From: Thunnus maccoyii
Taxonomy: Eukaryota > Chordata > Actinopteri > Scombriformes > Scombridae
DNA length: 64,000 bases
NCBI RefSeq assembly: GCF_910596095.1
Contig: NC_056554.1
Span: 5,766,001-5,830,000, forward strand
Direction: 5' to 3'
Shown: piece after piece, positions 1 through 64,000 of the stretch
How positions within the stretch are numbered: the first letter of the stretch is position 1
Layout: each line of letters begins with the position of its first letter
Notes under the pieces: generated by a model
Database searches by the model: none
Seen by the model: only the letters and a program-made list of their open reading frames with translations
What the model was told of the DNA's origin: nothing
Program-made: the position numbers and the translations under genes

Positions 1-410
1 GCTCATTTCAAATTTTCCCTTCTGAACACCATCACAGAATTTAACTTCGCTGTTAGACCCGATCTTAACAGAGATACAGTAGATCTTGGTTCTGTTGACA
101 AGTCTCAACCAGAAAGTTACAGAGTCATGTTTTAATATATTGGAGCACTGCAGTGTGACTTCTTCACCAGACTGGACCTCCACAACCTGAGACTCAGACA
201 CTGAGACAGAGATCCAGCCTTAAACACACAGCAGAGACAAGTTGTTACAGGAAGATAAACGATACCTCTTAATGAATTTAACAGTGAGTATATAATCGTG
301 TCGGCTGAACATAGAATAACAACATTTGTAATGAAGTTGAGACTAATTCAAAGCCAATACTCACTAATGCTGCAGAGACTTAAAGCAGTTATCAAGGTAA
401 AGGTCTTCAT
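1..410 (-). CDS. VR1: V-set ITIM-family receptor, 5' part only (runs off the window start)
   Basis: Two exons are visible on the minus strand. The leader exon 410-365 begins at ATG (MKTFTLITALSLCSI) and ends at a GTGAGT donor in phase 1. The V exon begins at 218 and runs off the window. Its acceptor reads TTTAAG rather than the TTTCAG of most paralogues. The V exon opens with [15 protein letters not shown] and keeps LQC, W, the NRT sequon, YC and FCDG, all hallmarks of this cluster. The gene is nearly the same as VR4 and VR6, which are complete, so the missing part should hold the rest of the V domain, stalk, membrane span and tail. Role by inference: single-domain inhibitory immune receptor at the cell surface. 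The A at acceptor position -3 could weaken splicing. Confidence 0.8.
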
Positions 411-620
411 GGTGCGTATGACTGAAGCTCTGCAATGTCCGTACTTGATGTGTGACCCAGGAAGGTTGATTTCAACATAAAGAGGCGGGCTGTTTTCTTG
501 TTGCTTGTCCTGTTCCTCAAACTGACATTAATGCTTTCAGGAAAAGCATCTTGATGCAGATGTTTGCCTCAATGAGAACGAGACAAAGTTATTTTTCAGA
601 CAATGTGATTTAATAATAAA
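411..620. promoter_or_regulatory. VR1 promoter and 5' flank; GC box 482-489
   Basis: GAGGCGGG at 482-489 lies about 75 bp upstream of the VR1 ATG, next to a TATA-like CTTTATG on the minus strand. The same box is at 21386-21393 (VR4) and 31364-31371 (VR6). A weaker GAGGTGGGG form is at 12938-12946 (VR2), 17357-17365 (VR3) and 27308-27316 (VR5). VR7 has GAGGGGCGGG at 37233-37242, followed by a TTTATAG box. Conserved position in all members supports a proximal promoter; factor binding (Sp1/KLF-like) is inferred. Confidence 0.5.
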
Positions 621-2322
621 TTAAAGCTGCAAGCAGCGATGATCGGGCCCTCGCACCCCAGCGCATGTCGAAGTGACGCTCAGTCCAAGGGCTTTTGTCA
701 GTGACTTGTTGTGTAAAGTTTGAGGCAGATCCAACCGTGTACACTCAAGTTATATCAATTTCCTCTGTCATGGCGAAACATCAAAACTCAACGCCACGCC
801 ACGGCCAAACCATCATGATCATACACTAGTCTAGATGACACACACTGATTTTTAAGTCCTTACGATGGATTCTGTAGGAGGAGTTCTTTAAAATACAAGG
901 TATGCGAAATGGCCAAGAAAAGGCGAAAATGTACCATTTTTTTCAAGATGGCCGACTTCCTGTTCGACTTACAATAAGGCTTCAAGAGGCTTTTTTGTGC
1001 GTGTTGACATTATACATGTGCCCTGTGAATTTCATCTTTCTACGTTAATCTGGAAGGCGGGGCTGCAATTTTGAAATTTTAAAGGGGGCGCTGTTGAGCC
1101 ATTTTGCCACGCCCATTCAAAGCGACCACATAGGATTTTAGCTGACATCACTCTAGACATGTGTGTCAAGTTTCATGACTGTAGAGCAATCCCTTCTCCC
1201 TGAAAAACAGTATCATATTTCATGGCGAAGGATGTGTCGCCATGGTAACAGCATTCAGTTTTGGGTCATCAGCTGCCAAATGTAGCATCACCAAGGTCTT
1301 GTTTATTAGCTGACTTAATTTCAGGTGCATCAGCCAAATTTCCTAGGAGTAATTAGACAAAGTACGACGCATGATACTTCCTGTTGCCAGTAGGTGGCGC
1401 TATGACTTTCGCTAAATATGAGACTGAACATGTGTTCAGATTGGGACTCTTAACAAGCATATGAAATTTGGAAAAGATCAGACCACGTGGAGTCAAGTTA
1501 TAAGGCATTGAAATTTCATGGCGTCACATCGAAATTCGCCGCGTCGCCATGGCAACACCTTTCAACGAAGGGTCACCAACTTCATAATATAAGATCTCCA
1601 AGGTCTTGAGGCTATTCTCAGTAAATTTCAGCTGGATTCCATCACCGTGCTGCCCACAGGGTGTCAGAGCGTAAAACATGTAACTTCCTGTTGCCAGGAG
1701 GTGGCGCTATGACTCATATCCTGTATTGTCACATGGACCCGTTCAGGGCGGGACTCTTATGAAGCACAAAAGGTTTGGCTCTCTTAGGATCATGTATGCC
1801 GGAGTTATAGCCGTTTCATTTTTCATGGCGAAGGATCGAAATTCGCCGCCCAGCCACGCCCCCTAGGAAAGACTAATGAGAATTGTTTTAGCAACTTTTA
1901 ATCTCCTATGCCTGTAGATGATACGGACCGAATTTGAAAGTCCTGGGGTCAAATCTCTAGGAGGAGTTCGTTAAAGTATGCGGGCTGGAAATGACAAAAT
2001 CGGTGCAAAATTTCAACTTTGATACAAAATGGCCGACTTCCTGTTGGAGTTAGGCTATGTGTCCTTGAGACTTTTTGGTGCGTCTGGTCATGATACATAT
2101 GCATACCGAATTTCGTTCTCCTACGACAATCTGTATCGAGGGGCTCAATTTTCTTGACTTTCTAGGTGGCGCTGTCGAGCCATTTTGTCCCGCTTTATTT
2201 CGAGACCCATAAAATATCGAAATTTTCGCCAGTCCTGACATCTGTGCAAATTTTCATGAGTTTTCGTGCATGTTTAGGCCCTCAAAAATGCGTTTGTTTC
2301 GGAGGAATAATAATAATAATAA
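621..2322 (+). repeat. Unclassified interspersed repeat, copy 1 (GGGCCC-ended, about 1.7 kb)
   Basis: The element starts TTAAAGCTGCAAGCAGCG followed by GGGCCCTCGCACC. It runs to an AAT microsatellite that leads straight into copy 2. No transposase-like reading frame is seen; its short open frames are repeat-encoded noise. The 5' GGGCCCTCGCACC and the reverse complement of the 3' end (GGGCCCGAGCACC) form a short imperfect terminal inverted repeat, so a non-autonomous DNA transposon is possible. The insertion is absent from the paralogous positions near 21515 and 31494, so it is younger than the segmental duplications. Confidence 0.75.
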
Positions 2323-4199
2323 TTAAAGCTGCAAGCAGCGATGATCGGGCCCTCGCACCCCAGCGCATGTCGAAGTGACGCTCAGTCGAAGGGCTTTTGT
2401 CAGTGACTTGTTGTGTAAAGTTTGAGGCAGATCCAACCATGTACACTCAAGTTATATCAATTTCCTCTGTCATGGCGAAACATCAAAACTCAACGCCACG
2501 CCACGGCCAAACCATCATGATCATACACTACTCTAGATGACACACACTGATTTTTAAGTCCTTACGATGGATTCTGTAGGAGGAGTTCTTTAAAATACAA
2601 GGTATGCGAAATGGCCAAGAAAAGGCGAAAATGTACCATTTTTTTCAAGATGGCCGACTTCCTGTTCGACTTACAATAAGGCTTCAAGAGGCTTTTTTGT
2701 GCGTGTTGACATTATACATGTGCCCTGTGAATTTCATCTTTCTACGTTAATCTGGAAGGCGGGGCTGCAATTTTGAAATTTTAAAGGGGGCGCTGTTGAG
2801 CCATTTTGCCACGCCCATTCAAAGCGACCACATAGGATTTTAGCTGACATCACTCTAGACATGTGTGTCAAGTTTCATGACTGTAGAGCAATCCCTTCTC
2901 CCTGAAAAACAGTATCATATTTCATGGCGAAGGATGTGTCGCCATGGTAACAGCATTCAGTTTTGGGTCATGAGCTGCCAAATGTAGCATCACCAAGGTC
3001 TTGTTTATTAGCTGACTTAATTTCAGGTGCATCAGCCAAATTTCCTAGGAGTAATTAGACAAAGTACGACGCATGATACTTCCTGTTGCCAGTAGGTGGC
3101 GCTATGACTTTCGCTAAATATGAGACTGAACATGTGTTCAGATTGGGACTCTTAACAAGCATATGAAATTTGGAAAAGATCAGACCATGTGGAGTCAAGT
3201 TATAAGGCTTTGAAATTTCATGGCGAGACATCGAAATTCGCCGCGTCGTCATGGCAACACCTTTCGACGAAAAGTCACCAACTTCATGATATACCATCTC
3301 CAAGGTCTTTAGGCTATTCTGAGTAAATTTCAGCTGGATTCCATCACCGTGCTGCCCACAGGGCGTCAGAGCGTAAAACATGTAACTTCCTGTTGCCAGG
3401 AGGTGGCGCTATGACTCATATCCTGTATTGTCACATGGACCCGTTCAGGGCGGGACTCTTATGAAGCACAAAAGGTTTGGCTATCTTAGGATCATGTATG
3501 CCGGAGTTATAGCCGTTTCATTTTTCATGGCGAAGGATCGAAATTCGCCGCCCAGCCACGCCCCCTAGGAAAGACTAATGAGAATTGTTTTAGCAACTTT
3601 TAATCTCCTATGCCTGTAGATGATACGGACCGAATTTGAAAGTCCTGGGGTCAAATCTCTAGGAGGAGTTCGTTAAAGTATGCGGGCTGGAAATGACAAA
3701 ATCGGTGCAAAATTTCAACTTTGATACAAAATGGCCGACTTCCTGTTGGAGTTAGGCTATGTGTCCTTGAGACTTTTTGGTGCGTCTGGTCATGATACAT
3801 ATGCATACCGAATTTCGTTCTCCTACGACAATCTGTATCGAGGGGCTCAATTTTCTTGACTTTCTAGGTGGCGCTGTCGAGCCATTTTGTCCCGCTTTAT
3901 TTCGAGACCCATAAAATATCGAAATTTTCGCCAGTCCTGACATCTGTGCAAATTTTCATGAGTTTTCGTGCATGTTTAGGCCCTCAAAAATGCGTTTGTT
4001 TCGGAGGAATAATAATAATAATAATAATAATTCCTTCAGTTCCAATAGGGCTTCGCACCGGTCGGTGCTCGGGCCCTAATAATAATAATTCCTTCAGTTT
4101 CAATAGGGCTTCGCACCGGTCGGTGCTCGGGCCCTAATAATAATAATAATTCCTTCAGTTTCAATAGGGCTTCGCACCGGTCGGTGCTCGGGCCCTAAT
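2323..4199 (+). repeat. Same repeat, copy 2, with a triplicated 60-bp 3' terminus
   Basis: This is a near-identical second copy placed head-to-tail behind copy 1. Its 3' end is reiterated three times (about 4013-4077, 4078-4137, 4138-4199). Each reiteration has an AAT tract, CCTTCAGTT, the palindrome GCACCGGTCGGTGC and GGGCCC. Tandem copies sharing an AAT junction suggest recombination between elements rather than two clean insertions. Confidence 0.75.
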
Positions 4200-4787
4200 A
4201 ATCTTCAAGCCAAATTACATACAATATAGTGAACAAAGATATATTGAATAAGAGTGTTTCCCCTAGGTTGATTGCTTTGGGGCGGTGGGGGGTGAAGGGT
4301 TGTGATGGCTGATGAAAAACTCAGAAGACACATTTCCACGACAACGATTTGGAAGACGAGTCTTTTCTTTGTCTTGAGAAGCTGCAGCATTTATTTATTT
4401 ACTCCCAGACTGACAAGTTACTGCTAACCTTTTCATCTGCTCCACTCGCATTCACCGTCACTTTTCTGCCTCTCTCTCTCTGCACTCGCTCAAGTACACA
4501 CGCTCATTTACACACTCACCACACACACACACATTACACACTGCCCTATTCCTAAACAGAGCTACACTACGGCAGTGTGGCGCTGCTGAATGAATATTGG
4601 GGAAACACTGAGATATTTACCTCAATATCCAGTTTCTTACTGTTTGTGTTTTTTCTATTATATCATTACACATTATAGCTGCTCCAAGACTAAACAGTGA
4701 GTGCTGACATGCTCTCCATGTTGTTGTTATCTCTGATTTCTTCTCAGAGCTGAATACAAACCTTGAGTGCACTTATCATTTTTAATT
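4200..4787. other. Duplicated spacer of the 10-kb unit
   Basis: Matches 21524-22103 and 31498-32094 almost base for base. It holds a pyrimidine/CA-rich stretch with a short CA microsatellite near 4510-4535. No gene seen. Confidence 0.7.
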
Positions 4788-6528
4788 AGGGCCCGAGCAC
4801 CGACCGGTGCGAAGCCCCATTGAAACTGAAGGAGTTATTATTATTCCTCCGAAACAAACGCATTTTTGAGGGCCTAAACATGCACGAAAACTCATGAAAA
4901 TTTGCACAGATATCAGGACTGGCGAAAATTTCGATATTTTATGGGTCTCGAAATAAAGCGGGACAAAATGGCTCGACAGCGCCACCTAGAAAGTCAAGAA
5001 AATGAGCCCCTCGATACAGATTGTCGTAGGAGAACGAAATTCGGTATGCATATGTATCATGACCAGACGCACCAAAAAGTCTCAAGGACACATAGCCTAA
5101 CTCCAACAGGAAGTCGGCCATTTTGTATCAAAGTTGAAATTTTGCACCGATTTTGTCATTTCCAGCCCGCATACTTTAACGAACTCCTCCTAGAGATTTG
5201 ACCCCAGGACTTTCAAATTCGGTCCGTATCATCTACAGGCATAGGAGATTAAAAGTTGCTAAAACAATTCTCATTAGTCTTTCCTAGGGGGCGTGGCTGG
5301 GCGGCGAATTTCGATCCTTCGCCATGAAAAATGAAACGGCTATAACTCCGGCATACATGATCCTAAGAGAGCCAAACCTTTTGTGCTTCATAAGAGTCCC
5401 GCCCTGAACGGGTCCATGTGACAATACAGGATATGAGTCATAGCGCCACCTCCTGGCAACAGGAAGTTACATGTTTTACGCTCTGACACCCTGTGGGCAG
5501 CACGGTGATGGAATCCAGCTGAAATTTACTGAGAATAGCCTCAAGACCTTGGAGATCTTATATTATGAAGTTGGTGACCCTTCGTTGAAAGGTGTTGCCA
5601 TGGCGACGCGGCGAATTTCGATGTGACGCCATGAAATTTCAATGCCTTATAACTTGACTCCACGTGGTCTGATCTTTTCCAAATTTCATATGCTTGTTAA
5701 GAGTCCCAATCTGAACACATGTTCAGTCTCATATTTAGCGAAAGTCATAGCGCCACCTACTGGCAACAGGAAGTATCATGCGTCGTACTTTGTCTAATTA
5801 CTCCTAGGAAATTTGGCTGATGCACCTGAAATTAAGTCAGCTAATAAACAAGACCTTGGTGATGCTACATTTGGCAGCTCATGACCCAAAACTGAATGCT
5901 GTTACCATGGCGACACATCCTTCGCCATGAAATATGATACTGTTTTTCAGGGAGAAGGGATTGCTCTACAGTCATGAAACTTGACACACATGTCTAGAGT
6001 GATGTCAGCTAAAATCCTATGTGGTCGCTTTGAATGGGCGTGGCAAAATGGCTCAACAGCGCCCCCTTTAAAATTTCAAAATTGCAGCCCCGCCTTCCAG
6101 ATTAACGTAGAAAGATGAAATTCACAGGGCACATGTATAATGTCAACACGCACAAAAAAGCCTCTTGAAGCCTTATTGTAAGTCGAACAGGAAGTCGGCC
6201 ATCTTGAAAAAAATGGTACATTTTCGCCTTTTCTTGGCCATTTCGCATACCTTGTATTTTAAAGAACTCCTCCTACAGAATCCATCGTAAGGACTTAAAA
6301 ATCAGTGTGTGTCATCTAGACTAGTGTATGATCATGATGGTTTGGCCGTGGCGTGGCGTTGAGTTTTGATGTTTCGCCATGACAGAGGAAATTGATATAA
6401 CTTGAGTGTACACGGTTGGATCTGCCTCAAACTTTACACAACAAGTCACTGACAAAAGCCCTTGGACTGAGCGTCACTTCGACATGCGCTGGGGTGCGAG
6501 GGCCCGATCATCGCTGCTTGCAGCTTTA
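4788..6528 (-). repeat. Same GGGCCC-ended repeat, inverted copy 3
   Basis: Starts AGGGCCCGAGCACCGACCGG and ends GCTGCTTGCAGCTTTAAT, the reverse of copies 1 and 2. The empty site survives in both paralogous units (near 22103 and 32094, reading TTTTTAATTGTTTTT). TTAATT lies on both sides of the insert, so the target-site duplication is between 3 and 6 bp. With copies 1 and 2 it makes a large inverted repeat around 4200-4787. Confidence 0.8.
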
Positions 6529-7690
6529 ATTGTTTTTAATATTCTCATTCAACATTTCTTCTTTTACTGTCATTAATATTGTTGTTCTGTAACCTGTGAA
6601 ACTAACTGTGGCCTAAACATTGTCAGTCATGTTCTAATGAAATAAACAATAAAAAGATTGGGAGCAAGAAAATCCTGAGAACATTTTTCAGGACCCGTTA
6701 TTGTCGAGCGCTTTCATCTAAATTTCACAAAGTACATGCTTCATATCTGGTTGTGTAAATATGAGTTTGTATATTTCAACAAGTCTGAAAGAAACTGTGA
6801 AGGTCAATTAGTCAGTTTGTATAAAGTAATGAGTGGAGTAGTGAAATATTGTCAGGAGTTGATATATACTGGTAACTTTTAACTAGACTTGGATGTTTGT
6901 GGTTATGGCTGAAAACCAGTCTTCCTGTGGTTTAGACTTTACTGTTGCTGTTTGTCGTCTGCTGGTTATTTCTACACTTTGTTTCTCCAAAACATCTGTA
7001 CAAATACAGCTGCAGATTGTGTTTTATCCTCACGAGCAAAGCAACAAGGCCGGTGTCACTTTTTCTTTTTAGACTTTCTCACAGATTTGTGAGTTCAGAA
7101 GCATCATAATGTGTTCAGACCACACTGTGTTGTCTCCACTGTGAAAGACTTCAACTCTCTCTATACTCTGTGTAGTCATCAGTGTCCAAAGGACAAGATA
7201 ATAACAAGATTTTTGACAAGTGAAGGGAAAAATAAAAAGCCAACAAAACTCATCATTAACAAGCCGAAGTGCAGCTTCATGCTGTCTGTTGTGGCCTCTC
7301 TGCTCTGCATGTGTGTGTGTGTGTCGCTCAAACGAAACACAGCAGAGAAGAGAGATGGAGAAGCATCAGAGACTCTGAAGCACATAAAAAAACACAGCAA
7401 TGTAACCTGTTCATTACATTTTTATAGTGTTCTGACCTCACACCCTGCGTGCTGTTATTGGCTGGGGGCTACACACCCACTGCCCAAAGGCTGACGCCCA
7501 GAAGAATTCACACACCTCCACTGGGTCATAAGTGATGATTGAGAGTCATTACTTTAGTATGAGTCTATACATTGTTTGTTTTAGGAAAATCCTGCATAAT
7601 ATGCCTTTAAATATGTTGCACTGACTATTACTGGATATTTGATTATGGAGAATCAACAAAACCACAACCCAGTGTCAGATAGATTCATAA
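6529..7690. other. Duplicated spacer with a short GT microsatellite
   Basis: Homologous to 22104-23270 and 32095-33245. It carries a (GT)n of differing length in each copy (near 7310, 22885, 32873) and a partial Runx-like GACCACACTGTG near 7119. No conserved reading frame: the open frames here differ between copies because of the GT repeat length. Confidence 0.65.
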
Positions 7691-7770
7691 GCCTGATTTT
7701 GAAAAATAAAATGTAGATATTGAATGCCATTTCAAATGTTCCTTTTTGAACCTCATTATCATTTTTCACA
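7691..7770 (-). pseudogene. Stub of a V-domain relic cut by a deletion
   Basis: Matches the 3' end of the V relics at 23229-23505 and 33220-33487. It then jumps, at about 7768, to sequence found near 24305, so about 1 kb was deleted in this unit. Only the end of the F/G strand region is left. Confidence 0.55.
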
Positions 7771-7955
7771 GTGAGTCCTTCCACCCACTGCCCACACACA
7801 AACACACATCAGGTTACTGTGATAAAGCATCAGTTCCTCTCTGAGTTTATCTGCTGGCAGCACAAGTTCTCACCTTTTTTCTTTTTTCTGTCTGAAGAAT
7901 AAGATGAAGACAAACAAGATAAAAAGACACTGAGACTGAGAGCAAGAGAGAAAAT
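7771..7955 (-). pseudogene. Degenerate terminal-exon cassette
   Basis: Minus-strand sequence near 7848-7870 reads TGTGCTGCCAGCAGATAA, aligned to the TATGCTGCCACCAGATAA end of active terminal exons. The tyrosine codon has become cysteine (TCAASR stop). Copies lie near 24395-24500 and 34375-34480. It is a fossil of the last exon of a lost receptor gene. Confidence 0.45.
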
Positions 7956-8305
7956 GCTGTCTGATTGATTTTTTAAAAATGTGAACAATTCATTATATTA
8001 ATTGCTATTGTTATATTTTAATGCTAAAATTAAGTGTATAAATGGGCTAAGGGTGATGAAAATGAATCTGAACAAGTTTCCACACGTGTGCAACTATTAG
8101 CATTTGAGTCTGAGATCATAGGAGCAGTCACAAAAATGACTTAAAACCATAGACTGTATAAAAATGCTTAAAACACTTTTTTAAACGTTAAACATTAAAC
8201 ACACTCTCTCTAGGAGAGACTCGGATGAGAGCTACCAGTCATGTAACAGCCGGCAGACTCTGCTGATCTGTCTTAACTGAGAAGTGACCGTCTGCTTACA
8301 GAGAA

Positions 8306-8346
<41 letters not shown>

Positions 8347-9340
8347 TGTGTGTATGTGTTAATGTTGCATCACACTGAAAAAGTAGCAACCCGTCAGATC
8401 TCACAGCAAGTTACAAACTCTATGTATGTTCATAGTTAGCCAATAGCAATATCCTGGTTAGGATGTCAACGGTTAACTGCTGAGAATATTTTTGACTGGT
8501 TATGCATGTCGGTCTACAGGTTCATTTGCATACACACTGCACTAATGGCTTGTTCACAACATCAGATATTCTTTTTCAATGGATAAAGTACCAATGTAAA
8601 ACTGACTTCTACACAGAGTGTTGCATTATGGGCTGTTTGTAGCATTAATGTTGCTAGGCTAGCGATTGTCTTAAAGTCTGTTTATAGTGAGTGTGTTGGA
8701 GTCAATCAGCACTAAAAGTGTTTCGCTAGTCCAGTTTAACCTGCTGGAGTTCTGAAGGATCATGGAATGTGTTTTTCTGCCACGGAGGAAATAAATTCAT
8801 GATGAGTGAAAACGAGTGAAGCATCTTCCGACGTCTCTACTACTACTACAAGCTGCCAGATGTCACTGTCACAGACAGTCTTATTAATAGTAACTGCCAG
8901 AGAAAATCATTTTGACCGCTTCCAAGAGCCTGGCAGGAGAGTGTGTGACTAACTTTAAAACACAACGTGTATGAATACTTACACTGTACAGTGTTTAGCT
9001 GCCTGTGCTTATCACATAATGTTTTAGTTAATGTAAGCTAAAGGGTTAGCTGTTAATGTTTACGTTGACGTCACACATATATTTGCGGGATGGGAGAAAT
9101 CTTGCACCACTGTTGATGTCCAGCATGATGATTGAGACACTGGGAAACATTGAGAGTGTTTATTTGCTGCGTTGCATGTAGTTTTGAATGAGGAAGTACG
9201 CAACTTTCTTTTAAGGGAACAATGGCCAGTTCAAAACAGGGCACACTAAACTGGCCATGGGGGTAGTTAATTTTAGAAGGGGCATTACGGCCACACTCTG
9301 GGGCATCCACGGCACTGGTTGTTTGACCGTGGCATAATTC
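7956..9340. other. Unit-1-specific 1.4-kb segment of unknown origin
   Basis: Replaces the roughly 110 bp found between the two relic cassettes in the other units (24503-24612, 34485-34595). It has a (TG)n microsatellite near 8308-8345. I see no transposase, terminal repeats or clean target-site duplication, and I do not recognise the sequence. Confidence 0.5.
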
Positions 9341-9377
9341 CTGCCCTGCAATTAATATGACAAAGCATATTCTAAAC

Positions 9378-9516
9378 TCACACATCCAGTAGCTTCCTGA
9401 ATCTGGTGGCAGCAGCAAACACAACATTCAGCTCCAGCTCTCTCTCTGATGCAGACCTGCAATTTTTCTTTTGTTTTTGGATGGGCTACATAGTTCAGGT
9501 CATCTGAGCTCACATT
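9378..9516 (-). pseudogene. Orphan ITIM terminal exon, broken
   Basis: The frame opens with SSDDLNYVA, matching the SDDLNYAAL start of active terminal exons. A frameshift follows, and the second motif (VVFAAATR) is in another frame with its tyrosine changed to phenylalanine. The splice acceptor has also gone (ACAA instead of ACAG). No V, stalk or membrane exon belongs to it. Sister copies lie at 24641-24779 and 34622-34760 and share the frameshift, so decay came before the unit duplication. Confidence 0.7.
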
Positions 9517-9539
9517 TTGTACATAAGAGTTCACACAGT

Positions 9540-10383
9540 CATGTGTTGTATCTTAGATGCTGTAGCTGAGTTTGTCAGGTATCATCCTTAAATCTGTGCA
9601 TAATTAAAGTTTTTTTTAAAATGTCTTTCTTCCAAACAAGTAGGATAAATCTTGTAATTCAGTCACATTAAAGTTATAATACTATTGTTTTCTCCAATAA
9701 CCATTCAATGTATTTCTATTCAGTCATGATCTCTCAGTATAGTAGTTATGCTTCACTCCTGCAGCTTCTACTGTTGTTGTGTATCAGAAGGTGCATTATT
9801 GCTCAAATACCAACAGAAAGATGAGAAAAAGGAATTAAAAGTTGGTCATAATTTTGTATCATTCAAGTTGTCATTTGTTATTGATTACTAGGACTGTTTT
9901 CTGCTCCTGTTATGAGATGTTGAGTCATTGAGGGATTTTCTTATGAATGTTAACAATCTCCTGTTTCCTGCCATTGTGTTTTTGATCCTAATGTTAATGC
10001 ATTATAACAAGACTACCAGAAGACAAAACACAAGACAACAACAAAACATTTTCATCTTTGTGGATACAGAATACAGGTCACTGTTTCCAGTTAGTATTCT
10101 CTAACTGATATCTGAGAGTGAAACCAGAGACTAAATGACTAAAGACCAAATAGAGAGCCATGAATGTGTGCTGGCAAAAATTTGTTTGAGAGCAGATGTT
10201 GATGTAGCTTGTGAAGGTAAAGTGAGTTTGTGTAAAATAAAAGTGACTCATGGTGGATGTTTAAAAGTAGCATTTCTCTCTATCTTTGAATACAGCAAGG
10301 CCTTTGATGTCTGTGGAAGGTTTCACTGCTTTATTTGTAGCTTTGACTCTGGATATCTCTTGATTTTTACTTCATTTCAGCTC
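9540..10383. other. Spacer without recognised gene
   Basis: A/T-rich sequence between relic exons. No splice-framed immunoglobulin exon, RNA gene or transposon is recognised. Confidence 0.4.
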
Positions 10384-10424
10384 AGACCACACTGTGCTGT
10401 CTCTTCCTGTCAAACAAGTGATGT
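10384..10424. promoter_or_regulatory. Runx/Ets-like module, first of nine good copies
   Basis: GACCACACTGTG (contains the Runx core ACCACA) is followed after a few bases by CTTCCTG (Ets core, reverse GGAA) and CAAACAAGTGA. Other copies: 14810-14850, 24051-24088, 34033-34070, 38248-38285, 41623-41660, 44995-45032, 48548-48585 and 51928-51965. Decayed versions lie near 7119, 22694, 25427, 29403, 32680 and 35357. Each sits beyond the 3' end of a minus-strand receptor cassette. In some copies a TATAAG follows about 70 bp later. Enhancer function is inferred. Confidence 0.4.
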
Positions 10425-10696
10425 GTCACCCACCCTCCCTATCGTACTCTCTCTGTAACTAAGTTTGACCGTCATCAGTGTCCTTTCTGCTCTTTTAATT
10501 GTCACATTAAGATTGTAGACAGATGAAATAAGAAAGACAAAGACTTTGGCTTAGAAAAGAAAAAGAAAAACACAAGCATGAAAATACAAACTATTTTTTA
10601 TTTTTGTGGTTGCTTGTATTCACCACCTACATGTGAGAACAACCACAGAATAATATGATAAAGCATCAGAGCTGCAGTTCCAGTTGCTTCCTGAGT

Positions 10697-10819
10697 CTAT
10701 CTAGTGGCAGCATAAACAACATGAGTTTCCTCCTCTCTCTCTGCTGCTGGCCTCCTGCTTCTTATTGTTTTTGGAAGGAACCTCAGCACTGAAGAGTTCA
10801 GCTCATCTGAGCCCAAATA
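10697..10819 (-). CDS. Second terminal exon downstream of VR2 (relic or alternative last exon)
   Basis: Has an intact TACTGTAAATCAG-side acceptor in the same phase (0) as the VR2 terminal exon and an open frame of 40 residues: it starts [12 protein letters not shown] and ends VVYAATR before TAG. The first ITIM tyrosine is serine (LNSSVL). The second motif is intact. A minus-strand AATAAA lies at 10602-10597, about 95 bp past the stop, so it has its own poly(A) signal. It may be the leftover of a lost gene, or an alternative last exon for VR2. A copy lies at 15122-15244, and the same type ends VR10. Confidence 0.55.
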   Translation of the reverse strand, partial: YLGSDELNSSVLRFLPKTIRSRRPAAEREEETHVVYAATR

Positions 10820-11472
10820 CTGTAAATCAGAGAATTGGAGTCACATACTGTATCTCACACTGCAATCTCTGTTTTTTCAATGTCTTCAAGTGCTGCACCT
10901 TTTACCAACACAGTTCTTCAGAAGTCAGATAAAACAAAATGTAGTAGCAGTTTTATTTGGTGTGTTTTGTGGTTGTTGCTACATTGTGAAAGTAACACAC
11001 TGGAGAAAATAGTACAGAGCTGAAGGCCATTCTTGCTGTGGTTGAGATGTCTCTTTTAGGTTGACACAGACAGTACTGTTTGTTACACTTGAAAGTGGCA
11101 GGATGGACGACTGAGAGCATAAATACATGTTACATGCTAAAAAAACACACCTGGATGTTAGCTGTAGACTATTTTCTTCCACGTACCACTATAGACACAG
11201 CGACATACTGTATGTACTGTGCATACAGTCTATATTAAGTCAACATTTAAAGCTTAAGTTTCTGTATTGATGTGCTGTAATAACATCTTTACAAGAGCGA
11301 TATGAAATAAAACTCAGCACTAGAAAGAAGATGCAACTGTTATGCATCTTTTTTTCTGCCAAAGTGATGGTCTCCTGTCCACCAAACACACAAAAACACA
11401 TAAAAACACAAGTGCAGATTCACATGAAAAAGCATCAGTTCCCCTCTGAAGAGCTTTTCTTGTTTCTTGAGT

Positions 11473-12867
11473 CTATCTGGTGGCAGCATACACAACATTT
11501 GGCTCCACCGCTCTTCTTTTTGCTTTTTGACAGAAAGTCACTGCTGCATAGTTCAGGTCATCAGAGCCCAGATTCTGTAAATAAAAGTATTTACAGTCAG
11601 TCACCTTAACAAGTGGAAATGAAGAGAAAAACAAAACAATGGCTGGACATGATCTTAAATTATAAAACAAATACAAGTAAATGATCAAACTTTACTTGTA
11701 AAGTAAATGATAAAACATGATTCACCTCACTCTGTTGTCGATTCTTTTCTTCATTAGCTGCCAAATGAAAGAGACAATGGATCTAATCAGTTAATTGACC
11801 GTCATTATTCTAAAACTTTACTGTTATTCTGTTTTTGGCAAAAATGAAATTTAGTATTCTTCCAAAATATTCACACAACTTTAAAGAATTTGTGAAAAAA
11901 AAACTATAAACCAAATACAAGATCGAAACATTACCTCTCTGAAGTTTTCTGTTTTTAACAACCAGACCAATGATGACCGTAGTGTGGAGAACAAACAGAC
12001 TGCCCAAGATCACCAAGATCACACCCATCAGCTTTGTTGTTGCATCCGACTCTGCCACAAGAAAGATCTTTAATCAGACTGTTTCCCCTTTTCTAGCTAA
12101 AAATGACGAACATTAAAATGGACAAATGAATTTTGCACAATGAAATCTATAAGAGACTCTTACGTTTAGACTTTCTGCCAATGTCATCATATGATTCATC
12201 ATCACTGCCTTTTAATGAAATGAAGATACATTTTATTTTTATTTTGCTTTAAGAATGTGCATCAATATCTTGTTTTGACAATAATTAAATAGCCACATAT
12301 AGAAAGACATAAGAGAAGATTATACATTTCATAACATCTTACCTTCAACATTTAAATGTATGACACTTAAAAATGTCTGTCCGTTAATGTTAAATCCACA
12401 GAAATAAACCCCTGAGTCAGATAAATTCACCTCCTTAATGTTGAGAGAGACTGTGGAAATGTTGGAGCTCATTTGAAATTTTCCATTTTTAAATCCATCA
12501 CAGTATTTAACAGCTTTAGAGCTGGTCATAGATGAGATACAGCTGGCTTTGGTTCTGTTGACCAGTCTGAACCAGGATGTTGTTGCTTGAACTTTGTAAA
12601 TTGTGGTGCACTGCAGTGTGACGTTTTCACCAGACTGGACCTCCACAGTGTGAGACTCAGAAAGTGAGACAGAGATCCAGCCTGAAACACACAGCAGAGA
12701 CAACAAGAGATTTAGTTGTTATAGGAAGAAAAACAAAACCTCTTAATAAATTGAATAATGAGCAAAAACCATTAAATTGTGGCAGCAATGAAGTTGAGAG
12801 AAATGTAGTGGCAGTACTTACTGATGCTGCAGAGAATGAAAGCTGTTATCAAGGTAAGGTTCATCAT
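11473..12867 (-). CDS. VR2: complete single V-set ITIM receptor (226 aa, 6 exons)
   Basis: Exons on the minus strand: 12867-12822, 12681-12343, 12208-12164, 12051-11935, 11757-11726, 11574-11473. All have GT-AG borders and consistent phase, giving 226 residues. Signal peptide about 1-23. The V-set domain, about 24-128, has canonical cysteines C40 and C110 and an extra pair C63/C76, W52, the DSGVYFC motif and sequons NRT and NIS. Acidic stalk 129-146; membrane span about 152-175 with no charged residue. The tail has ITIM LNYAAV (Y202) and VVYAAT (Y222). Expected role by family logic: inhibitory receptor recruiting SH2 phosphatases such as SHP-1/SHP-2. The first of two adjacent ATGs was used. 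There is no FGxG J-like motif, unlike NITR V domains. Confidence 0.85.
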
Positions 12868-13990
12868 GGTGCGTATGATTGTAGCTCAGCAATGTGTGTA
12901 ATCAAACTGTGCTCCAGGAAGGGTGCTCTCAACTTAAGAGGTGGGGCCATTTTTTCTTGCTCATACAGTTGCGTAAACTGTCCACGTGAATGCTTTCTGT
13001 AAAACGAGTGTTGATGCCAAATGATCGTCTGAACGGATACGAGATGGTTATCCTAAAGGTTATTTTAGCTACGTAGTGTTCAAACCAAAGTTAAAGAATG
13101 ATAGACAGTCAGATGTTAAAGAGTTCCTGGTCACTCTGAACACCAGCGTGCAAGCTGCAGAATATGAGATAATAGTCTTCATGTGTAGAACAAAGTGCTT
13201 TATGTCTAGTTGCTCATCAGATACATTGAGGAAACAAACAGGCCCAGATAGAAACAACATAAAGACAAGTGGAATTTAAAATCATCTGATGAATGAAAGA
13301 TGCAGGTTTTATTAACCACTTTTGTTGACGTGTCTGTATTAGAAGCTTTAATTAACATTCTTACTTTTTGTAAGTGAGGAACTTGCAGTTTTCTTTATGT
13401 TTACAGCTGCAGACAGTTGACTTGAGTGCTTTACAATACAGATGCTGGTCATGTGTTGTGATTTACTTAATTTTTAAAAACTTATACGCTCTAGTGAGTG
13501 GATGTGAAGATCTGTGATTCCATTACATACTCATACATATTCACAGCAGTAGATCACTTCGCTGAGCCTCAATAGTTATTCATAAACCTTTGTTTGACTA
13601 GTTTATTTCTGAACCCGCCCATCACACGCCGCGCCACCCACCACTACAAGTAAGTTCTCAACCTGTAGGAAACACTGTACATGTTGAAGACATGACAGAT
13701 CACAGCAAAGACCCAGCAGATGCAGCTCCTGTCCATCTTCACTGTGATCTGTACTCAGTCTTCCTCAACGCAGCTGCCAACATGTTTCTTGAAAATATCA
13801 ACGACTCGTTACTTATTACTCATTGAAATGGTAATCACATTACTTTTGTACCTTCTCAACAGTAGAAAGAAATGACTTATATTACAGTTTACAACTGCTT
13901 ATATGGATCAAAAAGCTCAGGACAGAATCATTCCTATACAAATGCTGGTTAAAACATTCATGAATGTGGGAACTGTTGCAAGGTGAATTA
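12868..13990. other. Spacer upstream of VR2
   Basis: Contains the VR2 promoter (12938-12946). Up to about 13075 it matches the flanks of VR3 and VR5 and then diverges. No coding exon is supported in the rest. Confidence 0.4.
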
Positions 13991-14223
13991 AAAAAATCAT
14001 ATGCCAATTATCAGAACTTTATTTCAGATACCTGGAAAAAGAGGGACGAGTGTTTAACCAGTTCCTCCACATGGTACCTGAGAAAAACTTGATGCTGCCA
14101 GTCTTCCTTTGAATTTGATGTACCAAATGAATCACTGTGTCACGCACACCTGACATGCACCTTGTCTTGAGAGGATCTGTGTGCATTGATTGAAAAAAAA
14201 AATGCAATTTGTATTTTCTGTAC

Positions 14224-14295
14224 CTGGACAGGTCTTAATCTATCTGGACAGGTCTTAATCTATCTGGGCAGGTCTTAATCTATCTGGACAGGCTG
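14224..14295 (+). repeat. 20-bp tandem repeat (CTGGACAGGTCTTAATCTAT)
   Basis: About 3.5 copies with exact 20-bp period. Orthologous arrays lie at about 18872-18960 (five units) and 28782-28850 (about 3.5 units), so copy number varies among paralogous spacers. Confidence 0.8.
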
Positions 14296-14700
14296 CCCAA
14301 GTAGAGAGAAACACTGATGTACAGTCTGGAGCAGAGTGAATGTTTTCACATGAGGCTGTCAGTGTCAAACTGTGTCACAAGTTGCTTATAGATCATGTGA
14401 AGATAAATCAGTGGTGCAAGTTTGTCAGAAGTGTTAAGATACATATACAGATATGTCACTAATACAGACAGGGCTGTTTGTCACCACAGTGTAAAGTGCA
14501 ACAAGGGGAAGGTGGGAACCACATATAATTATATTTATAAATACAACCTTTTAAAATACATATTTGAATTCAGACATTTAGTACATCAACATCAGTTTAA
14601 ATATCCAGTTTTCACTTTGATGGTTGTAAGTTTTACAAAAAGGTTTTTATAAATGTTCTGTAGAAGCTGATCATTTAGTCTACTTGACAGCAGAAAGTCA

Positions 14701-14768
14701 CACAGTTAACTACACAGTTAACTACACAGTTAAATACACAGTTAACTACACAGTTAACTACACAGTTT
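14701..14768 (+). repeat. 12-bp minisatellite CACAGTTAACTA, array 1
   Basis: Five full units plus a partial; one unit has AAATA in place of AACTA. Each unit holds the palindrome GTTAAC. Directly after it the sequence joins VR2/VR3-type 3' flank, so the array edge coincides with the junction of the 4.4-kb duplication. Confidence 0.85.
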
Positions 14769-15121
14769 TGACTGAACAGGTCTCTTGACTTTCAGGTCAG
14801 TTGTGCTCTGACCACACTGTGCTGTCTCTTCCTGTCAAACAAGTGATGTGTCACCCACCCTCCCTATCGTACTCTCTCTGTAACTAAGTTTGACCGTCAT
14901 CAGTGTCCTTTCTGCTCTTTTAATTGTCACATTAAGATTGTAGACAGATGAAATAAGAAAGACAAAGACTTTGGCTTAGAAAAGAAAAAGAAAAACACAA
15001 GCATGAAAATACAAACTATTTTTTATTTTTGTGGTTGCTTGTATTCACCACCTACATGTGAGAACAACCACAGAATAATATGATAAAGCATCAGAGCTGC
15101 AGTTCCAGTTGCTTCCTGAGT
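14769..15121. other. 3' flank of the VR3 unit
   Basis: Same as 10365-10696. Contains the Runx/Ets-like module (14810-14850) and a minus-strand poly(A) signal near 15022. No gene. Confidence 0.6.
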
Positions 15122-15244
15122 CTATCTAGTGGCAGCATAAACAACATGAGTTTCCTCCTCTCTCTCTGCTGCTGGCCTTCTGCTTCTTATTGTTTTTGGA
15201 AGGAACCTCAGCACTGAAGAGTTCAGCTCATCTGAGCCCAAATA
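15122..15244 (-). CDS. Second terminal exon downstream of VR3 (relic or alternative)
   Basis: Copy of 10697-10819: open frame with DELNSSVL and VVYAATR stop, intact acceptor, phase 0. Same two readings apply: a relic of a deleted gene, or an alternative last exon lacking the first ITIM tyrosine. Confidence 0.5.
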   Translation of the reverse strand, partial: YLGSDELNSSVLRFLPKTIRSRRPAAEREEETHVVYAATR

Positions 15245-15897
15245 CTGTAAATCAGAGAATTGGAGTCACATACTGTATCTCACACTGCAATCTCTGTTTT
15301 TTCAATGTCTTCAAGTGCTGCACCTTTTACCAACACAGTTCTTCAGAAGTCAGATAAAACAAAATGTAGTAGCAGTTTTATTTGGTGTGTTTTGTGGTTG
15401 TTGCTACATTGTGAAAGTAACACACTGGAGAAAATAGTACAGAGCTGAAGGCCATTCTTGCTGTGGTTGAGATGTCTCTTTTAGGTTGACACAGACAGTA
15501 CTGTTTGTTACACTTGAAAGTGGCAGGATGGACGACTGAGAGCATAAATACATGTTACATGCTAAAAAAACACACCTGGATGTTAGCTGTAGACTATTTT
15601 CTTCCACGTACCACTATAGACACACTGACATACTGTATGTACTGTGCATACAGTCTATATTAAGTCAACATTTAAAGCTTAAGTTTCTGTATTGATGTAC
15701 TGTAATAACATCTTTACAAGAGCGATATGAAATAAAACTCAGCACTAGAAAGAAGATGCAACTGTTATGCATCTTTTTTTCTGCCAAAGTGATGGTCTCC
15801 TGTCCACCAAACACACAAAAACACATAAAAACACAAGTGCAGATTCACGTGAAAAAGCATCAGTTCCCCTCTGAAGAGCTTTTCTTGTTTCTTGAGT

Positions 15898-17286
15898 CTA
15901 TCTGGTGGCAGCATACACAACATTTGGCTCCACCGCTCTTCTTTTTGCTTTTTGACAGAAAGTCACTGCTGCATAGTTCAGGTCATCAGAGCCCAGATTC
16001 TGTAAATAAAAGTATTTACAGTCAGTCACCTTAACAAGTGGAAATGAAGAGAAAAACAAAACAATGGCTGGACATGATCTTAAATTATAAAACAAATACA
16101 AGTAAATGATCAAACTTTACTTGTAAAGTAAATGATAAAACATGATTCACCTCACTCTGTTGTTGATTCTTTTCTTCATTAGCTGCCAAATGAAAGAGAC
16201 AATGGATCTAATCAGTTAATTGACCGTCATTATTCTAAAACTTTACTGTTATTCCGTTTTGGCAAACATGAAATTTAGTATTCTTCCAAAATATTTACAC
16301 AACTTTAAAGAATTTGTGAAAAAAAACTATAAACCAAATACAAGATCGAAACATTACCTCTCTGAAGTTTTCTGTTTTTAACAACCAGACCAATGATGAC
16401 CGTAGTGTGGAGAACAAACAGACTGCCCAAGATCACCAAGATCACACCCATCAGCTTTGTTGTTGCATCCGACTCTGCCACAAGAAAGATCTTTAATCAG
16501 ACTGTTTCTCCTTTTCTAGCTAAAAATGACTAACATTAAAATGGACAAATGAATTTTGCACAATGAAATCTATAAGAGACTCTTACGTTTAGACTTTCTG
16601 TCAATGTCATCATATGATTCATCATCACTTTTAATGAAATGAAGATACATTTCATTTTTATTTAGTTTTAAAAATGTGCATCAATATCTTGTTCTGACAA
16701 TAATTAAATAGCCACATATAGAAAGACATAAGAGAAGAATATACATTTCATAACATCTTACCTTCAACATTTAAATGTATGACACTTAAAAATGTCTGTC
16801 CGTTAAAGTTAAATCCACAGAAATAAACCCCTGAGTCAGATAAATCCACTTCCTTAATGTTGAGAGAGACTGTGGAAATGTTGGAGCTCATTTGAAATTT
16901 TCCATTTTGAAATCCATCACAGTATTTAACAGTTTCAGAGCTGGTCATAGTTGAGATACAGCTGGCTTTGGTTCTGTTGACCAGTCTGAACCAGGATATT
17001 GTTGCTTGAACTTTGTAAGTTTTGGTGCACTGCAGTGTGACTTCTTCACCAGACTGGACCTCCACAGTGTGAGACTCAGAAAGTGAGACAGAGATCCAGC
17101 CTGAAACACACAGCAGAGACAACAAGAGATTTAGTTGTTATAGGAAGAAAAACAAAACCTCTTAATAAATTGAATAATGAGCAAAAACCATTAAATTCTG
17201 GCAGCAATGAAGTTGAGAGAAATGTAGTGGCAGTACTTACTGATGCTGCAGAGAATGAAAGCTGTTATCAAGGTAAGGTTCATCAT
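15898..17286 (-). CDS. VR3: V-set ITIM receptor, stalk exon damaged but skippable
   Basis: Exons: 17286-17241, 17100-16762, 16474-16358, 16182-16151, 15999-15898. It is the tandem duplicate of VR2 (shift about 4.42 kb). The stalk exon, expected near 16629-16589, has lost 4 bp (GGCA) at its acceptor, so using it would shift the frame. The exon is symmetric (phase 1-1, 45 bp in VR2), so skipping it leaves an open frame of 211 residues with V domain, membrane span, ITIM LNYAAV and VVYAAT. V-domain cysteines and sequons are kept. Predicted product: the same inhibitory receptor with a shorter stalk. Confidence 0.75.
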
Positions 17287-17365
17287 GGTGCGTATGATTG
17301 TAGCTCAGCAATGTGTGTAATCAAACTGTGCTCCAGGAAGGGTGCTCTCAACTTAAGAGGTGGGG

Positions 17366-18099
17366 CCATTTTTTCTTGCTCATACAGTTGCGTAAACTGT
17401 CCACATGAATGCTTTCTGTAAAACGAGTGTTGATGCCAAATGATCGTCTGAACGGATACGAGATGGTTATCCTAAAGGTTATTTTAGCTACGTAGTGTTC
17501 AAACCAAAGTTAAAGAATGATAGAATTTACACACACACCCCTCCCAAATCTGAACAAACCCCGTTGAAACCCAAATATAGCAACAGCTAGCCAGCTAAGG
17601 AGACACAATATACAGGTTTGGATTTACCCAAAGGTGTTTTCCTCCTTTCATTGAAAAGGCTGAAGCCACAGCAAAGCTAACACACCTGGAGCAATCTGTC
17701 TCTCTACTGAATGCACACAGACATTATGTTGATCCTCCATCCAATTCTTTGTAAGACAGCAATCCCACCTTCCTATGTAGGAGTAAAAAGAGCATCACTG
17801 GGATTAGTAACTGTGTCAATACTGAATTTAAAAACTGAATCCCTTACGTTACTTGTAAGAGATTTGAAACTACTCATTAATGAAAAATGTATCACATCAG
17901 TGTAATGTGCTCTGGTTGAAACATTCATCAAGAATGTTGTTGGATTTGTTCTGTGTCAGCTGTCAACTGATCTTTGTGTGACTCAATACTAGTAAAACCT
18001 CACAATATGTCAATAATGTGTATAGACCAGAGGCAGACTGAACACCACTGGATGTCATGTAGGCAGCTATACTGGAAACATCTACAATGTGGAGATGAT
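17366..18099. other. Spacer between VR3 and VR4 units
   Basis: Almost identical to 27317-28026 (start of the next 9.97-kb unit). No gene recognised; a 64-codon open frame (17711-17905, also 27638-27832) lacks any known domain and was not called. Confidence 0.5.
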
Positions 18100-18412
18100 G
18101 GGGCGGCTGTGGCTCAGGAGGTAGAGCGGGTCATCCACTAATGAGAAGATCGGCGGTTCGATTCCCGGCTCCTCCAGTCCACATGCCGATGTGTCCTTGG
18201 GCAAGATACTTGATGAACCTCTCAGTGTATGAATGTGTGTGAATGGTTAGTTTCTTCTGATGGGCAGGTTGGGACCTTGCATGGTAGCCCCTGTACCCAT
18301 TCAGCTTATGAATGTGTGTGAATGGGTGAATGTGATTTGTAGTGTAAAAGCGCTTTGAGTGGTCGGAAGACTAGAAAGGTGCTATACAAGTACAGTCCAT
18401 TTACCATTTACC
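18100..18412 (+). mobile_element. tRNA-derived SINE, full length
   Basis: The head reads GGGCGGCTGTGGCTCAGGAG with a tRNA A box (TGGCTCAGGAGG) and B box GGTTCGATTCC. The tail reads AAAGCGCTTTGAGTGG and ends CCATTTACC. ATGAT on both sides (18095-18099, 18413-18417) is a possible target-site duplication. The family is of a type common in teleosts; the exact name is not certain. Confidence 0.8.
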
Positions 18413-19345
18413 ATGATCAGCCGTCGTCCTCTAGAACCTCAACAGTGAGGCTCAGCTAAGTGATGTACTGCTGTGAATATGTATGTAATGGAATCACTGA
18501 TCTTCACACACACTCACTAAAGCATATCATAGTAAAACAAGCTATTTTTGGAAGATGCTTAATAATTATGTCTCCATAAGCCGACAGCTTGACATATATA
18601 TGAGGTATGAATGTGGGAACTGATGAAAGGTGAATTAAAAAAATCATATGCCAATAAGCAGAACTTTATTTCAGATATCTGGAAAAAGAGGGACGAGTGT
18701 TTAACCAGTTCCTCCACATGGTACCTGAGAAAAACTTAATGCTGCCAGTCTTCCTTTGAATTTGACGTACCAAATGAATCACTGTGTCACACACACCTGA
18801 CATGCACCTTGTCTTGAGAGGATCTGTGTGCATTGATTGAAAAAAAATGCAATTTGTATTTTCTGTATTTGGACAGGTCTTAATCTATCTGGACAGGTCT
18901 TAATCTATCTGGGCAGGTCTTGATCTATCTGGGCAGGTCTTAATCTATCTGGACAGGCTGCCCAAGTAGAGAGAAACACTGATGTACAGTCTGGAGCAGA
19001 GTGAATGTTTTCACATGAGGCTGTCAGTGTCAAACTGTGTCACAAGTTGCTTATAGATCATGTGAAGATAAAACAGTGGTGCAAGTTTGTCAGAAGTGTT
19101 AAGATACATATAGAGATATGTCACTAATACAGACAGGGCTGTTTGTCACCACAGTGTAAAGTGCAACAAGGGGCAGGTGGGAACCACATATAATTATATT
19201 TAGAAATACGACCTTTTAAAATACATATTTGAATTCAGACATTTAGTACATCAACATCAGTTTAAATATCCAGTTTTCACTTTGATGGTTGTAAGTTTTA
19301 CAAAAAGGTTTTTATAAATGTTCTGTAGAAGCTGATCATTTAGTC
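18413..19345. other. Spacer leading to the VR4 minisatellite
   Basis: Matches 13990-14700 and 28326-29250. Contains the 20-bp tandem array (about 18872-18960). No gene seen. Confidence 0.5.
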
Positions 19346-19365
19346 TACTTGACAGCAGAAAGTCA

Positions 19366-19445
19366 CACAGTTAACTACACAGTTAACTACACAGTTAACT
19401 ACACAGTTAACTACACAGTTAACTACACAGTTAACTACACAGTTT
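19366..19445 (+). repeat. 12-bp minisatellite CACAGTTAACTA, array 2
   Basis: Six perfect units plus a partial. The flank just after it lacks about 55 bp present after arrays 3-5, another rearrangement at the array edge. Confidence 0.85.
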
Positions 19446-19850
19446 TGACACTCACTCACTCCTCCACTGTTGCATCTAACTCTCTCTATAAGAGAATGTG
19501 GACAGTCATCAATGTCCTTACTGGCTCCTCCTCCCTCAAACACCAATCATATTGTTTTGCTGTCAGATCTCCATCTGAGGCAGATAAAATAATCAAGAAA
19601 GAGACTTTGAGAGAGATGAGAATGAAAACATTTAGCTCACTTTATTTATTTGCACAAATAACAAAACACACACAAACAATACATTAAAGAATTAAAAATG
19701 ATTTTCATCAGGTGCTTAACTCAACAACACACAACACAATTTTGTATGAATCAAACTTGTTTAGATGATTTGACATCATTTTTGGATAAGTTGATGGTGT
19801 GTATCGCTACCCTCACAATACTCCAGCAGCAGATTAATGAAGCATTAGTT

Positions 19851-21314
19851 TCACTCTGAGCTGTTGCTGTTGTTTCTTCTTGTCTGTCTGCTGGCAGCAT
19901 AAATAACATGAGTGTCCACTTCTCTCTGTGATGCAGGCCTCCTGCTTCTTATTGTTGTTGAATACAAAGTCAGTGCTGTGTCCTTCAGCTGATCAGAGTC
20001 CAGATTCTGTAAATAAAAGTACATGCAGTTCTACATGTCAAATAGCTGAGTTTGTGAGAAAAACACTATTGACTTGTGATGATTCTACAACCTTTGAAAT
20101 GATCAAACACAAAACTGGATTTACCTTGTTCACTAGTGAATTCTGCCCTTCAGTCGCAGCTGAGTGACAGAGACAATACATCTGATCAGTTAATAGACAG
20201 TTTGCTGTCATCACATTTTGGCTACAAGAAATGTTCTATTTTTTCATCATACTGACACTATTGAACATTTCCATAAGTGTTTAGTTTGAGTAATTCTCAT
20301 AAAGTACCTGTCTTAAGTTTCCTGATTTTAACCAGCAGACCAATGATGACCATTACAAGGAAAACAGTCAGACCAGCCAGGATCACACTCGTCAGCTTTG
20401 TTGTTGCATCAGACTCTTCTACAAGAAAGATCATTAAATCAGACTAAATTACTACCAGAAGTGACTTGAGATGAAAAACAAATCAAGCAGAGATGTTTCA
20501 TTTTCAAATGTTTGATAATCTGCATTTCTACATCTGCAAATCTTACTTTTAGATGTGTCGTCCACGTCATCATGTGATCCATCATCACTGCCTTTTAATG
20601 AAATGAAGATACATTTAGTCTTGATTTTGAGAGATTTGCATCACAATCATTGTTTGGTAATGTTTAAACTGTCACTTTGTTGCATATGTAGATATTAGAT
20701 AATAATTATGAAATATATTAACAATATAAACATAAATGACCAAACAAAATACAAGACTTAACATTAATCTTACCTTTAACTTTTAAATGTATCTCACTGA
20801 AAAGTACACGTCTACTTGTGAAGAATGCACAGAAATACAGTCCAGAGTCTGATGAATCCACTTGTTTGATGTTCAGAGAGACAGTAGAGATGTTGGAGCT
20901 CATTTCAAATTTTTCATTCTGAACACCATCGCAGAATTCAACTCTGCTGTCAGACCTGATCATAACAGAGATACAGTAGATCTTGGTTCTGTTGACAAGT
21001 CTCAGCCAGAAAGTTACAGAGTCATGTTTTAATATATTGGAGCACTGCAGTGTGACTTCTTGACCAGACTGGACCTCCACAACCTGAGACTCAGACACTG
21101 AGACAGAGATCCAGCCTTAAACACACAGCAGAGACAAGTTGTTACAGGAAGATAAATGATACCTCTTAATGAATTTAACAGTGAGTATATAAGTTTCAAT
21201 CGTGTCGGCTGAACATAGAATAACAACATTTGTAATGAAGTTGAGACTAATTCAAAGCCAATACTCACTAATGCTGCAGAGACTTAAAGCAGTTATCAAG
21301 GTAAAGGTCTTCAT
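19851..21314 (-). CDS. VR4: V-set receptor with only the distal tyrosine motif (about 244 aa)
   Basis: Exons: 21314-21269, 21115-20774, 20591-20547, 20418 (or 20415)-20308, 20159-20125, 20006-19851. The membrane exon has a tandem TAGAAG acceptor, giving 243 or 244 residues. The V domain reads ESQVVEVQ, LQCSN, NRTKIYC, FCDGV, DSGLYFC: four cysteines. Stalk GSDDGSHDD. Uncharged membrane span. In the terminal exon the first ITIM is lost (LKDTAL in place of LNYAAL), while VIYAAS remains, followed by a longer C-terminus ending NSNSSE. The V acceptor is TTTAAG, as in VR1. A minus-strand poly(A) signal lies near 19646. Probably still a surface receptor, but with altered signalling. Confidence 0.8.
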
Positions 21315-21393
21315 GGTGCGTATGACTGAAGCTCTGCAATGTCCGTACTTGATGTGTGACCCAGGAAGGTTGATTTCAACATAAAGAGGCGGG

Positions 21394-23228
21394 CTGTTTT
21401 CTTGTTGCTTGTCTTGTTCCTCAAACTGACATTAATGCTCTCAGGAAAAGCATCTTGATGCAGATGTTTGCCTCAATGAGAACGAGACAAAGTTCAGACA
21501 ATGTGATTTAATAATAAATAATCTTCAAGCCAAATTACATACAATATAGTGAAGAAAGATATATAGAATAAGAGTGTTTCCCCTAGGTTGATTGCTTTGG
21601 GGCGGTGGGGGGTGAAGGGTTGTGATGGCTGATGAAAAACTCAGAAGACACATTTCCACGACAACGATTTGGAAGACGAGTCTTTTCTTTGTCTTGAGAA
21701 GCTGCAGCATTTATTTATTTACTGCCAGACTGACAAGTTACTGCTAACCTTTTCATCTGCTCCACTCGCATTCACCGTCACTTTTCTGCCTCTCTCTCTC
21801 TGCACTCGCTCAAGTACACACGCTCATTTACACACTCACCACACACACACATTACACACTGCCCTATTCCTAAACAGAGCTACACTACGGCAGTGTGGCG
21901 CTGCTGAATGAATATTGGGGAAACACTGAGATATTTACCTCAATATCCAGTTTCTTGCTGTTTGTGTTTTTTCTATTATATCATTACACATTATAGCTGC
22001 TCCAAGACTAAACAGTGAGTGCTGACATGCTCTCCATGTTGTTGTTATCTCTGATTTCTTCTCAGAGCTGAATACAAACCTTGAGTGCACTTATCATTTT
22101 TAATTGTTTTTAATATTCTCATTCAACATTTCTTCTTTTACTGTCATTAATATTGTTGTTCTGTAACCTGTGAAACTAACTGTGGCCTAAACATTGTCAG
22201 TCATGTTCTAATGAAATAAACAATAAAAAGATTGGGAGCAAGAAAATCCTGAGAACATTTTTCAGGACCCGTTATTGTCGAGTGCTTTCATCTAAATTTC
22301 ACAAAGTACATGCTTCATATCTGGTTGTGTAAATATGAGTTTGTATATTTCAACAAGTGTGAAAGAAACTGTGAAGGTCAATTAGTCAGTTTGTATAAAG
22401 TAATGAGTGGAGTAGTGAAATATTGTCAGGAGTTGATATATACTGGTAACTTTTAACTAGACTTGGATGTTTGTGGTTATGGCTGAAAACCAGTCTTCCT
22501 GTGGTTTAGACTTTACTGTTGCTGTTTGTCGTCTGCTGGTTATTTCTACACTTTGTTTCTCCAAAACATCTGTACAAATACAGCTGCAGATTGTGTTTTA
22601 TCCTCACGAGCAAAGCAACAAGGCCGGTGTCACTTTTTCTTTTTAGACTTTCTCACAGATTAGTGAGTTCAGAAGCATCATAATGTGTTCAGACCACACT
22701 GTGTTGTCTCCACTGTGAAAGACTTCAACTCTCTCTATACTCTGTGTAGTCATCAGTGTCCAAAGGACAAGATAATAACAAGATTTTTGACAAGTGAAGG
22801 GAAAAATAAAAAGCCAACAAAACTCATCATTAACAAGCCGAAGTGCAGCTTCATGCTGTCTGTTGTGGCCTCTCTGCTCTGCATGTGTGTGTGTGTGTGT
22901 CGCTCAAACGAAACACAGCAGAGAAGAGAGATGGAGAAGCATCAGAGACTCTGAAGCACATAAAAAAACACAGCAATGTAACCTGTTCATTACATTTTTA
23001 TAGTGTTCTGACCTCACACCCTGCGTGCTGTTATTGGCTGGGGGCTACACACCCACTGCTCAAAGGCTGACGCCCAGAAGAATTCACACACCTCCACTGG
23101 GTCATAAGTGATGATTGAAAGTCATTACTTTAGTATGAGTCTATACATTGTTTGTTTTAGGAAAATCCTGCATAATATGCCTTTAAATATGTTGCACTGA
23201 CTATTACTGGATATTTGATTATGGAGAA
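21394..23228. other. Duplicated spacer, copy without the GGGCCC repeat
   Basis: Same as the unit-1 sequence 490-7690, minus the inserted repeats; it preserves both empty sites (near 21515 and 22103). GT microsatellite near 22885. No gene supported. Confidence 0.6.
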
Positions 23229-23505
23229 TCAACAAAAATACAACCCAGTGTCAGATAGATTCATAAGCCTGATTTTGAAAAATAAAATGTAGATATTGAA
23301 TGCCATTTCAAATGTTCCTTTTTGAACCCCATTACAGAAAGAAGCAGGCTCAATATAATTGTACAGAGAGGAAATACAACAGGGCTTGTTTCTGTTGACC
23401 AGTCTAAACCAGAATATCTGAGAGGAAGAAGTGGAAAAGTTGAAGCACAGCAGAGAGTCTTCTTCACCAAGCTGGACTTCCACAGTCTGAAACTCAGAGG
23501 CTGAG
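23229..23505 (-). pseudogene. V-domain relic a (no leader, no downstream exons)
   Basis: The V-like frame starts [18 protein letters not shown] and has WFRLVNR, PCCIS, SFCNG and DTGLYFC, then a stop directly after that cysteine. All four cluster cysteines remain, but the G strand, donor, stalk and membrane exons are missing, and no leader exon is found upstream. It is a truncated member of the receptor family. Its copy at 33220-33487 ends even earlier. Confidence 0.8.
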
Positions 23506-24050
23506 CTGATATAGGAAGAAAAAACACAACCTAAATTCAGCACTTTCCAGCAACATGTGACAGTAAATAGCTCTCTCAATGTTGTACTTAATAGTTCAGT
23601 TACTGTGGTCTGTAAAGAACGTGACGGTTTGAGATGAGATGGATTTATACTTGATGGTATTTTAACTGATTACATCTCAACAGATACATCACCAAAATAT
23701 CTTCACATTAAGAAGAAAATAAGTTGTGTGAAAGAGGAACAGTTTTAATTGCATGTGGTTTTACAGCAGAGAGTTAAAGGCCAGTCTTGCTGTGGTTTTG
23801 TTTTGGCTGGTTCATACTTTTACCACAATGGAAAATGACAGGGGCAGGGTGCACAAGACTTGTTGCATGTCTGCACAGTTACTATACTTATTCACTGTGT
23901 CAGTACATAATGGAGACATTTCTAAAATGTAGAAATAATAATATATTGAGCCAAATAGAGGAAAATATAGTCTTGTTGAGATTGTTTGTACATTAGTAGA
24001 GATCAAGAGGTTAAACAAATTTAGTTTCATGACCCATGATGTTCACTTGA
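23506..24050. other. Spacer upstream of V relic a
   Basis: Homologous to 33488-34032. No leader exon or other gene recognised. Confidence 0.5.
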
Positions 24051-24394
24051 GACCACACTGTGCTGTACTTCCTGTCAAACAAGTGACGTTTACCTCACTC
24101 ACTCCTCCCTTCTTGCAGACCATCTGACTCTCCCTATAAGGAGATTTGACAGTGATCAGTGTCCTTTTCTGGCTCCTCCTCCATCAAACATCTAACATGC
24201 TGTTGTTTCTCTCAGATTAGGATCAGAGGCAGACAGAATAAGAAAGACTTCAACAGAGAAGGATTGAAAGAAACACAAGCAATAAAATGCAAACTTTTAA
24301 TTTATTGATCATTTTTTCACAGTGAGTCCTTCCACCCACTGCCCACACACAAACACACATCAGATTACTGTGATAAAGCATCAGTTCCTCTCTG

Positions 24395-24500
24395 AGTTTA
24401 TCTGCTGGCAGCACAAGTTCTCACCTTTTTTCTTTTTTTTGTCTGAAGAATAAGATGAAGACAAACAAGATAAAAAGACACTGAGACTGAGAGCAAGAGA
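24395..24500 (-). pseudogene. Degenerate terminal-exon cassette, unit 2
   Basis: Copy of 7848-7955 with TGTGCTGCCAGCAGATAA on the minus strand. The ITIM-like tyrosine is lost. Confidence 0.45.
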
Positions 24501-24640
24501 GAAAGAAGCACGAGAGAATCAAAAGTCAACCAGAACATAATTAAAATGAGATTCTAGACAAAGTGATGTCAACTGCTCCTACTTACCACTCACATATGAA
24601 AACACATCAGCCAATTAATATGACAAAGCATATTCTAAAC

Positions 24641-24779
24641 TCACACATCCAGTAGCTTCCTGAATCTGGTGGCAGCAGCAAACACAGCATTCAGCTCCAG
24701 CTCTCTCTCTGATGCAGACCTGCAATTTTTCTTTTGTCTTTAGATGGGCTACATAGTTCAGGTCATCTGAGCTCATATT
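24641..24779 (-). pseudogene. Orphan ITIM terminal exon, unit 2
   Basis: Copy of 9378-9516: SSDDLNYVAH then frameshift, acceptor AG missing. The next gene to the right (VR5) has its own terminal exon, so this one has no owner. Confidence 0.65.
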
Positions 24780-25282
24780 TTGTACATAAGAGTTCACACA
24801 GTCATGTGTTGTATCTTAGATGCTGTAGCTGAGTTTGTCAGGTATCATCCTTAAATCATCCTCATCCTTAAATCTGTGCATAATTAAAGTTTTTTAAAAT
24901 GTTTTTAAAATGGCAGAGTGAATGTTTTCACATGAGGCTGTCAGTGTCAAACTGTGTCACAAGTTGCTTATAGATCATGTGAAGATAAAACAGTGGTGCA
25001 AGTTTGTCAGAAGTGTTAAGATACATATACAGATATGTCACTAATACAGACAGGGCTGTTTGTCACCACAGTGTAAAGTGCAACAAGGGGCAGGTGGGAG
25101 CCACATATAATTATATATAGAAATACGACCTTTTAAAATACATATTTGAATTCAGACATTTAGTACATCAACATCAGTTTAAATATCCAGTTTTCACTTT
25201 GATGGTTGTAAGTTTTGCAAAAAGGTTTTTATAAATGTTCTGTAGAAGCTGATCATTTAGTCTACTTGACAGCAGAAAGTCA

Positions 25283-25388
25283 CACAGTTAACTACACAGT
25301 TAACTACACAGTTAACTACACAGTTAACTACACAGTTAACTACACAGTTAAATACACAGTTAAATACACAGTTAAATACACAGTTTTG
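25283..25388 (+). repeat. 12-bp minisatellite CACAGTTAACTA, array 3
   Basis: Eight units plus a partial; the last three carry AAATA. Confidence 0.85.
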
Positions 25389-25852
25389 ACTGAACAGGTC
25401 TCTTGACTTTCAGGTCAGTTGTGCTCTGACTACACTGTGATATTATGTGTACCTCACTCACTCCTCCACTGTTGCATCTAACTCTCTCTATAAGAGAATG
25501 TGGACAGTCATCAATGTCCTTACTGGCTCCTCCTCCCTCAAACACCAATCATATTGTTTTGCTGTCAGATCTCCATCTGAGGCAGATAAAATAATCAAGA
25601 AAGAGACTTTGAGAGAGATGAGAATGAAAACATTTAGCTCACTTTATTTATTTGCAGAAATAACAAAACACACACAAACAATACATTAAAGAATTAAAAA
25701 TGATTTTCATCAGGTGCTTAACTCAACAACACACAACACAATTTTGTATGAATCAAACTTGTTTAGATGATTTGACATCATTTTTGGATAAGTTGATGGT
25801 GTGTATCGCTACCCTCACAATACTCCAGCAGCAGATTAATGAAGCATTAGTT

Positions 25853-27237
25853 TCACTCTGAGCTGTTGCTGTTGTTTCTTCTTGTCTGTCTGCTGGCAGC
25901 ATAAATAACATGAGTGTCCACTTCTCTCTGTGATGCAGGCCTCCTGCTTCTTATTGTTGTTGAATACAAAGTCAGTGCTGTGTCCTTCAGCTGATCAGAG
26001 TCCAGATTCTGTAAATAAAAGTACATGCAGTTCTACATGTCAAATAGCTGAGTTTGTGAGAAAAACACTATTGACTTGTGATGATTCTACAACCTTTTGA
26101 AATGATCAAACACAAAAGTGGATTTACCTTGTTCACTAGTGAATTCTGCCCTTCAGTGGCAGCTGAGTGACAGAGACAATACATCTGATCAGTTAATAGA
26201 AAGTTTGCTGTCATCACATTTTGGCTACAAGAAATGTTCTATTTTTTCATCATACTGACACTATTGAACATTTCCATAAGTGTTTAGTTTGAGTAATTCT
26301 CATAAAGTACCTGTCTTAAGTTTCCTGACTTTAACCAGCAGAACAATGATGACCATTACAAGGAAAACAGTCAGACCAGCCAGGATCACACTCGTCAACT
26401 TTGTTGTTGCATCCGACTCTGCCACAAGAAAGATCTTTAATCAGACTGTTTCTCCTTTTCTAGCTAAAAATGATGAACATTAAAATGGATAAAACTGAAT
26501 TTTTCCACAATGAAATCTATAAGAGACTCTTACGTTTAGACTTTCTGTCAATGTCATCATATGATTCATCATCACTGCCTTTTAATGAAATGAAGATACA
26601 TTTTATTTTTATTTTGTATTAAAAATGTGCATCAATATCTTGTTTTGACAATAATTAAATAGCCACATATAGAAAGACATAAGAGAAGAATATACATTTC
26701 ATAACATCTTACCTTCAACATTTAAATGTATGACACTTAAAAATGTCTGTCCGTTAATGTTAAATCCACAGAAATAAACCCCTGAGTCAGATAAATCCAC
26801 TTCCTTAATGTTGAGAGAGACTGTGGAAATGTTGTAGCTCATTTGAAATTTTCCATTTTTAAATCCATCACAGTATTTAACACTTTTAGAGCTGAACATA
26901 GATGAGATACAGCTGGCTTTGGTTCTGTTGACCAGTCTGAACCAGGATGTTGTTGCGTAACCTTGGTAAATTGTGGTGCACTGCAGTGTGACGTTTTCAC
27001 CAGGCTGGACCTCCACAGTGTGAGACTCAGAAAGTGAGACAGAGATCCAGCCTGAAACACACAGCAGAGACAACAAGAGATTTAGTTGTTATAGGAAGAA
27101 AAACAAAACCTCTTAATAAATTGAATAATGAGCAAAAACCATTAAATTGTGGCAGCAATGAAGTTGAGAGAAATGTAGTGGCAGTACTTACTGATGCTGC
27201 AGAGAATGAAAGCTGTTATCAAGGTAAGGTTCATCAT
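25853..27237 (-). CDS. VR5: hybrid receptor, VR2-type ectodomain on VR4-type tail (242 aa)
   Basis: Exons: 27237-27192, 27051-26713, 26578-26534, 26418-26311, 26162-26128, 26008-25853; frame open throughout. Leader, V domain ([11 protein letters not shown], four cysteines) and stalk (GSDDESYDDID) follow VR2. Most of the membrane exon and all of the linker and terminal exons follow VR4. The switch lies inside the membrane exon, near 26400-26412. The tail therefore lacks LNYAAL (LKDTAL) and keeps VIYAAS. Intact and probably expressed; it shows exon exchange between subtypes. Confidence 0.8.
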
Positions 27238-28026
27238 GGTGCGTATGATTGTAGCTCAGCAATGTGTGTAATCAAACTGTGCTCCAGGAAGGGTGCTCTC
27301 AACTTAAGAGGTGGGGCCATTTTTTCTTGCTCATACAGTTGCGTAAACTGTCCACATGAATGCTTTCTGTGAAACGAGTGTTGATGCCAAATGATCGTCT
27401 GAACAGATACGAGATGGTTATCCTAAAGGTTATTTTAGCTACGTAGTGTTCAAACCAAAGTTAAAGAATGATAGAATTTACACACACACACCCCTCCCAA
27501 ATCTGAACAAACCCCGGTGAAACCCAAATATAGCAACAGCTAGCCAGCTAAGGAGACACAATATACAGGTTTGGATTTACCCAAAGGTGTTTTCACAGCA
27601 AAGCTAACACACCTGGAGCAATCTGTCTCTCTACTGAATGCACACAGACATTATGTTGATCCTCCATCCAATTCTTTGTAAGACAGCAATCCCACCTTCC
27701 TATGTAGGAGTAAAAAGAGCATCACTGGGATTAGTAACTGTGTTAATACTGAATTTAAAAACTGAATCCTTTACATTACTTGTAAGAGATTTCAAACTAC
27801 TCATTAATGAAAAATGTATCACATCAGTGTAATGTGCTCTGGTTAAAACATTGATCAAGAATGTTGTTGGATTTGTTCTGTGTCAGCTGTCAACTGATCT
27901 TTGTGTGACTCAATACTAGTAAAACCTCACAATATGTCAATAATGTGTATAGACCAGAGGCAGACTGAACACCACTGGATGTCATGTAGGCAGCTATACT
28001 GGAAACATCTACAATGTCCAGATGAT

Positions 28027-28325
28027 GGGCTCAGGAGGTAGAGCGGGTCATCCACTCATTGGAAGATCGGCGGTTCGATTCCCGGCTCCTTCAGTCCACA
28101 TGCCGATGTGTCCTTGGGCAAGATACTTAACCCCTCAGTGTATGAATGTGTGTGAATGGTTAGTTTCCTCTGATGGGCAGGTTGGGACCTTGCATGGTAG
28201 CCCCTGTACCCATTCAGCTTATGAATGTGTGTGAATGGGTGAATGTGATTTGTAGTGTAAAAGTGCTTTGAGTGGTCGGAAGACTAGAAAGGTGCTATAC
28301 AAGTACAGTCCACTTACCATTTACC
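28027..28325 (+). mobile_element. tRNA-derived SINE, copy with 5' loss
   Basis: Duplicate of the SINE at 18100-18412, lacking about 11 bp of its head (GGGCTCAGGAGG). B box GGTTCGATTCC is kept. Shared position shows that the insertion predates the 9.97-kb duplication. Confidence 0.8.
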
Positions 28326-29250
28326 ATGATCAGCTGTCGTCCTCTAGAACCTCAACAGTGAGGCTCAGCTAAGTGATGTACTGCTGTGAATATGTATGTA
28401 ATGGAATCACTGATCTTCACACACACTCACTAAAGAATATCATAGTAAAACAAGCTATTTTTGGAAGATGCTTAATAATTATGTCTCCATAAGCCGACAG
28501 CTTGACATATATATGAGGTATGAATGTGGGAACTGATGAAAAGTGAATTAAAAAAATCATGTGCCAATAAGCAGAACTTTATTTCAGATACCTGGAAAAA
28601 GAGGGACGAGTGTTTAACCAGTTCCTCCACATGGTACCTCAGAAAAACTTGATGCTGCCAGTCTTCCTTTGAATTTGACGTACCAAATGAATCACTGTGT
28701 CACGCACACCTGACATGCACCTTGTCTTGAGAGGATCTGTGTGCATTGATTGAAAAAAAATGCAATTTGTATTTTCTGTATCTGGACAGGTCTTAATCTA
28801 TCTGGACAGGTCTTAATCTATCTGGGCAGGTCTTAATCTATCTGGACAGGCTGCCCAAGTAGAGAGAAACACTGATGTACAGTCTGGAGCAGAGTGAATG
28901 TTTTCACATGAGGCTGTCAGTGTCAAACTGTGTCACAAGTTGCTTATAGATCATGTGAAGATAAAACAGTGGTGCAAGTTTGTCAGAAGTGTTAAGATAC
29001 ATATAGAGATATGTCACTAATACAGACAGGGCTGTTTGTCACCACAGTGTAAAGTGCAACAAGGGGCAGGTGGGAGCCACATATAATTATATTTAGAAAT
29101 ACGACCTTTTAAAATACATATTTGAATTCAGACATTTAGTACATCAACATCAGTTTAAATATCCAGTTTTCACTTTGATGGTTGTAAGTTTTGCAAAAAG
29201 GTTTTTATAAATGTTCTGTAGAAGCTGATCATTTAGTCTACTTGACAGCA
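28326..29250. other. Spacer between SINE and VR6 unit
   Basis: Matches 18413-19345; contains the 20-bp array at about 28782-28850. No gene seen. Confidence 0.5.
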
Positions 29251-29258
29251 GAAAGTCA

Positions 29259-29362
29259 CACAGTTAACTACACAGTTAACTACACAGTTAACTACACAGT
29301 TAAATACACAGTTAACTACACAGTTAACTACACAGTTAACTACACAGTTAAATACACAGTTT
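29259..29362 (+). repeat. 12-bp minisatellite CACAGTTAACTA, array 4
   Basis: Eight units plus a partial, with AAATA in the fourth and eighth units, a different pattern from array 3. Confidence 0.85.
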
Positions 29363-29828
29363 TGACTGAACAGGTCTCTTGACTTTCAGGTCAGTTGTGC
29401 TCTGACTACACTGTGATATTATGTGTACCTCACTCACTCCTCCACTGTTGCATCTAACTCTCTCTATAAGAGAATGTGGACAGTCATCAATGTCCTTACT
29501 GGCTCCTCCTCCCTCAAACACCAATCATATCGTTTTGCTGTCAGATCTCCATCTGAGGCAGATAAAATAATCAAGAAAGAGACTTTGAGAGAGATGAGAA
29601 TGAAAACATTTAGCTCACTTTATTTATTTGCACAAATAACAAAACACACACAGACAATATATTAAAGAATTAAAAATGATTTTCATCAGGTTCTTAACTC
29701 AACAACACACAACACAATTTTGTATGAATCAAACTTGTTTAGATGATTTGACATCATTTTTGGATAAGTTGATGGTGTGTATCGCTACCCTCACAGTACT
29801 CCAGCAGCAGATTAATGAAGCATTAGTT

Positions 29829-31292
29829 TCACTCTGAGCTGTTGCTGTTGTTTCTTCTTGTTTGTCTGCTGGCAGCATAAATAACATGAGTGTCCACTTC
29901 TCTCTGTGATGCAGGCCTCCTGCTTCTTATTGTTGTTGAATACAAAGTCAGTGCTGTGTCCTTCAGCTGATCAGAGTCCAGATTCTGTAAATAAAAGTAC
30001 ATGCAGTTCTACATGTCAAATAGCTGAGTTTGTGAGAAAAACACTATTGACTTGTGATGATTCTACAACCTTTGAAATGATCAAACACAAAAGTGGATTT
30101 ACCTTGTTCACTAGTGAATTCTGCCCTTCAGTGGCAGCTGAGTGACAGAGACAATACATCTGATCAGTTAATAGAAAGTTTGCTGTCATCACATTTTGGC
30201 TACAAGAAATGTTCTATTTTTTCATCATACTGACACTATTGAACATTTCCATAAGTGTTTAGTTTGAGTAATTCTCATAAAGTACCTGTCTTAAGTTTCC
30301 TGACTTTAACCAGCAGACCAATGATGACCATTACAAGGAAAACAGTCAGACCAGCCAGGATCACACTCGTCAACTTTGTTGTTGCATCAGACTCTTCTAC
30401 AAGAAAGATCATTAAATCAGACTAAATTACTACCAGAAGTGACTTGAGATGAAAAACAAATCAAGCAGAGATGTTTCATTTTCAAATGTTTGACAATCTG
30501 CATTTCTACATCTGCAAATCTTACTTTTAGATGTGTCGTCCACGTCATCATGTGATCCATCATCACTGCCTTTTAATGAAATGAAGATACATTTAGTCTT
30601 GATTTTGAGAGATTTGCATCACAATCATTGTTTGGTAATGTTTAAACTGCCACTTTGTTGCATATGTAGATATTAGATAATAATGATGAAATATATTAAC
30701 AATATAAACATAAATGACCAAACAAAATACAAGACTTAACATTAATCTTACCTTTAACTTTCAAATGTATGTCACTGAAAACATAACGTCCACTTGTGTA
30801 GAATCCACAGAAATACAGTCCAGAGTCTGATGAATCCACTTGTTTGATGTTCAGAGAGACAGTAGAGATGTTGGAGCTCATTTCAAATTTTTCATTCTGA
30901 ACACCATCACAGAATTTAACTTCACTGTCAGACCTGATCATAACAGAGATACAGTAGATCTTGGTTCTGTTGACAATTCTCAGCCAGAAAGTTACAGAGT
31001 CATGTTTTAATATATTGGTGCACTGCAGTGTGACTTCTTGACCAGACTGGACCTCCACAACCTGAGACTCAGACACTGAGACAGAGATCCAGCCTGAAAC
31101 ACACAGCAGAGACAAGTTGTTACAGGAAGATAAACGATACCTCTTAATGAATTTAACAGTGAGTATATAAGTTTCAATCGTGTCGGCTGAACATAGAATA
31201 ACAACATTTGTAATGAAGTTGAGACTAATTCAAAGCCAATACTCACTAATGCAGCAGAGACTTAAAGCAGTTATCAAGGTAAAGGTCTTCAT
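29829..31292 (-). CDS. VR6: VR4-type V-set receptor (about 244 aa)
   Basis: Exons: 31292-31247, 31093-30752, 30569-30525, 30396 (or 30393)-30286, 30137-30103, 29984-29829. Closest to VR4 and VR1, but the V acceptor is the stronger TTTCAG. The V domain keeps LQCTN, NRTKIYC, FCDGV and DSGLYFCGF. Stalk GSDDGSHDD; uncharged span; tail with LKDTAL and VIYAAS, so only the distal tyrosine. Tandem TAGAAG acceptor at the membrane exon. Intact. Confidence 0.82.
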
Positions 31293-31371
31293 GGTGCGTA
31301 TGACTGAAGCTCTGCAATGTCCGTACTTGATGTGTGACCCAGGAAGGTTGATTTCAACATAAAGAGGCGGG

Positions 31372-33219
31372 CTGTTTTCTTGTTGCTTGTCTTGTTCCTC
31401 AAACTGACATTAATGCTCTCAGGAAAAGCATCTTGATGCAGATGTTTGCCTCAATGAGAACGAGACAAAGTTCAGACAATGTGATTTAATAATAAATAAT
31501 CTTCAAGCCAAATTACATACAATATAGTGAACAAAGATATATTGAATAAGAGTGTTTCCCCTAGGTTGATTGCTTTGGGGCGGTGGGGGATGAAGGGTTG
31601 TGATGGCTGATGAAAAACTCAGAAGACACATTTCCACGACACCGATTTGGAAGACGAGTCTTTTCTTTGTCTTGAGAAGCTGCAGCATTTATTTATTTAC
31701 TGCCAGACTGACAAGTTACTGCTAACCTTTTCATCTGCTCCGCTCGCATTCACCGTCACTTTTCTGCCTCTCTCTCTCTGCACTCGCTCAAGTACACACG
31801 CTCATTTACACACTCACCACACACACACACACACACATTACACACTGCCCTATTCCTAAACAGAGCTACACTACGGCAGTGTGCTGCTGCTGAATGAATA
31901 TTGGGGAAACACTGAGATATTTACCTCAATATCCAGTTTCTTGCTGTTTGTGTTTTTTCTATTATATCATTACACATTATAGCTGCTCCAAGACTAAACA
32001 GTGAGTGCTGACATGCTCTCCATGTTGTTGTTATCTCTGATTTCTTCTCAGAGCTGAATACAAACCTTGAGTGCACTTATCATTTTTAATTGTTTTTAAT
32101 ATTCTCATTCAACATTTCTTCTTTTACTGTCATTAATATTGTTGTTCTGTAACCTGTGAAACTAACTGTGGCCTAAACATTGTCAGTCATGTTCTAATGA
32201 AATAAACAATAAAAAGATTGGGAGCAAGAAAATCCTGAGAACATTTTTCAGGACCCGTTATTGTCGAGTGCTTTCATCTAAATTTCACAAAGTACATGCT
32301 TCATATCTGGTTGTGTAAATATGAGTTTGTATATTTCAGCAAGTCTGAAAGAAACTGTGAAGGTCAATTAGTCAGTTTGTATAAAGTAATGAGTGGAGTA
32401 GTGAAATATTGTCAGGAGTTGATATATACTGGTAACTTTTAACTAGACTTGGATGTTTGTGGTTATGGCTGAAAACCAGTCTTCCTGTGGTTTAGACTTT
32501 ACTGTTGCTGTTTGTCGTCTACTGGTTATTTCTACACTTTGTTTCTCCAAAACATCTGTACAAATACAGCTGCAGATTGTGTTTTATCCTCACGAGCAAA
32601 GCAACAAGGCCAGTGTCACTTTTTCTTTTTAGACTTTCTCACAGATTAGTGAGTTCAGAAGCATCATAATGTGTTCAGACCACACTGTGTTGTCTCCACT
32701 GTGAAAGACTTCAACTCTCTCTATACTCTGTGTAGTCATCAGTGTCCAAAGGACAAGATAATAGCAAGATTTTTGACAAGTGAAGGGAAAAATAAAAAGG
32801 CAACAAAACTCATCATTAACAAGCCGAAGTGCAGCTTCATGCTGTCTGTTGTGGCCTCTCTGCTCTGCATGTGTGTGTGTGTCGCTCAAACGAAACACAG
32901 CAGAGAAGAGAGATGGAGAAGCATCGGAAACTCTGAAGCACATAAAAAAACACAGCAATGTAACCTGTTCATTACATTTTTATAGTGTTCTGACCTCACA
33001 CCCTGTGTGCTGTTATTGGCTGGGGGCTACACACCCACTGCCCAAAGGCTGACGCCCAGAAGAATTCACACACCTCCACTGGGTCATAAGTGATGATTGA
33101 GAGTCATTACTTTAGTATGAGTCTATACATTGTTTGTTTTAGGAAAATCCTGCATAATATGCCTTTAAATATGTTGCACTGACTATTACTGGATATTTGA
33201 TTATGGAGAATCAACATAA
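31372..33219. other. Duplicated spacer, unit 3
   Basis: Homologous to 21394-23228, including both empty repeat sites and a CA run near 31817. No gene supported. Confidence 0.6.
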
Positions 33220-33487
33220 CTACAACCCAGTGTCAGATAGATTGATAAGCCTGATTTTGAAAAATAAAATGTAGATATTGAATGCCATTTCAAATGTTCC
33301 TTTTTGAACCCCATTACAGAAAGAAGCAGGCTCAATATAATTGTACAGAGAGGAAATACAACAGGGCTTGTTTCTGTTGACCAGTCTAAACCAGAATATC
33401 TGAGAGGAAGAAGTGGAAAAGTTGGAGCACAGCAGAGAGTCTTCTTCACCAAGCTGGACCTCCACAGTCTGAAACTCAAAGGCTGAG
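33220..33487 (-). pseudogene. V-domain relic b
   Basis: Copy of relic a with stop just after DTGL, before the last conserved cysteine. No leader or downstream exons. 33488-34032 is spacer. Confidence 0.8.
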
Positions 33488-34374
33488 CTGATATAGGAAG
33501 AAAAAACACAACCTAAATTCAGCACTTTCCAGCAACATGTGACAGTAAATAGCTCTCTCAATGTTGTACTTAATAGTTTAGTTACTGTGGTCTGTAAAGA
33601 ACGTGACGGTTTGAGATGAGATGGATTTATACTTGATGGTATTTTAACTGATTACATCTCAACAGATACATCACCAAAATATCTTCACGTTAAGAAGAAA
33701 ACAAGTTGTGTGAAAGAGGAACAGTTTTAATTGCATGTGGTTTTACAGCAGAGAGCTAAAGGCCAGTCTTGCTGTGGTTTTGTTTTGACTGGTTCATACT
33801 TTTACCACAATGGAAAATGACAGGGGCAGGGTGCACAAGACTTGTTGCATGTCTGCACAGTTACTATACTTATTCACTGTGTCAGTACATAATGGAGACA
33901 TTTCTAAAATGTAGAAATAATAATATATTGAGCCAAATAGAGGAAAATATAGTCTTGTTGAGATTGTTTGTACATTAGTAGAGATCAAGAGGTTAAACAA
34001 ATTTAGTTTCATGACCCATGATGTTCACTTGAGACCACACTGTGCTGTACTTCCTGTCAAACAAGTGACGTTTACCTCACTCACTCCTCCCTTCTTGCAG
34101 ACCATCTGACTCTCCCTATAAGGAGATTTGACAGTGATCAGTGTCCTTTTCTGGCTCCTCCTCCATCAAACATCTAACATGCTGTCGTTTCTCTCAGATT
34201 AGGATCAGAGGCAGACAGAATAAGAAAGACTTTAACAGAGAAGGATTGAAAGAAACACAAGCAATAAAATGCAAACTTTTAATTTATTGATCATTTTTCA
34301 CAGTGAGTCCTTCCACCCACTGCCCACACACAAACACACATCAGATTACTGTGATAAAGCATCGGTTCCTCTCT

Positions 34375-34480
34375 GAGTTTATCTGCTGGCAGCACAAGTT
34401 CTCACCTTTTTTCTTTTTTCTGTCTGAAGAATAAGATGAAGACAAACAAGATAAAAAGACACTGAGACTGAGAGCAAGAG
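34375..34480 (-). pseudogene. Degenerate terminal-exon cassette, unit 3
   Basis: Copy of 24395-24500; tyrosine of the distal motif lost. Confidence 0.45.
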
Positions 34481-34621
34481 AGAAAGAAGCACGAGAGAAT
34501 CAAAAGTCAACCAGAACATAATTAAAATGAGATTCTAGACAAAGTGATGTCAACTGCTCCTACTTATCACTCACATATGAAAACACATCAGCCAATTAAT
34601 ATGACAAAGCATATTCTAAAC

Positions 34622-34760
34622 TCACACATCCAGTAGCTTCCTGAATCTGGTGGCAGCAGCAAACACAACATTCAGCTCCAGCTCTCTCTCTGATGCAGAC
34701 CTGCATTTTTTCTTTTGTCTTAAGATGGGCTACATAGTTCAGGTCATCTGAGCTCACATT
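34622..34760 (-). pseudogene. Orphan ITIM terminal exon, unit 3
   Basis: Copy of 24641-24779 with the same frameshift and missing acceptor. Confidence 0.65.
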
Positions 34761-35246
34761 TTGTACATAAGAGTTCACACAGTCATGTGTTGTATCTTAG
34801 ATGCTGTAGCTGAGTTTGTCAGGTATCATCCTTAAATCTGTGCATAATTAAAGTTTTTTAAAATGTCTTTAAAATGGCAGAGTGAATGTTTTCACATGAG
34901 GCTGTCAGTGTCCAACTGTGTCACAAGTTGCTTATAGATCATGTGAAGATAAAACAGTGGTGCAAGTTTGTCAGAAGTGTTAAGATACATATACAGATAT
35001 GTCACTAATACAGACAGGGCTGTTTGTCACCACAGTGTAAAGTGCAACAAGGGGCAGGTGGGAGCCACATATAATTATATTTATAAATACGACCTTTTAA
35101 AATACATATTTGAATTCAGACATTTAGTACATCAACATCAGTTTAAATATCCAGTTTTCACTTTGATGGTTGTAAGTTTTGCAAAAAGGTTTTTATAAAT
35201 GTTCTGTAGAAGCTGATCATTTAGTCTACTTGACAGCAGAAAGTCA

Positions 35247-35311
35247 CACAGTTAACTACACAGTTAACTACACAGTTAACTACACAGTTAACTACACAGT
35301 TAAATACACAG
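35247..35311 (+). repeat. 12-bp minisatellite CACAGTTAACTA, array 5
   Basis: Five units plus a partial, the last full unit with AAATA. Confidence 0.85.
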
Positions 35312-35780
35312 TTTTGACTGAACAGGTCTCTTGACTTTCAGGTCAGTTGTGCTCTGACTACACTGTGATATTATGTGTACCTCACTCACTCCTCCACTGT
35401 TGCATCTAACTCTCTCTATAAGAGAATGTGGACAGTCATCAATGTCCTTACTGGCTCCTCCTCCATCAAACACCAATCATATTGTTTTGCTGTCAGATCT
35501 CCATCTGAGGCAGATAAAATAATCAAGAAAGAGACTTTGAGAGAGATGAGAATGAAAACATTTAGCTCACTTTATTTATTTGCACAAATAACAAAACACA
35601 CACAAACAATACATTAAAGAATTAAAAATGATTTTCATCAGGTGCTTAACTCAACAACACACAACACAATTTTGTATGAATCAAACTTGTTTAGATGATT
35701 TGTCATCATTTTTGGATAAGTTGATGGTGTGTATCGCTACCCTCACAATACTCCAGCAGCAGATTAATGAAGCATTAGTT

Positions 35781-37171
35781 TCACTCTGAGCTGTTGCTGT
35801 TGTTTCTTCTTGTCTGTCTGCAGGCAGCATAAATAACATGAGTGTCCACTTCTCTCTGTGATGCAGGCCTCCTGCTTCTTATTGTTGTTGAATACAAAGT
35901 CAGTGCTGTGTCCTTCAGCTGATCAGAGTCCAGATTCTGTAAATAAAAGTACATGCAGTTCTACGTGTCAAATAGCTGAGTTTGTGAGAAAAACACTATT
36001 GACTTGTGATGATTCTACAACCTTTGAAATGATCAAACACAAAACTGGATTTACCTTGTTCACTAGTGAATTCTGCTCTTAAGTGGCAGCTGAGTGACAG
36101 AGACAATACATCTGATCAATTAATAGAAAGTTTGCTGTCATCACATTTTGGCTACAAGAAATGTTCTATTTTTTCATCATACTGACACTATTGAACATTT
36201 CCATAAGTGTTTAGTTTGAGTAATTCTCATAAAGTACCTGTCTTAAGTTTCCTGACTTTAACCAGCAGAACAATGATGACCATTACAAGGAAAACAGTCA
36301 GACCAGCCAGGATCACACTCGTCAACTTTGTTATTCCATCAGACTCACACTCACATTCTACAAGAAAGATCATTAAATCAGACTAAATTACTACCAGAAG
36401 TGACTTGAGATGAAAAACAAATCAAGCAGAGCTGTTTCATTTTCAAATGTTTGACAATCTGCATTTCTACATCTGCAAATCTTACTTATAGATGTGTCGT
36501 CATCATGTGTTCCATCATCACTGCCTTTTAATGAAATGAAGATACATTTTATTGTTATTTTGTATTAAAAATGTGCATCAATATCTTGTTTTGACAATAA
36601 TTAAATAGCCACATATAGAAAGACATAAGAGAAGAATATAAATTTCATAACATCTTACCTTCAACATTTAAATGTATGACACTTAAAACTGTCTGTCCGT
36701 TAATGTAAAATCCACAGAAATAAACCCCTGAGTCAGATAAATCCACTTCCTTAATGTTGAGAGAGACTGTGGAAATGTTGGAGCTCATTTGAAATTTTCC
36801 ATTTTGAAATCCATCACAGTATTGAACAGTTTTAGAGCTGTACATAGTTGAGATACAGCTGGCTTTGGTTCTGTTGACCAGTCTGAACCAGGTTGTCTTT
36901 GATTGGATGTTGGAAATGTTGGTGCGCTGCAGTGTGACGTTTTCACCAGGCTGGACCTCCACAGTGTGAGACTCGGAAAGTGAGACAGAGATCCAGCCTG
37001 AAACACACAGCAGAGACAACAAGAGATTTAGTTGTTATAGGAAGAAAAACAAAACCTCTTAATAAATTGAATAATGAGCAAAAACCATTAAATTCTGGCA
37101 GCAATGAAGTTGAGAGAAATGTAGTGGCAGTACTTACTGATGCTGCAGAGAATTAAGGTAAAGCTCTTCAT
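35781..37171 (-). pseudogene. VR7: decayed hybrid V-set receptor
   Basis: Exons: 37171-37138, 36997-36659, 36524-36486, 36357-36238, 36109-36055 region, 35936-35781. Faults: the leader exon is 12 bp short (MKSFTLILCSI); the first canonical V cysteine is arginine (LQRTN); the linker exon has a stop at its fourth codon (A-A-T-stop), which removes the tyrosine-motif tail. The stalk is 6 bp shorter and the membrane exon starts further upstream with CEC before the span. Like VR5 it joins a VR2-type V domain to a VR4-type 3' half. Splice sites look usable, so a tail-less protein is possible, but loss of the core disulphide favours a pseudogene. Confidence 0.75.
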
Positions 37172-37242
37172 TGTGGATAATTGTGTCACTGCCAGTATAG
37201 TTTCTAATACTGAGCTCCTATAAAGGTGGTAAGAGGGGCGGG

Positions 37243-38247
37243 TTGTTTTTGTTTTTCTTCCTGCCGCTAACACAGACCTGCAAGTGCAATGCAACACCTT
37301 TGTGCAAATTTTAGCGTTTCGCAAACCCAGTAACAAAAACTTAGAAATTTGAATTTGGCGCTAGAAGACTCAAAATCTTATGATACCACATTATATCTGC
37401 GTCAGATGCAACTTGACACAAAAGTTGCCTCATAGAATTGCAGATGCATAAAGACATCCTCAGCGACTCCTGCAGTTTTATGCAGACGCAGTATAACTGA
37501 AAGCATCCTCACCTGATCCATAACAGTCTGGTATAACATATGAAATGAGATTGGTTTATGCTTGAAGCTGCTTTTTAAGGATGTTTGGGTTGATTCGAAG
37601 GTTCAGTGGGACTGATATCATGTGTCCTATGATCACTTGCAGGGACCAGCTCCCATTATAATAATCTTATTAAACTGTTCATTCACAAGAATACAAGAAT
37701 GTCGATTTAAAAAAACACAGCAACTTCATGGAGTTTTCTTGTTGCTGAAATCTTCCCTGCTGACACCCACAGATACTTTTTCAAATTTTTGTACCATTCT
37801 CCACTTCTTCTTTAGTCCTTTTGTAGTAATCTGTTCATATAAAAAGTAATTGTGGAAACAGAAAAGGAGGCACAGGGTTTCTGTTTCTGTAGTCACTAGA
37901 TATAAATGGCCTCTTTGTTTTAAAGGCAGATGTTGATGTAGTGTGTGACAGTAAAGTAGTTAAGTGAGAACGTGTAAATTAATGAGAGTGGAGTGATTTG
38001 ACAATGTCAGAAGAGATTAACGGAGCATTATTCTTGTATGAGAACAGGAAGGCATTTGATGTCTGTGGTCATGACTGACTCTTGACTCGTAGACAACAGT
38101 GTTTTCCATCAGAGTGCTGCTTTATTCTATTGTCTTTTTTTCCCACTAGTTTAATTTTGTCCCAGATATTTTTTTATGCTTCCTTTTCTACTTTCTGACA
38201 AAGCTTTGACTCTAGAGGCCTCATGATCTTCACCTCATTTACACTCA
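37243..38247. other. Boundary spacer between VR7 and the VR8-12 array
   Basis: 37300-37900 matches neither repeat unit. From about 37920 the 3.4-kb unit begins. No exon recognised. Confidence 0.45.
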
Positions 38248-38633
38248 GACCACACTGTGCTGTCTCTTCCTGTCAAACAAGTGATGTGTACCTCCCTCAC
38301 TCCTCCCCCTGACAGACCCCTCGATTTGACTTCCTTGTGCATGTTTGACAGTAATATATGTTCTTTCTGACTCCTCCTCCATCACACATCATACATGCTC
38401 TTTTTTTCAGACAAAAAGGCAGAAAAAATAAGAGCGACTTTGACTGAGAGAGACAGAGAAGAAGAAACATGAGCAGGAAAACACAACCACAGTTTGAGTA
38501 CAGAAACATTATGAACATTTTATTTTTTGTTGATGACGCCTCACCCACTGCCCACACACAAAAGCACAACAGCAGATAAATGTAATAAAGCATAATTTCC
38601 ACTCTGAGCTGCAGTTCCAGATGTTTCCTGAGT

Positions 38634-40274
38634 TTATCTGGTGGCAGCATAAACAACACTTAGCTCCTCTCTTTCGGATGCAGGCCGGCGGTTTCTCTTT
38701 GGTTTCGGCTGGAAACTCAGCGCTGCGTAGTTCAGGTCATCTGAACCCAGATTCTGTAAATCACATTTTTACCATTAAATCACTATTTTGTAACAGTTTG
38801 TTTGTAGCTATACCTCAGACAAGTAAATGCTTCTAGCTAGTATGGTTATAAAGGCACAGCAGAAAGGCCCAATTTTCTGTCTCTTGGGGAAATATCTTCT
38901 AGTTGAAATGATGAAGCATTTCAACGATGTTTCAGAGGAGAAAAAGAACAAAATCACTGTGGGAAAGAAGGGGAAAAGTGTGGCTACCGCTAGCTTTTGT
39001 CTGACATTTTGAGTATGCCATATGCTGACAAAAATCACAAATTTTGCTCACTTTTCATGTCAATGAACCTAAACTCCCAGATTAAAGAAGATTACAGTTG
39101 AAATTAGAGTTTAAAAGTCTAAATTAACAGGGTTCATTTTAGTGTAGATGAAAAAAGGCTATTATGAGTAGGTGCTTGTAAAGATTACTAACACACTTAT
39201 TATGTGTAGAGTTTATATAATAAATGTGAAGTTTTGGCTCACCTTGTTTCTTTCTGGCTGTGGTTCTTTATTGGCAGCTAAATGACACAAAACAAAGTCT
39301 GAATACTTAATTATCACTCTATATGCTTTGGATTTGTTCTTCATGTTGACACAATTTACAAGACGGTGTGCTACAAATGATAAACTAGCTGTACCTGTTT
39401 TAAGTTTCCTGATTTTAACAGCCAGAACAATGAGGACTATAGTGAACAAGAGAATCACAACACCCAGGACCACACTCATCAGGACTGTTCTCCCATCACA
39501 CTCTTCTACAAGAAAAAATGATTAGACTTTGTTTCTTTAGTCTGGTGGTAACATGCACAATGACAAAATCGTGAGAGAAGGAAGGAGAATCTTACTTTTA
39601 GACTTAAAATTTTCTTCATCATCAGACTCAGAATCATCAGAATCACCATTACCTTTAAATAGATTGGGATAAAATGATCTGACACATATTGGTTTCCTGT
39701 TTTCATGCCATATTGTGATAAAAACAATTGACTCTAAATATGATGAGAAACAGTCAACTGAAAGAGATAAGACATGACCACAATCTTACCTTGAATGCTT
39801 AACTCTGTTACATCTGCAATGACTGTGTGTAAGTTGATGTAAAATCCACATAAATACAGCCCAGAGTCAGATAAATCCACTCGCTTGATTTTAAGAAAGA
39901 CAGTTGAAATGTTGGAAAGCATTTCAAATTTTCCGTTCTGAAATCCATCACAGAGTGAAGCTTTGTCTGCAGACTCGTACATAGAGGAGATACAGCTGGC
40001 TTTGGTTCTGTTGACCACTCTGAACCATTCTGTCATAGATGGAGCTCTGGAAATGTTGGAGCACTGCAGTGTGACTTTTTCACCTGGCTGGACCTCCACA
40101 GTCTGAAACTCAGAAACTGAGACAGAGATCCAGCCTGAAACACACAGCAGAGACAACAAGAGATTTACTCTTCAGCTGATGAAGCAACAACAGTACATCT
40201 AAATGAATTCAACACTACTGGTACTTACTGAGGCTGCAGAGAAGTAATGCTGTTTCTAAGGTGAAGCTCTTCAT
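38634..40274 (-). CDS. VR8: complete V-set receptor with two tyrosine motifs (237 aa)
   Basis: Exons: 40274-40229, 40134-39790, 39652-39596, 39505-39395, 39277-39243, 38753-38634. Leader [16 protein letters not shown] domain about 24-130 with C40, C63, C77, C111 and W52, sequons NIS, NRT, NIS. Long acidic stalk [14 protein letters not shown], then a juxtamembrane KECDG cysteine (C152) absent from the VR2 type, which could pair two chains. Uncharged membrane span about 157-179. Tail: ITIM LNYAAL (Y207) and VVYAAT (Y233) before TAA. Poly(A) signal at 38524-38519, 110 bp past the stop. The tandem TAGAAG acceptor allows one residue less. Predicted inhibitory receptor. Confidence 0.87.
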
Positions 40275-40337
40275 TGTGCGTATAACTGTGTCTCAGCATG
40301 GACACTTTATGTCACTGTAAGGGGGTTTCATGGTAAA

Positions 40338-40346
40338 GGGGCGGAG
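40338..40346. promoter_or_regulatory. GC box of VR8; conserved in VR9-VR12
   Basis: GGGGCGGAG lies about 65 bp upstream of the ATG, with a TATA-like ACATAAAG nearer the gene. Same element at 43716-43724, 47257-47265, 50641-50649 and 54018-54026. It sits between the minus-strand receptor and the plus-strand NITR-like fragment, so it could once have served both directions. Confidence 0.45.
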
Positions 40347-40429
40347 TATTGAATACTTCATGCTAGAAAGCTCAAATCTCTCACCACCAAATACCTGTAC
40401 CAGATGCTTCAAAGAATTTAGAGAATTAG

Positions 40430-40776
40430 AAGCCAACCTCAGGTTCTGTGACTTTCAACTGCACGGTACAAACTGGAACCTGTGATGGAGAACGCAGAGT
40501 TTACTGGTTCAGACACGGATCTTTCAGTCTAAACATGTCTCCACAGCACAGTCTCCATCACAGAGTTGTGTTTATCATATTGAGAAAATGAACCTGATCT
40601 CCTCTGATGCTGGAACTTACTACTGTGCTGTGGCCTCCTGTGGGGAGATACTGTTTGGAAGTGGAAGCGAGCTGCTCATCAAAGACGATGTTGAAGACCC
40701 AATGACACAGATTAGAGTCTTAGTCTGGCTGTCCATCATTAGATCTGGGATCCTCTTGTGCTTGAACTATTGTTGA
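40430..40776 (+). pseudogene. NITR-like second Ig domain plus membrane segment, broken (unit 1)
   Basis: The exon opens EANL as in 57054 onward. An internal deletion of about 46 bp then removes the A-B strands, and a stop follows. Later it reads QSCVYH, SSDAGTYYCAVASCGEILFG and a J-like FGSGSELLIKD, then VEDP and a membrane span containing arginine (WLSIIRSGILL) ending LNYC. Family knowledge: NITRs have such J-like motifs, and a charged residue in the span marks activating forms that pair with adaptor chains. No first V exon or leader is present. Confidence 0.75.
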
Positions 40777-41622
40777 TTACTGTGTGACTCTACAGAGGCT
40801 CAACACTGTTGTCTGCTCCTGTTATGGGACGTGAAGTCATGTTTTTTATTAGAGGGAGGGCAGCGTTGGTTGATTGGTCAGTCTGTCCACCGCTGTGATC
40901 TGATCTGAAATATCTCAACAGCAATAGGATGATTACAAAGTACCATTTAGCATTTAGCATTTAGCATAAAGCACTGCTGTGTCTAAGTACAGCCTCACAG
41001 AGCTGCTAGCATGGCTGTAGACTTGTAGTCTTGTTTAACACCATCATTCTTCTTTATCCTGCTCTTCGTGGTCTTGATTATGAGAATACCAGTTATCTAC
41101 TCCAGCTTGCTCCCTTGTGCTCTGGTGTAACTAATTCAGTGAACACCTCTCAACATTAGGAACCTGATGGCTGGAAGTGTAACCTGAGACTGTGGCTGAG
41201 TATGTTAAATGAAGAGCTGTGCACTGAAAAATGACACAGTTGCATCAGGCCTCTTTGTTCAGTTTTAAAGGCAGATGTTGGTGTAGTGTGTGAGAGTAAA
41301 GTAGTTAAGTGAGAATATATAAATTAATGAGGAGTGGAGTGATTTGACAATGTCAGAAGAGATTAATATATATATATATATTTAACAGAGCATTATTCTT
41401 GTATGAGAACAGGAAGGCATTTGATGTCTGTGGTCATGACTGACTCTTGACTCGTAGACAACAGTGTTTTCCATCAGAGTGCTATTTATTATATTGTCTT
41501 TTTTCCCAAAAAGTTTAAATTCAGCAGCTAGTTAAGTAGGTCAGTTTTCGATGCTTCCTTTTCTACTTTCTGACAAAGCTTTGACTCTAGAGGCCTCATG
41601 ATCTTCACCTCATTTACACTCA
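40777..41622. other. Intergenic of unit 1-2, with interspersed repeat
   Basis: About 40855-41045 is a repeat-like stretch (CCGCTGTGATCTGATCTGAA, ATATCTCAACAGCAATAGG, then TTTAGCATTTAGCAT). Same segments lie at about 44235-44415, 47775-47950 and 51150-51325. The rest is spacer with an AT run near 41365. Confidence 0.5.
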
Positions 41623-42008
41623 GACCACACTGTGCTGTCTCTTCCTGTCAAACAAGTGATGTGTACCTCCCTCACTCCTCCCCCTGACAGACCCCTCGAT
41701 TTGACTTCCTTGTGCATGTTTGACAGTAATATATGTTCTTTCTGACTCCTCCTCCATCACACATCATACATGCTCTTTTTTTCAGACAAAAAGGCAGAAA
41801 AAATAAGAGCGACTTTGACTGAGAGAGACAGAGAAGAAGAAACATGAGCAGGAAAACACAACCACAGCTTGAGTACAGTAACATTATGAACATTTTATTT
41901 TTTGTTGGTGACGCCTCACCCACTGCCTACACACAAAAGCACAGCAGCAGATGAATGTAATAAAGAATAATTTCCACTCTGAGCTGCAGTTCCAGATGTT
42001 TCCTGAGT

Positions 42009-43652
42009 TTATCTGGTGGCAGCATAAACAACACTTAGCTCCTCTCTTTTGGATGCAGGCCGGCGGTTTCTCTTTGGTTTCGGCTGGAAACTCAGCGCTG
42101 CGTAGTTCAGGTCATCTGAACCCAGATTCTGTAAATCACATTTTTACCATTAAATCACTATTTTGTAACAGTTTGTTTGTAGCTATACCTCAGACAAGTA
42201 AATGCTTCTAGCTAGTATGGTTATAAAGGCACAGCAGAAAGGCCCAATTTTCTCTCTCTTGGGGAAATATCTTCTAGTTGAAATGATGAAGCATTTCAAC
42301 GATGTTTCAGAGGAGAAAAAGAACAAAATCACTGTGGGAAAGAAGGGGAAAAGTGTGGCTACCGCTAGCATTTGGCTGACGTTTTGAGTATGCCATATGC
42401 TGACAAAAATCACAAATTTTGCTCACTTTTCATGTCAATGAACATAAACTGCCAGATTAAAGAAGATTACAGTTGAAATTAGAGTTTAAAAGTCTAAATT
42501 AACAGGGTTCATTTTAGTTTAGATGAAAAAAGGCTATTATGACTGCGTGCTTGTAAAGATTACTAACACACTTATTATGTGTAGAGTTTATATAATAAAT
42601 GTGAAGTTTTGGCTCACCTTGTTTCTTTCTGGCTGTGGTTTTTTATTGGCAGCTAAATGACAAAAGACAGTCAGTCTGAATACTTAATTATCACTCTATA
42701 TGCTTTGGATTTGTTCCTCATGTTGACACAATTTACAAGACGGTGTGCTACAAATTATAAACTAGCTGTACCTGCTTGAAGTTTCCTGATTTTAACAGCC
42801 AGAACAATGAGGACTATAGTGAACAAGAGAATCACAACACCCAGGACCACACTCATCAGGACTGTTCTCCCATCACACTCTTCTACAAGAAAAAATGATT
42901 AGACTTTGTTTCTTTAGTCTGGTGGTAGCATGCACAGTGAGAAAATCGTGAGAGAAGGAAGGAGAATCTTACTTTTAGACTTAAAATGTTCTTCATCATC
43001 AGACTCAGAATCATCAGAATCACCATTACCTTTAAAAAGATGGGGATAAAATGATCTGACACATATTGGTTTCCTGTTTTCATGCCATACTGTGATAAAA
43101 AAAAATTGACTCTAAATATGATGAGAAACAGTCAACTGAAAGAGATAAGACATGACCACAATCTTACCTTGAACGCTTAACTCTGTTACATCTGCAATGA
43201 CTGTGTGTAAGTTGATGTAAAATCCACAGAAATACAGCCCAGAGTCAGATAAATCCACTCGCTTGATTTTAAGAAAGACAGTTGAAATGTTGGAAAGCAT
43301 TTCAAATTTTCCGTTCTGAAATCCATCACAGAGTGAAGCTTTGTCTCCAGACTTGTACATAGAGGAGATACAGCTGGCTTTGGTTCTGTTGACCACTCTG
43401 AACCATTCTGTCATAGATGGAGCTTTGGAGATGTTGGAGCACTGCAGTGTGACTTCTTCACCTGGCTGGACCTTCACAGTCTGAAACTCAGAAACTGAGA
43501 CAGAGATCCAGCCTGAAACACACAGCAGAGACAACAAGAGATTTAATCTTCAGCTGATAAAGCAACAACAATACATCTAAATGAATTCAACACTACTGGT
43601 TCTTACTGAGGCTGCAGAGAAGTAATGCTGTTTCTAAGGTGAAGCTCTTCAT
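42009..43652 (-). CDS. VR9: complete V-set receptor with two tyrosine motifs (237 aa)
   Basis: Exons: 43652-43607, 43512-43168, 43029-42973, 42882-42772, 42652-42618, 42128-42009. V domain [11 protein letters not shown] with LQCSN, NRTKASC, SLCDGF, DSGLYFC. The stalk is acidic and followed by KECDG. Tail LNYAALSF and VVYAATR. Differs from VR8 by few residues, for example K for E in the first strand and YFC for YLC. Intact. Confidence 0.86.
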
Positions 43653-43807
43653 TGTACGTATAACCGTGTCTCAGCATGGGCACTTTATGTCACTGTAAGG
43701 GGGTTTCATTGTAAAGGGGCGGAGTATTGAATACTTCATGCTAGAAAGCTCAAATCACTCATCACCAAATACCTGTACCAGATGCTTCAAAGAATTTAGA
43801 GAATTAG

Positions 43808-44154
43808 AAGCCAACCTCAGGTTCTGTGACTTTCAACTGCGCGGTACAAACTGGAACTTGTGATGGAGAATGCAGAGTTTACTGGTTCAGGCATGGATCT
43901 TTCAGTCTAAACATGTCTCCACAGCACAGTCTCCATCACAGAGCTGTGTTTATCATTTTCAGAAAATGAACCTGATCTCCTCTGATGCTGGAACTTACTA
44001 CTGTGCTGTGGCCTCCTGTGGGGAGATACTGTTTGGAAGTGGAAGCGAGCTGCTCATCAAAGACGATGTTGAAGACCCAATGACACAGATTAGAATCGTA
44101 GTCTGGTTGTCCATCATTAGAACTGGGATCCTCTTGTGCTTGAACTATTGTTGA
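43808..44154 (+). pseudogene. NITR-like fragment, unit 2
   Basis: Copy of 40430-40776 with the same internal deletion and stop. It keeps SSDAGTYYCAVASCGEILFG, the FGSG J-like motif and an arginine in the span (WLSIIRTGILL). Confidence 0.75.
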
Positions 44155-44994
44155 TTACTGTGTGACTCTACAGAGGCTCAACACTGTTGTCTGCTCCTGT
44201 TATGAGACGTAAAGTCATGTTTCTTATTAGAGGGGGGGCAGTGTTGGTTGACTGGTCAGTCCGTCCACGGCTGTGATCTGATCTGAAATATCTCAACAGC
44301 AATAGGATGATTACAAAGTACCATTTAGCATTTAGCATAAAGCACTGCTGTGTCTAAGTACAGCCTCACAGAGCTGCTAGCATGGCTGTAGACTTGTAGT
44401 CTTGTTTAACACCATCATTCTTCTTTATCCTGCTCTTCGTGGTCTTGATTATGAGAATACCAGTGACTTACTCCAGCTTGCTTCCTTGTGCTCTGGTGTA
44501 ACTAATTCAGTGAACACCTCTCAACATTAGGAACCTGATGGCTGGAAGTGTAACCTGAGACTGTGGCTGAGTATGTTAAATGAAGAGCTGTGCACTGAAA
44601 AATGACACAGTTGCATCAGGCCTCTTTGTTCAGTTTTAAAGGCAGATGTTGGTGTAGTGTGTGAGAGTAAAGTACTTAAGTGAGAATGTATAAATTAATG
44701 AGGAGTGAAGTGATTTGACAATGTCAGAAGAGATTAATATATATATATTTTTAACGGAGCATTATTCTTGTATGAGAACAGGAAGGCATTTGATGTCTGT
44801 GGTCATGACTGACTCTTGACTCGTAGACAACAGTGTTTTCCATCAGAGTGCTGCTTTATTATATCGTCTTTTTTTCCCCAAAAAGTTTAAATTCAGCAGC
44901 TAGTTAAGTGGGTCAGTTTTCGATGCTTCCTTTTCTACTTTCTGACAAAGCTTTGACTCTAGAGGCCTCATGATCTTCACCTCATTTACACTCA
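44155..44994. other. Intergenic of unit 2-3
   Basis: Same content as 40777-41622: repeat-like stretch at about 44235-44415, AT run near 44740. No gene. Confidence 0.5.
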
Positions 44995-45348
44995 GACCAC
45001 ACTGTGCTGTCTCTTCCTGTCAAACAAGTGATGTGTACCTCCCTCACTCCTCCCCCTGACAGACCCCTCGATTTGACTTCCTTGTGCATGTTTGACAGTA
45101 ATATATGTTCTTTCTGACTCCTCCTCCATCACACATCATACATGCTCTTTTTTTCAGACAAAAAGGCAGAAAAAACAAGAAACATGAGCAGGAAAACACA
45201 ACCACAGCTTGAGTACAGAAACATTATGAACATTTTATTTTTTGTTGGTGACGCCTCACCCACTGCCCACACACAAAAGCACAGCAGCAGATGAATGTAA
45301 TAAAGAATAATTTCCACTCTGAGCTGCAGTTCCAGATGTTTCCTGAGT

Positions 45349-47193
45349 CTATCTAGTGGCAGCATAAACAACATGAGTTTCCTCCTCTCTCTCTGCTGCA
45401 GGCCTCCTGCTTCTTATTGTTTTTGGAAGGAATCTCAGCATTGAAGAGTTCAACTCATCAGAGCCCAAATCCTGTAAATCAGAGAATTTGAGTCACATAC
45501 TGTATCTCACATATCATAGCTAAGATTTTCAGGAACCAACACAGAATCTGTACTGGTCCATGGTTCCTGTAGACAACACTGGTAGCAAAACTGTTTTTCA
45601 GGACTTGGCTGAAGGCTAAATCTGGTGTTTCAGTCACATACTATACACCTACACTGCTTTGCACCAACTAACTTAAAGTAAGGATTCATCATAGCTTTGT
45701 CAGGGTTATTTAAAAAATTAAAACACCGATAAATGATTTAAACCAAAGTTCAATATTTGTTCACACCAACATAAAATATCAGCAATAATGACTGCAGTTC
45801 AAAAATAGAACCATCACCACTACATCTGTGAGCACTTATTTTCTAACTGTTTGTAGTATATTTATAATGTCACATCAGAGACTGTTAGGAAGGAGGTTGA
45901 GCTGTAGATCCAACAACATTTTGCTCTCCATCAGGTCTAATAGCAATCAAGCTTAATTAAAGCTTATGCGTCATATGATGAATGCCTGCCTGACTGGAAT
46001 TTGTCACCTGCTGCACAGTGAGACAAAGATCATTAATAGTTAAATAGTCAGTTCACCTTCTTTCTTCCTGGCTGCCTTTCTTCTTTAGCCGCTAAATGAC
46101 AAAAGACAAAATGCCAGAGTTTGATTAGTTCACAATCATTAAAAGAACACTTGTATTTGTCGTTGTGTAGCAGATTTTATCCAGCTGTACCTGTCTGAAG
46201 TTTCCTGATTTTAACAGCCAGAACAATGAGGACTATAGTGAGTGAGAGAGTCACAACACCCAGGACCACACTCATCAGGACTGTTCTCCCATCACACTCT
46301 TCTACAATAAAAAATGATTAGACTCTGTTTCTTTAGTCTGGTGGCTTAAGATGTTGTAAATATTCAAATTACTGGTTCCGTTGTAACATGCACAATGACA
46401 AAATCTTGAGAGAAGGAAGGAGAATCTTACTTTTAGACTTAAAATGTTCTTCATCATCAGACTCAGAATCATCATAATCACCATTACCTTAAAAAAGATG
46501 GGGATAAAATGATCTGACACATATTGGTTTCCTGTTTTCATGCCATACTGTGATAAAAAAAAATTGACTCTAAATATGATGAGAAACAGTCAACTGAAAG
46601 AGATAAGACATGACCACAATCTTACCTTGAACACTTAACTCTTTTACATCGGCAATGACTGTGTGTGTGTTGATGTAAAATCCACAGAAATACAGCCCAG
46701 AGTCAGATAAATCCACTCGCTTGATTTTAAGAAAGACAGTTGAAATGTTGGAACGCATTTCAAATTTTTCGTTCTGAAATCCATCACAGAGTGAAGCTTT
46801 GTCTCCAGACATGTACATAGAGGAGATACAGCTGGCTTTGGTTCTGTTGACCACTCTGAACCAGTCTGTCTGAGTTGGAGCTCTGGAAATGTTGGAGCAC
46901 TGCAGTGTGACTTCTCCACCCGGCTGGACCTCCACAGTCTGAAACTCAGAAACTGAGACAGAGATCCAGCCTGAAACACACAGCAGAGACAACAAGAGAT
47001 TTAATCTTCAGCTGATAAAGCAACAACAGTACATCTAAATGAATTCAACACTTACTAATTTGCAAGTTTAAATCCTGGTGGTTTACTGGATGAAATAGAG
47101 GTTTGTTTTATATTTGGTGCTTAGAATAATTTAATACTGGTACTTACTGAGGCTGCAGAGAAGTAATGCTGTTATTAAGGTGAAGCTCTTCAT
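45349..47193 (-). CDS. VR10: V-set receptor with swapped terminal exon (238 aa)
   Basis: Exons: 47193-47148, 46970-46626, 46487-46431, 46301-46191, 46091-46057, 45471-45349. Ectodomain and span are VR8-type ([11 protein letters not shown], four cysteines, KECDG). The terminal exon is the type seen at 10697-10819: [12 protein letters not shown] replaces the ITIM and only VVYAATR remains. The switch on the 3' side falls close to the stop codon (about 45345). On the other side it falls in the last intron or linker exon ([12 protein letters not shown], near 46040-46190). The leader intron has about 100 bp extra near 47055-47145. Intact frame. Confidence 0.82.
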
Positions 47194-47348
47194 TGTGCGT
47201 ATAACCGTGTCTCAGCATGGGCACTTTATGTCACTGTAAGGGGGTTTCATTGTAAAGGGGCGGAGTAGTGAATAGTTCATGCTAGAAAGCTCAAATTGCT
47301 CACCACCAAATACCTGTTCCAGATGCTTCAAAGAATTTAGAGAATTAG

Positions 47349-47691
47349 AAGCCAACCTCAGGTTCTGTGACTTTCAACTGCACGGTACAAACTGGAACCT
47401 GTGATGGAGAACGCAGAGTTTACTGGTTCAGACACGGATCTTTCAGTCTAAACATGTCTCCACAGCACAGTCTCCATCACAGAGTTGTGTTTATCATTTT
47501 CAGAAAATGAACCTGATCTCCTCTGATGCTGGAACTACTGTGCTGTGGCCTCCTGTGGGGAGATACTGTTTGGAAGTGGAAGCGAGCTGCTCATCAAAGA
47601 CGATGTTGAAGACCCAGTGGCACAGATTAGAGTCTTAGTCTGGCTGTCCATCATTAGAACTGGGATCCTCTTGTGCTTGAACTATTGTTGA
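47349..47691 (+). pseudogene. NITR-like fragment, unit 3
   Basis: As in unit 1, plus a further 4-bp loss at the GTYYC codons (GGAACTACTGTG), so its frame is broken twice. 47692-48547 is spacer with the repeat-like stretch at about 47775-47950 and an AT run near 48275. Confidence 0.72.
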
Positions 47692-48933
47692 TTACTGTGT
47701 GACTCTACAGAGGCTCAACACTGTTGTCTGCTCCTGTTATGAGACATGAAGTCATGTTTTTTATTAGAGGGAGGGCAGTGTTGGTTGACTGGTCAGTCCG
47801 TCCACCGCTGTGATCTGATCTGAAATATCTCAGCAGCAATAGGATGATTACAAAGTACCATTTAGCATTTAGCATAAAGCACTGCTGTGTCTAAGTACAG
47901 CCTCACAGAGCTGCTAGCATGGCTGTAGACTTGTAGTCTTGTTTAATACCATCATTCTTCTTTATCCTGCTCTTCGTGTTCTTGATTATGAGAATACCAG
48001 TTATCTACTCCAGCTTGCTCCCTTGTGCTCTGGTGTAACTAATTCAGTGAACACCTCTCAACATTAGGAACCTGATGGCTGGAAGTGTAACCTGAGATTG
48101 TGGCTGAGTATGTTAAATGAAGAGCTGTGCACTGAAAAATGACACAGTTGCATCAGGCCTCTTTGTTCAGTTTTAAAGGCAGATGTTGGTGTAGTGTGTG
48201 AGAGTAAAGTAGTTAAGTGAGAATGTATAAATTAATGAGGAGTGGAGTGATTTGACAATGTCAGAAGACATTAATATATATATATATATATTTAACAGAG
48301 CATTATTCTTGTCTGAGAACAGGAAGGCATTTGATGTCTGTGGTCATGGCTGAAGTCTTCCTGTGGTGGAGATTTTGCTCTTGACTCGTAGACAACAGTG
48401 TTTTCCATCAGAGTGCTGCTTTATTCTATTGTCTTTTTTTTCCACTAGTTTAATTTTGTCCCAGATAAGTTTTTGATGCTTCCTTTTCTACTTTCTGACA
48501 AAGCTTTGACTCTAGAGGCCTCATGATCTTCACCTCATTTACACTCAGACCACACTGTGCTGTCTCTTCCTGTCAAACAAGTGATGTGTACCTCCCTCAC
48601 TCCTCCCCCTGACAGACCCCTCGATTTGACTTCCTTGTGCATGTTTGACAGTAATATATGTTCTTTCTGACTCCTCCTCCATCACACATCATACATGCTC
48701 TTTTTTTCAGACAAAAAGGCAGAAAAAATAAGAGCGACTTTGACTGAGAGAGACAGAGAAGAAGAAACATGAGCAGGAAAACACAACCACAGCTTGAGTA
48801 CAGTAACATTATGAACATTTTATTTTTTGTTGGTGACGCCTCACCCACTGCCCACACACAAAAGCACAGCAGCAGATGAATGTAATAAAGAATAATTTCC
48901 ACTCTGAGCTGCAGTTCCAGATGTTTCCTGAGT

Positions 48934-50577
48934 TCATCTGGTGGCAGCATAAACAACACCTAGCTCCTCTCTTTTGGATGCAGGCCGGCGGTTTCTCTTT
49001 GGTTTCGGCTGGAAACTCAGCGCTGCGTAGTTCAGGTCATCTGAACCCAGATTCTGTAAATCACATTTTTACCATTAAATCACTATTTTGTAACAGTTTG
49101 TTTGTAGCTATACCTCAGACAAGTAAATGCTTCTAGCTAGTATGGTTATAAAGGCACAGCAGAAAGGCCCAATTTTCTCTCTCTTGGGGAAATATCTTCT
49201 AGTTGAAATGATGAAGCATTTCAACGATGTTTCAGAGGAGAAAAAGAACAAAATCACTGTGGGAAAGAAGGGGAAAAGTGTGGCTACCGCTAGCATTTGG
49301 CTGACGTTTTGAGTATGCCATATGCTGACAAAAATCACAAATTTTGCTCACTTTTCATGTCAATGAACCTAAACTGCCAGATTAAAGAAGATTACAGTTG
49401 AAATTAGAGTTTAAAAGTCTAAATTAACAGGGTTCATTTTAGTTTAGATGAAAAAAGGCTATTATGACTGCGTGCTTGTAAAGATTACTAACACACTTAT
49501 TATGTGTAGAGTTTATATAATAAATGTGAAGTTTTGGCTCACCTTGTTTCTTTCTGGCTGTGGTTTTTTATTGGCAGCTAAATGACAAAAGACAGTCAGT
49601 CTGAATACTTAATTATCACTCTATATGCTTTGGATTTGTTCCTCATGTTGACACAATTTACAAGACGGTGTGCTACAAATTATAAACTAGCTGTACCTGC
49701 TTGAAGTTTCCTGATTTTAACAGCCAGAACAATGAGGACTATAGTGAACAAGAGAATCACAACACCCAGGACCACACTCATCAGGACTGTTCTCCCATCA
49801 CACTCTTCTACAAGAAAAAAATGATTAGACTTTGTTTCTTTAGTCTGGTGGTAGCATGCACAGTGAGAAAATCGTGAGAGAAGGAAGGAGAATCTTACTT
49901 TTAGACTTAAAATGTTCTTCATCATCAGACTCAGAATCATCAGAATCACCATTACCTTTAAAAAGATGGGGATAAAATGATCTGACACATATTGGTTTCC
50001 TGTTTTCACGCCATATTGTGATAAAAAAAATTGACTCTAAATATGATGAGAAACAGTCAACTGAAAGAGATAAGACATGACCACAATCTTACCTTGAACG
50101 CTTAACTCTGTTACATCTGCAATGACTGTGTGTAAGTTGATGTAAAATCCACAGAAATACAGCCCAGAGTCAGATAAATCCACTCGCTTGATTTTAAGAA
50201 AGACAGTTGAAATGTTGGAAAGCATTTCAAATTTTCCGTTCTGAAATCCATCACAGAGTGAAGCTTTGTCTGCAGACTCGTACATAGAGGAGATACAGCT
50301 GGCTTTGGTTCTGTTGACCACTCTGAACCATTCTGTCATAGATGGAGCTTTGGAGATGTTGGAGCACTGCAGTGTGACTTCTTCACCTGGCTGGACCTTC
50401 ACAGTCTGAAACTCAGAAACTGAGACAGAGATCCAGCCTGAAACACACAGCAGAGACAACAAGAGATTTAATCTTCAGCTGATAAAGCAACAACAATACA
50501 TCTAAATGAATTCAACACTACTGGTTCTTACTGAGGCTGCAGAGAAGTAATGCTGTTATTAAGGTCAAGCTCTTCAT
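48934..50577 (-). CDS. VR11: complete V-set receptor with two tyrosine motifs (237 aa)
   Basis: Exons: 50577-50532, 50437-50093, 49955-49899, 49807-49697, 49577-49543, 49053-48934. Near twin of VR9; the stop is TGA where others have TAA. V domain, stalk, juxtamembrane cysteine, uncharged span, LNYAAL and VVYAAT are all kept. Flanks and introns are almost the same as VR9, so this is a recent duplicate or the product of conversion. Confidence 0.86.
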
Positions 50578-50732
50578 TGTGCGTATAACCGTGTCTCAGC
50601 ATGGGCACTTTATGTCACTGTAAGGGGGTTTCATTGTAAAGGGGCGGAGTAGTGAATAGTTCATGCTAGAAAGCTCAAATTGCTCACCACCAAATACCTG
50701 TACCAGATGCTTCAAAGAATTTAGAGAATTAG

Positions 50733-51075
50733 AAGCCAACCTCAGGTTCTGTGACTTTCAACTGCACGGTACAAACTGGAACCTGTGATGGAGAACGCAG
50801 AGTTTACTGGTTCAGACACGGATCTTTCAGTCTAAACATGTCTCCACAGCACAGTCTCCATCACAGAGTTGTGTTTATCATTTTCAGAAAATGAACCTGA
50901 TCTCCTCTGATGCTGGAACTACTGTGCTGTGGCCTCCTGTGGGGAGATACTGTTTGGAAGTGGAAGCGAGCTGCTCATCAAAGACGATGTTGAAGACCCA
51001 ATGACACAGATTAGAGTCTTAGTCTGGCTGTCCATCATTAGAACTGGGATCCTCTTGTGCTTGAACTATTGTTGA
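50733..51075 (+). pseudogene. NITR-like fragment, unit 4
   Basis: Shares the extra 4-bp loss with the unit 3 copy (GGAACTACTGTG). J-like FGSG motif and arginine-bearing span are visible in separate frames. 51076-51927 is spacer with the repeat-like stretch at about 51150-51325. Confidence 0.72.
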
Positions 51076-52282
51076 TTACTGTGTGACTCTACAGAGGCTC
51101 AACACTGTTGTCTGCTCCTGTTATGAGACGTGAAGTCATGTTTTTTATTCGAGGGAGGGCAGCGTTGGTTGATTGGTCAGTCCGTCCACCGCTGTGATCT
51201 GATCTGAAATATCTCAACAGCAATAGGATGATTACAAAGTACCATTTAGCATTTAGCGTAAAGCACTGCTATGTCTAAGTACAGCCTCACAGAGCTGCTA
51301 GCATGGCTGTAGACTTGTAGTCTTGTTTAATACCATCATTCTTCTTTATCCTGCTCTTCGTGGTCTTGATTATGAGAATACCAGTTACCTACTCCAGCTT
51401 GCTCCCTTGTGCTCTGGTGTAACTAATATAGTGAACACCTCTCAACATTAGGAACCTGATGGCTGGAAGTGTAACCTGAGACTGTGGCTGAGTATGTTAA
51501 ATGAAGAGCTGTGCACTGAAAAATGACACAGTTGCATCAGGCCTCTTTGTTCAGTTTTAAAGGCAGATGTTGGTGTAGTGTGTGAGAGGAAAGTAGTTAA
51601 GTGAGAATGTATAAATTAATGAGGAGTGAAGTGATTTGACAATGTCAGAAGAGATTAATATATATATATTTTTAACGGAGCATTATTCTTGTATGAGAAC
51701 AGTAAGGCATTTGATGTCTGTGGTCATGGCTGAAGTCTTCCTGTGGTGGAGACTTTGCTCTTGACTCGTAGACAACAGTGTTTTCCATCAGAGTGCTGCT
51801 TTATTCTATTGTCTTTTTTTTCCACTAGTTTAATTTTGTCCCAGATAAGTTTTTGATGCTTCCTTTTCTACTTTCTGACAAAGCTTTGACTCTAGAGGCC
51901 TCATGATCTTCACCTCATTTACACTCAGACCACACTGTGCTGTCTCTTCCTGTCAAACAAGTGATGTGTACCTCCCTCACTCCTCCCCCTGACAGACCTC
52001 TCGATTTGACTTCCTTGTGCATGTTTGACAGTAATATATGTTCTTTCTGACTCCTCCTCCATCACACATCATACATGCTCTTTTATTTCAGACAAAAAGG
52101 CAGAAAAAATAAGAAACATGAGCAGGAAAACACAACCACAGCTTGAGTCCAGAAACATTATGAACATTTTATTTTTTGTTGGTGACGCCTCACCCACTGC
52201 CCACACATAAAAGCACAGCAGCAGATGAATGTAATAAAGAATAATTTCCACTCTGAGCTGCAGTTCCAGATGTTTCCTGAGT

Positions 52283-53954
52283 TTATCTGGTGGCAGCATA
52301 AACAACACCTAGCTCCTCTCTTGCGGATGCAGGCCGGCGGTTTCTTTTTGGTTTCGGCTGGAAACTCAGCGCTGCGTAGTTCAGGTCATCTGAACCCAGA
52401 TTCTGTAAATCACATTTTTACCATTAAATCACTATTTTGTAACAGTTTGTTCGTAACTTTTTCGTAGTAAATGCTTCTAGCTAGTATGATTATAAAGGCA
52501 CAGCAGAAAGGCCCACTTTTCTCTCTCTTGGGGAAATATCTTCTAGTTGAAATTATGAAGCATTTCAATGATGTTTCAGAGGAGAAAAAGAACAAAATCA
52601 CTGTGGGAAAGAAGGGGAAAAGTGTGGCTACTGCTAGCATTTGTCTGACATTTTGAGTATGCCATATGCTGACAAAAATCACAAATTTTGCTCACTTTTC
52701 ATGTCAATGAACCTAAACTGCCAGATTAAAGAAGATTACAGTTGAAATTAGAGTTTAAAAGTCTAAATTAACAGGGTTCATTTTAGTGTAGATGAAAAAA
52801 GGCTATTATGACTGCGTGCTTGTAAAGATTACTAACACACTTATCATGTGTAGAGTTTATATAATAAATGTGAAGTTTTGGCTCACCTTGTTTCTTTCTG
52901 GCTGTGGTTTTTTATTGGCAGCTAAATGACAAAAGACAAAGTTTGAATACTTAATTATCACTCTATATGCTTTGGATTTGTTCATGTTGACACAATTTAC
53001 AAGACAGTGTGCTACAAATGATAAACTAGCTGTACCTGTTTTAAGTTTCCTGATTTTAACAGCCAGAACAATGAGGACTATAGTGAACAAGAGAATCACA
53101 ACACCCAGGACCACACTCATCAGGACTGTTCTCCCATCACACTCTTCTACAAGAAAAAAATGATAGAAATAGACTTTGTTTCTTTAGTCTGGTGGCTGAA
53201 GACGTTGTAAATATTCAAATTACTGGTTCCGTTGTAACATGCACAATGAAAAAATCTTGAGAGAAAGAAGGAGAATCTTACTTTTAGACTTAAAATGCTC
53301 TTCATCATCAGACTCAGAATCATCAGAATCACCATTATCTTAAAAAAAAAGATGGGGATAAAATGATCTGACACATATTGGTTTCCTGTTTTCACGCCAT
53401 ACTGTGATAATAAATTTGATTGTAAATATGATGAAAAACAGTAACTGAAAGAGATAAGACATGACCACAATCTTACCTTGAACGCTTAACTCTTTTACAT
53501 CGGCAATGACAGTGTGTGTGTTGATGTAAAATCCACAGAAATACAGCCCAGAGTCAGATAAATCCACTCGCTTGATTTTAAGAAAGACAGTTGAAATGTT
53601 GGAACGCATTTCAAATTTTCCGTTCTGAAATCCATCACAGAGTGAAGCTTTGTCTCCAGACTCGTACATAGAGGAGATACAGCTGGCTTTGGTTCTGTTG
53701 ACCACTCTGAACCAGTCTGTCTGAGTTGGAGCTCTGGAAATGTTGGAGCACTGCAGTGTGACTTCTCCACCAGGCTGGACCTCCACAGTGTGAGGCTCAG
53801 AAACTGAGACAGAGATCCAGCCTGAAACACACACAAACAACAATTTACTCTTCAGCTGATAAAGCAACAACAGTGCATCTAAATTAATTCAACACTACTA
53901 GTACTTACTGAGGCTGCAGAGAAGTAATGCTGTTATTAAGGTGAAGCTCTTCAT
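52283..53954 (-). CDS. VR12: complete V-set receptor with two tyrosine motifs (237 aa)
   Basis: Exons: 53954-53909, 53821-53477, 53338-53282, 53146-53036, 52921-52887, 52402-52283. V domain [36 protein letters not shown]. The stalk exon has a long T tract before its acceptor. Tail LNYAALSF and VVYAATR stop TAA. It is the outermost unit: homology ends at about 54105 and no NITR-like fragment follows. Confidence 0.86.
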
Positions 53955-54169
53955 TGTGCGTATAACCATGTCTCAGCATGGGCACTTTATGTCACTGCAA
54001 GGGGTTTTCATTGGAAAGGGGCGGAGTTCTGAATAGTTCATGCTAGAAAGCTCAAATTGCTCGCCACCAAATATCTGTACCAGCTGCCTCAAAGAATTTC
54101 AGACAGCATACAATTTCTCAATTACTCCCCTAGTTTTGTACAGACATCATGGAAGGAATCCTTACCTTA

Positions 54170-54449
54170 TCTGTATCAGTCTGGTATGGCAGTACAGACA
54201 GCAGCATCTGGACAACACAATAATACAGACCAAGCAATTACCAAATAAGCAAAACAAAAAACAAATGTACAGTGGCACATAATAAGTACTGTATTGGATG
54301 ATGAAATAAAATCACATCTGATTCATGCTTACTATATATTTCTGCTTGTCTCCTCTAGGAGGCATTACAGGTCTCTGTCCACCAAAATATCCTGCTCTAA
54401 GAACAGTTTCTTTCCGGCTGCAACAATCACCCTGAACTCTACACCTTAG
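54170..54449 (+). mobile_element. LINE fragment (end of reverse-transcriptase ORF)
   Basis: Around 54355-54449 the plus strand reads RRHYRSLSTK, NSFFPAA and LNS before a stop, a pattern typical of the C-terminus of fish non-LTR retrotransposon ORF2. Near 54171-54214 a VWYG-like motif fits the same family. Short and decayed; exact clade not assigned. Confidence 0.5.
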
Positions 54450-54647
54450 ATCTAGGAATAGACCCCTGCATTATGCAGTGTGTTACTTCCTTCTTCTTGT
54501 TGATTTAGTATGTCTTACTCACTTTATATGACTTTACTGACACTGCGAACTTTAAAACATGCTTTTTATGGCTAGTTCAAAATGAAATATAACAAGAATC
54601 TAAATTTTGGAGAATCTTTTGAATTGTACATTGTGTACAACTATATG

Positions 54648-55810
54648 CAGTGCTGTTTGACAGTTTGTGAACCCTTTAGAATTGTCTCTGTTTCTGCATA
54701 AATATGACCTAAAACATGATCAGATATTTCTTTCTGTTGAGCTTCAGTTCACAGACGGATACCTTGACATTTTCCTATAGAATGTGCTAGTACAACTCAG
54801 AACTCATAGCTCCATCAGTGATTGCAACCCGTCCTGGTTCAGAGGCAGCGAAGCAGGCCCAAACCATGATACTACCATGACAATGTTTCACAGATGGGAT
54901 AAGGTTCTTATGCTGGAATGCAGTGTTTGCTCATTGCCAAACATAACACTTCTCATTCAAGCCAGAAATGTCGATTTTGGTCTCATCCATCCACAGAAAA
55001 TTTTTCCAGTCACCTTCTGGCTTATCCATGTGGTCTTTAGCAAACCATAGACGGCATCAGTGTTCTTTTTGGAGATGAGTGGGTTTTTTCCTTGCAACTC
55101 TGCCATGCACACAATTGATGTTCAATGTTCTCCTGATGGTGGACTCATGAACATAGATTGTAGCCACTGCAAGAGAGGGCTTTAGTTTCCTAGACATTAC
55201 CCTGGAGTCCCTTATGGCCTCTGGGACCATTACATGCCTTTCTCTTGATCTCTGTTGTCCGACCACTCCTAAGGAAGGTAACACTGGTGTTGGATATCTT
55301 CCATTTGTACACCATCTGCCTGACAGTCTACTAGTGTAGTCCAAACTCTTTAGAAATGGTTTTGTAACCCTTTCCAGACTGGTAAGTATCAACAACTCTT
55401 CTTCTAAGGTCCTCAGGAATCTCCTTTGTTCAAGCCATGACACACTTCAGCAAACCTGTATTGTGAAGCTCAGACTTTGATAGTGAAGACCAAGAATTCT
55501 CTTCTTTAAATAAGGCAAGGCTTCCCAGACTCACGTGATTGTCGTCCCATTGATTGAAACATCTGACTCTAATTTCCCCTTCAAATGAATTGATAATCCT
55601 AGAGGTTCACATACTTATGCCAAACACAAATATGTAACTTTGGATCATTTTCCTCAATAAATAAATGAACAAGTGTAAGGTTTTTGTCTCATTTGTTTAA
55701 TTGATGTCTCTTTATTTAGTTTTAGGACTTGCATGGAAATCTGATCATGTTTTAGGTCATATCTATGCAGAAATAGAGCAAATTCTTAAGGGTTTATGAG
55801 CTACACAGCT
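54648..55810 (-). mobile_element. Tc1-like DNA transposon, internally deleted and inactive
   Basis: Ends are imperfect inverted repeats of about 80 bp (AGTTTGTGAACCCTTTAGAA on the left; matching inverse near 55740-55810). The minus strand codes for the N-terminal half of a Tc1 transposase from ATG at 55438: KEIPEDLRR, GKGYKTISKEFGLH, then STIRRTLNI and VHGRVARKKP (HTH domains). Stops and frameshifts interrupt it. Sequence between the left inverted repeat and the C-terminal catalytic part is missing, so no complete DDE domain exists. Old copy. Confidence 0.85.
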
Positions 55811-56206
55811 CTTAATATCAGCGGTATAGCTTCAGAGGTAGTTAAAGGCCAAACATAAGTGCTAAGTTAAATGTTTTTTTCACTTCCATTACGTCTTAAG
55901 CCTTCATTATACATAGTGTTTATGGTTTTACTGTTCTCAAGGAAGGTGAACAAGTTCCTAATGAAGCTTTTCCATACCACATTGCTGCTATATTTTTGTA
56001 ACAAATAGTTTTTTGTGTCTGCCCTACAGTTTTCAACATGAGAAATTTAGAATAACCTACATATTACATATATGAATTCACTTCCTATAAGACAAATGTT
56101 GTGTGTCACATATTTTGACCTTCTTAACAACCAATCAAATGCAACCTCATTTTTTGGCTGTTGCCTGCTCTTTTGCTCAAAGCTTTCCATCCGGACCTTT
56201 GAGACA
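55811..56206. other. Spacer upstream of the plus-strand NITR-like gene
   Basis: A/T-rich; no exon or clear promoter motif recognised. Confidence 0.4.
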
Positions 56207-57489
56207 ATGCATCTGTATATGATTCTCTGTGGATTATGTAAGTGTTCAGTCTTTGATTTTAATTAAGACTAAAATTTGAATGGCAGCTCATGTTTCTATA
56301 ACATTATACCTTTTTGACCCAGTTCATCTGTCAGCAGTGACCCAGTCGTCGGCACTCACACAGGACACTGGGGTTCTGTCTGCCAGTGTTGGGGACAATG
56401 TGACTTTACACTGCTTCTATGACAGCCAAGTGGCAATGCACTTCTCCTGGTACCGACAAACTCTGGGAAAAGGACCTCAGCGCCTGTCTACTATTTACAA
56501 GTATGATAAATCATCCAAAGACTTCCACTGGTCGGAGAAGAACTCTCGTTTCTCTGTCGAGAGGAAGGAAGGGACAAACCATTTACACATCTCCAACATC
56601 CAGTTCTCAGATTCAGCTTCCTACTTCTGTGGAAGCTCACACTCCAACATGATTGAATTTGGAGAAGGGGTCTTTCTAAGTGTCAAAGGTATTATGCTTA
56701 TATTTTTTATTGGGTTTGATTAACTGTAGGTGAAATGCAAAGGTTGCTGAGGATTTGCATCCCAAACAATAGAAAGTTTTCATATAATCACCCAAAGCTT
56801 TAGCAAAATCACTGGTGTTCGTTTGACTTAAAGTGTGAAACTAAACATGAAGCAGATGTGTTTATGTAACACATGTCAACAGCTGTCTTGTTTTCAGTTT
56901 TTACAAAATTTTCACAGACAAATAATTGGATTTAAAAAAAACCCAGAAACCTACTTTTTATTGCCCAAAATAAAAGAATACAAATTCCCAGATTTTCAAA
57001 AAAAGAAAAACAACAAGACTAATTCTCTGACAGTTAATTCTCTGTGGATTTAGAAGCCAACCTCAAGGAAATTGTCCAGGGACCATCATCTGAGACCGTC
57101 CAGCCAGGCGACTCTGTGACTTTCAACTGCACAGTACAAACTGGAAACTGTGATGGACAACGCAGAGTTTACTGGTTCAGACACAGATCTTGCCAAGGAA
57201 TCCTTCACACCCATGTGGATCAGTCACATCTCCACAGCACAGTCTCCATCACAGAGCTGTGTCTATCATTTTCAGAAAACGAACCTGAGCTCCTCTGATG
57301 CTGGAACTTACTACTGTGCTGTGGCCTCCTGTGGGGAGATTCTGTTTGGAAGAGCTGCTCATCAAAGACAATGTTGAAGACCCAGTGGCACAGATTAGAA
57401 TCTTAGTTTGGCTGTCCATCATTAGAATTGGGATCCTCCTGCTCTTTCTAACTTTGTGTCTCTTGGCTTATATCAGTAAGAGGTGGTGA
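56207..57489 (+). pseudogene. NITR-like activating receptor: intact V exon, broken second domain
   Basis: The leader exon 56207-56237 (MHLYMILCGL, phase 1, GTAAGT) joins V exon 56323-56688. That exon has LHC, FSWYRQ, SDSASYFC and J-like FGEGVFLSV, with no fault seen. The second-domain exon begins at 57054 (EANLKEIVQG, FNCTVQTG, VYWFRH). It then changes frame before QSCVYHFQK and again at the J-like motif, where 8 bp present in the 40.6-kb copy are missing. The last frame gives VEDPVAQIR, then a span with arginine (WLSIIRIGILLL) and a three-residue tail KRW. Architecture (V domain, I domain, two J-like motifs) is that of NITRs; the arginine suggests an adaptor-coupled activating type. Two frameshifts indicate a pseudogene. 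Confidence 0.78.
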
Positions 57490-58697
57490 AGTCCTTAATG
57501 TAGAGAATGAAGACTTAAGCTCTCTTAGTTCAAAACGTTCGGTTAGCATATATCATGAGAAATTAAAACAAATTACACAAAATTAATACCAAAAGTAGAT
57601 ACACACATTTTTTGTTTGACTGTGTTACAGTTTTAAATAAAAGTAACTTTGACGAAGCTCTTTCATCGTTTGTCTCTTCATACAAGGTCATTGTTTTTGT
57701 CAGTGTTGACTGAATTTACAATTAATTTATTTTCTACAAAAGAAAAGCAACTACACAAACAAAACAGCAACATTTTAAACCATTATATAAAACACTTGAG
57801 TTGGCTGACAAAAATATTGAAAACAACTGTACCTCCCAGTGACTTTTCAACCCAGTTGCATCAAATATTATTATTCATTACAGTCAATTTATTTAATTCT
57901 CCACATAACTTCTTTTTTGTAATGATATCCAGATCAAAACTTCAGTAAATTTGAGAACGCCTTCAGTCAACAAAAAACAAAATCTCAAGTACTTTCAGTG
58001 TCGAAATGATTGGATAAGACAATATTAGGCTACCAGTAACATTCATTTGATTTTGAAAATATCAGAAGAGGCTGATGGTGGTAGAGATGTGCTTTTAGAT
58101 CAAACCTCCTTTTTCTCTCCTTCCTTTTCTACACTGTGTTGTAAAACATCAATGAATTTAGGGATCTTAACATATAAGTTGATCACAAAAATAGTTTTCT
58201 GTGATCTATTGAAAGTCTTAGAGGTGGAGCTACATAGGTTTTTTGGCAACAAAATGAGGACACCCTGCTTGAAACTATAGTACTACATATGAAAACAAAG
58301 AGAGTAAAAAGTCCTATAGGCCCTAGGCACATGACCAAACTCAACTAATGAGAAGAAAATTTTCTTTTTTCTACAGCCGACCACAAGAATGAGACTGAAA
58401 GGTGTGGCCTGTTTCTGTGTTTTTGTGGTAATAACAAAGTCCTCTCCATCTGGAGTAGATGCAGCTGCAAAACTTGCTTGTCGGAGTGGATGAATGTATG
58501 ACCTTCTTATCCATATCAAACACACAATGTATACAATTGTACTATAAATGATATACATAGGATTGTTGGTATTATGCTAATCAATAACTAGAAAATGCGA
58601 TTTCTGTAGAAATTGCGTGTGATTGCTGAAAGCGAATTTAGATTGCATAACTGGAAGCTGAACACTATTGAAAAATCTACCAAGATTAAAATCAGCA
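57490..58697. other. Intergenic, no recognised gene
   Basis: A/T-rich between convergent NITR-like genes. Plus-strand AATAAA near 57636 could end the upstream gene. Nothing else supported. Confidence 0.4.
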
Positions 58698-58762
58698 ATG
58701 GGTGGAATTGAACCTACAGCCTCATGTTTGTAAGCTCAATGCTATACACTGAACTAACATGT
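58698..58762 (-). repeat. tRNA-like relic or SINE head
   Basis: The minus strand shows an A-box TAGTTCAGTG and B-box GGTTCAATTCC at tRNA spacing, but acceptor and T stems do not pair. Best read as a tRNA-derived repeat fragment, not a working tRNA. Confidence 0.45.
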
Positions 58763-60485
58763 CACACAGTAATGTCAGGCCAGATACTGGTATTTAGCCT
58801 GTCAATTGCATGAAATTGACAAAAAAGCAGTTCAGCTCAGCTCATTAAGCAGATTGACATCACCTGGACTCCTACATCCTTCAACTCTACTGAGTTCTGC
58901 CCTAAGTGGGGCTCACAACTTCGTCCCATAGACTGCCATTATAAATTTTAATGTTTTAAAAAATTATATAAAATCGCTGAAACATGTTACATTTCAGAAA
59001 AATACAAGCACACATCTGCTGAATGAGTTGCACAGATTGACAGTTGAATGGTTTTTATAGCACAAAGTATACAGCAGTTGAAATGCGGCAAAAAATGTAC
59101 AGAAGACAGAATAAGAGTAAAGAGTGAGAAGAACAAATAGTCTACAATAGAATCACTCTACCTGATCCTACTTAAAAGCAGCATTTGCAAATGTGTGGTT
59201 TCAATCTAATATATTTATTTCTCCTGTATTCTACATCTCCTGCATCTCCAGCAGTCCTCTACAGCCTCAGATGTAGGTCATAGAAAGGAACCTAGAGATA
59301 CTCTAACTGCCATTTTACTGTGTCTTTAAGCTTTGATAGATAACATGGATGTGGAGTGGGGTATAGTATCACACCTTTAGTATTTTCCTGGTATTTTTGT
59401 GGTTGGAGGTGAGCAATCTACAGTGCATCATCAGTGGCTGTGTTAGGTGTCACTTTGGGGCTGGTGTAGCTATATGTGGTTATGAATAACACTGCTGTAC
59501 AGTATAATAAATTAACAAAAAATTTAATTAAACAAAATGTGTCCCAATATTTTGCAGGTTGTCTTTAGTTTTATTGATGAACATTTCATCTATTAAATAT
59601 AACTTTGCTTACATATATTACTAATGCTAAACCTGCGAGGGACACAATAGTTTGGTCGAGCCCTTGCATACTGTGTCAGCTGACAGTTCTCTGTATTAAT
59701 AAAACAAAGATTTTTAGTATTTCTCTGAAGACAAATGCAGTACTTGTCTCATCACTATTAAATTCAGCCAACCCAGTAATGACTCTGCTTCACTCCTTAT
59801 GTTGTTCATCCCTGTGCAGCATCTTTTACTCATTTGGCACTGGACTGTATGCTGAGACCCTAAGTGACAGTTTGTGTTACTGCATAAGTCTCTGACTTTA
59901 AAATAGCCTCTCTTTATATTTTTCTAACTGTAATTTTTTTTGTTTTTAATTGTATTGAAAATATTTTAAAATATGGTAACTAGTTACTTTTTATTTATCA
60001 TGCAAAAATATGTTAAAAGACCAAGCTCAGTTGTGTTTGAAAAATAAATTATTTATTTTAAATTTACATGTAAAGACACAAAAAACACATTAAATGTCAA
60101 CTTCTTTCAAATCACACAGGTCTCCTTTAAGTTAAATTTAAGAATTTAAACTCAAGAATACAAAAATGCAGTCTCTAAACTAATCTGATTCTGCAGTTGC
60201 ATGGTTTATTTTCAACCAATTTTTGGTCAAAAAGCAATTTCTGAAAAATAAATTTAAATTTATGAAAATAATACTGGAGAAACCACCATACGTTTTCTGT
60301 TTGAAAGCTGGAAGCAAGCACTAATTCTAGCAAAGTGATTGCAGTGTTCATCCAATCAGATGTAGGAAAGGTTTATATTGGTGCCTCAGTGAGGGAGAAT
60401 ACTTGACACACTCTGTTCTTTAAAATGATGTCCTGTGAATGTGTTATACAGCCTTGACAGACAACAATAACAGGAAATCCAGTTT
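58763..60485. other. Intergenic, no recognised gene
   Basis: A/T-rich; the open frame 59605-59895 has no known motif, splice context or start context. No immunoglobulin exon seen on either strand. Confidence 0.4.
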
Positions 60486-61476
60486 TCAGTTTGCAGTTGG
60501 CCTGCAGGAGGAGCTTCTAGGAGCTGAACGCACAGCTGCATAGATGACTGCACCTCCAGTCTGAAAGACATGGAAATGCAAATATTGTAGACTTGTTCAG
60601 ACAGTTTGAACACAGAGACAAATATATCCATTACGTTAATATCTGTCACTGGGTGCTGGTGACTGAGGCACACACTGTGAATTATATTAAAGAAAATGTA
60701 TCACCTGATTGCCTTCAGGGGATCCATCGTGGGATCTGGATAGTGCTGAAAAAAGGGACAGCTATTATCATTGCTAGTTACTGTGAACAGAACAGCTGAG
60801 AGTCACAGAGTGTCCTGGCTGCACTGACTGAGACTCTGGTTGCTGGACGACAGAGTCACTGATCATCTTTGCACCTTAAGAAAGAAACCAAATCAACTGT
60901 GATCATTTACATTATGTTCACATTCAGCTGAATTTATCACTGCTTCTGTGATAAAGTACATAGAATAAATACCTTTCAGCCTCAAAAAGGTTCCTTGTCC
61001 AAACTGAACCTTGTTTAAATTGATCACTCCACAGTAGTATGTGCCAACATCTTCCCTCTTTGTTGCAGATATGCTCAGATGACTGCTGATGCTGTCAGAT
61101 TTTACAGAATAAAAGTGATGAAATTGGTCGCCAAATGTTGTCAGATTATAAAAAGTATCTGTTGAGGCCACTAGCTGTAGTCTCCTGCTAGTCGTCAGTT
61201 TGTACCACACTCTGGTTCTTACAGAACTATGAATGCGACATGTAATAGAAACTGCTTCTCCAAGTGCTGCTGATTGGAAAGGAACAGGTTGAAAGACGTC
61301 ACTTAGCTGTGCCTCACCTAAAACAAATCAAATAAACATGAATGTGTCTAAATTACAGTCACTTTTGTGCGCACATAAAACAATCTCACAAGTGGATTTT
61401 TTTGTTACTTACACACAGACCAGAGCAGTAAAACATTTAGCAGGCTCAGCAACAACTTCTCTTCTGGTGGCTCCAT
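60486..61476 (-). pseudogene. NITR gene: intact leader, V and tail exons; second Ig domain truncated
   Basis: Leader 61476-61413 (MEPPEEKLLLSLLNVLLLW). V exon 61317-60973: EAQLSDVFQP, ITC, VWYKL, DVGTYYC and J-like FGQGTFLRL, a classic NITR V domain. Second-domain exon starts at 60874 (SVVQQPESQSVQPG, LSCSVHS) and stops at 60774, about ten residues past its first cysteine. No membrane exon is found before the tail exon 60560-60486, which encodes VIYAAVRS (an ITIM) and a stop. Probably a former inhibitory NITR; a soluble V-only product cannot be excluded. Confidence 0.75.
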
Positions 61477-62300
61477 CTTCTCCACAGCAGTTCTGACTTG
61501 TGACAGTGGCAGCAGTCTAAACAGATTCACCATGCAAGACACATCCATGTCACATCTGTCAGGTTTCTGATTGGTTCATCATATTCATCTTGGTTTACCT
61601 ATTTGGCTGCTTAGTAAATCCAATATGTACACTGAATGCTGCAGGAACTCTGCTGGATGCCTTTATGGCAGAAACACAGAAGGTATACTGGCTGTAGGCT
61701 CAGCTCTTTCTCTTCTTGTAAATATACAGTTTAACAGGAAGGGGAAGAGGTGGCAAGAAACCGTGTCCTGTTCATACTGATATCTATGTAAAGAAGGGAC
61801 TAGGAACCATGGTCTTTTAGTCCCAACTATGGTCAAGCTTCAAAAACACTTGATCCAACACTTCTCATAATGCAACTCAATAGCATCTTTTGTTTAGACC
61901 GTCCCTTCCCGGTAAACACCTACAGCCTTTAAACTCCATGCAACCAGTTGTAACTGTCTGTTAAAAAACTGATTAGTAGATTAGGTGATTAACATAAAAT
62001 ACCATTTGTTGATCCTTTTGCTAATATTTTTGGGTTTTGGACCATTGGTTGGACAAAACAAACAATTTAAAGATGAAGATTTATTTTTCAATCTGCATGT
62101 CAGAGATACAGAAAATGTAGTAACATTATAAATCAGTACTTTTCACTCCCGGTCTCATGAGCCCTGGTGTTATTTCTTGATTACGTGACTAAATATAATA
62201 GTCACCTGACTGGCAGCACAGGTAACAAACCAACTTCAGAGACATCCTACTTGAAACCATAGAGACAAAGAAAACATGAGAGAGTCTGAGATCTCTTCTC
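61477..62300. other. Spacer between two minus-strand NITR genes
   Basis: Immediate upstream region of the NITR at 60486-61476. No further exon recognised. Confidence 0.4.
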
Positions 62301-62339
62301 TTTACTATCAACTGCAAAGAAGTTACAAAAAGCCTCTTA

Positions 62340-62560
62340 CACCTCTGTTTTTGTGGCAACATGTACAACAAACAACCTTCAAAGAATGTTCTGTGATTCC
62401 TTTAGACTTGCGTATTTTACATGTGATGTCAAAGATGCAGGGCTGGTTAGAAATGCGGAAACTCTTCGAGTAGCTAACCCACGAACACCTCAGAGGTGTG
62501 AGTGTACTTCTTTTAAATTTGGCAACGAAGAGTACAGTAACAGTGGAAATCAGCAAGTTG
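62340..62560 (-). pseudogene. Possible decayed cytoplasmic exon of an NITR
   Basis: The minus strand has VLFVAKFKRS, which may be an ITIM-type site with phenylalanine for tyrosine. Further on, VVHVATKTEV before a stop resembles the VVYAATR end with histidine for tyrosine. Frames differ. Weak call that rests on position downstream of the membrane exon at 63286-63405. Confidence 0.3.
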
Positions 62561-63159
62561 TAAGGCAAGATGTAAGTTTCACAACTCACATCACTTCTAA
62601 GAAACCTTCTGACAGAAGACAGGTGTTTTGTTTATGAAAGAGCTCAGTTCATTGCAGACTTTCAAAGTATCTGATGAAATGTAAGTGAAATCATTTTGAC
62701 AGAAGTGTTTGTGTTTCAGGAGAACTCACGTTACCCTGATAAACAGTTGTCTTTGTACACAGAATCAAAGTACAGATGAAACATGTTGGCTCTACTGCTT
62801 TACAGTGGAGTACACACATTCACTCCAGCAGTCATCCTGCTGTCTTCTTGATCTTTTGGCCTTGTGATCCCTTAAAGCAGCATAATGAAGGTAACTGTTA
62901 ACAAAATATATGGTTAATTACTATAATATAACATATAGCTCACAAGGCATGTGTAAGAACCTGTCATGGTGAAACAAACTGCATCATGCACTCAAATAAA
63001 TAATTTGTGTGCACTAATTAACAGAACATAACAACCAATTAAAACTACTAACAACCAAAGCTGACCAACAGCAGCAACAAAGGCTAGCGGAGAAAGAAAA
63101 ATAAAGATGTTGCTGTGCTGTTAAAAATTCTTAATTGTTCAATAGAACATGGTGCTTAC
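62561..63159. other. Intron-like sequence of the last NITR gene
   Basis: No exon with good splice sites is recognised between the linker exon at 63160 and the possible tail exon. Confidence 0.35.
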
Positions 63160-63405
63160 CTCTGCATTAGGAGTAGACGTCGCTGAAAATGTTGAGTCTG
63201 GTTGTGACACACGAAATAAAAAGTTAGTTTTATTCAAATGAAATGTGTCCTCATTACCTCAGTACTTCATTAATATTACAAGTACCTTTACATTGGCAGT
63301 TTCTCTTCATTATGCACACTGTGAGAGCCGGTAAAACAACCAGGACGGTGGTGAACACCAAAGCTCCACTCAAGAAATGCACCAAGGGAAGAAGGTCCAC
63401 CTCAT
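63160..63405 (-). CDS. NITR membrane and linker exons (partial gene, runs off window end)
   Basis: Membrane exon 63405-63286 has acceptor TCTACAG and donor GTACTT, phase 1 to 1. It encodes DEVDLLPLVHF, a span SGALVFTTVLVVLPALTVCI and the cysteine-rich KRNCQCK, a typical NITR membrane exon without charged residues. Linker exon 63182-63160 gives ATSTPNAE in matching phase. The Ig exons should lie to the right, past 64000. Tail exon uncertain (see 62340-62560). Confidence 0.7.
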
Positions 63406-64000
63406 CTGTAGACATTACAGAGCTTTTAGCTTTTTTTCTCATGTATATCATAATGGTCTGGAGCTTTTCAAGTCTACCTTAAAACAGAACTGACATGCCC
63501 ATATAGTATGTACAATAAAAGGGTTGTAAATAGTCCACCTCTCCATACAGGCCACAAAAAGATTTCAGTGTAAGTAAAGGGGGCCAAATCCACAGTTCTT
63601 TGACCTGTGTAAAAATTCATTCTTAAGTTCAGGTGATGCTAATATGAGGCTCTCAGCAGTCTGAGTTAGTCAAAACAAGTGTTTATCTTCCATATGCAAT
63701 ACTCACATGCCAGTTTAAAGAGTTGTTGATCCTCAACCCGTTTATCTTCCAGCGTTAGTCTTTTTTTGTGATTGTATCACCACAAAAAGCATCCCTTGCT
63801 TAGCTGTGGTGAAGGGATACTTCTTGGCAGTCAAATGTATATTTGTTGCCAGTGATAAACCTGTATTTAACTGCCAAGATGAAGATACCAACTTGATTTA
63901 TTTAAATTCTGAAATATTGAAGCCTCATATTAACTTTGGCTGAACTTTGAAAGCATATTTGTGCACAACAAAGACTGTTGATTTTATTCTCCATCTCTTA
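63406..64000. other. Intron or intergenic sequence, no exon recognised
   Basis: No Ig-domain motif (YYC, FGxG) is seen on the minus strand here, so the remaining exons of the last NITR lie beyond the window. Confidence 0.4.

Follow-up and report, generated by a model that had tools for sequence, protein, structure and literature searches.

NITRs have been discussed as a fish equivalent of NK receptors; whether they arose from CD8, CD28/CTLA-4 or TCR-like molecules is debated (PMC2442602). Nearly all medaka NITRs have a J or J-like V end and/or an I domain; the I domain is optional and absent from some NITRs, and in medaka, genes that cluster with authentic NITR I domains are assigned to the family (PMC2442602). 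Here we compare with this family an array of single-V receptors, referred to as VR, in the window (the whole stretch of 64,000 nucleotides that was analysed) and in the 782-Mb assembly of its host, in which alone the genome-wide counts were taken.

The VR array is real. Genome-wide, the family comprises 51 modelled V entries at 5.63-6.06 Mb of C22 (43 open, 7 with stops and 1 truncated); three further broken matches of the genome search lie outside that count. The window holds 12 open V exons, including one cut by its left edge, which bears out an earlier note's claim of at least twelve single-V receptors, and three broken V exons besides, near 7.6, 23.5 and 33.5 kb (Table 1). All 23 members scanned gave a V-set match (best E 4.3e-14), excluding chance likeness. 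The same note had described a six-exon plan with fixed phases. Six exons are complete in 32 of the 43 open genes, and in 10 of the 12 in the window once the left-edge gene is filled in from locus L066; the 1-1-1-1-0 phases come from a base-by-base reading of two genes, the modelling script having imposed them elsewhere. Not every member is whole.

Table 1. VR genes, broken VR exons and NITR remains in the window (kb labels as used in the text).
Feature	Span	Strand	Leader	V	Stalk	TM	C1	Tail	Remark
Q-type VR V exon (L066)	1..218	-							cut by left window edge; rest of gene outside
Second tail-like exon, 12.7 kb gene	10700..10816	-							more distant; LNSSVL...VVYAAT
H-type VR gene (12.7 kb)	11473..12867	-	12867-12822	12681-12343	12208-12164	~12051-11935	~11757-11726	11574-11473 (LNYAAV)	
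Similar second tail-like exon	15125-15241								
H-type VR gene (17.1 kb)	15898..17286	-		17100-16762		16474-16358	16182-16151	15999-15898 (LNYAAV)	4-base loss in stalk exon
Q-type VR gene (21.1 kb)	19851..21314	-	21314-21269	21115-20774	20591-20547	20418-20308	20159-20125	20006-19851	no canonical ITIM
Broken VR V	23184..23504	-							TGA 3' of F-strand cysteine
H-type VR gene (27.1 kb)	25853..27237	-		27051-26713	26578-26534	~26418-26311	26162-26128	26008-25853	no canonical ITIM
Q-type VR gene (31.1 kb)	29829..31292	-		31093-30752	30569-30525	30396-30286	30137-30103	29984-29829	no canonical ITIM
Broken VR V	33166..33486	-							two stops
H-type VR (37.0 kb)	35781..36997	-		36997-36659		36357-36238		35936-35781	no canonical ITIM; no leader found
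F-type VR gene	38634..40274	-	40274-40229	40134-39790	39652-39596	39505-39395	39277-39243	38753-38634 (LNYAAL)	
NITR I-domain fragment	40439..40776	+							
F-type VR gene	42009..43652	-	43652-43607	43512-43168	43029-42973	42882-42772	42652-42618	42128-42009 (LNYAAL)	
NITR I-domain fragment	43817-44154	+							
F-type VR gene (47.0 kb)	45349..47193	-	47193-47148	46970-46626	46487-46431	46301-46191	46091-46057	45471-45349 (LNSSML)	one tail tyrosine
NITR I-domain fragment	47358-47441	+							
F-type reference VR gene (50.4 kb)	48934..50577	-	50577-50532 (46 nt)	50437-50093	49955-49899	49807-49697	49577-49543	49053-48934 (LNYAAL)	read base by base
NITR I-domain fragment	50742-50825	+							
F-type VR gene	52283..53954	-	53954-53909	53821-53477	53338-53282	53146-53036	52921-52887	52402-52283 (LNYAAL)	
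NITR gene remnant	56280..57377	+							V exon with FGEG J-like end; I domain frameshifted
NITR gene remnant	60485..61327	-							V exon with FGQGT J; stop-cut I exon; tail-like piece VIYAAV

The array is interleaved with NITR sequence, as the earlier note had it: opposite-strand I-domain pieces adjoin four of the five VR genes that lie between 40 and 54 kb, and remnants of two NITR genes follow at 56-61 kb. Inside the window, NITRs are present only as such fragments and remnants. Across C22, where 53 NITR I-domain exons were counted by eye among rows of at least 80 bits, NITR I domains span 5.83-6.24 Mb and interleave with VR at 5.91-6.06 Mb, which places the array in the kind of cluster that defines medaka NITRs. 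When 7 NITR stretches were compared with 15 VR loci, the I fragments were the only DNA shared with NITR loci.

Four V cysteines, attributed by the earlier note to all members, occur in 40 of the 43 open V exons by pattern and in 41 once 6030822, which the pattern missed, is read by eye; an exception is the 37.0 kb V, in which Arg replaces the first cysteine. The extra pair, Cys48 and Cys62 in the numbering of the 50.4 kb V, is spaced CX12-13C and flanks the C'-C'' loop. The claimed absence of a J motif is confirmed: a degenerate J pattern is found in 0 of 43 VR V domains, compared with 8 of 9 C22 and 16 of 20 C8 NITRs. Strict FGxG is also found in none of the same 29 NITR V domains, and its sole match among the 43 VR domains, in 5683745, is a mutated CDG site. 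The acidic stalk was likewise correctly recognized; its exon follows V, and the modelled VR genes have no I domain.

To place the V domain, we ran an HHalign profile of 42 of the 43 open V exons (5649943, with an odd start, was excluded) against 15 groups, C22 NITR being represented by 8 rows. The top three groups were all NITRs (C8 79.3, C22 71.5 and catfish 66.4), above TCR alpha (56.9) and light-chain V (30-33). A pIgR profile, built from pieces without outer strands, scored 41.3. In the reverse direction, the C8 NITR profile scored C22 NITR at 85.2 and VR at 84.0, and a C8 NITR V used as a query found VR as its first match outside C8. The nine best non-VR matches of the genome search were all C22 NITR V exons, and NITRs made up 37 of 63 such matches by our own count. 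The best PDB match of the 12.7 kb V in phmmer was NITR10 (E 5e-11), and nine NITR10/11 chains stood in the top 22 of Foldseek, including ranks 1-3. Counting against an NITR branch, C22 NITR profiles scored TCR alpha (107.7) above VR (78.7), and in mean single-sequence bits one C7 V (32.4) slightly exceeded catfish NITR (31.9). Among the families listed by VIA-align, NITR10/11 were tied, within 1 Z, with TCR and antibody chains.

In a V tree of 38 rows (including 14 VR exons, 11 NITR rows of C22 and C8, the two window remnants and catfish NITR10/11, and omitting the near copies L045, L046 and L049, the broken L040 and the I-only L054), VR V domains formed one branch (bootstrap 93, SH-aLRT 97, stem 1.09). 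Eight AU tests all gave p > 0.13 and rejected no VR placement; the tree did not show VR as strongly supported within any named family, the outcome that the earlier note had called fatal to its view. Its proposal of a separate inhibitory family within an NITR neighbourhood survives in the single branch, the mostly inhibitory-looking tails and the NITR setting. Its statement that no named family could be matched gives way to the NITR groups at the head of the profile ranking and to NITR10/11 in phmmer and Foldseek. Beyond the V domain, the NITR gene L039 has the same intron phases as VR around leader, TM, C1 and tail.

That every member carries a two-tyrosine ITIM tail proved too broad. The canonical ITIM LNYAA[L/V] is present in 27 of 43 VR tails and in 6 of the 11 lying inside the window; 13 of the 43 have tyrosines outside a canonical ITIM (among them the genes at 21.1, 27.1, 31.1 and 37.0 kb, each with two), one has lost the ITIM tyrosine (the 47.0 kb tail retains a single tyrosine) and two genes have no tail that we could find. 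VR thus carries the ITIM or ITIM-like cytoplasmic motif used as a mark of NITRs. Three of the six VR tail types resemble one C8 NITR tail more closely than any of 1,000 shuffles; two other types gave 1/1000 and 7/1000, a weak likeness, and the type without ITIM gave 629/1000, no likeness. A genome search with the C8 NITR tail returned 26 matches, all on C8 and none in VR.

We consider it somewhat better than an even bet (about 0.55) that VR belongs to the NITR lineage as a mostly inhibitory branch, J-less and I-less, in which the BC and C'-C'' loops are diversifying and an extra cysteine pair flanks the C'-C'' loop. Strict NITR membership fails because VR has neither a J-like end nor an I domain. 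The branch would have expanded in tandem and become a single-V receptor, losing the I domain from its plan, with a short acidic stalk exon in its place, and the J-like glycines from the end of V. The variable loop is probably stapled by the extra disulfide predicted from sequence, Cys48-Cys62 closing off a CDR2-like loop. The BC and C'-C'' loops may meet a putative fast-changing ligand and, after the example of NITRs, a phosphorylated ITIM would recruit SHP phosphatases and restrain the leukocyte; members without an ITIM may be weak, decoy or decaying.

The leading rival, which we judge unlikely, is that VR is a separate single-V family (NILT, CD300/pIgR-like or unnamed) that expanded in an NITR cluster, its NITR likeness being merely general V likeness. 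The long VR branch of its own in the V tree, the absence of a J-like end in 43/43 and of an I domain, and the parity of the C7 V with catfish NITR all favour this, as does the gene plan of salmon NILTs, which is identical in the portion of the published account used here (PMC3022915). It is opposed by the three NITR groups at the top of the profile ranking, the NITR lead among PDB matches and the low pIgR score, although the pIgR pieces had no outer strands. Strict NILT membership fails because the cysteine spacing differs, being CX3C, CX6C or CX7C in that portion of the NILT account (PMC3022915). In the literature covered, to which few subscription papers belonged, we found no J-less or four-cysteine NITR-linked family. 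Viral capture was also considered and rejected: 17 viral-contig stretches fitted a pattern, none of them a relative.

It is improbable that the array consists mostly of decaying duplicates of little function. Stops in 7 of the 51 V entries (the same TGA in six of the seven), the 13 tails without a canonical ITIM and, in the window, the loss of a V cysteine in one gene and damage to the stalk exon of another would suit decay, but all six exons survive in 32 of the 43 open genes, and the pattern of substitution is unexpected for debris. Amino-acid change in the V domain was shown to be concentrated in loops: those of 14 H-type exons have pN 0.151 and pS 0.043, with pN > pS in 2000/2000 bootstraps, and their framework has pN 0.024 and pS 0.021. 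Selection is weaker in other groups (dN/dS 0.31 for the F-type FG loop and 1.35 for the F-type framework), which tells against the favoured reading with its diversifying loops. The dN/dS counts cover 41 of the 43 open exons, with loop limits set after alignment A1 and gene conversion outside the model.

An MYPPPY-type FG motif is a mark of CD28/CTLA-4. Kinship with that type was prompted by the position of the second cysteine pair (CD28/CTLA-4 chains likewise have a C'-region cysteine and another ahead of the D strand, as CDG in CD28) and by the shared lack of a J motif. It is favoured by the linkage of medaka NITR24 to CTLA4, by a published proposal that NITRs arose from CD28/CTLA4 (PMC2442602) and by weak ICOS V-set_2 matches in 5 of 23 VR members, but we dropped it as very improbable, for want of support beyond the F strand: HHalign gave 29.5 over 22 columns around that strand, against 79.3 for C8 NITR, a PPP motif occurs in 0/43 VR, the cysteine spacing is 17 in CTLA-4 and 19 in CD28 against 12-13, and a genome search with ICOS V-set_2 gave four weak matches, none above the cut-off.

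Going beyond the NITR-lineage reading, we suggest only tentatively that VR is an unnamed germline family with a putative disulfide-stapled hypervariable CDR2-like loop, a large second inhibitory set beside the NITRs, in which recognition has shifted from CDR3 to the BC and C'-C'' loops; the move off CDR3 is proposed because the F-G hairpin is short and there is no J. A branch of 43 open single-V genes beside the 53 NITR I-domain exons of C22 would show how one V scaffold moved its variable site away from a CDR3-like loop and into a CDR2-like one, and would enlarge the set of germline inhibitory receptors at this locus. The bracketed loop is a testable prediction of the place of ligand binding.

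Compared with known systems, VR resembles CD28/CTLA-4 in its single V, the location of the second cysteine pair and the missing J motif, and differs in the absent PPP motif, the shorter spacing and a sequence affinity confined to the F strand. CD300/pIgR-like receptors share a V-set with an extra cysteine pair; their profile score lies far under that of NITR, and the pair runs from C to the C' side in the pIgR pieces. NILTs, in the parts of their description drawn on here, share six exons (the first four introns in phase 1, the fifth in phase 0), a 46-base leader exon, a connecting-peptide exon, an ITIM tail and a second V cysteine pair; salmon NILTs have several ITIMs and a long last exon (294-327 bases among the rows listed), whereas VR has one canonical ITIM and a short exon, a separation drawn from this published description (PMC3022915). 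NITRs, with catfish NITR10/11 (PDB 2qhl, 2qqq and others) as the best profile and structure matches, share with VR a fish gene cluster grown by tandem duplication, a V-set, a type I membrane plan, TM-C1-tail exons in phases 1-1-0 and ITIM tails. Unlike NITRs, VR has no J-like end and no I domain, and has an additional acidic stalk exon; its CX12-13C pair is missing from the NITR10/11 alignment and, by a CDG-type pattern, from all 29 NITR V domains of this genome that were checked.

Queried by tblastn with two V domains, the minus strand of the window (C22:5766001-5830000, in an assembly of 782 Mb and 54 contigs) yielded 12 open V exons of the VR genes (the single-V receptor genes in tandem array on contig C22), including one that runs off the left edge; the window also holds three broken V exons. 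The modelled exon order is leader, V, acidic stalk, transmembrane (TM), C1 (around 11 residues) and tail. Reading the 50.4 kb gene (genes are named by their place in the window) base by base gave six exons, a leader of 46 bases, introns 1–4 in phase 1 and intron 5 in phase 0, and the 12.7 kb gene has the same exons and phases. The proposal in the earlier note that all members share six exons with fixed phases holds for these two genes, the phases of the others being imposed by the modelling script, but the complete set was recovered in only 10 of the 12 genes in the window (with fetched locus L066 completing the one at the left edge) and in 32 of the 43 open VR genes overall. The stalk exon of the 17.1 kb gene lacks four bases; in the 37.0 kb gene, Arg replaces the first V cysteine and modelling found no leader exon.

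In a genome search with one VR V domain, all members of the family fell on C22 between 5.63 and 6.06 Mb, except for one broken fragment at 8.43 Mb. Because this search scores the best candidates only, its counts are lower bounds: at least 51 V entries, modelled as 43 open, 7 with stops and 1 truncated, with three more broken matches outside this set. The left part of the array consists of repeats of H-type genes, Q-type genes and one broken V, of which six modelled copies have in common one TGA after the F-strand cysteine. The right part comprises five F-type genes spaced at 3.4–3.5 kb, four of which have an NITR I-domain piece beside them on the opposite strand, bearing out the suggested interleaving with NITR fragments. 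This piece was captured by the F-type repeat unit and then duplicated along with it. An NITR remnant at 57 kb is 83% identical to the 50.4 kb unit over 337 bases. Elsewhere in the window, an element of around 1.5 kb, in two direct copies and one inverted (99–100% identity), ends close to GCACCGACCGGTGC-type sequence and is a recent mobile or satellite-like repeat.

Coordinates of repeated features in and around the VR array
Feature	Position in window	Position on C22
Broken V copied with the array	23184-23504, 33166-33486	5686158, 5702986, 5756992, 5773943
NITR I-domain pieces in the F-type repeat unit	40439-40776, 43817-44154, 47358-47441, 50742-50825	
Second tail-like exon of H-type genes	10700-10816, 15125-15241	
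Element of around 1.5 kb	608-2151, 2309-3853, 4999-6543	

A profile of 42 VR V exons scored highest against NITRs from C8 (79.3), C22 (71.5) and catfish (66.4), followed by C7 V (64.8), C18 V (59.8), TCR alpha (56.9), mammalian pIgR (41.3, from pieces without the outer strands), light-chain V (30–33) and CD28/CTLA-4 (29.5). With the C8 NITR profile as the query, C22 NITRs (85.2) and VR (84.0) were nearly level. Among the best candidates scored in the genome, the top nine non-VR matches to a VR V domain were all C22 NITR V exons, and NITRs made up 37 of the 63 non-VR matches listed, by our count. Conversely, the first match of a C8 NITR V beyond C8 was a VR, its 54 matches comprising 26 C8 NITRs, 21 C22 NITRs, 6 VRs and 1 on C12.

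The likeness to NITRs is good, but it is not proof, for the following reasons. C7 V exceeded catfish NITR in mean single-sequence bits to VR (32.4 versus 31.9), and C22 NITRs were closer to TCR alpha than to VR in profile comparison. A V-domain tree recovered VR as one long branch (93/97) without fixing its place, and none of eight groupings was rejected by the AU test: neither VR with all NITRs (P = 0.377), nor NITRs without VR (P = 0.33), nor six others. As the earlier note had claimed, the J-like end is absent, occurring in 0 of 43 VR genes versus 8 of 9 NITR V exons on C22 and 16 of 20 on C8 (the strict FGxG pattern matches none of these 29), and VR genes also lack an I domain. One C8 NITR tail resembled three of six VR tail types more than any of 1,000 shuffles did, and two further types were equalled by 1 and 7 shuffles; it showed no likeness to the no-ITIM type (629 of 1,000 shuffles as high), and all 26 of its genome matches were C8 tails, with no VR. 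The C7 V exon (L059, C7:35064713) is as close to VR as NITR is by mean single-sequence score.

Change among VR V domains is focused on the loops, whose limits were fixed after the alignment had been viewed, with 51–61, between Cys48 and Cys62 (the second cysteine pair), counted as C'-C''. Across 14 H-type exons, the three loops gave pN 0.151 versus pS 0.043 (pN > pS in 2,000 of 2,000 column bootstraps) and the framework 0.024 versus 0.021; when the loop labels were shifted circularly, 1 of 115 shifts produced as large a difference. Per loop, dN/dS was 4.3 for BC, 1.6 for FG and 14.3 for C'-C'', where silent changes were very few. In 13 Q-type exons, loop pN exceeded pS in 1,889 of 2,000 bootstraps, and 0 of 115 shifts were as large. 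The signal was weaker in nine mixed exons (loop dN/dS 1.1, 1.5 and 1.0) and five F-type exons (BC 1.65, FG 0.31, framework 1.35).

Scored against the ITIM consensus in the tail exon closest to the membrane, 27 of 43 VR tails carry a canonical ITIM, LNYAA[L/V]; these are 25 tabulated tails plus the H-type 12.7 and 17.1 kb genes, counted by the nearer exon where one model had chosen a second, more distal tail-like exon. A further 13, mostly of LKDTAL type, have tyrosines outside any canonical ITIM, the 47.0 kb tail has lost its ITIM tyrosine, and modelling found no tail exon for two genes, so the description of all members as two-tyrosine and ITIM-tailed fails as a general statement. In H-type genes, the second exon (LNSSVL...VVYAAT), around 0.8 kb past the first, might be a source of alternative ITIM-less tails. 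One member, L019 (C22:5931171), has a mid-membrane Lys in its TM exon, and modelling found no ITIM tail; it is possibly an activating form, or else decaying.

ITIM tails recruit SHP phosphatases. VR tails that carry the motif would bring in these enzymes and restrain the leukocyte, while the BC and C'-C'' loops would contact a fast-changing ligand and the second cysteine pair would staple the CDR2-like loop; ITIM-less members may be decoys or decaying. By analogy, VR most likely functions like inhibitory NITRs, whose activity was confirmed in vitro (PMC2442602).

Our search of the open-access literature found no J-less or four-cysteine, NITR-linked family. VR is not classed here as a strict NITR member, because it lacks the J-like end, and its cysteine spacing keeps it from being filed as NILT. 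Exon plan cannot choose between the two, because salmon NILT genes have exactly the six-exon layout of VR, with CX3C-type cysteines (PMC3022915); one NITR gene, L039, has VR-like phases but no stalk exon. NITR I domains lie on C22 (5.83–6.24 Mb) and in a second, large cluster on C8 (24.07–24.53 Mb). Of 13 C22 genes fetched, 12 have V and I joined in a single open frame (L040 is broken); the two are apart at L051 on C22 and L052 on C8. This arrangement recalls the two medaka NITR classes, on chromosomes 18 and 10 (PMC2442602). MEN1, on C22 at 1.75 Mb and 4 Mb from the array, is in line with medaka chromosome 18 at chromosome level only, and the C8 cluster, where V and I each occupy their own exon, resembles chromosome 10.
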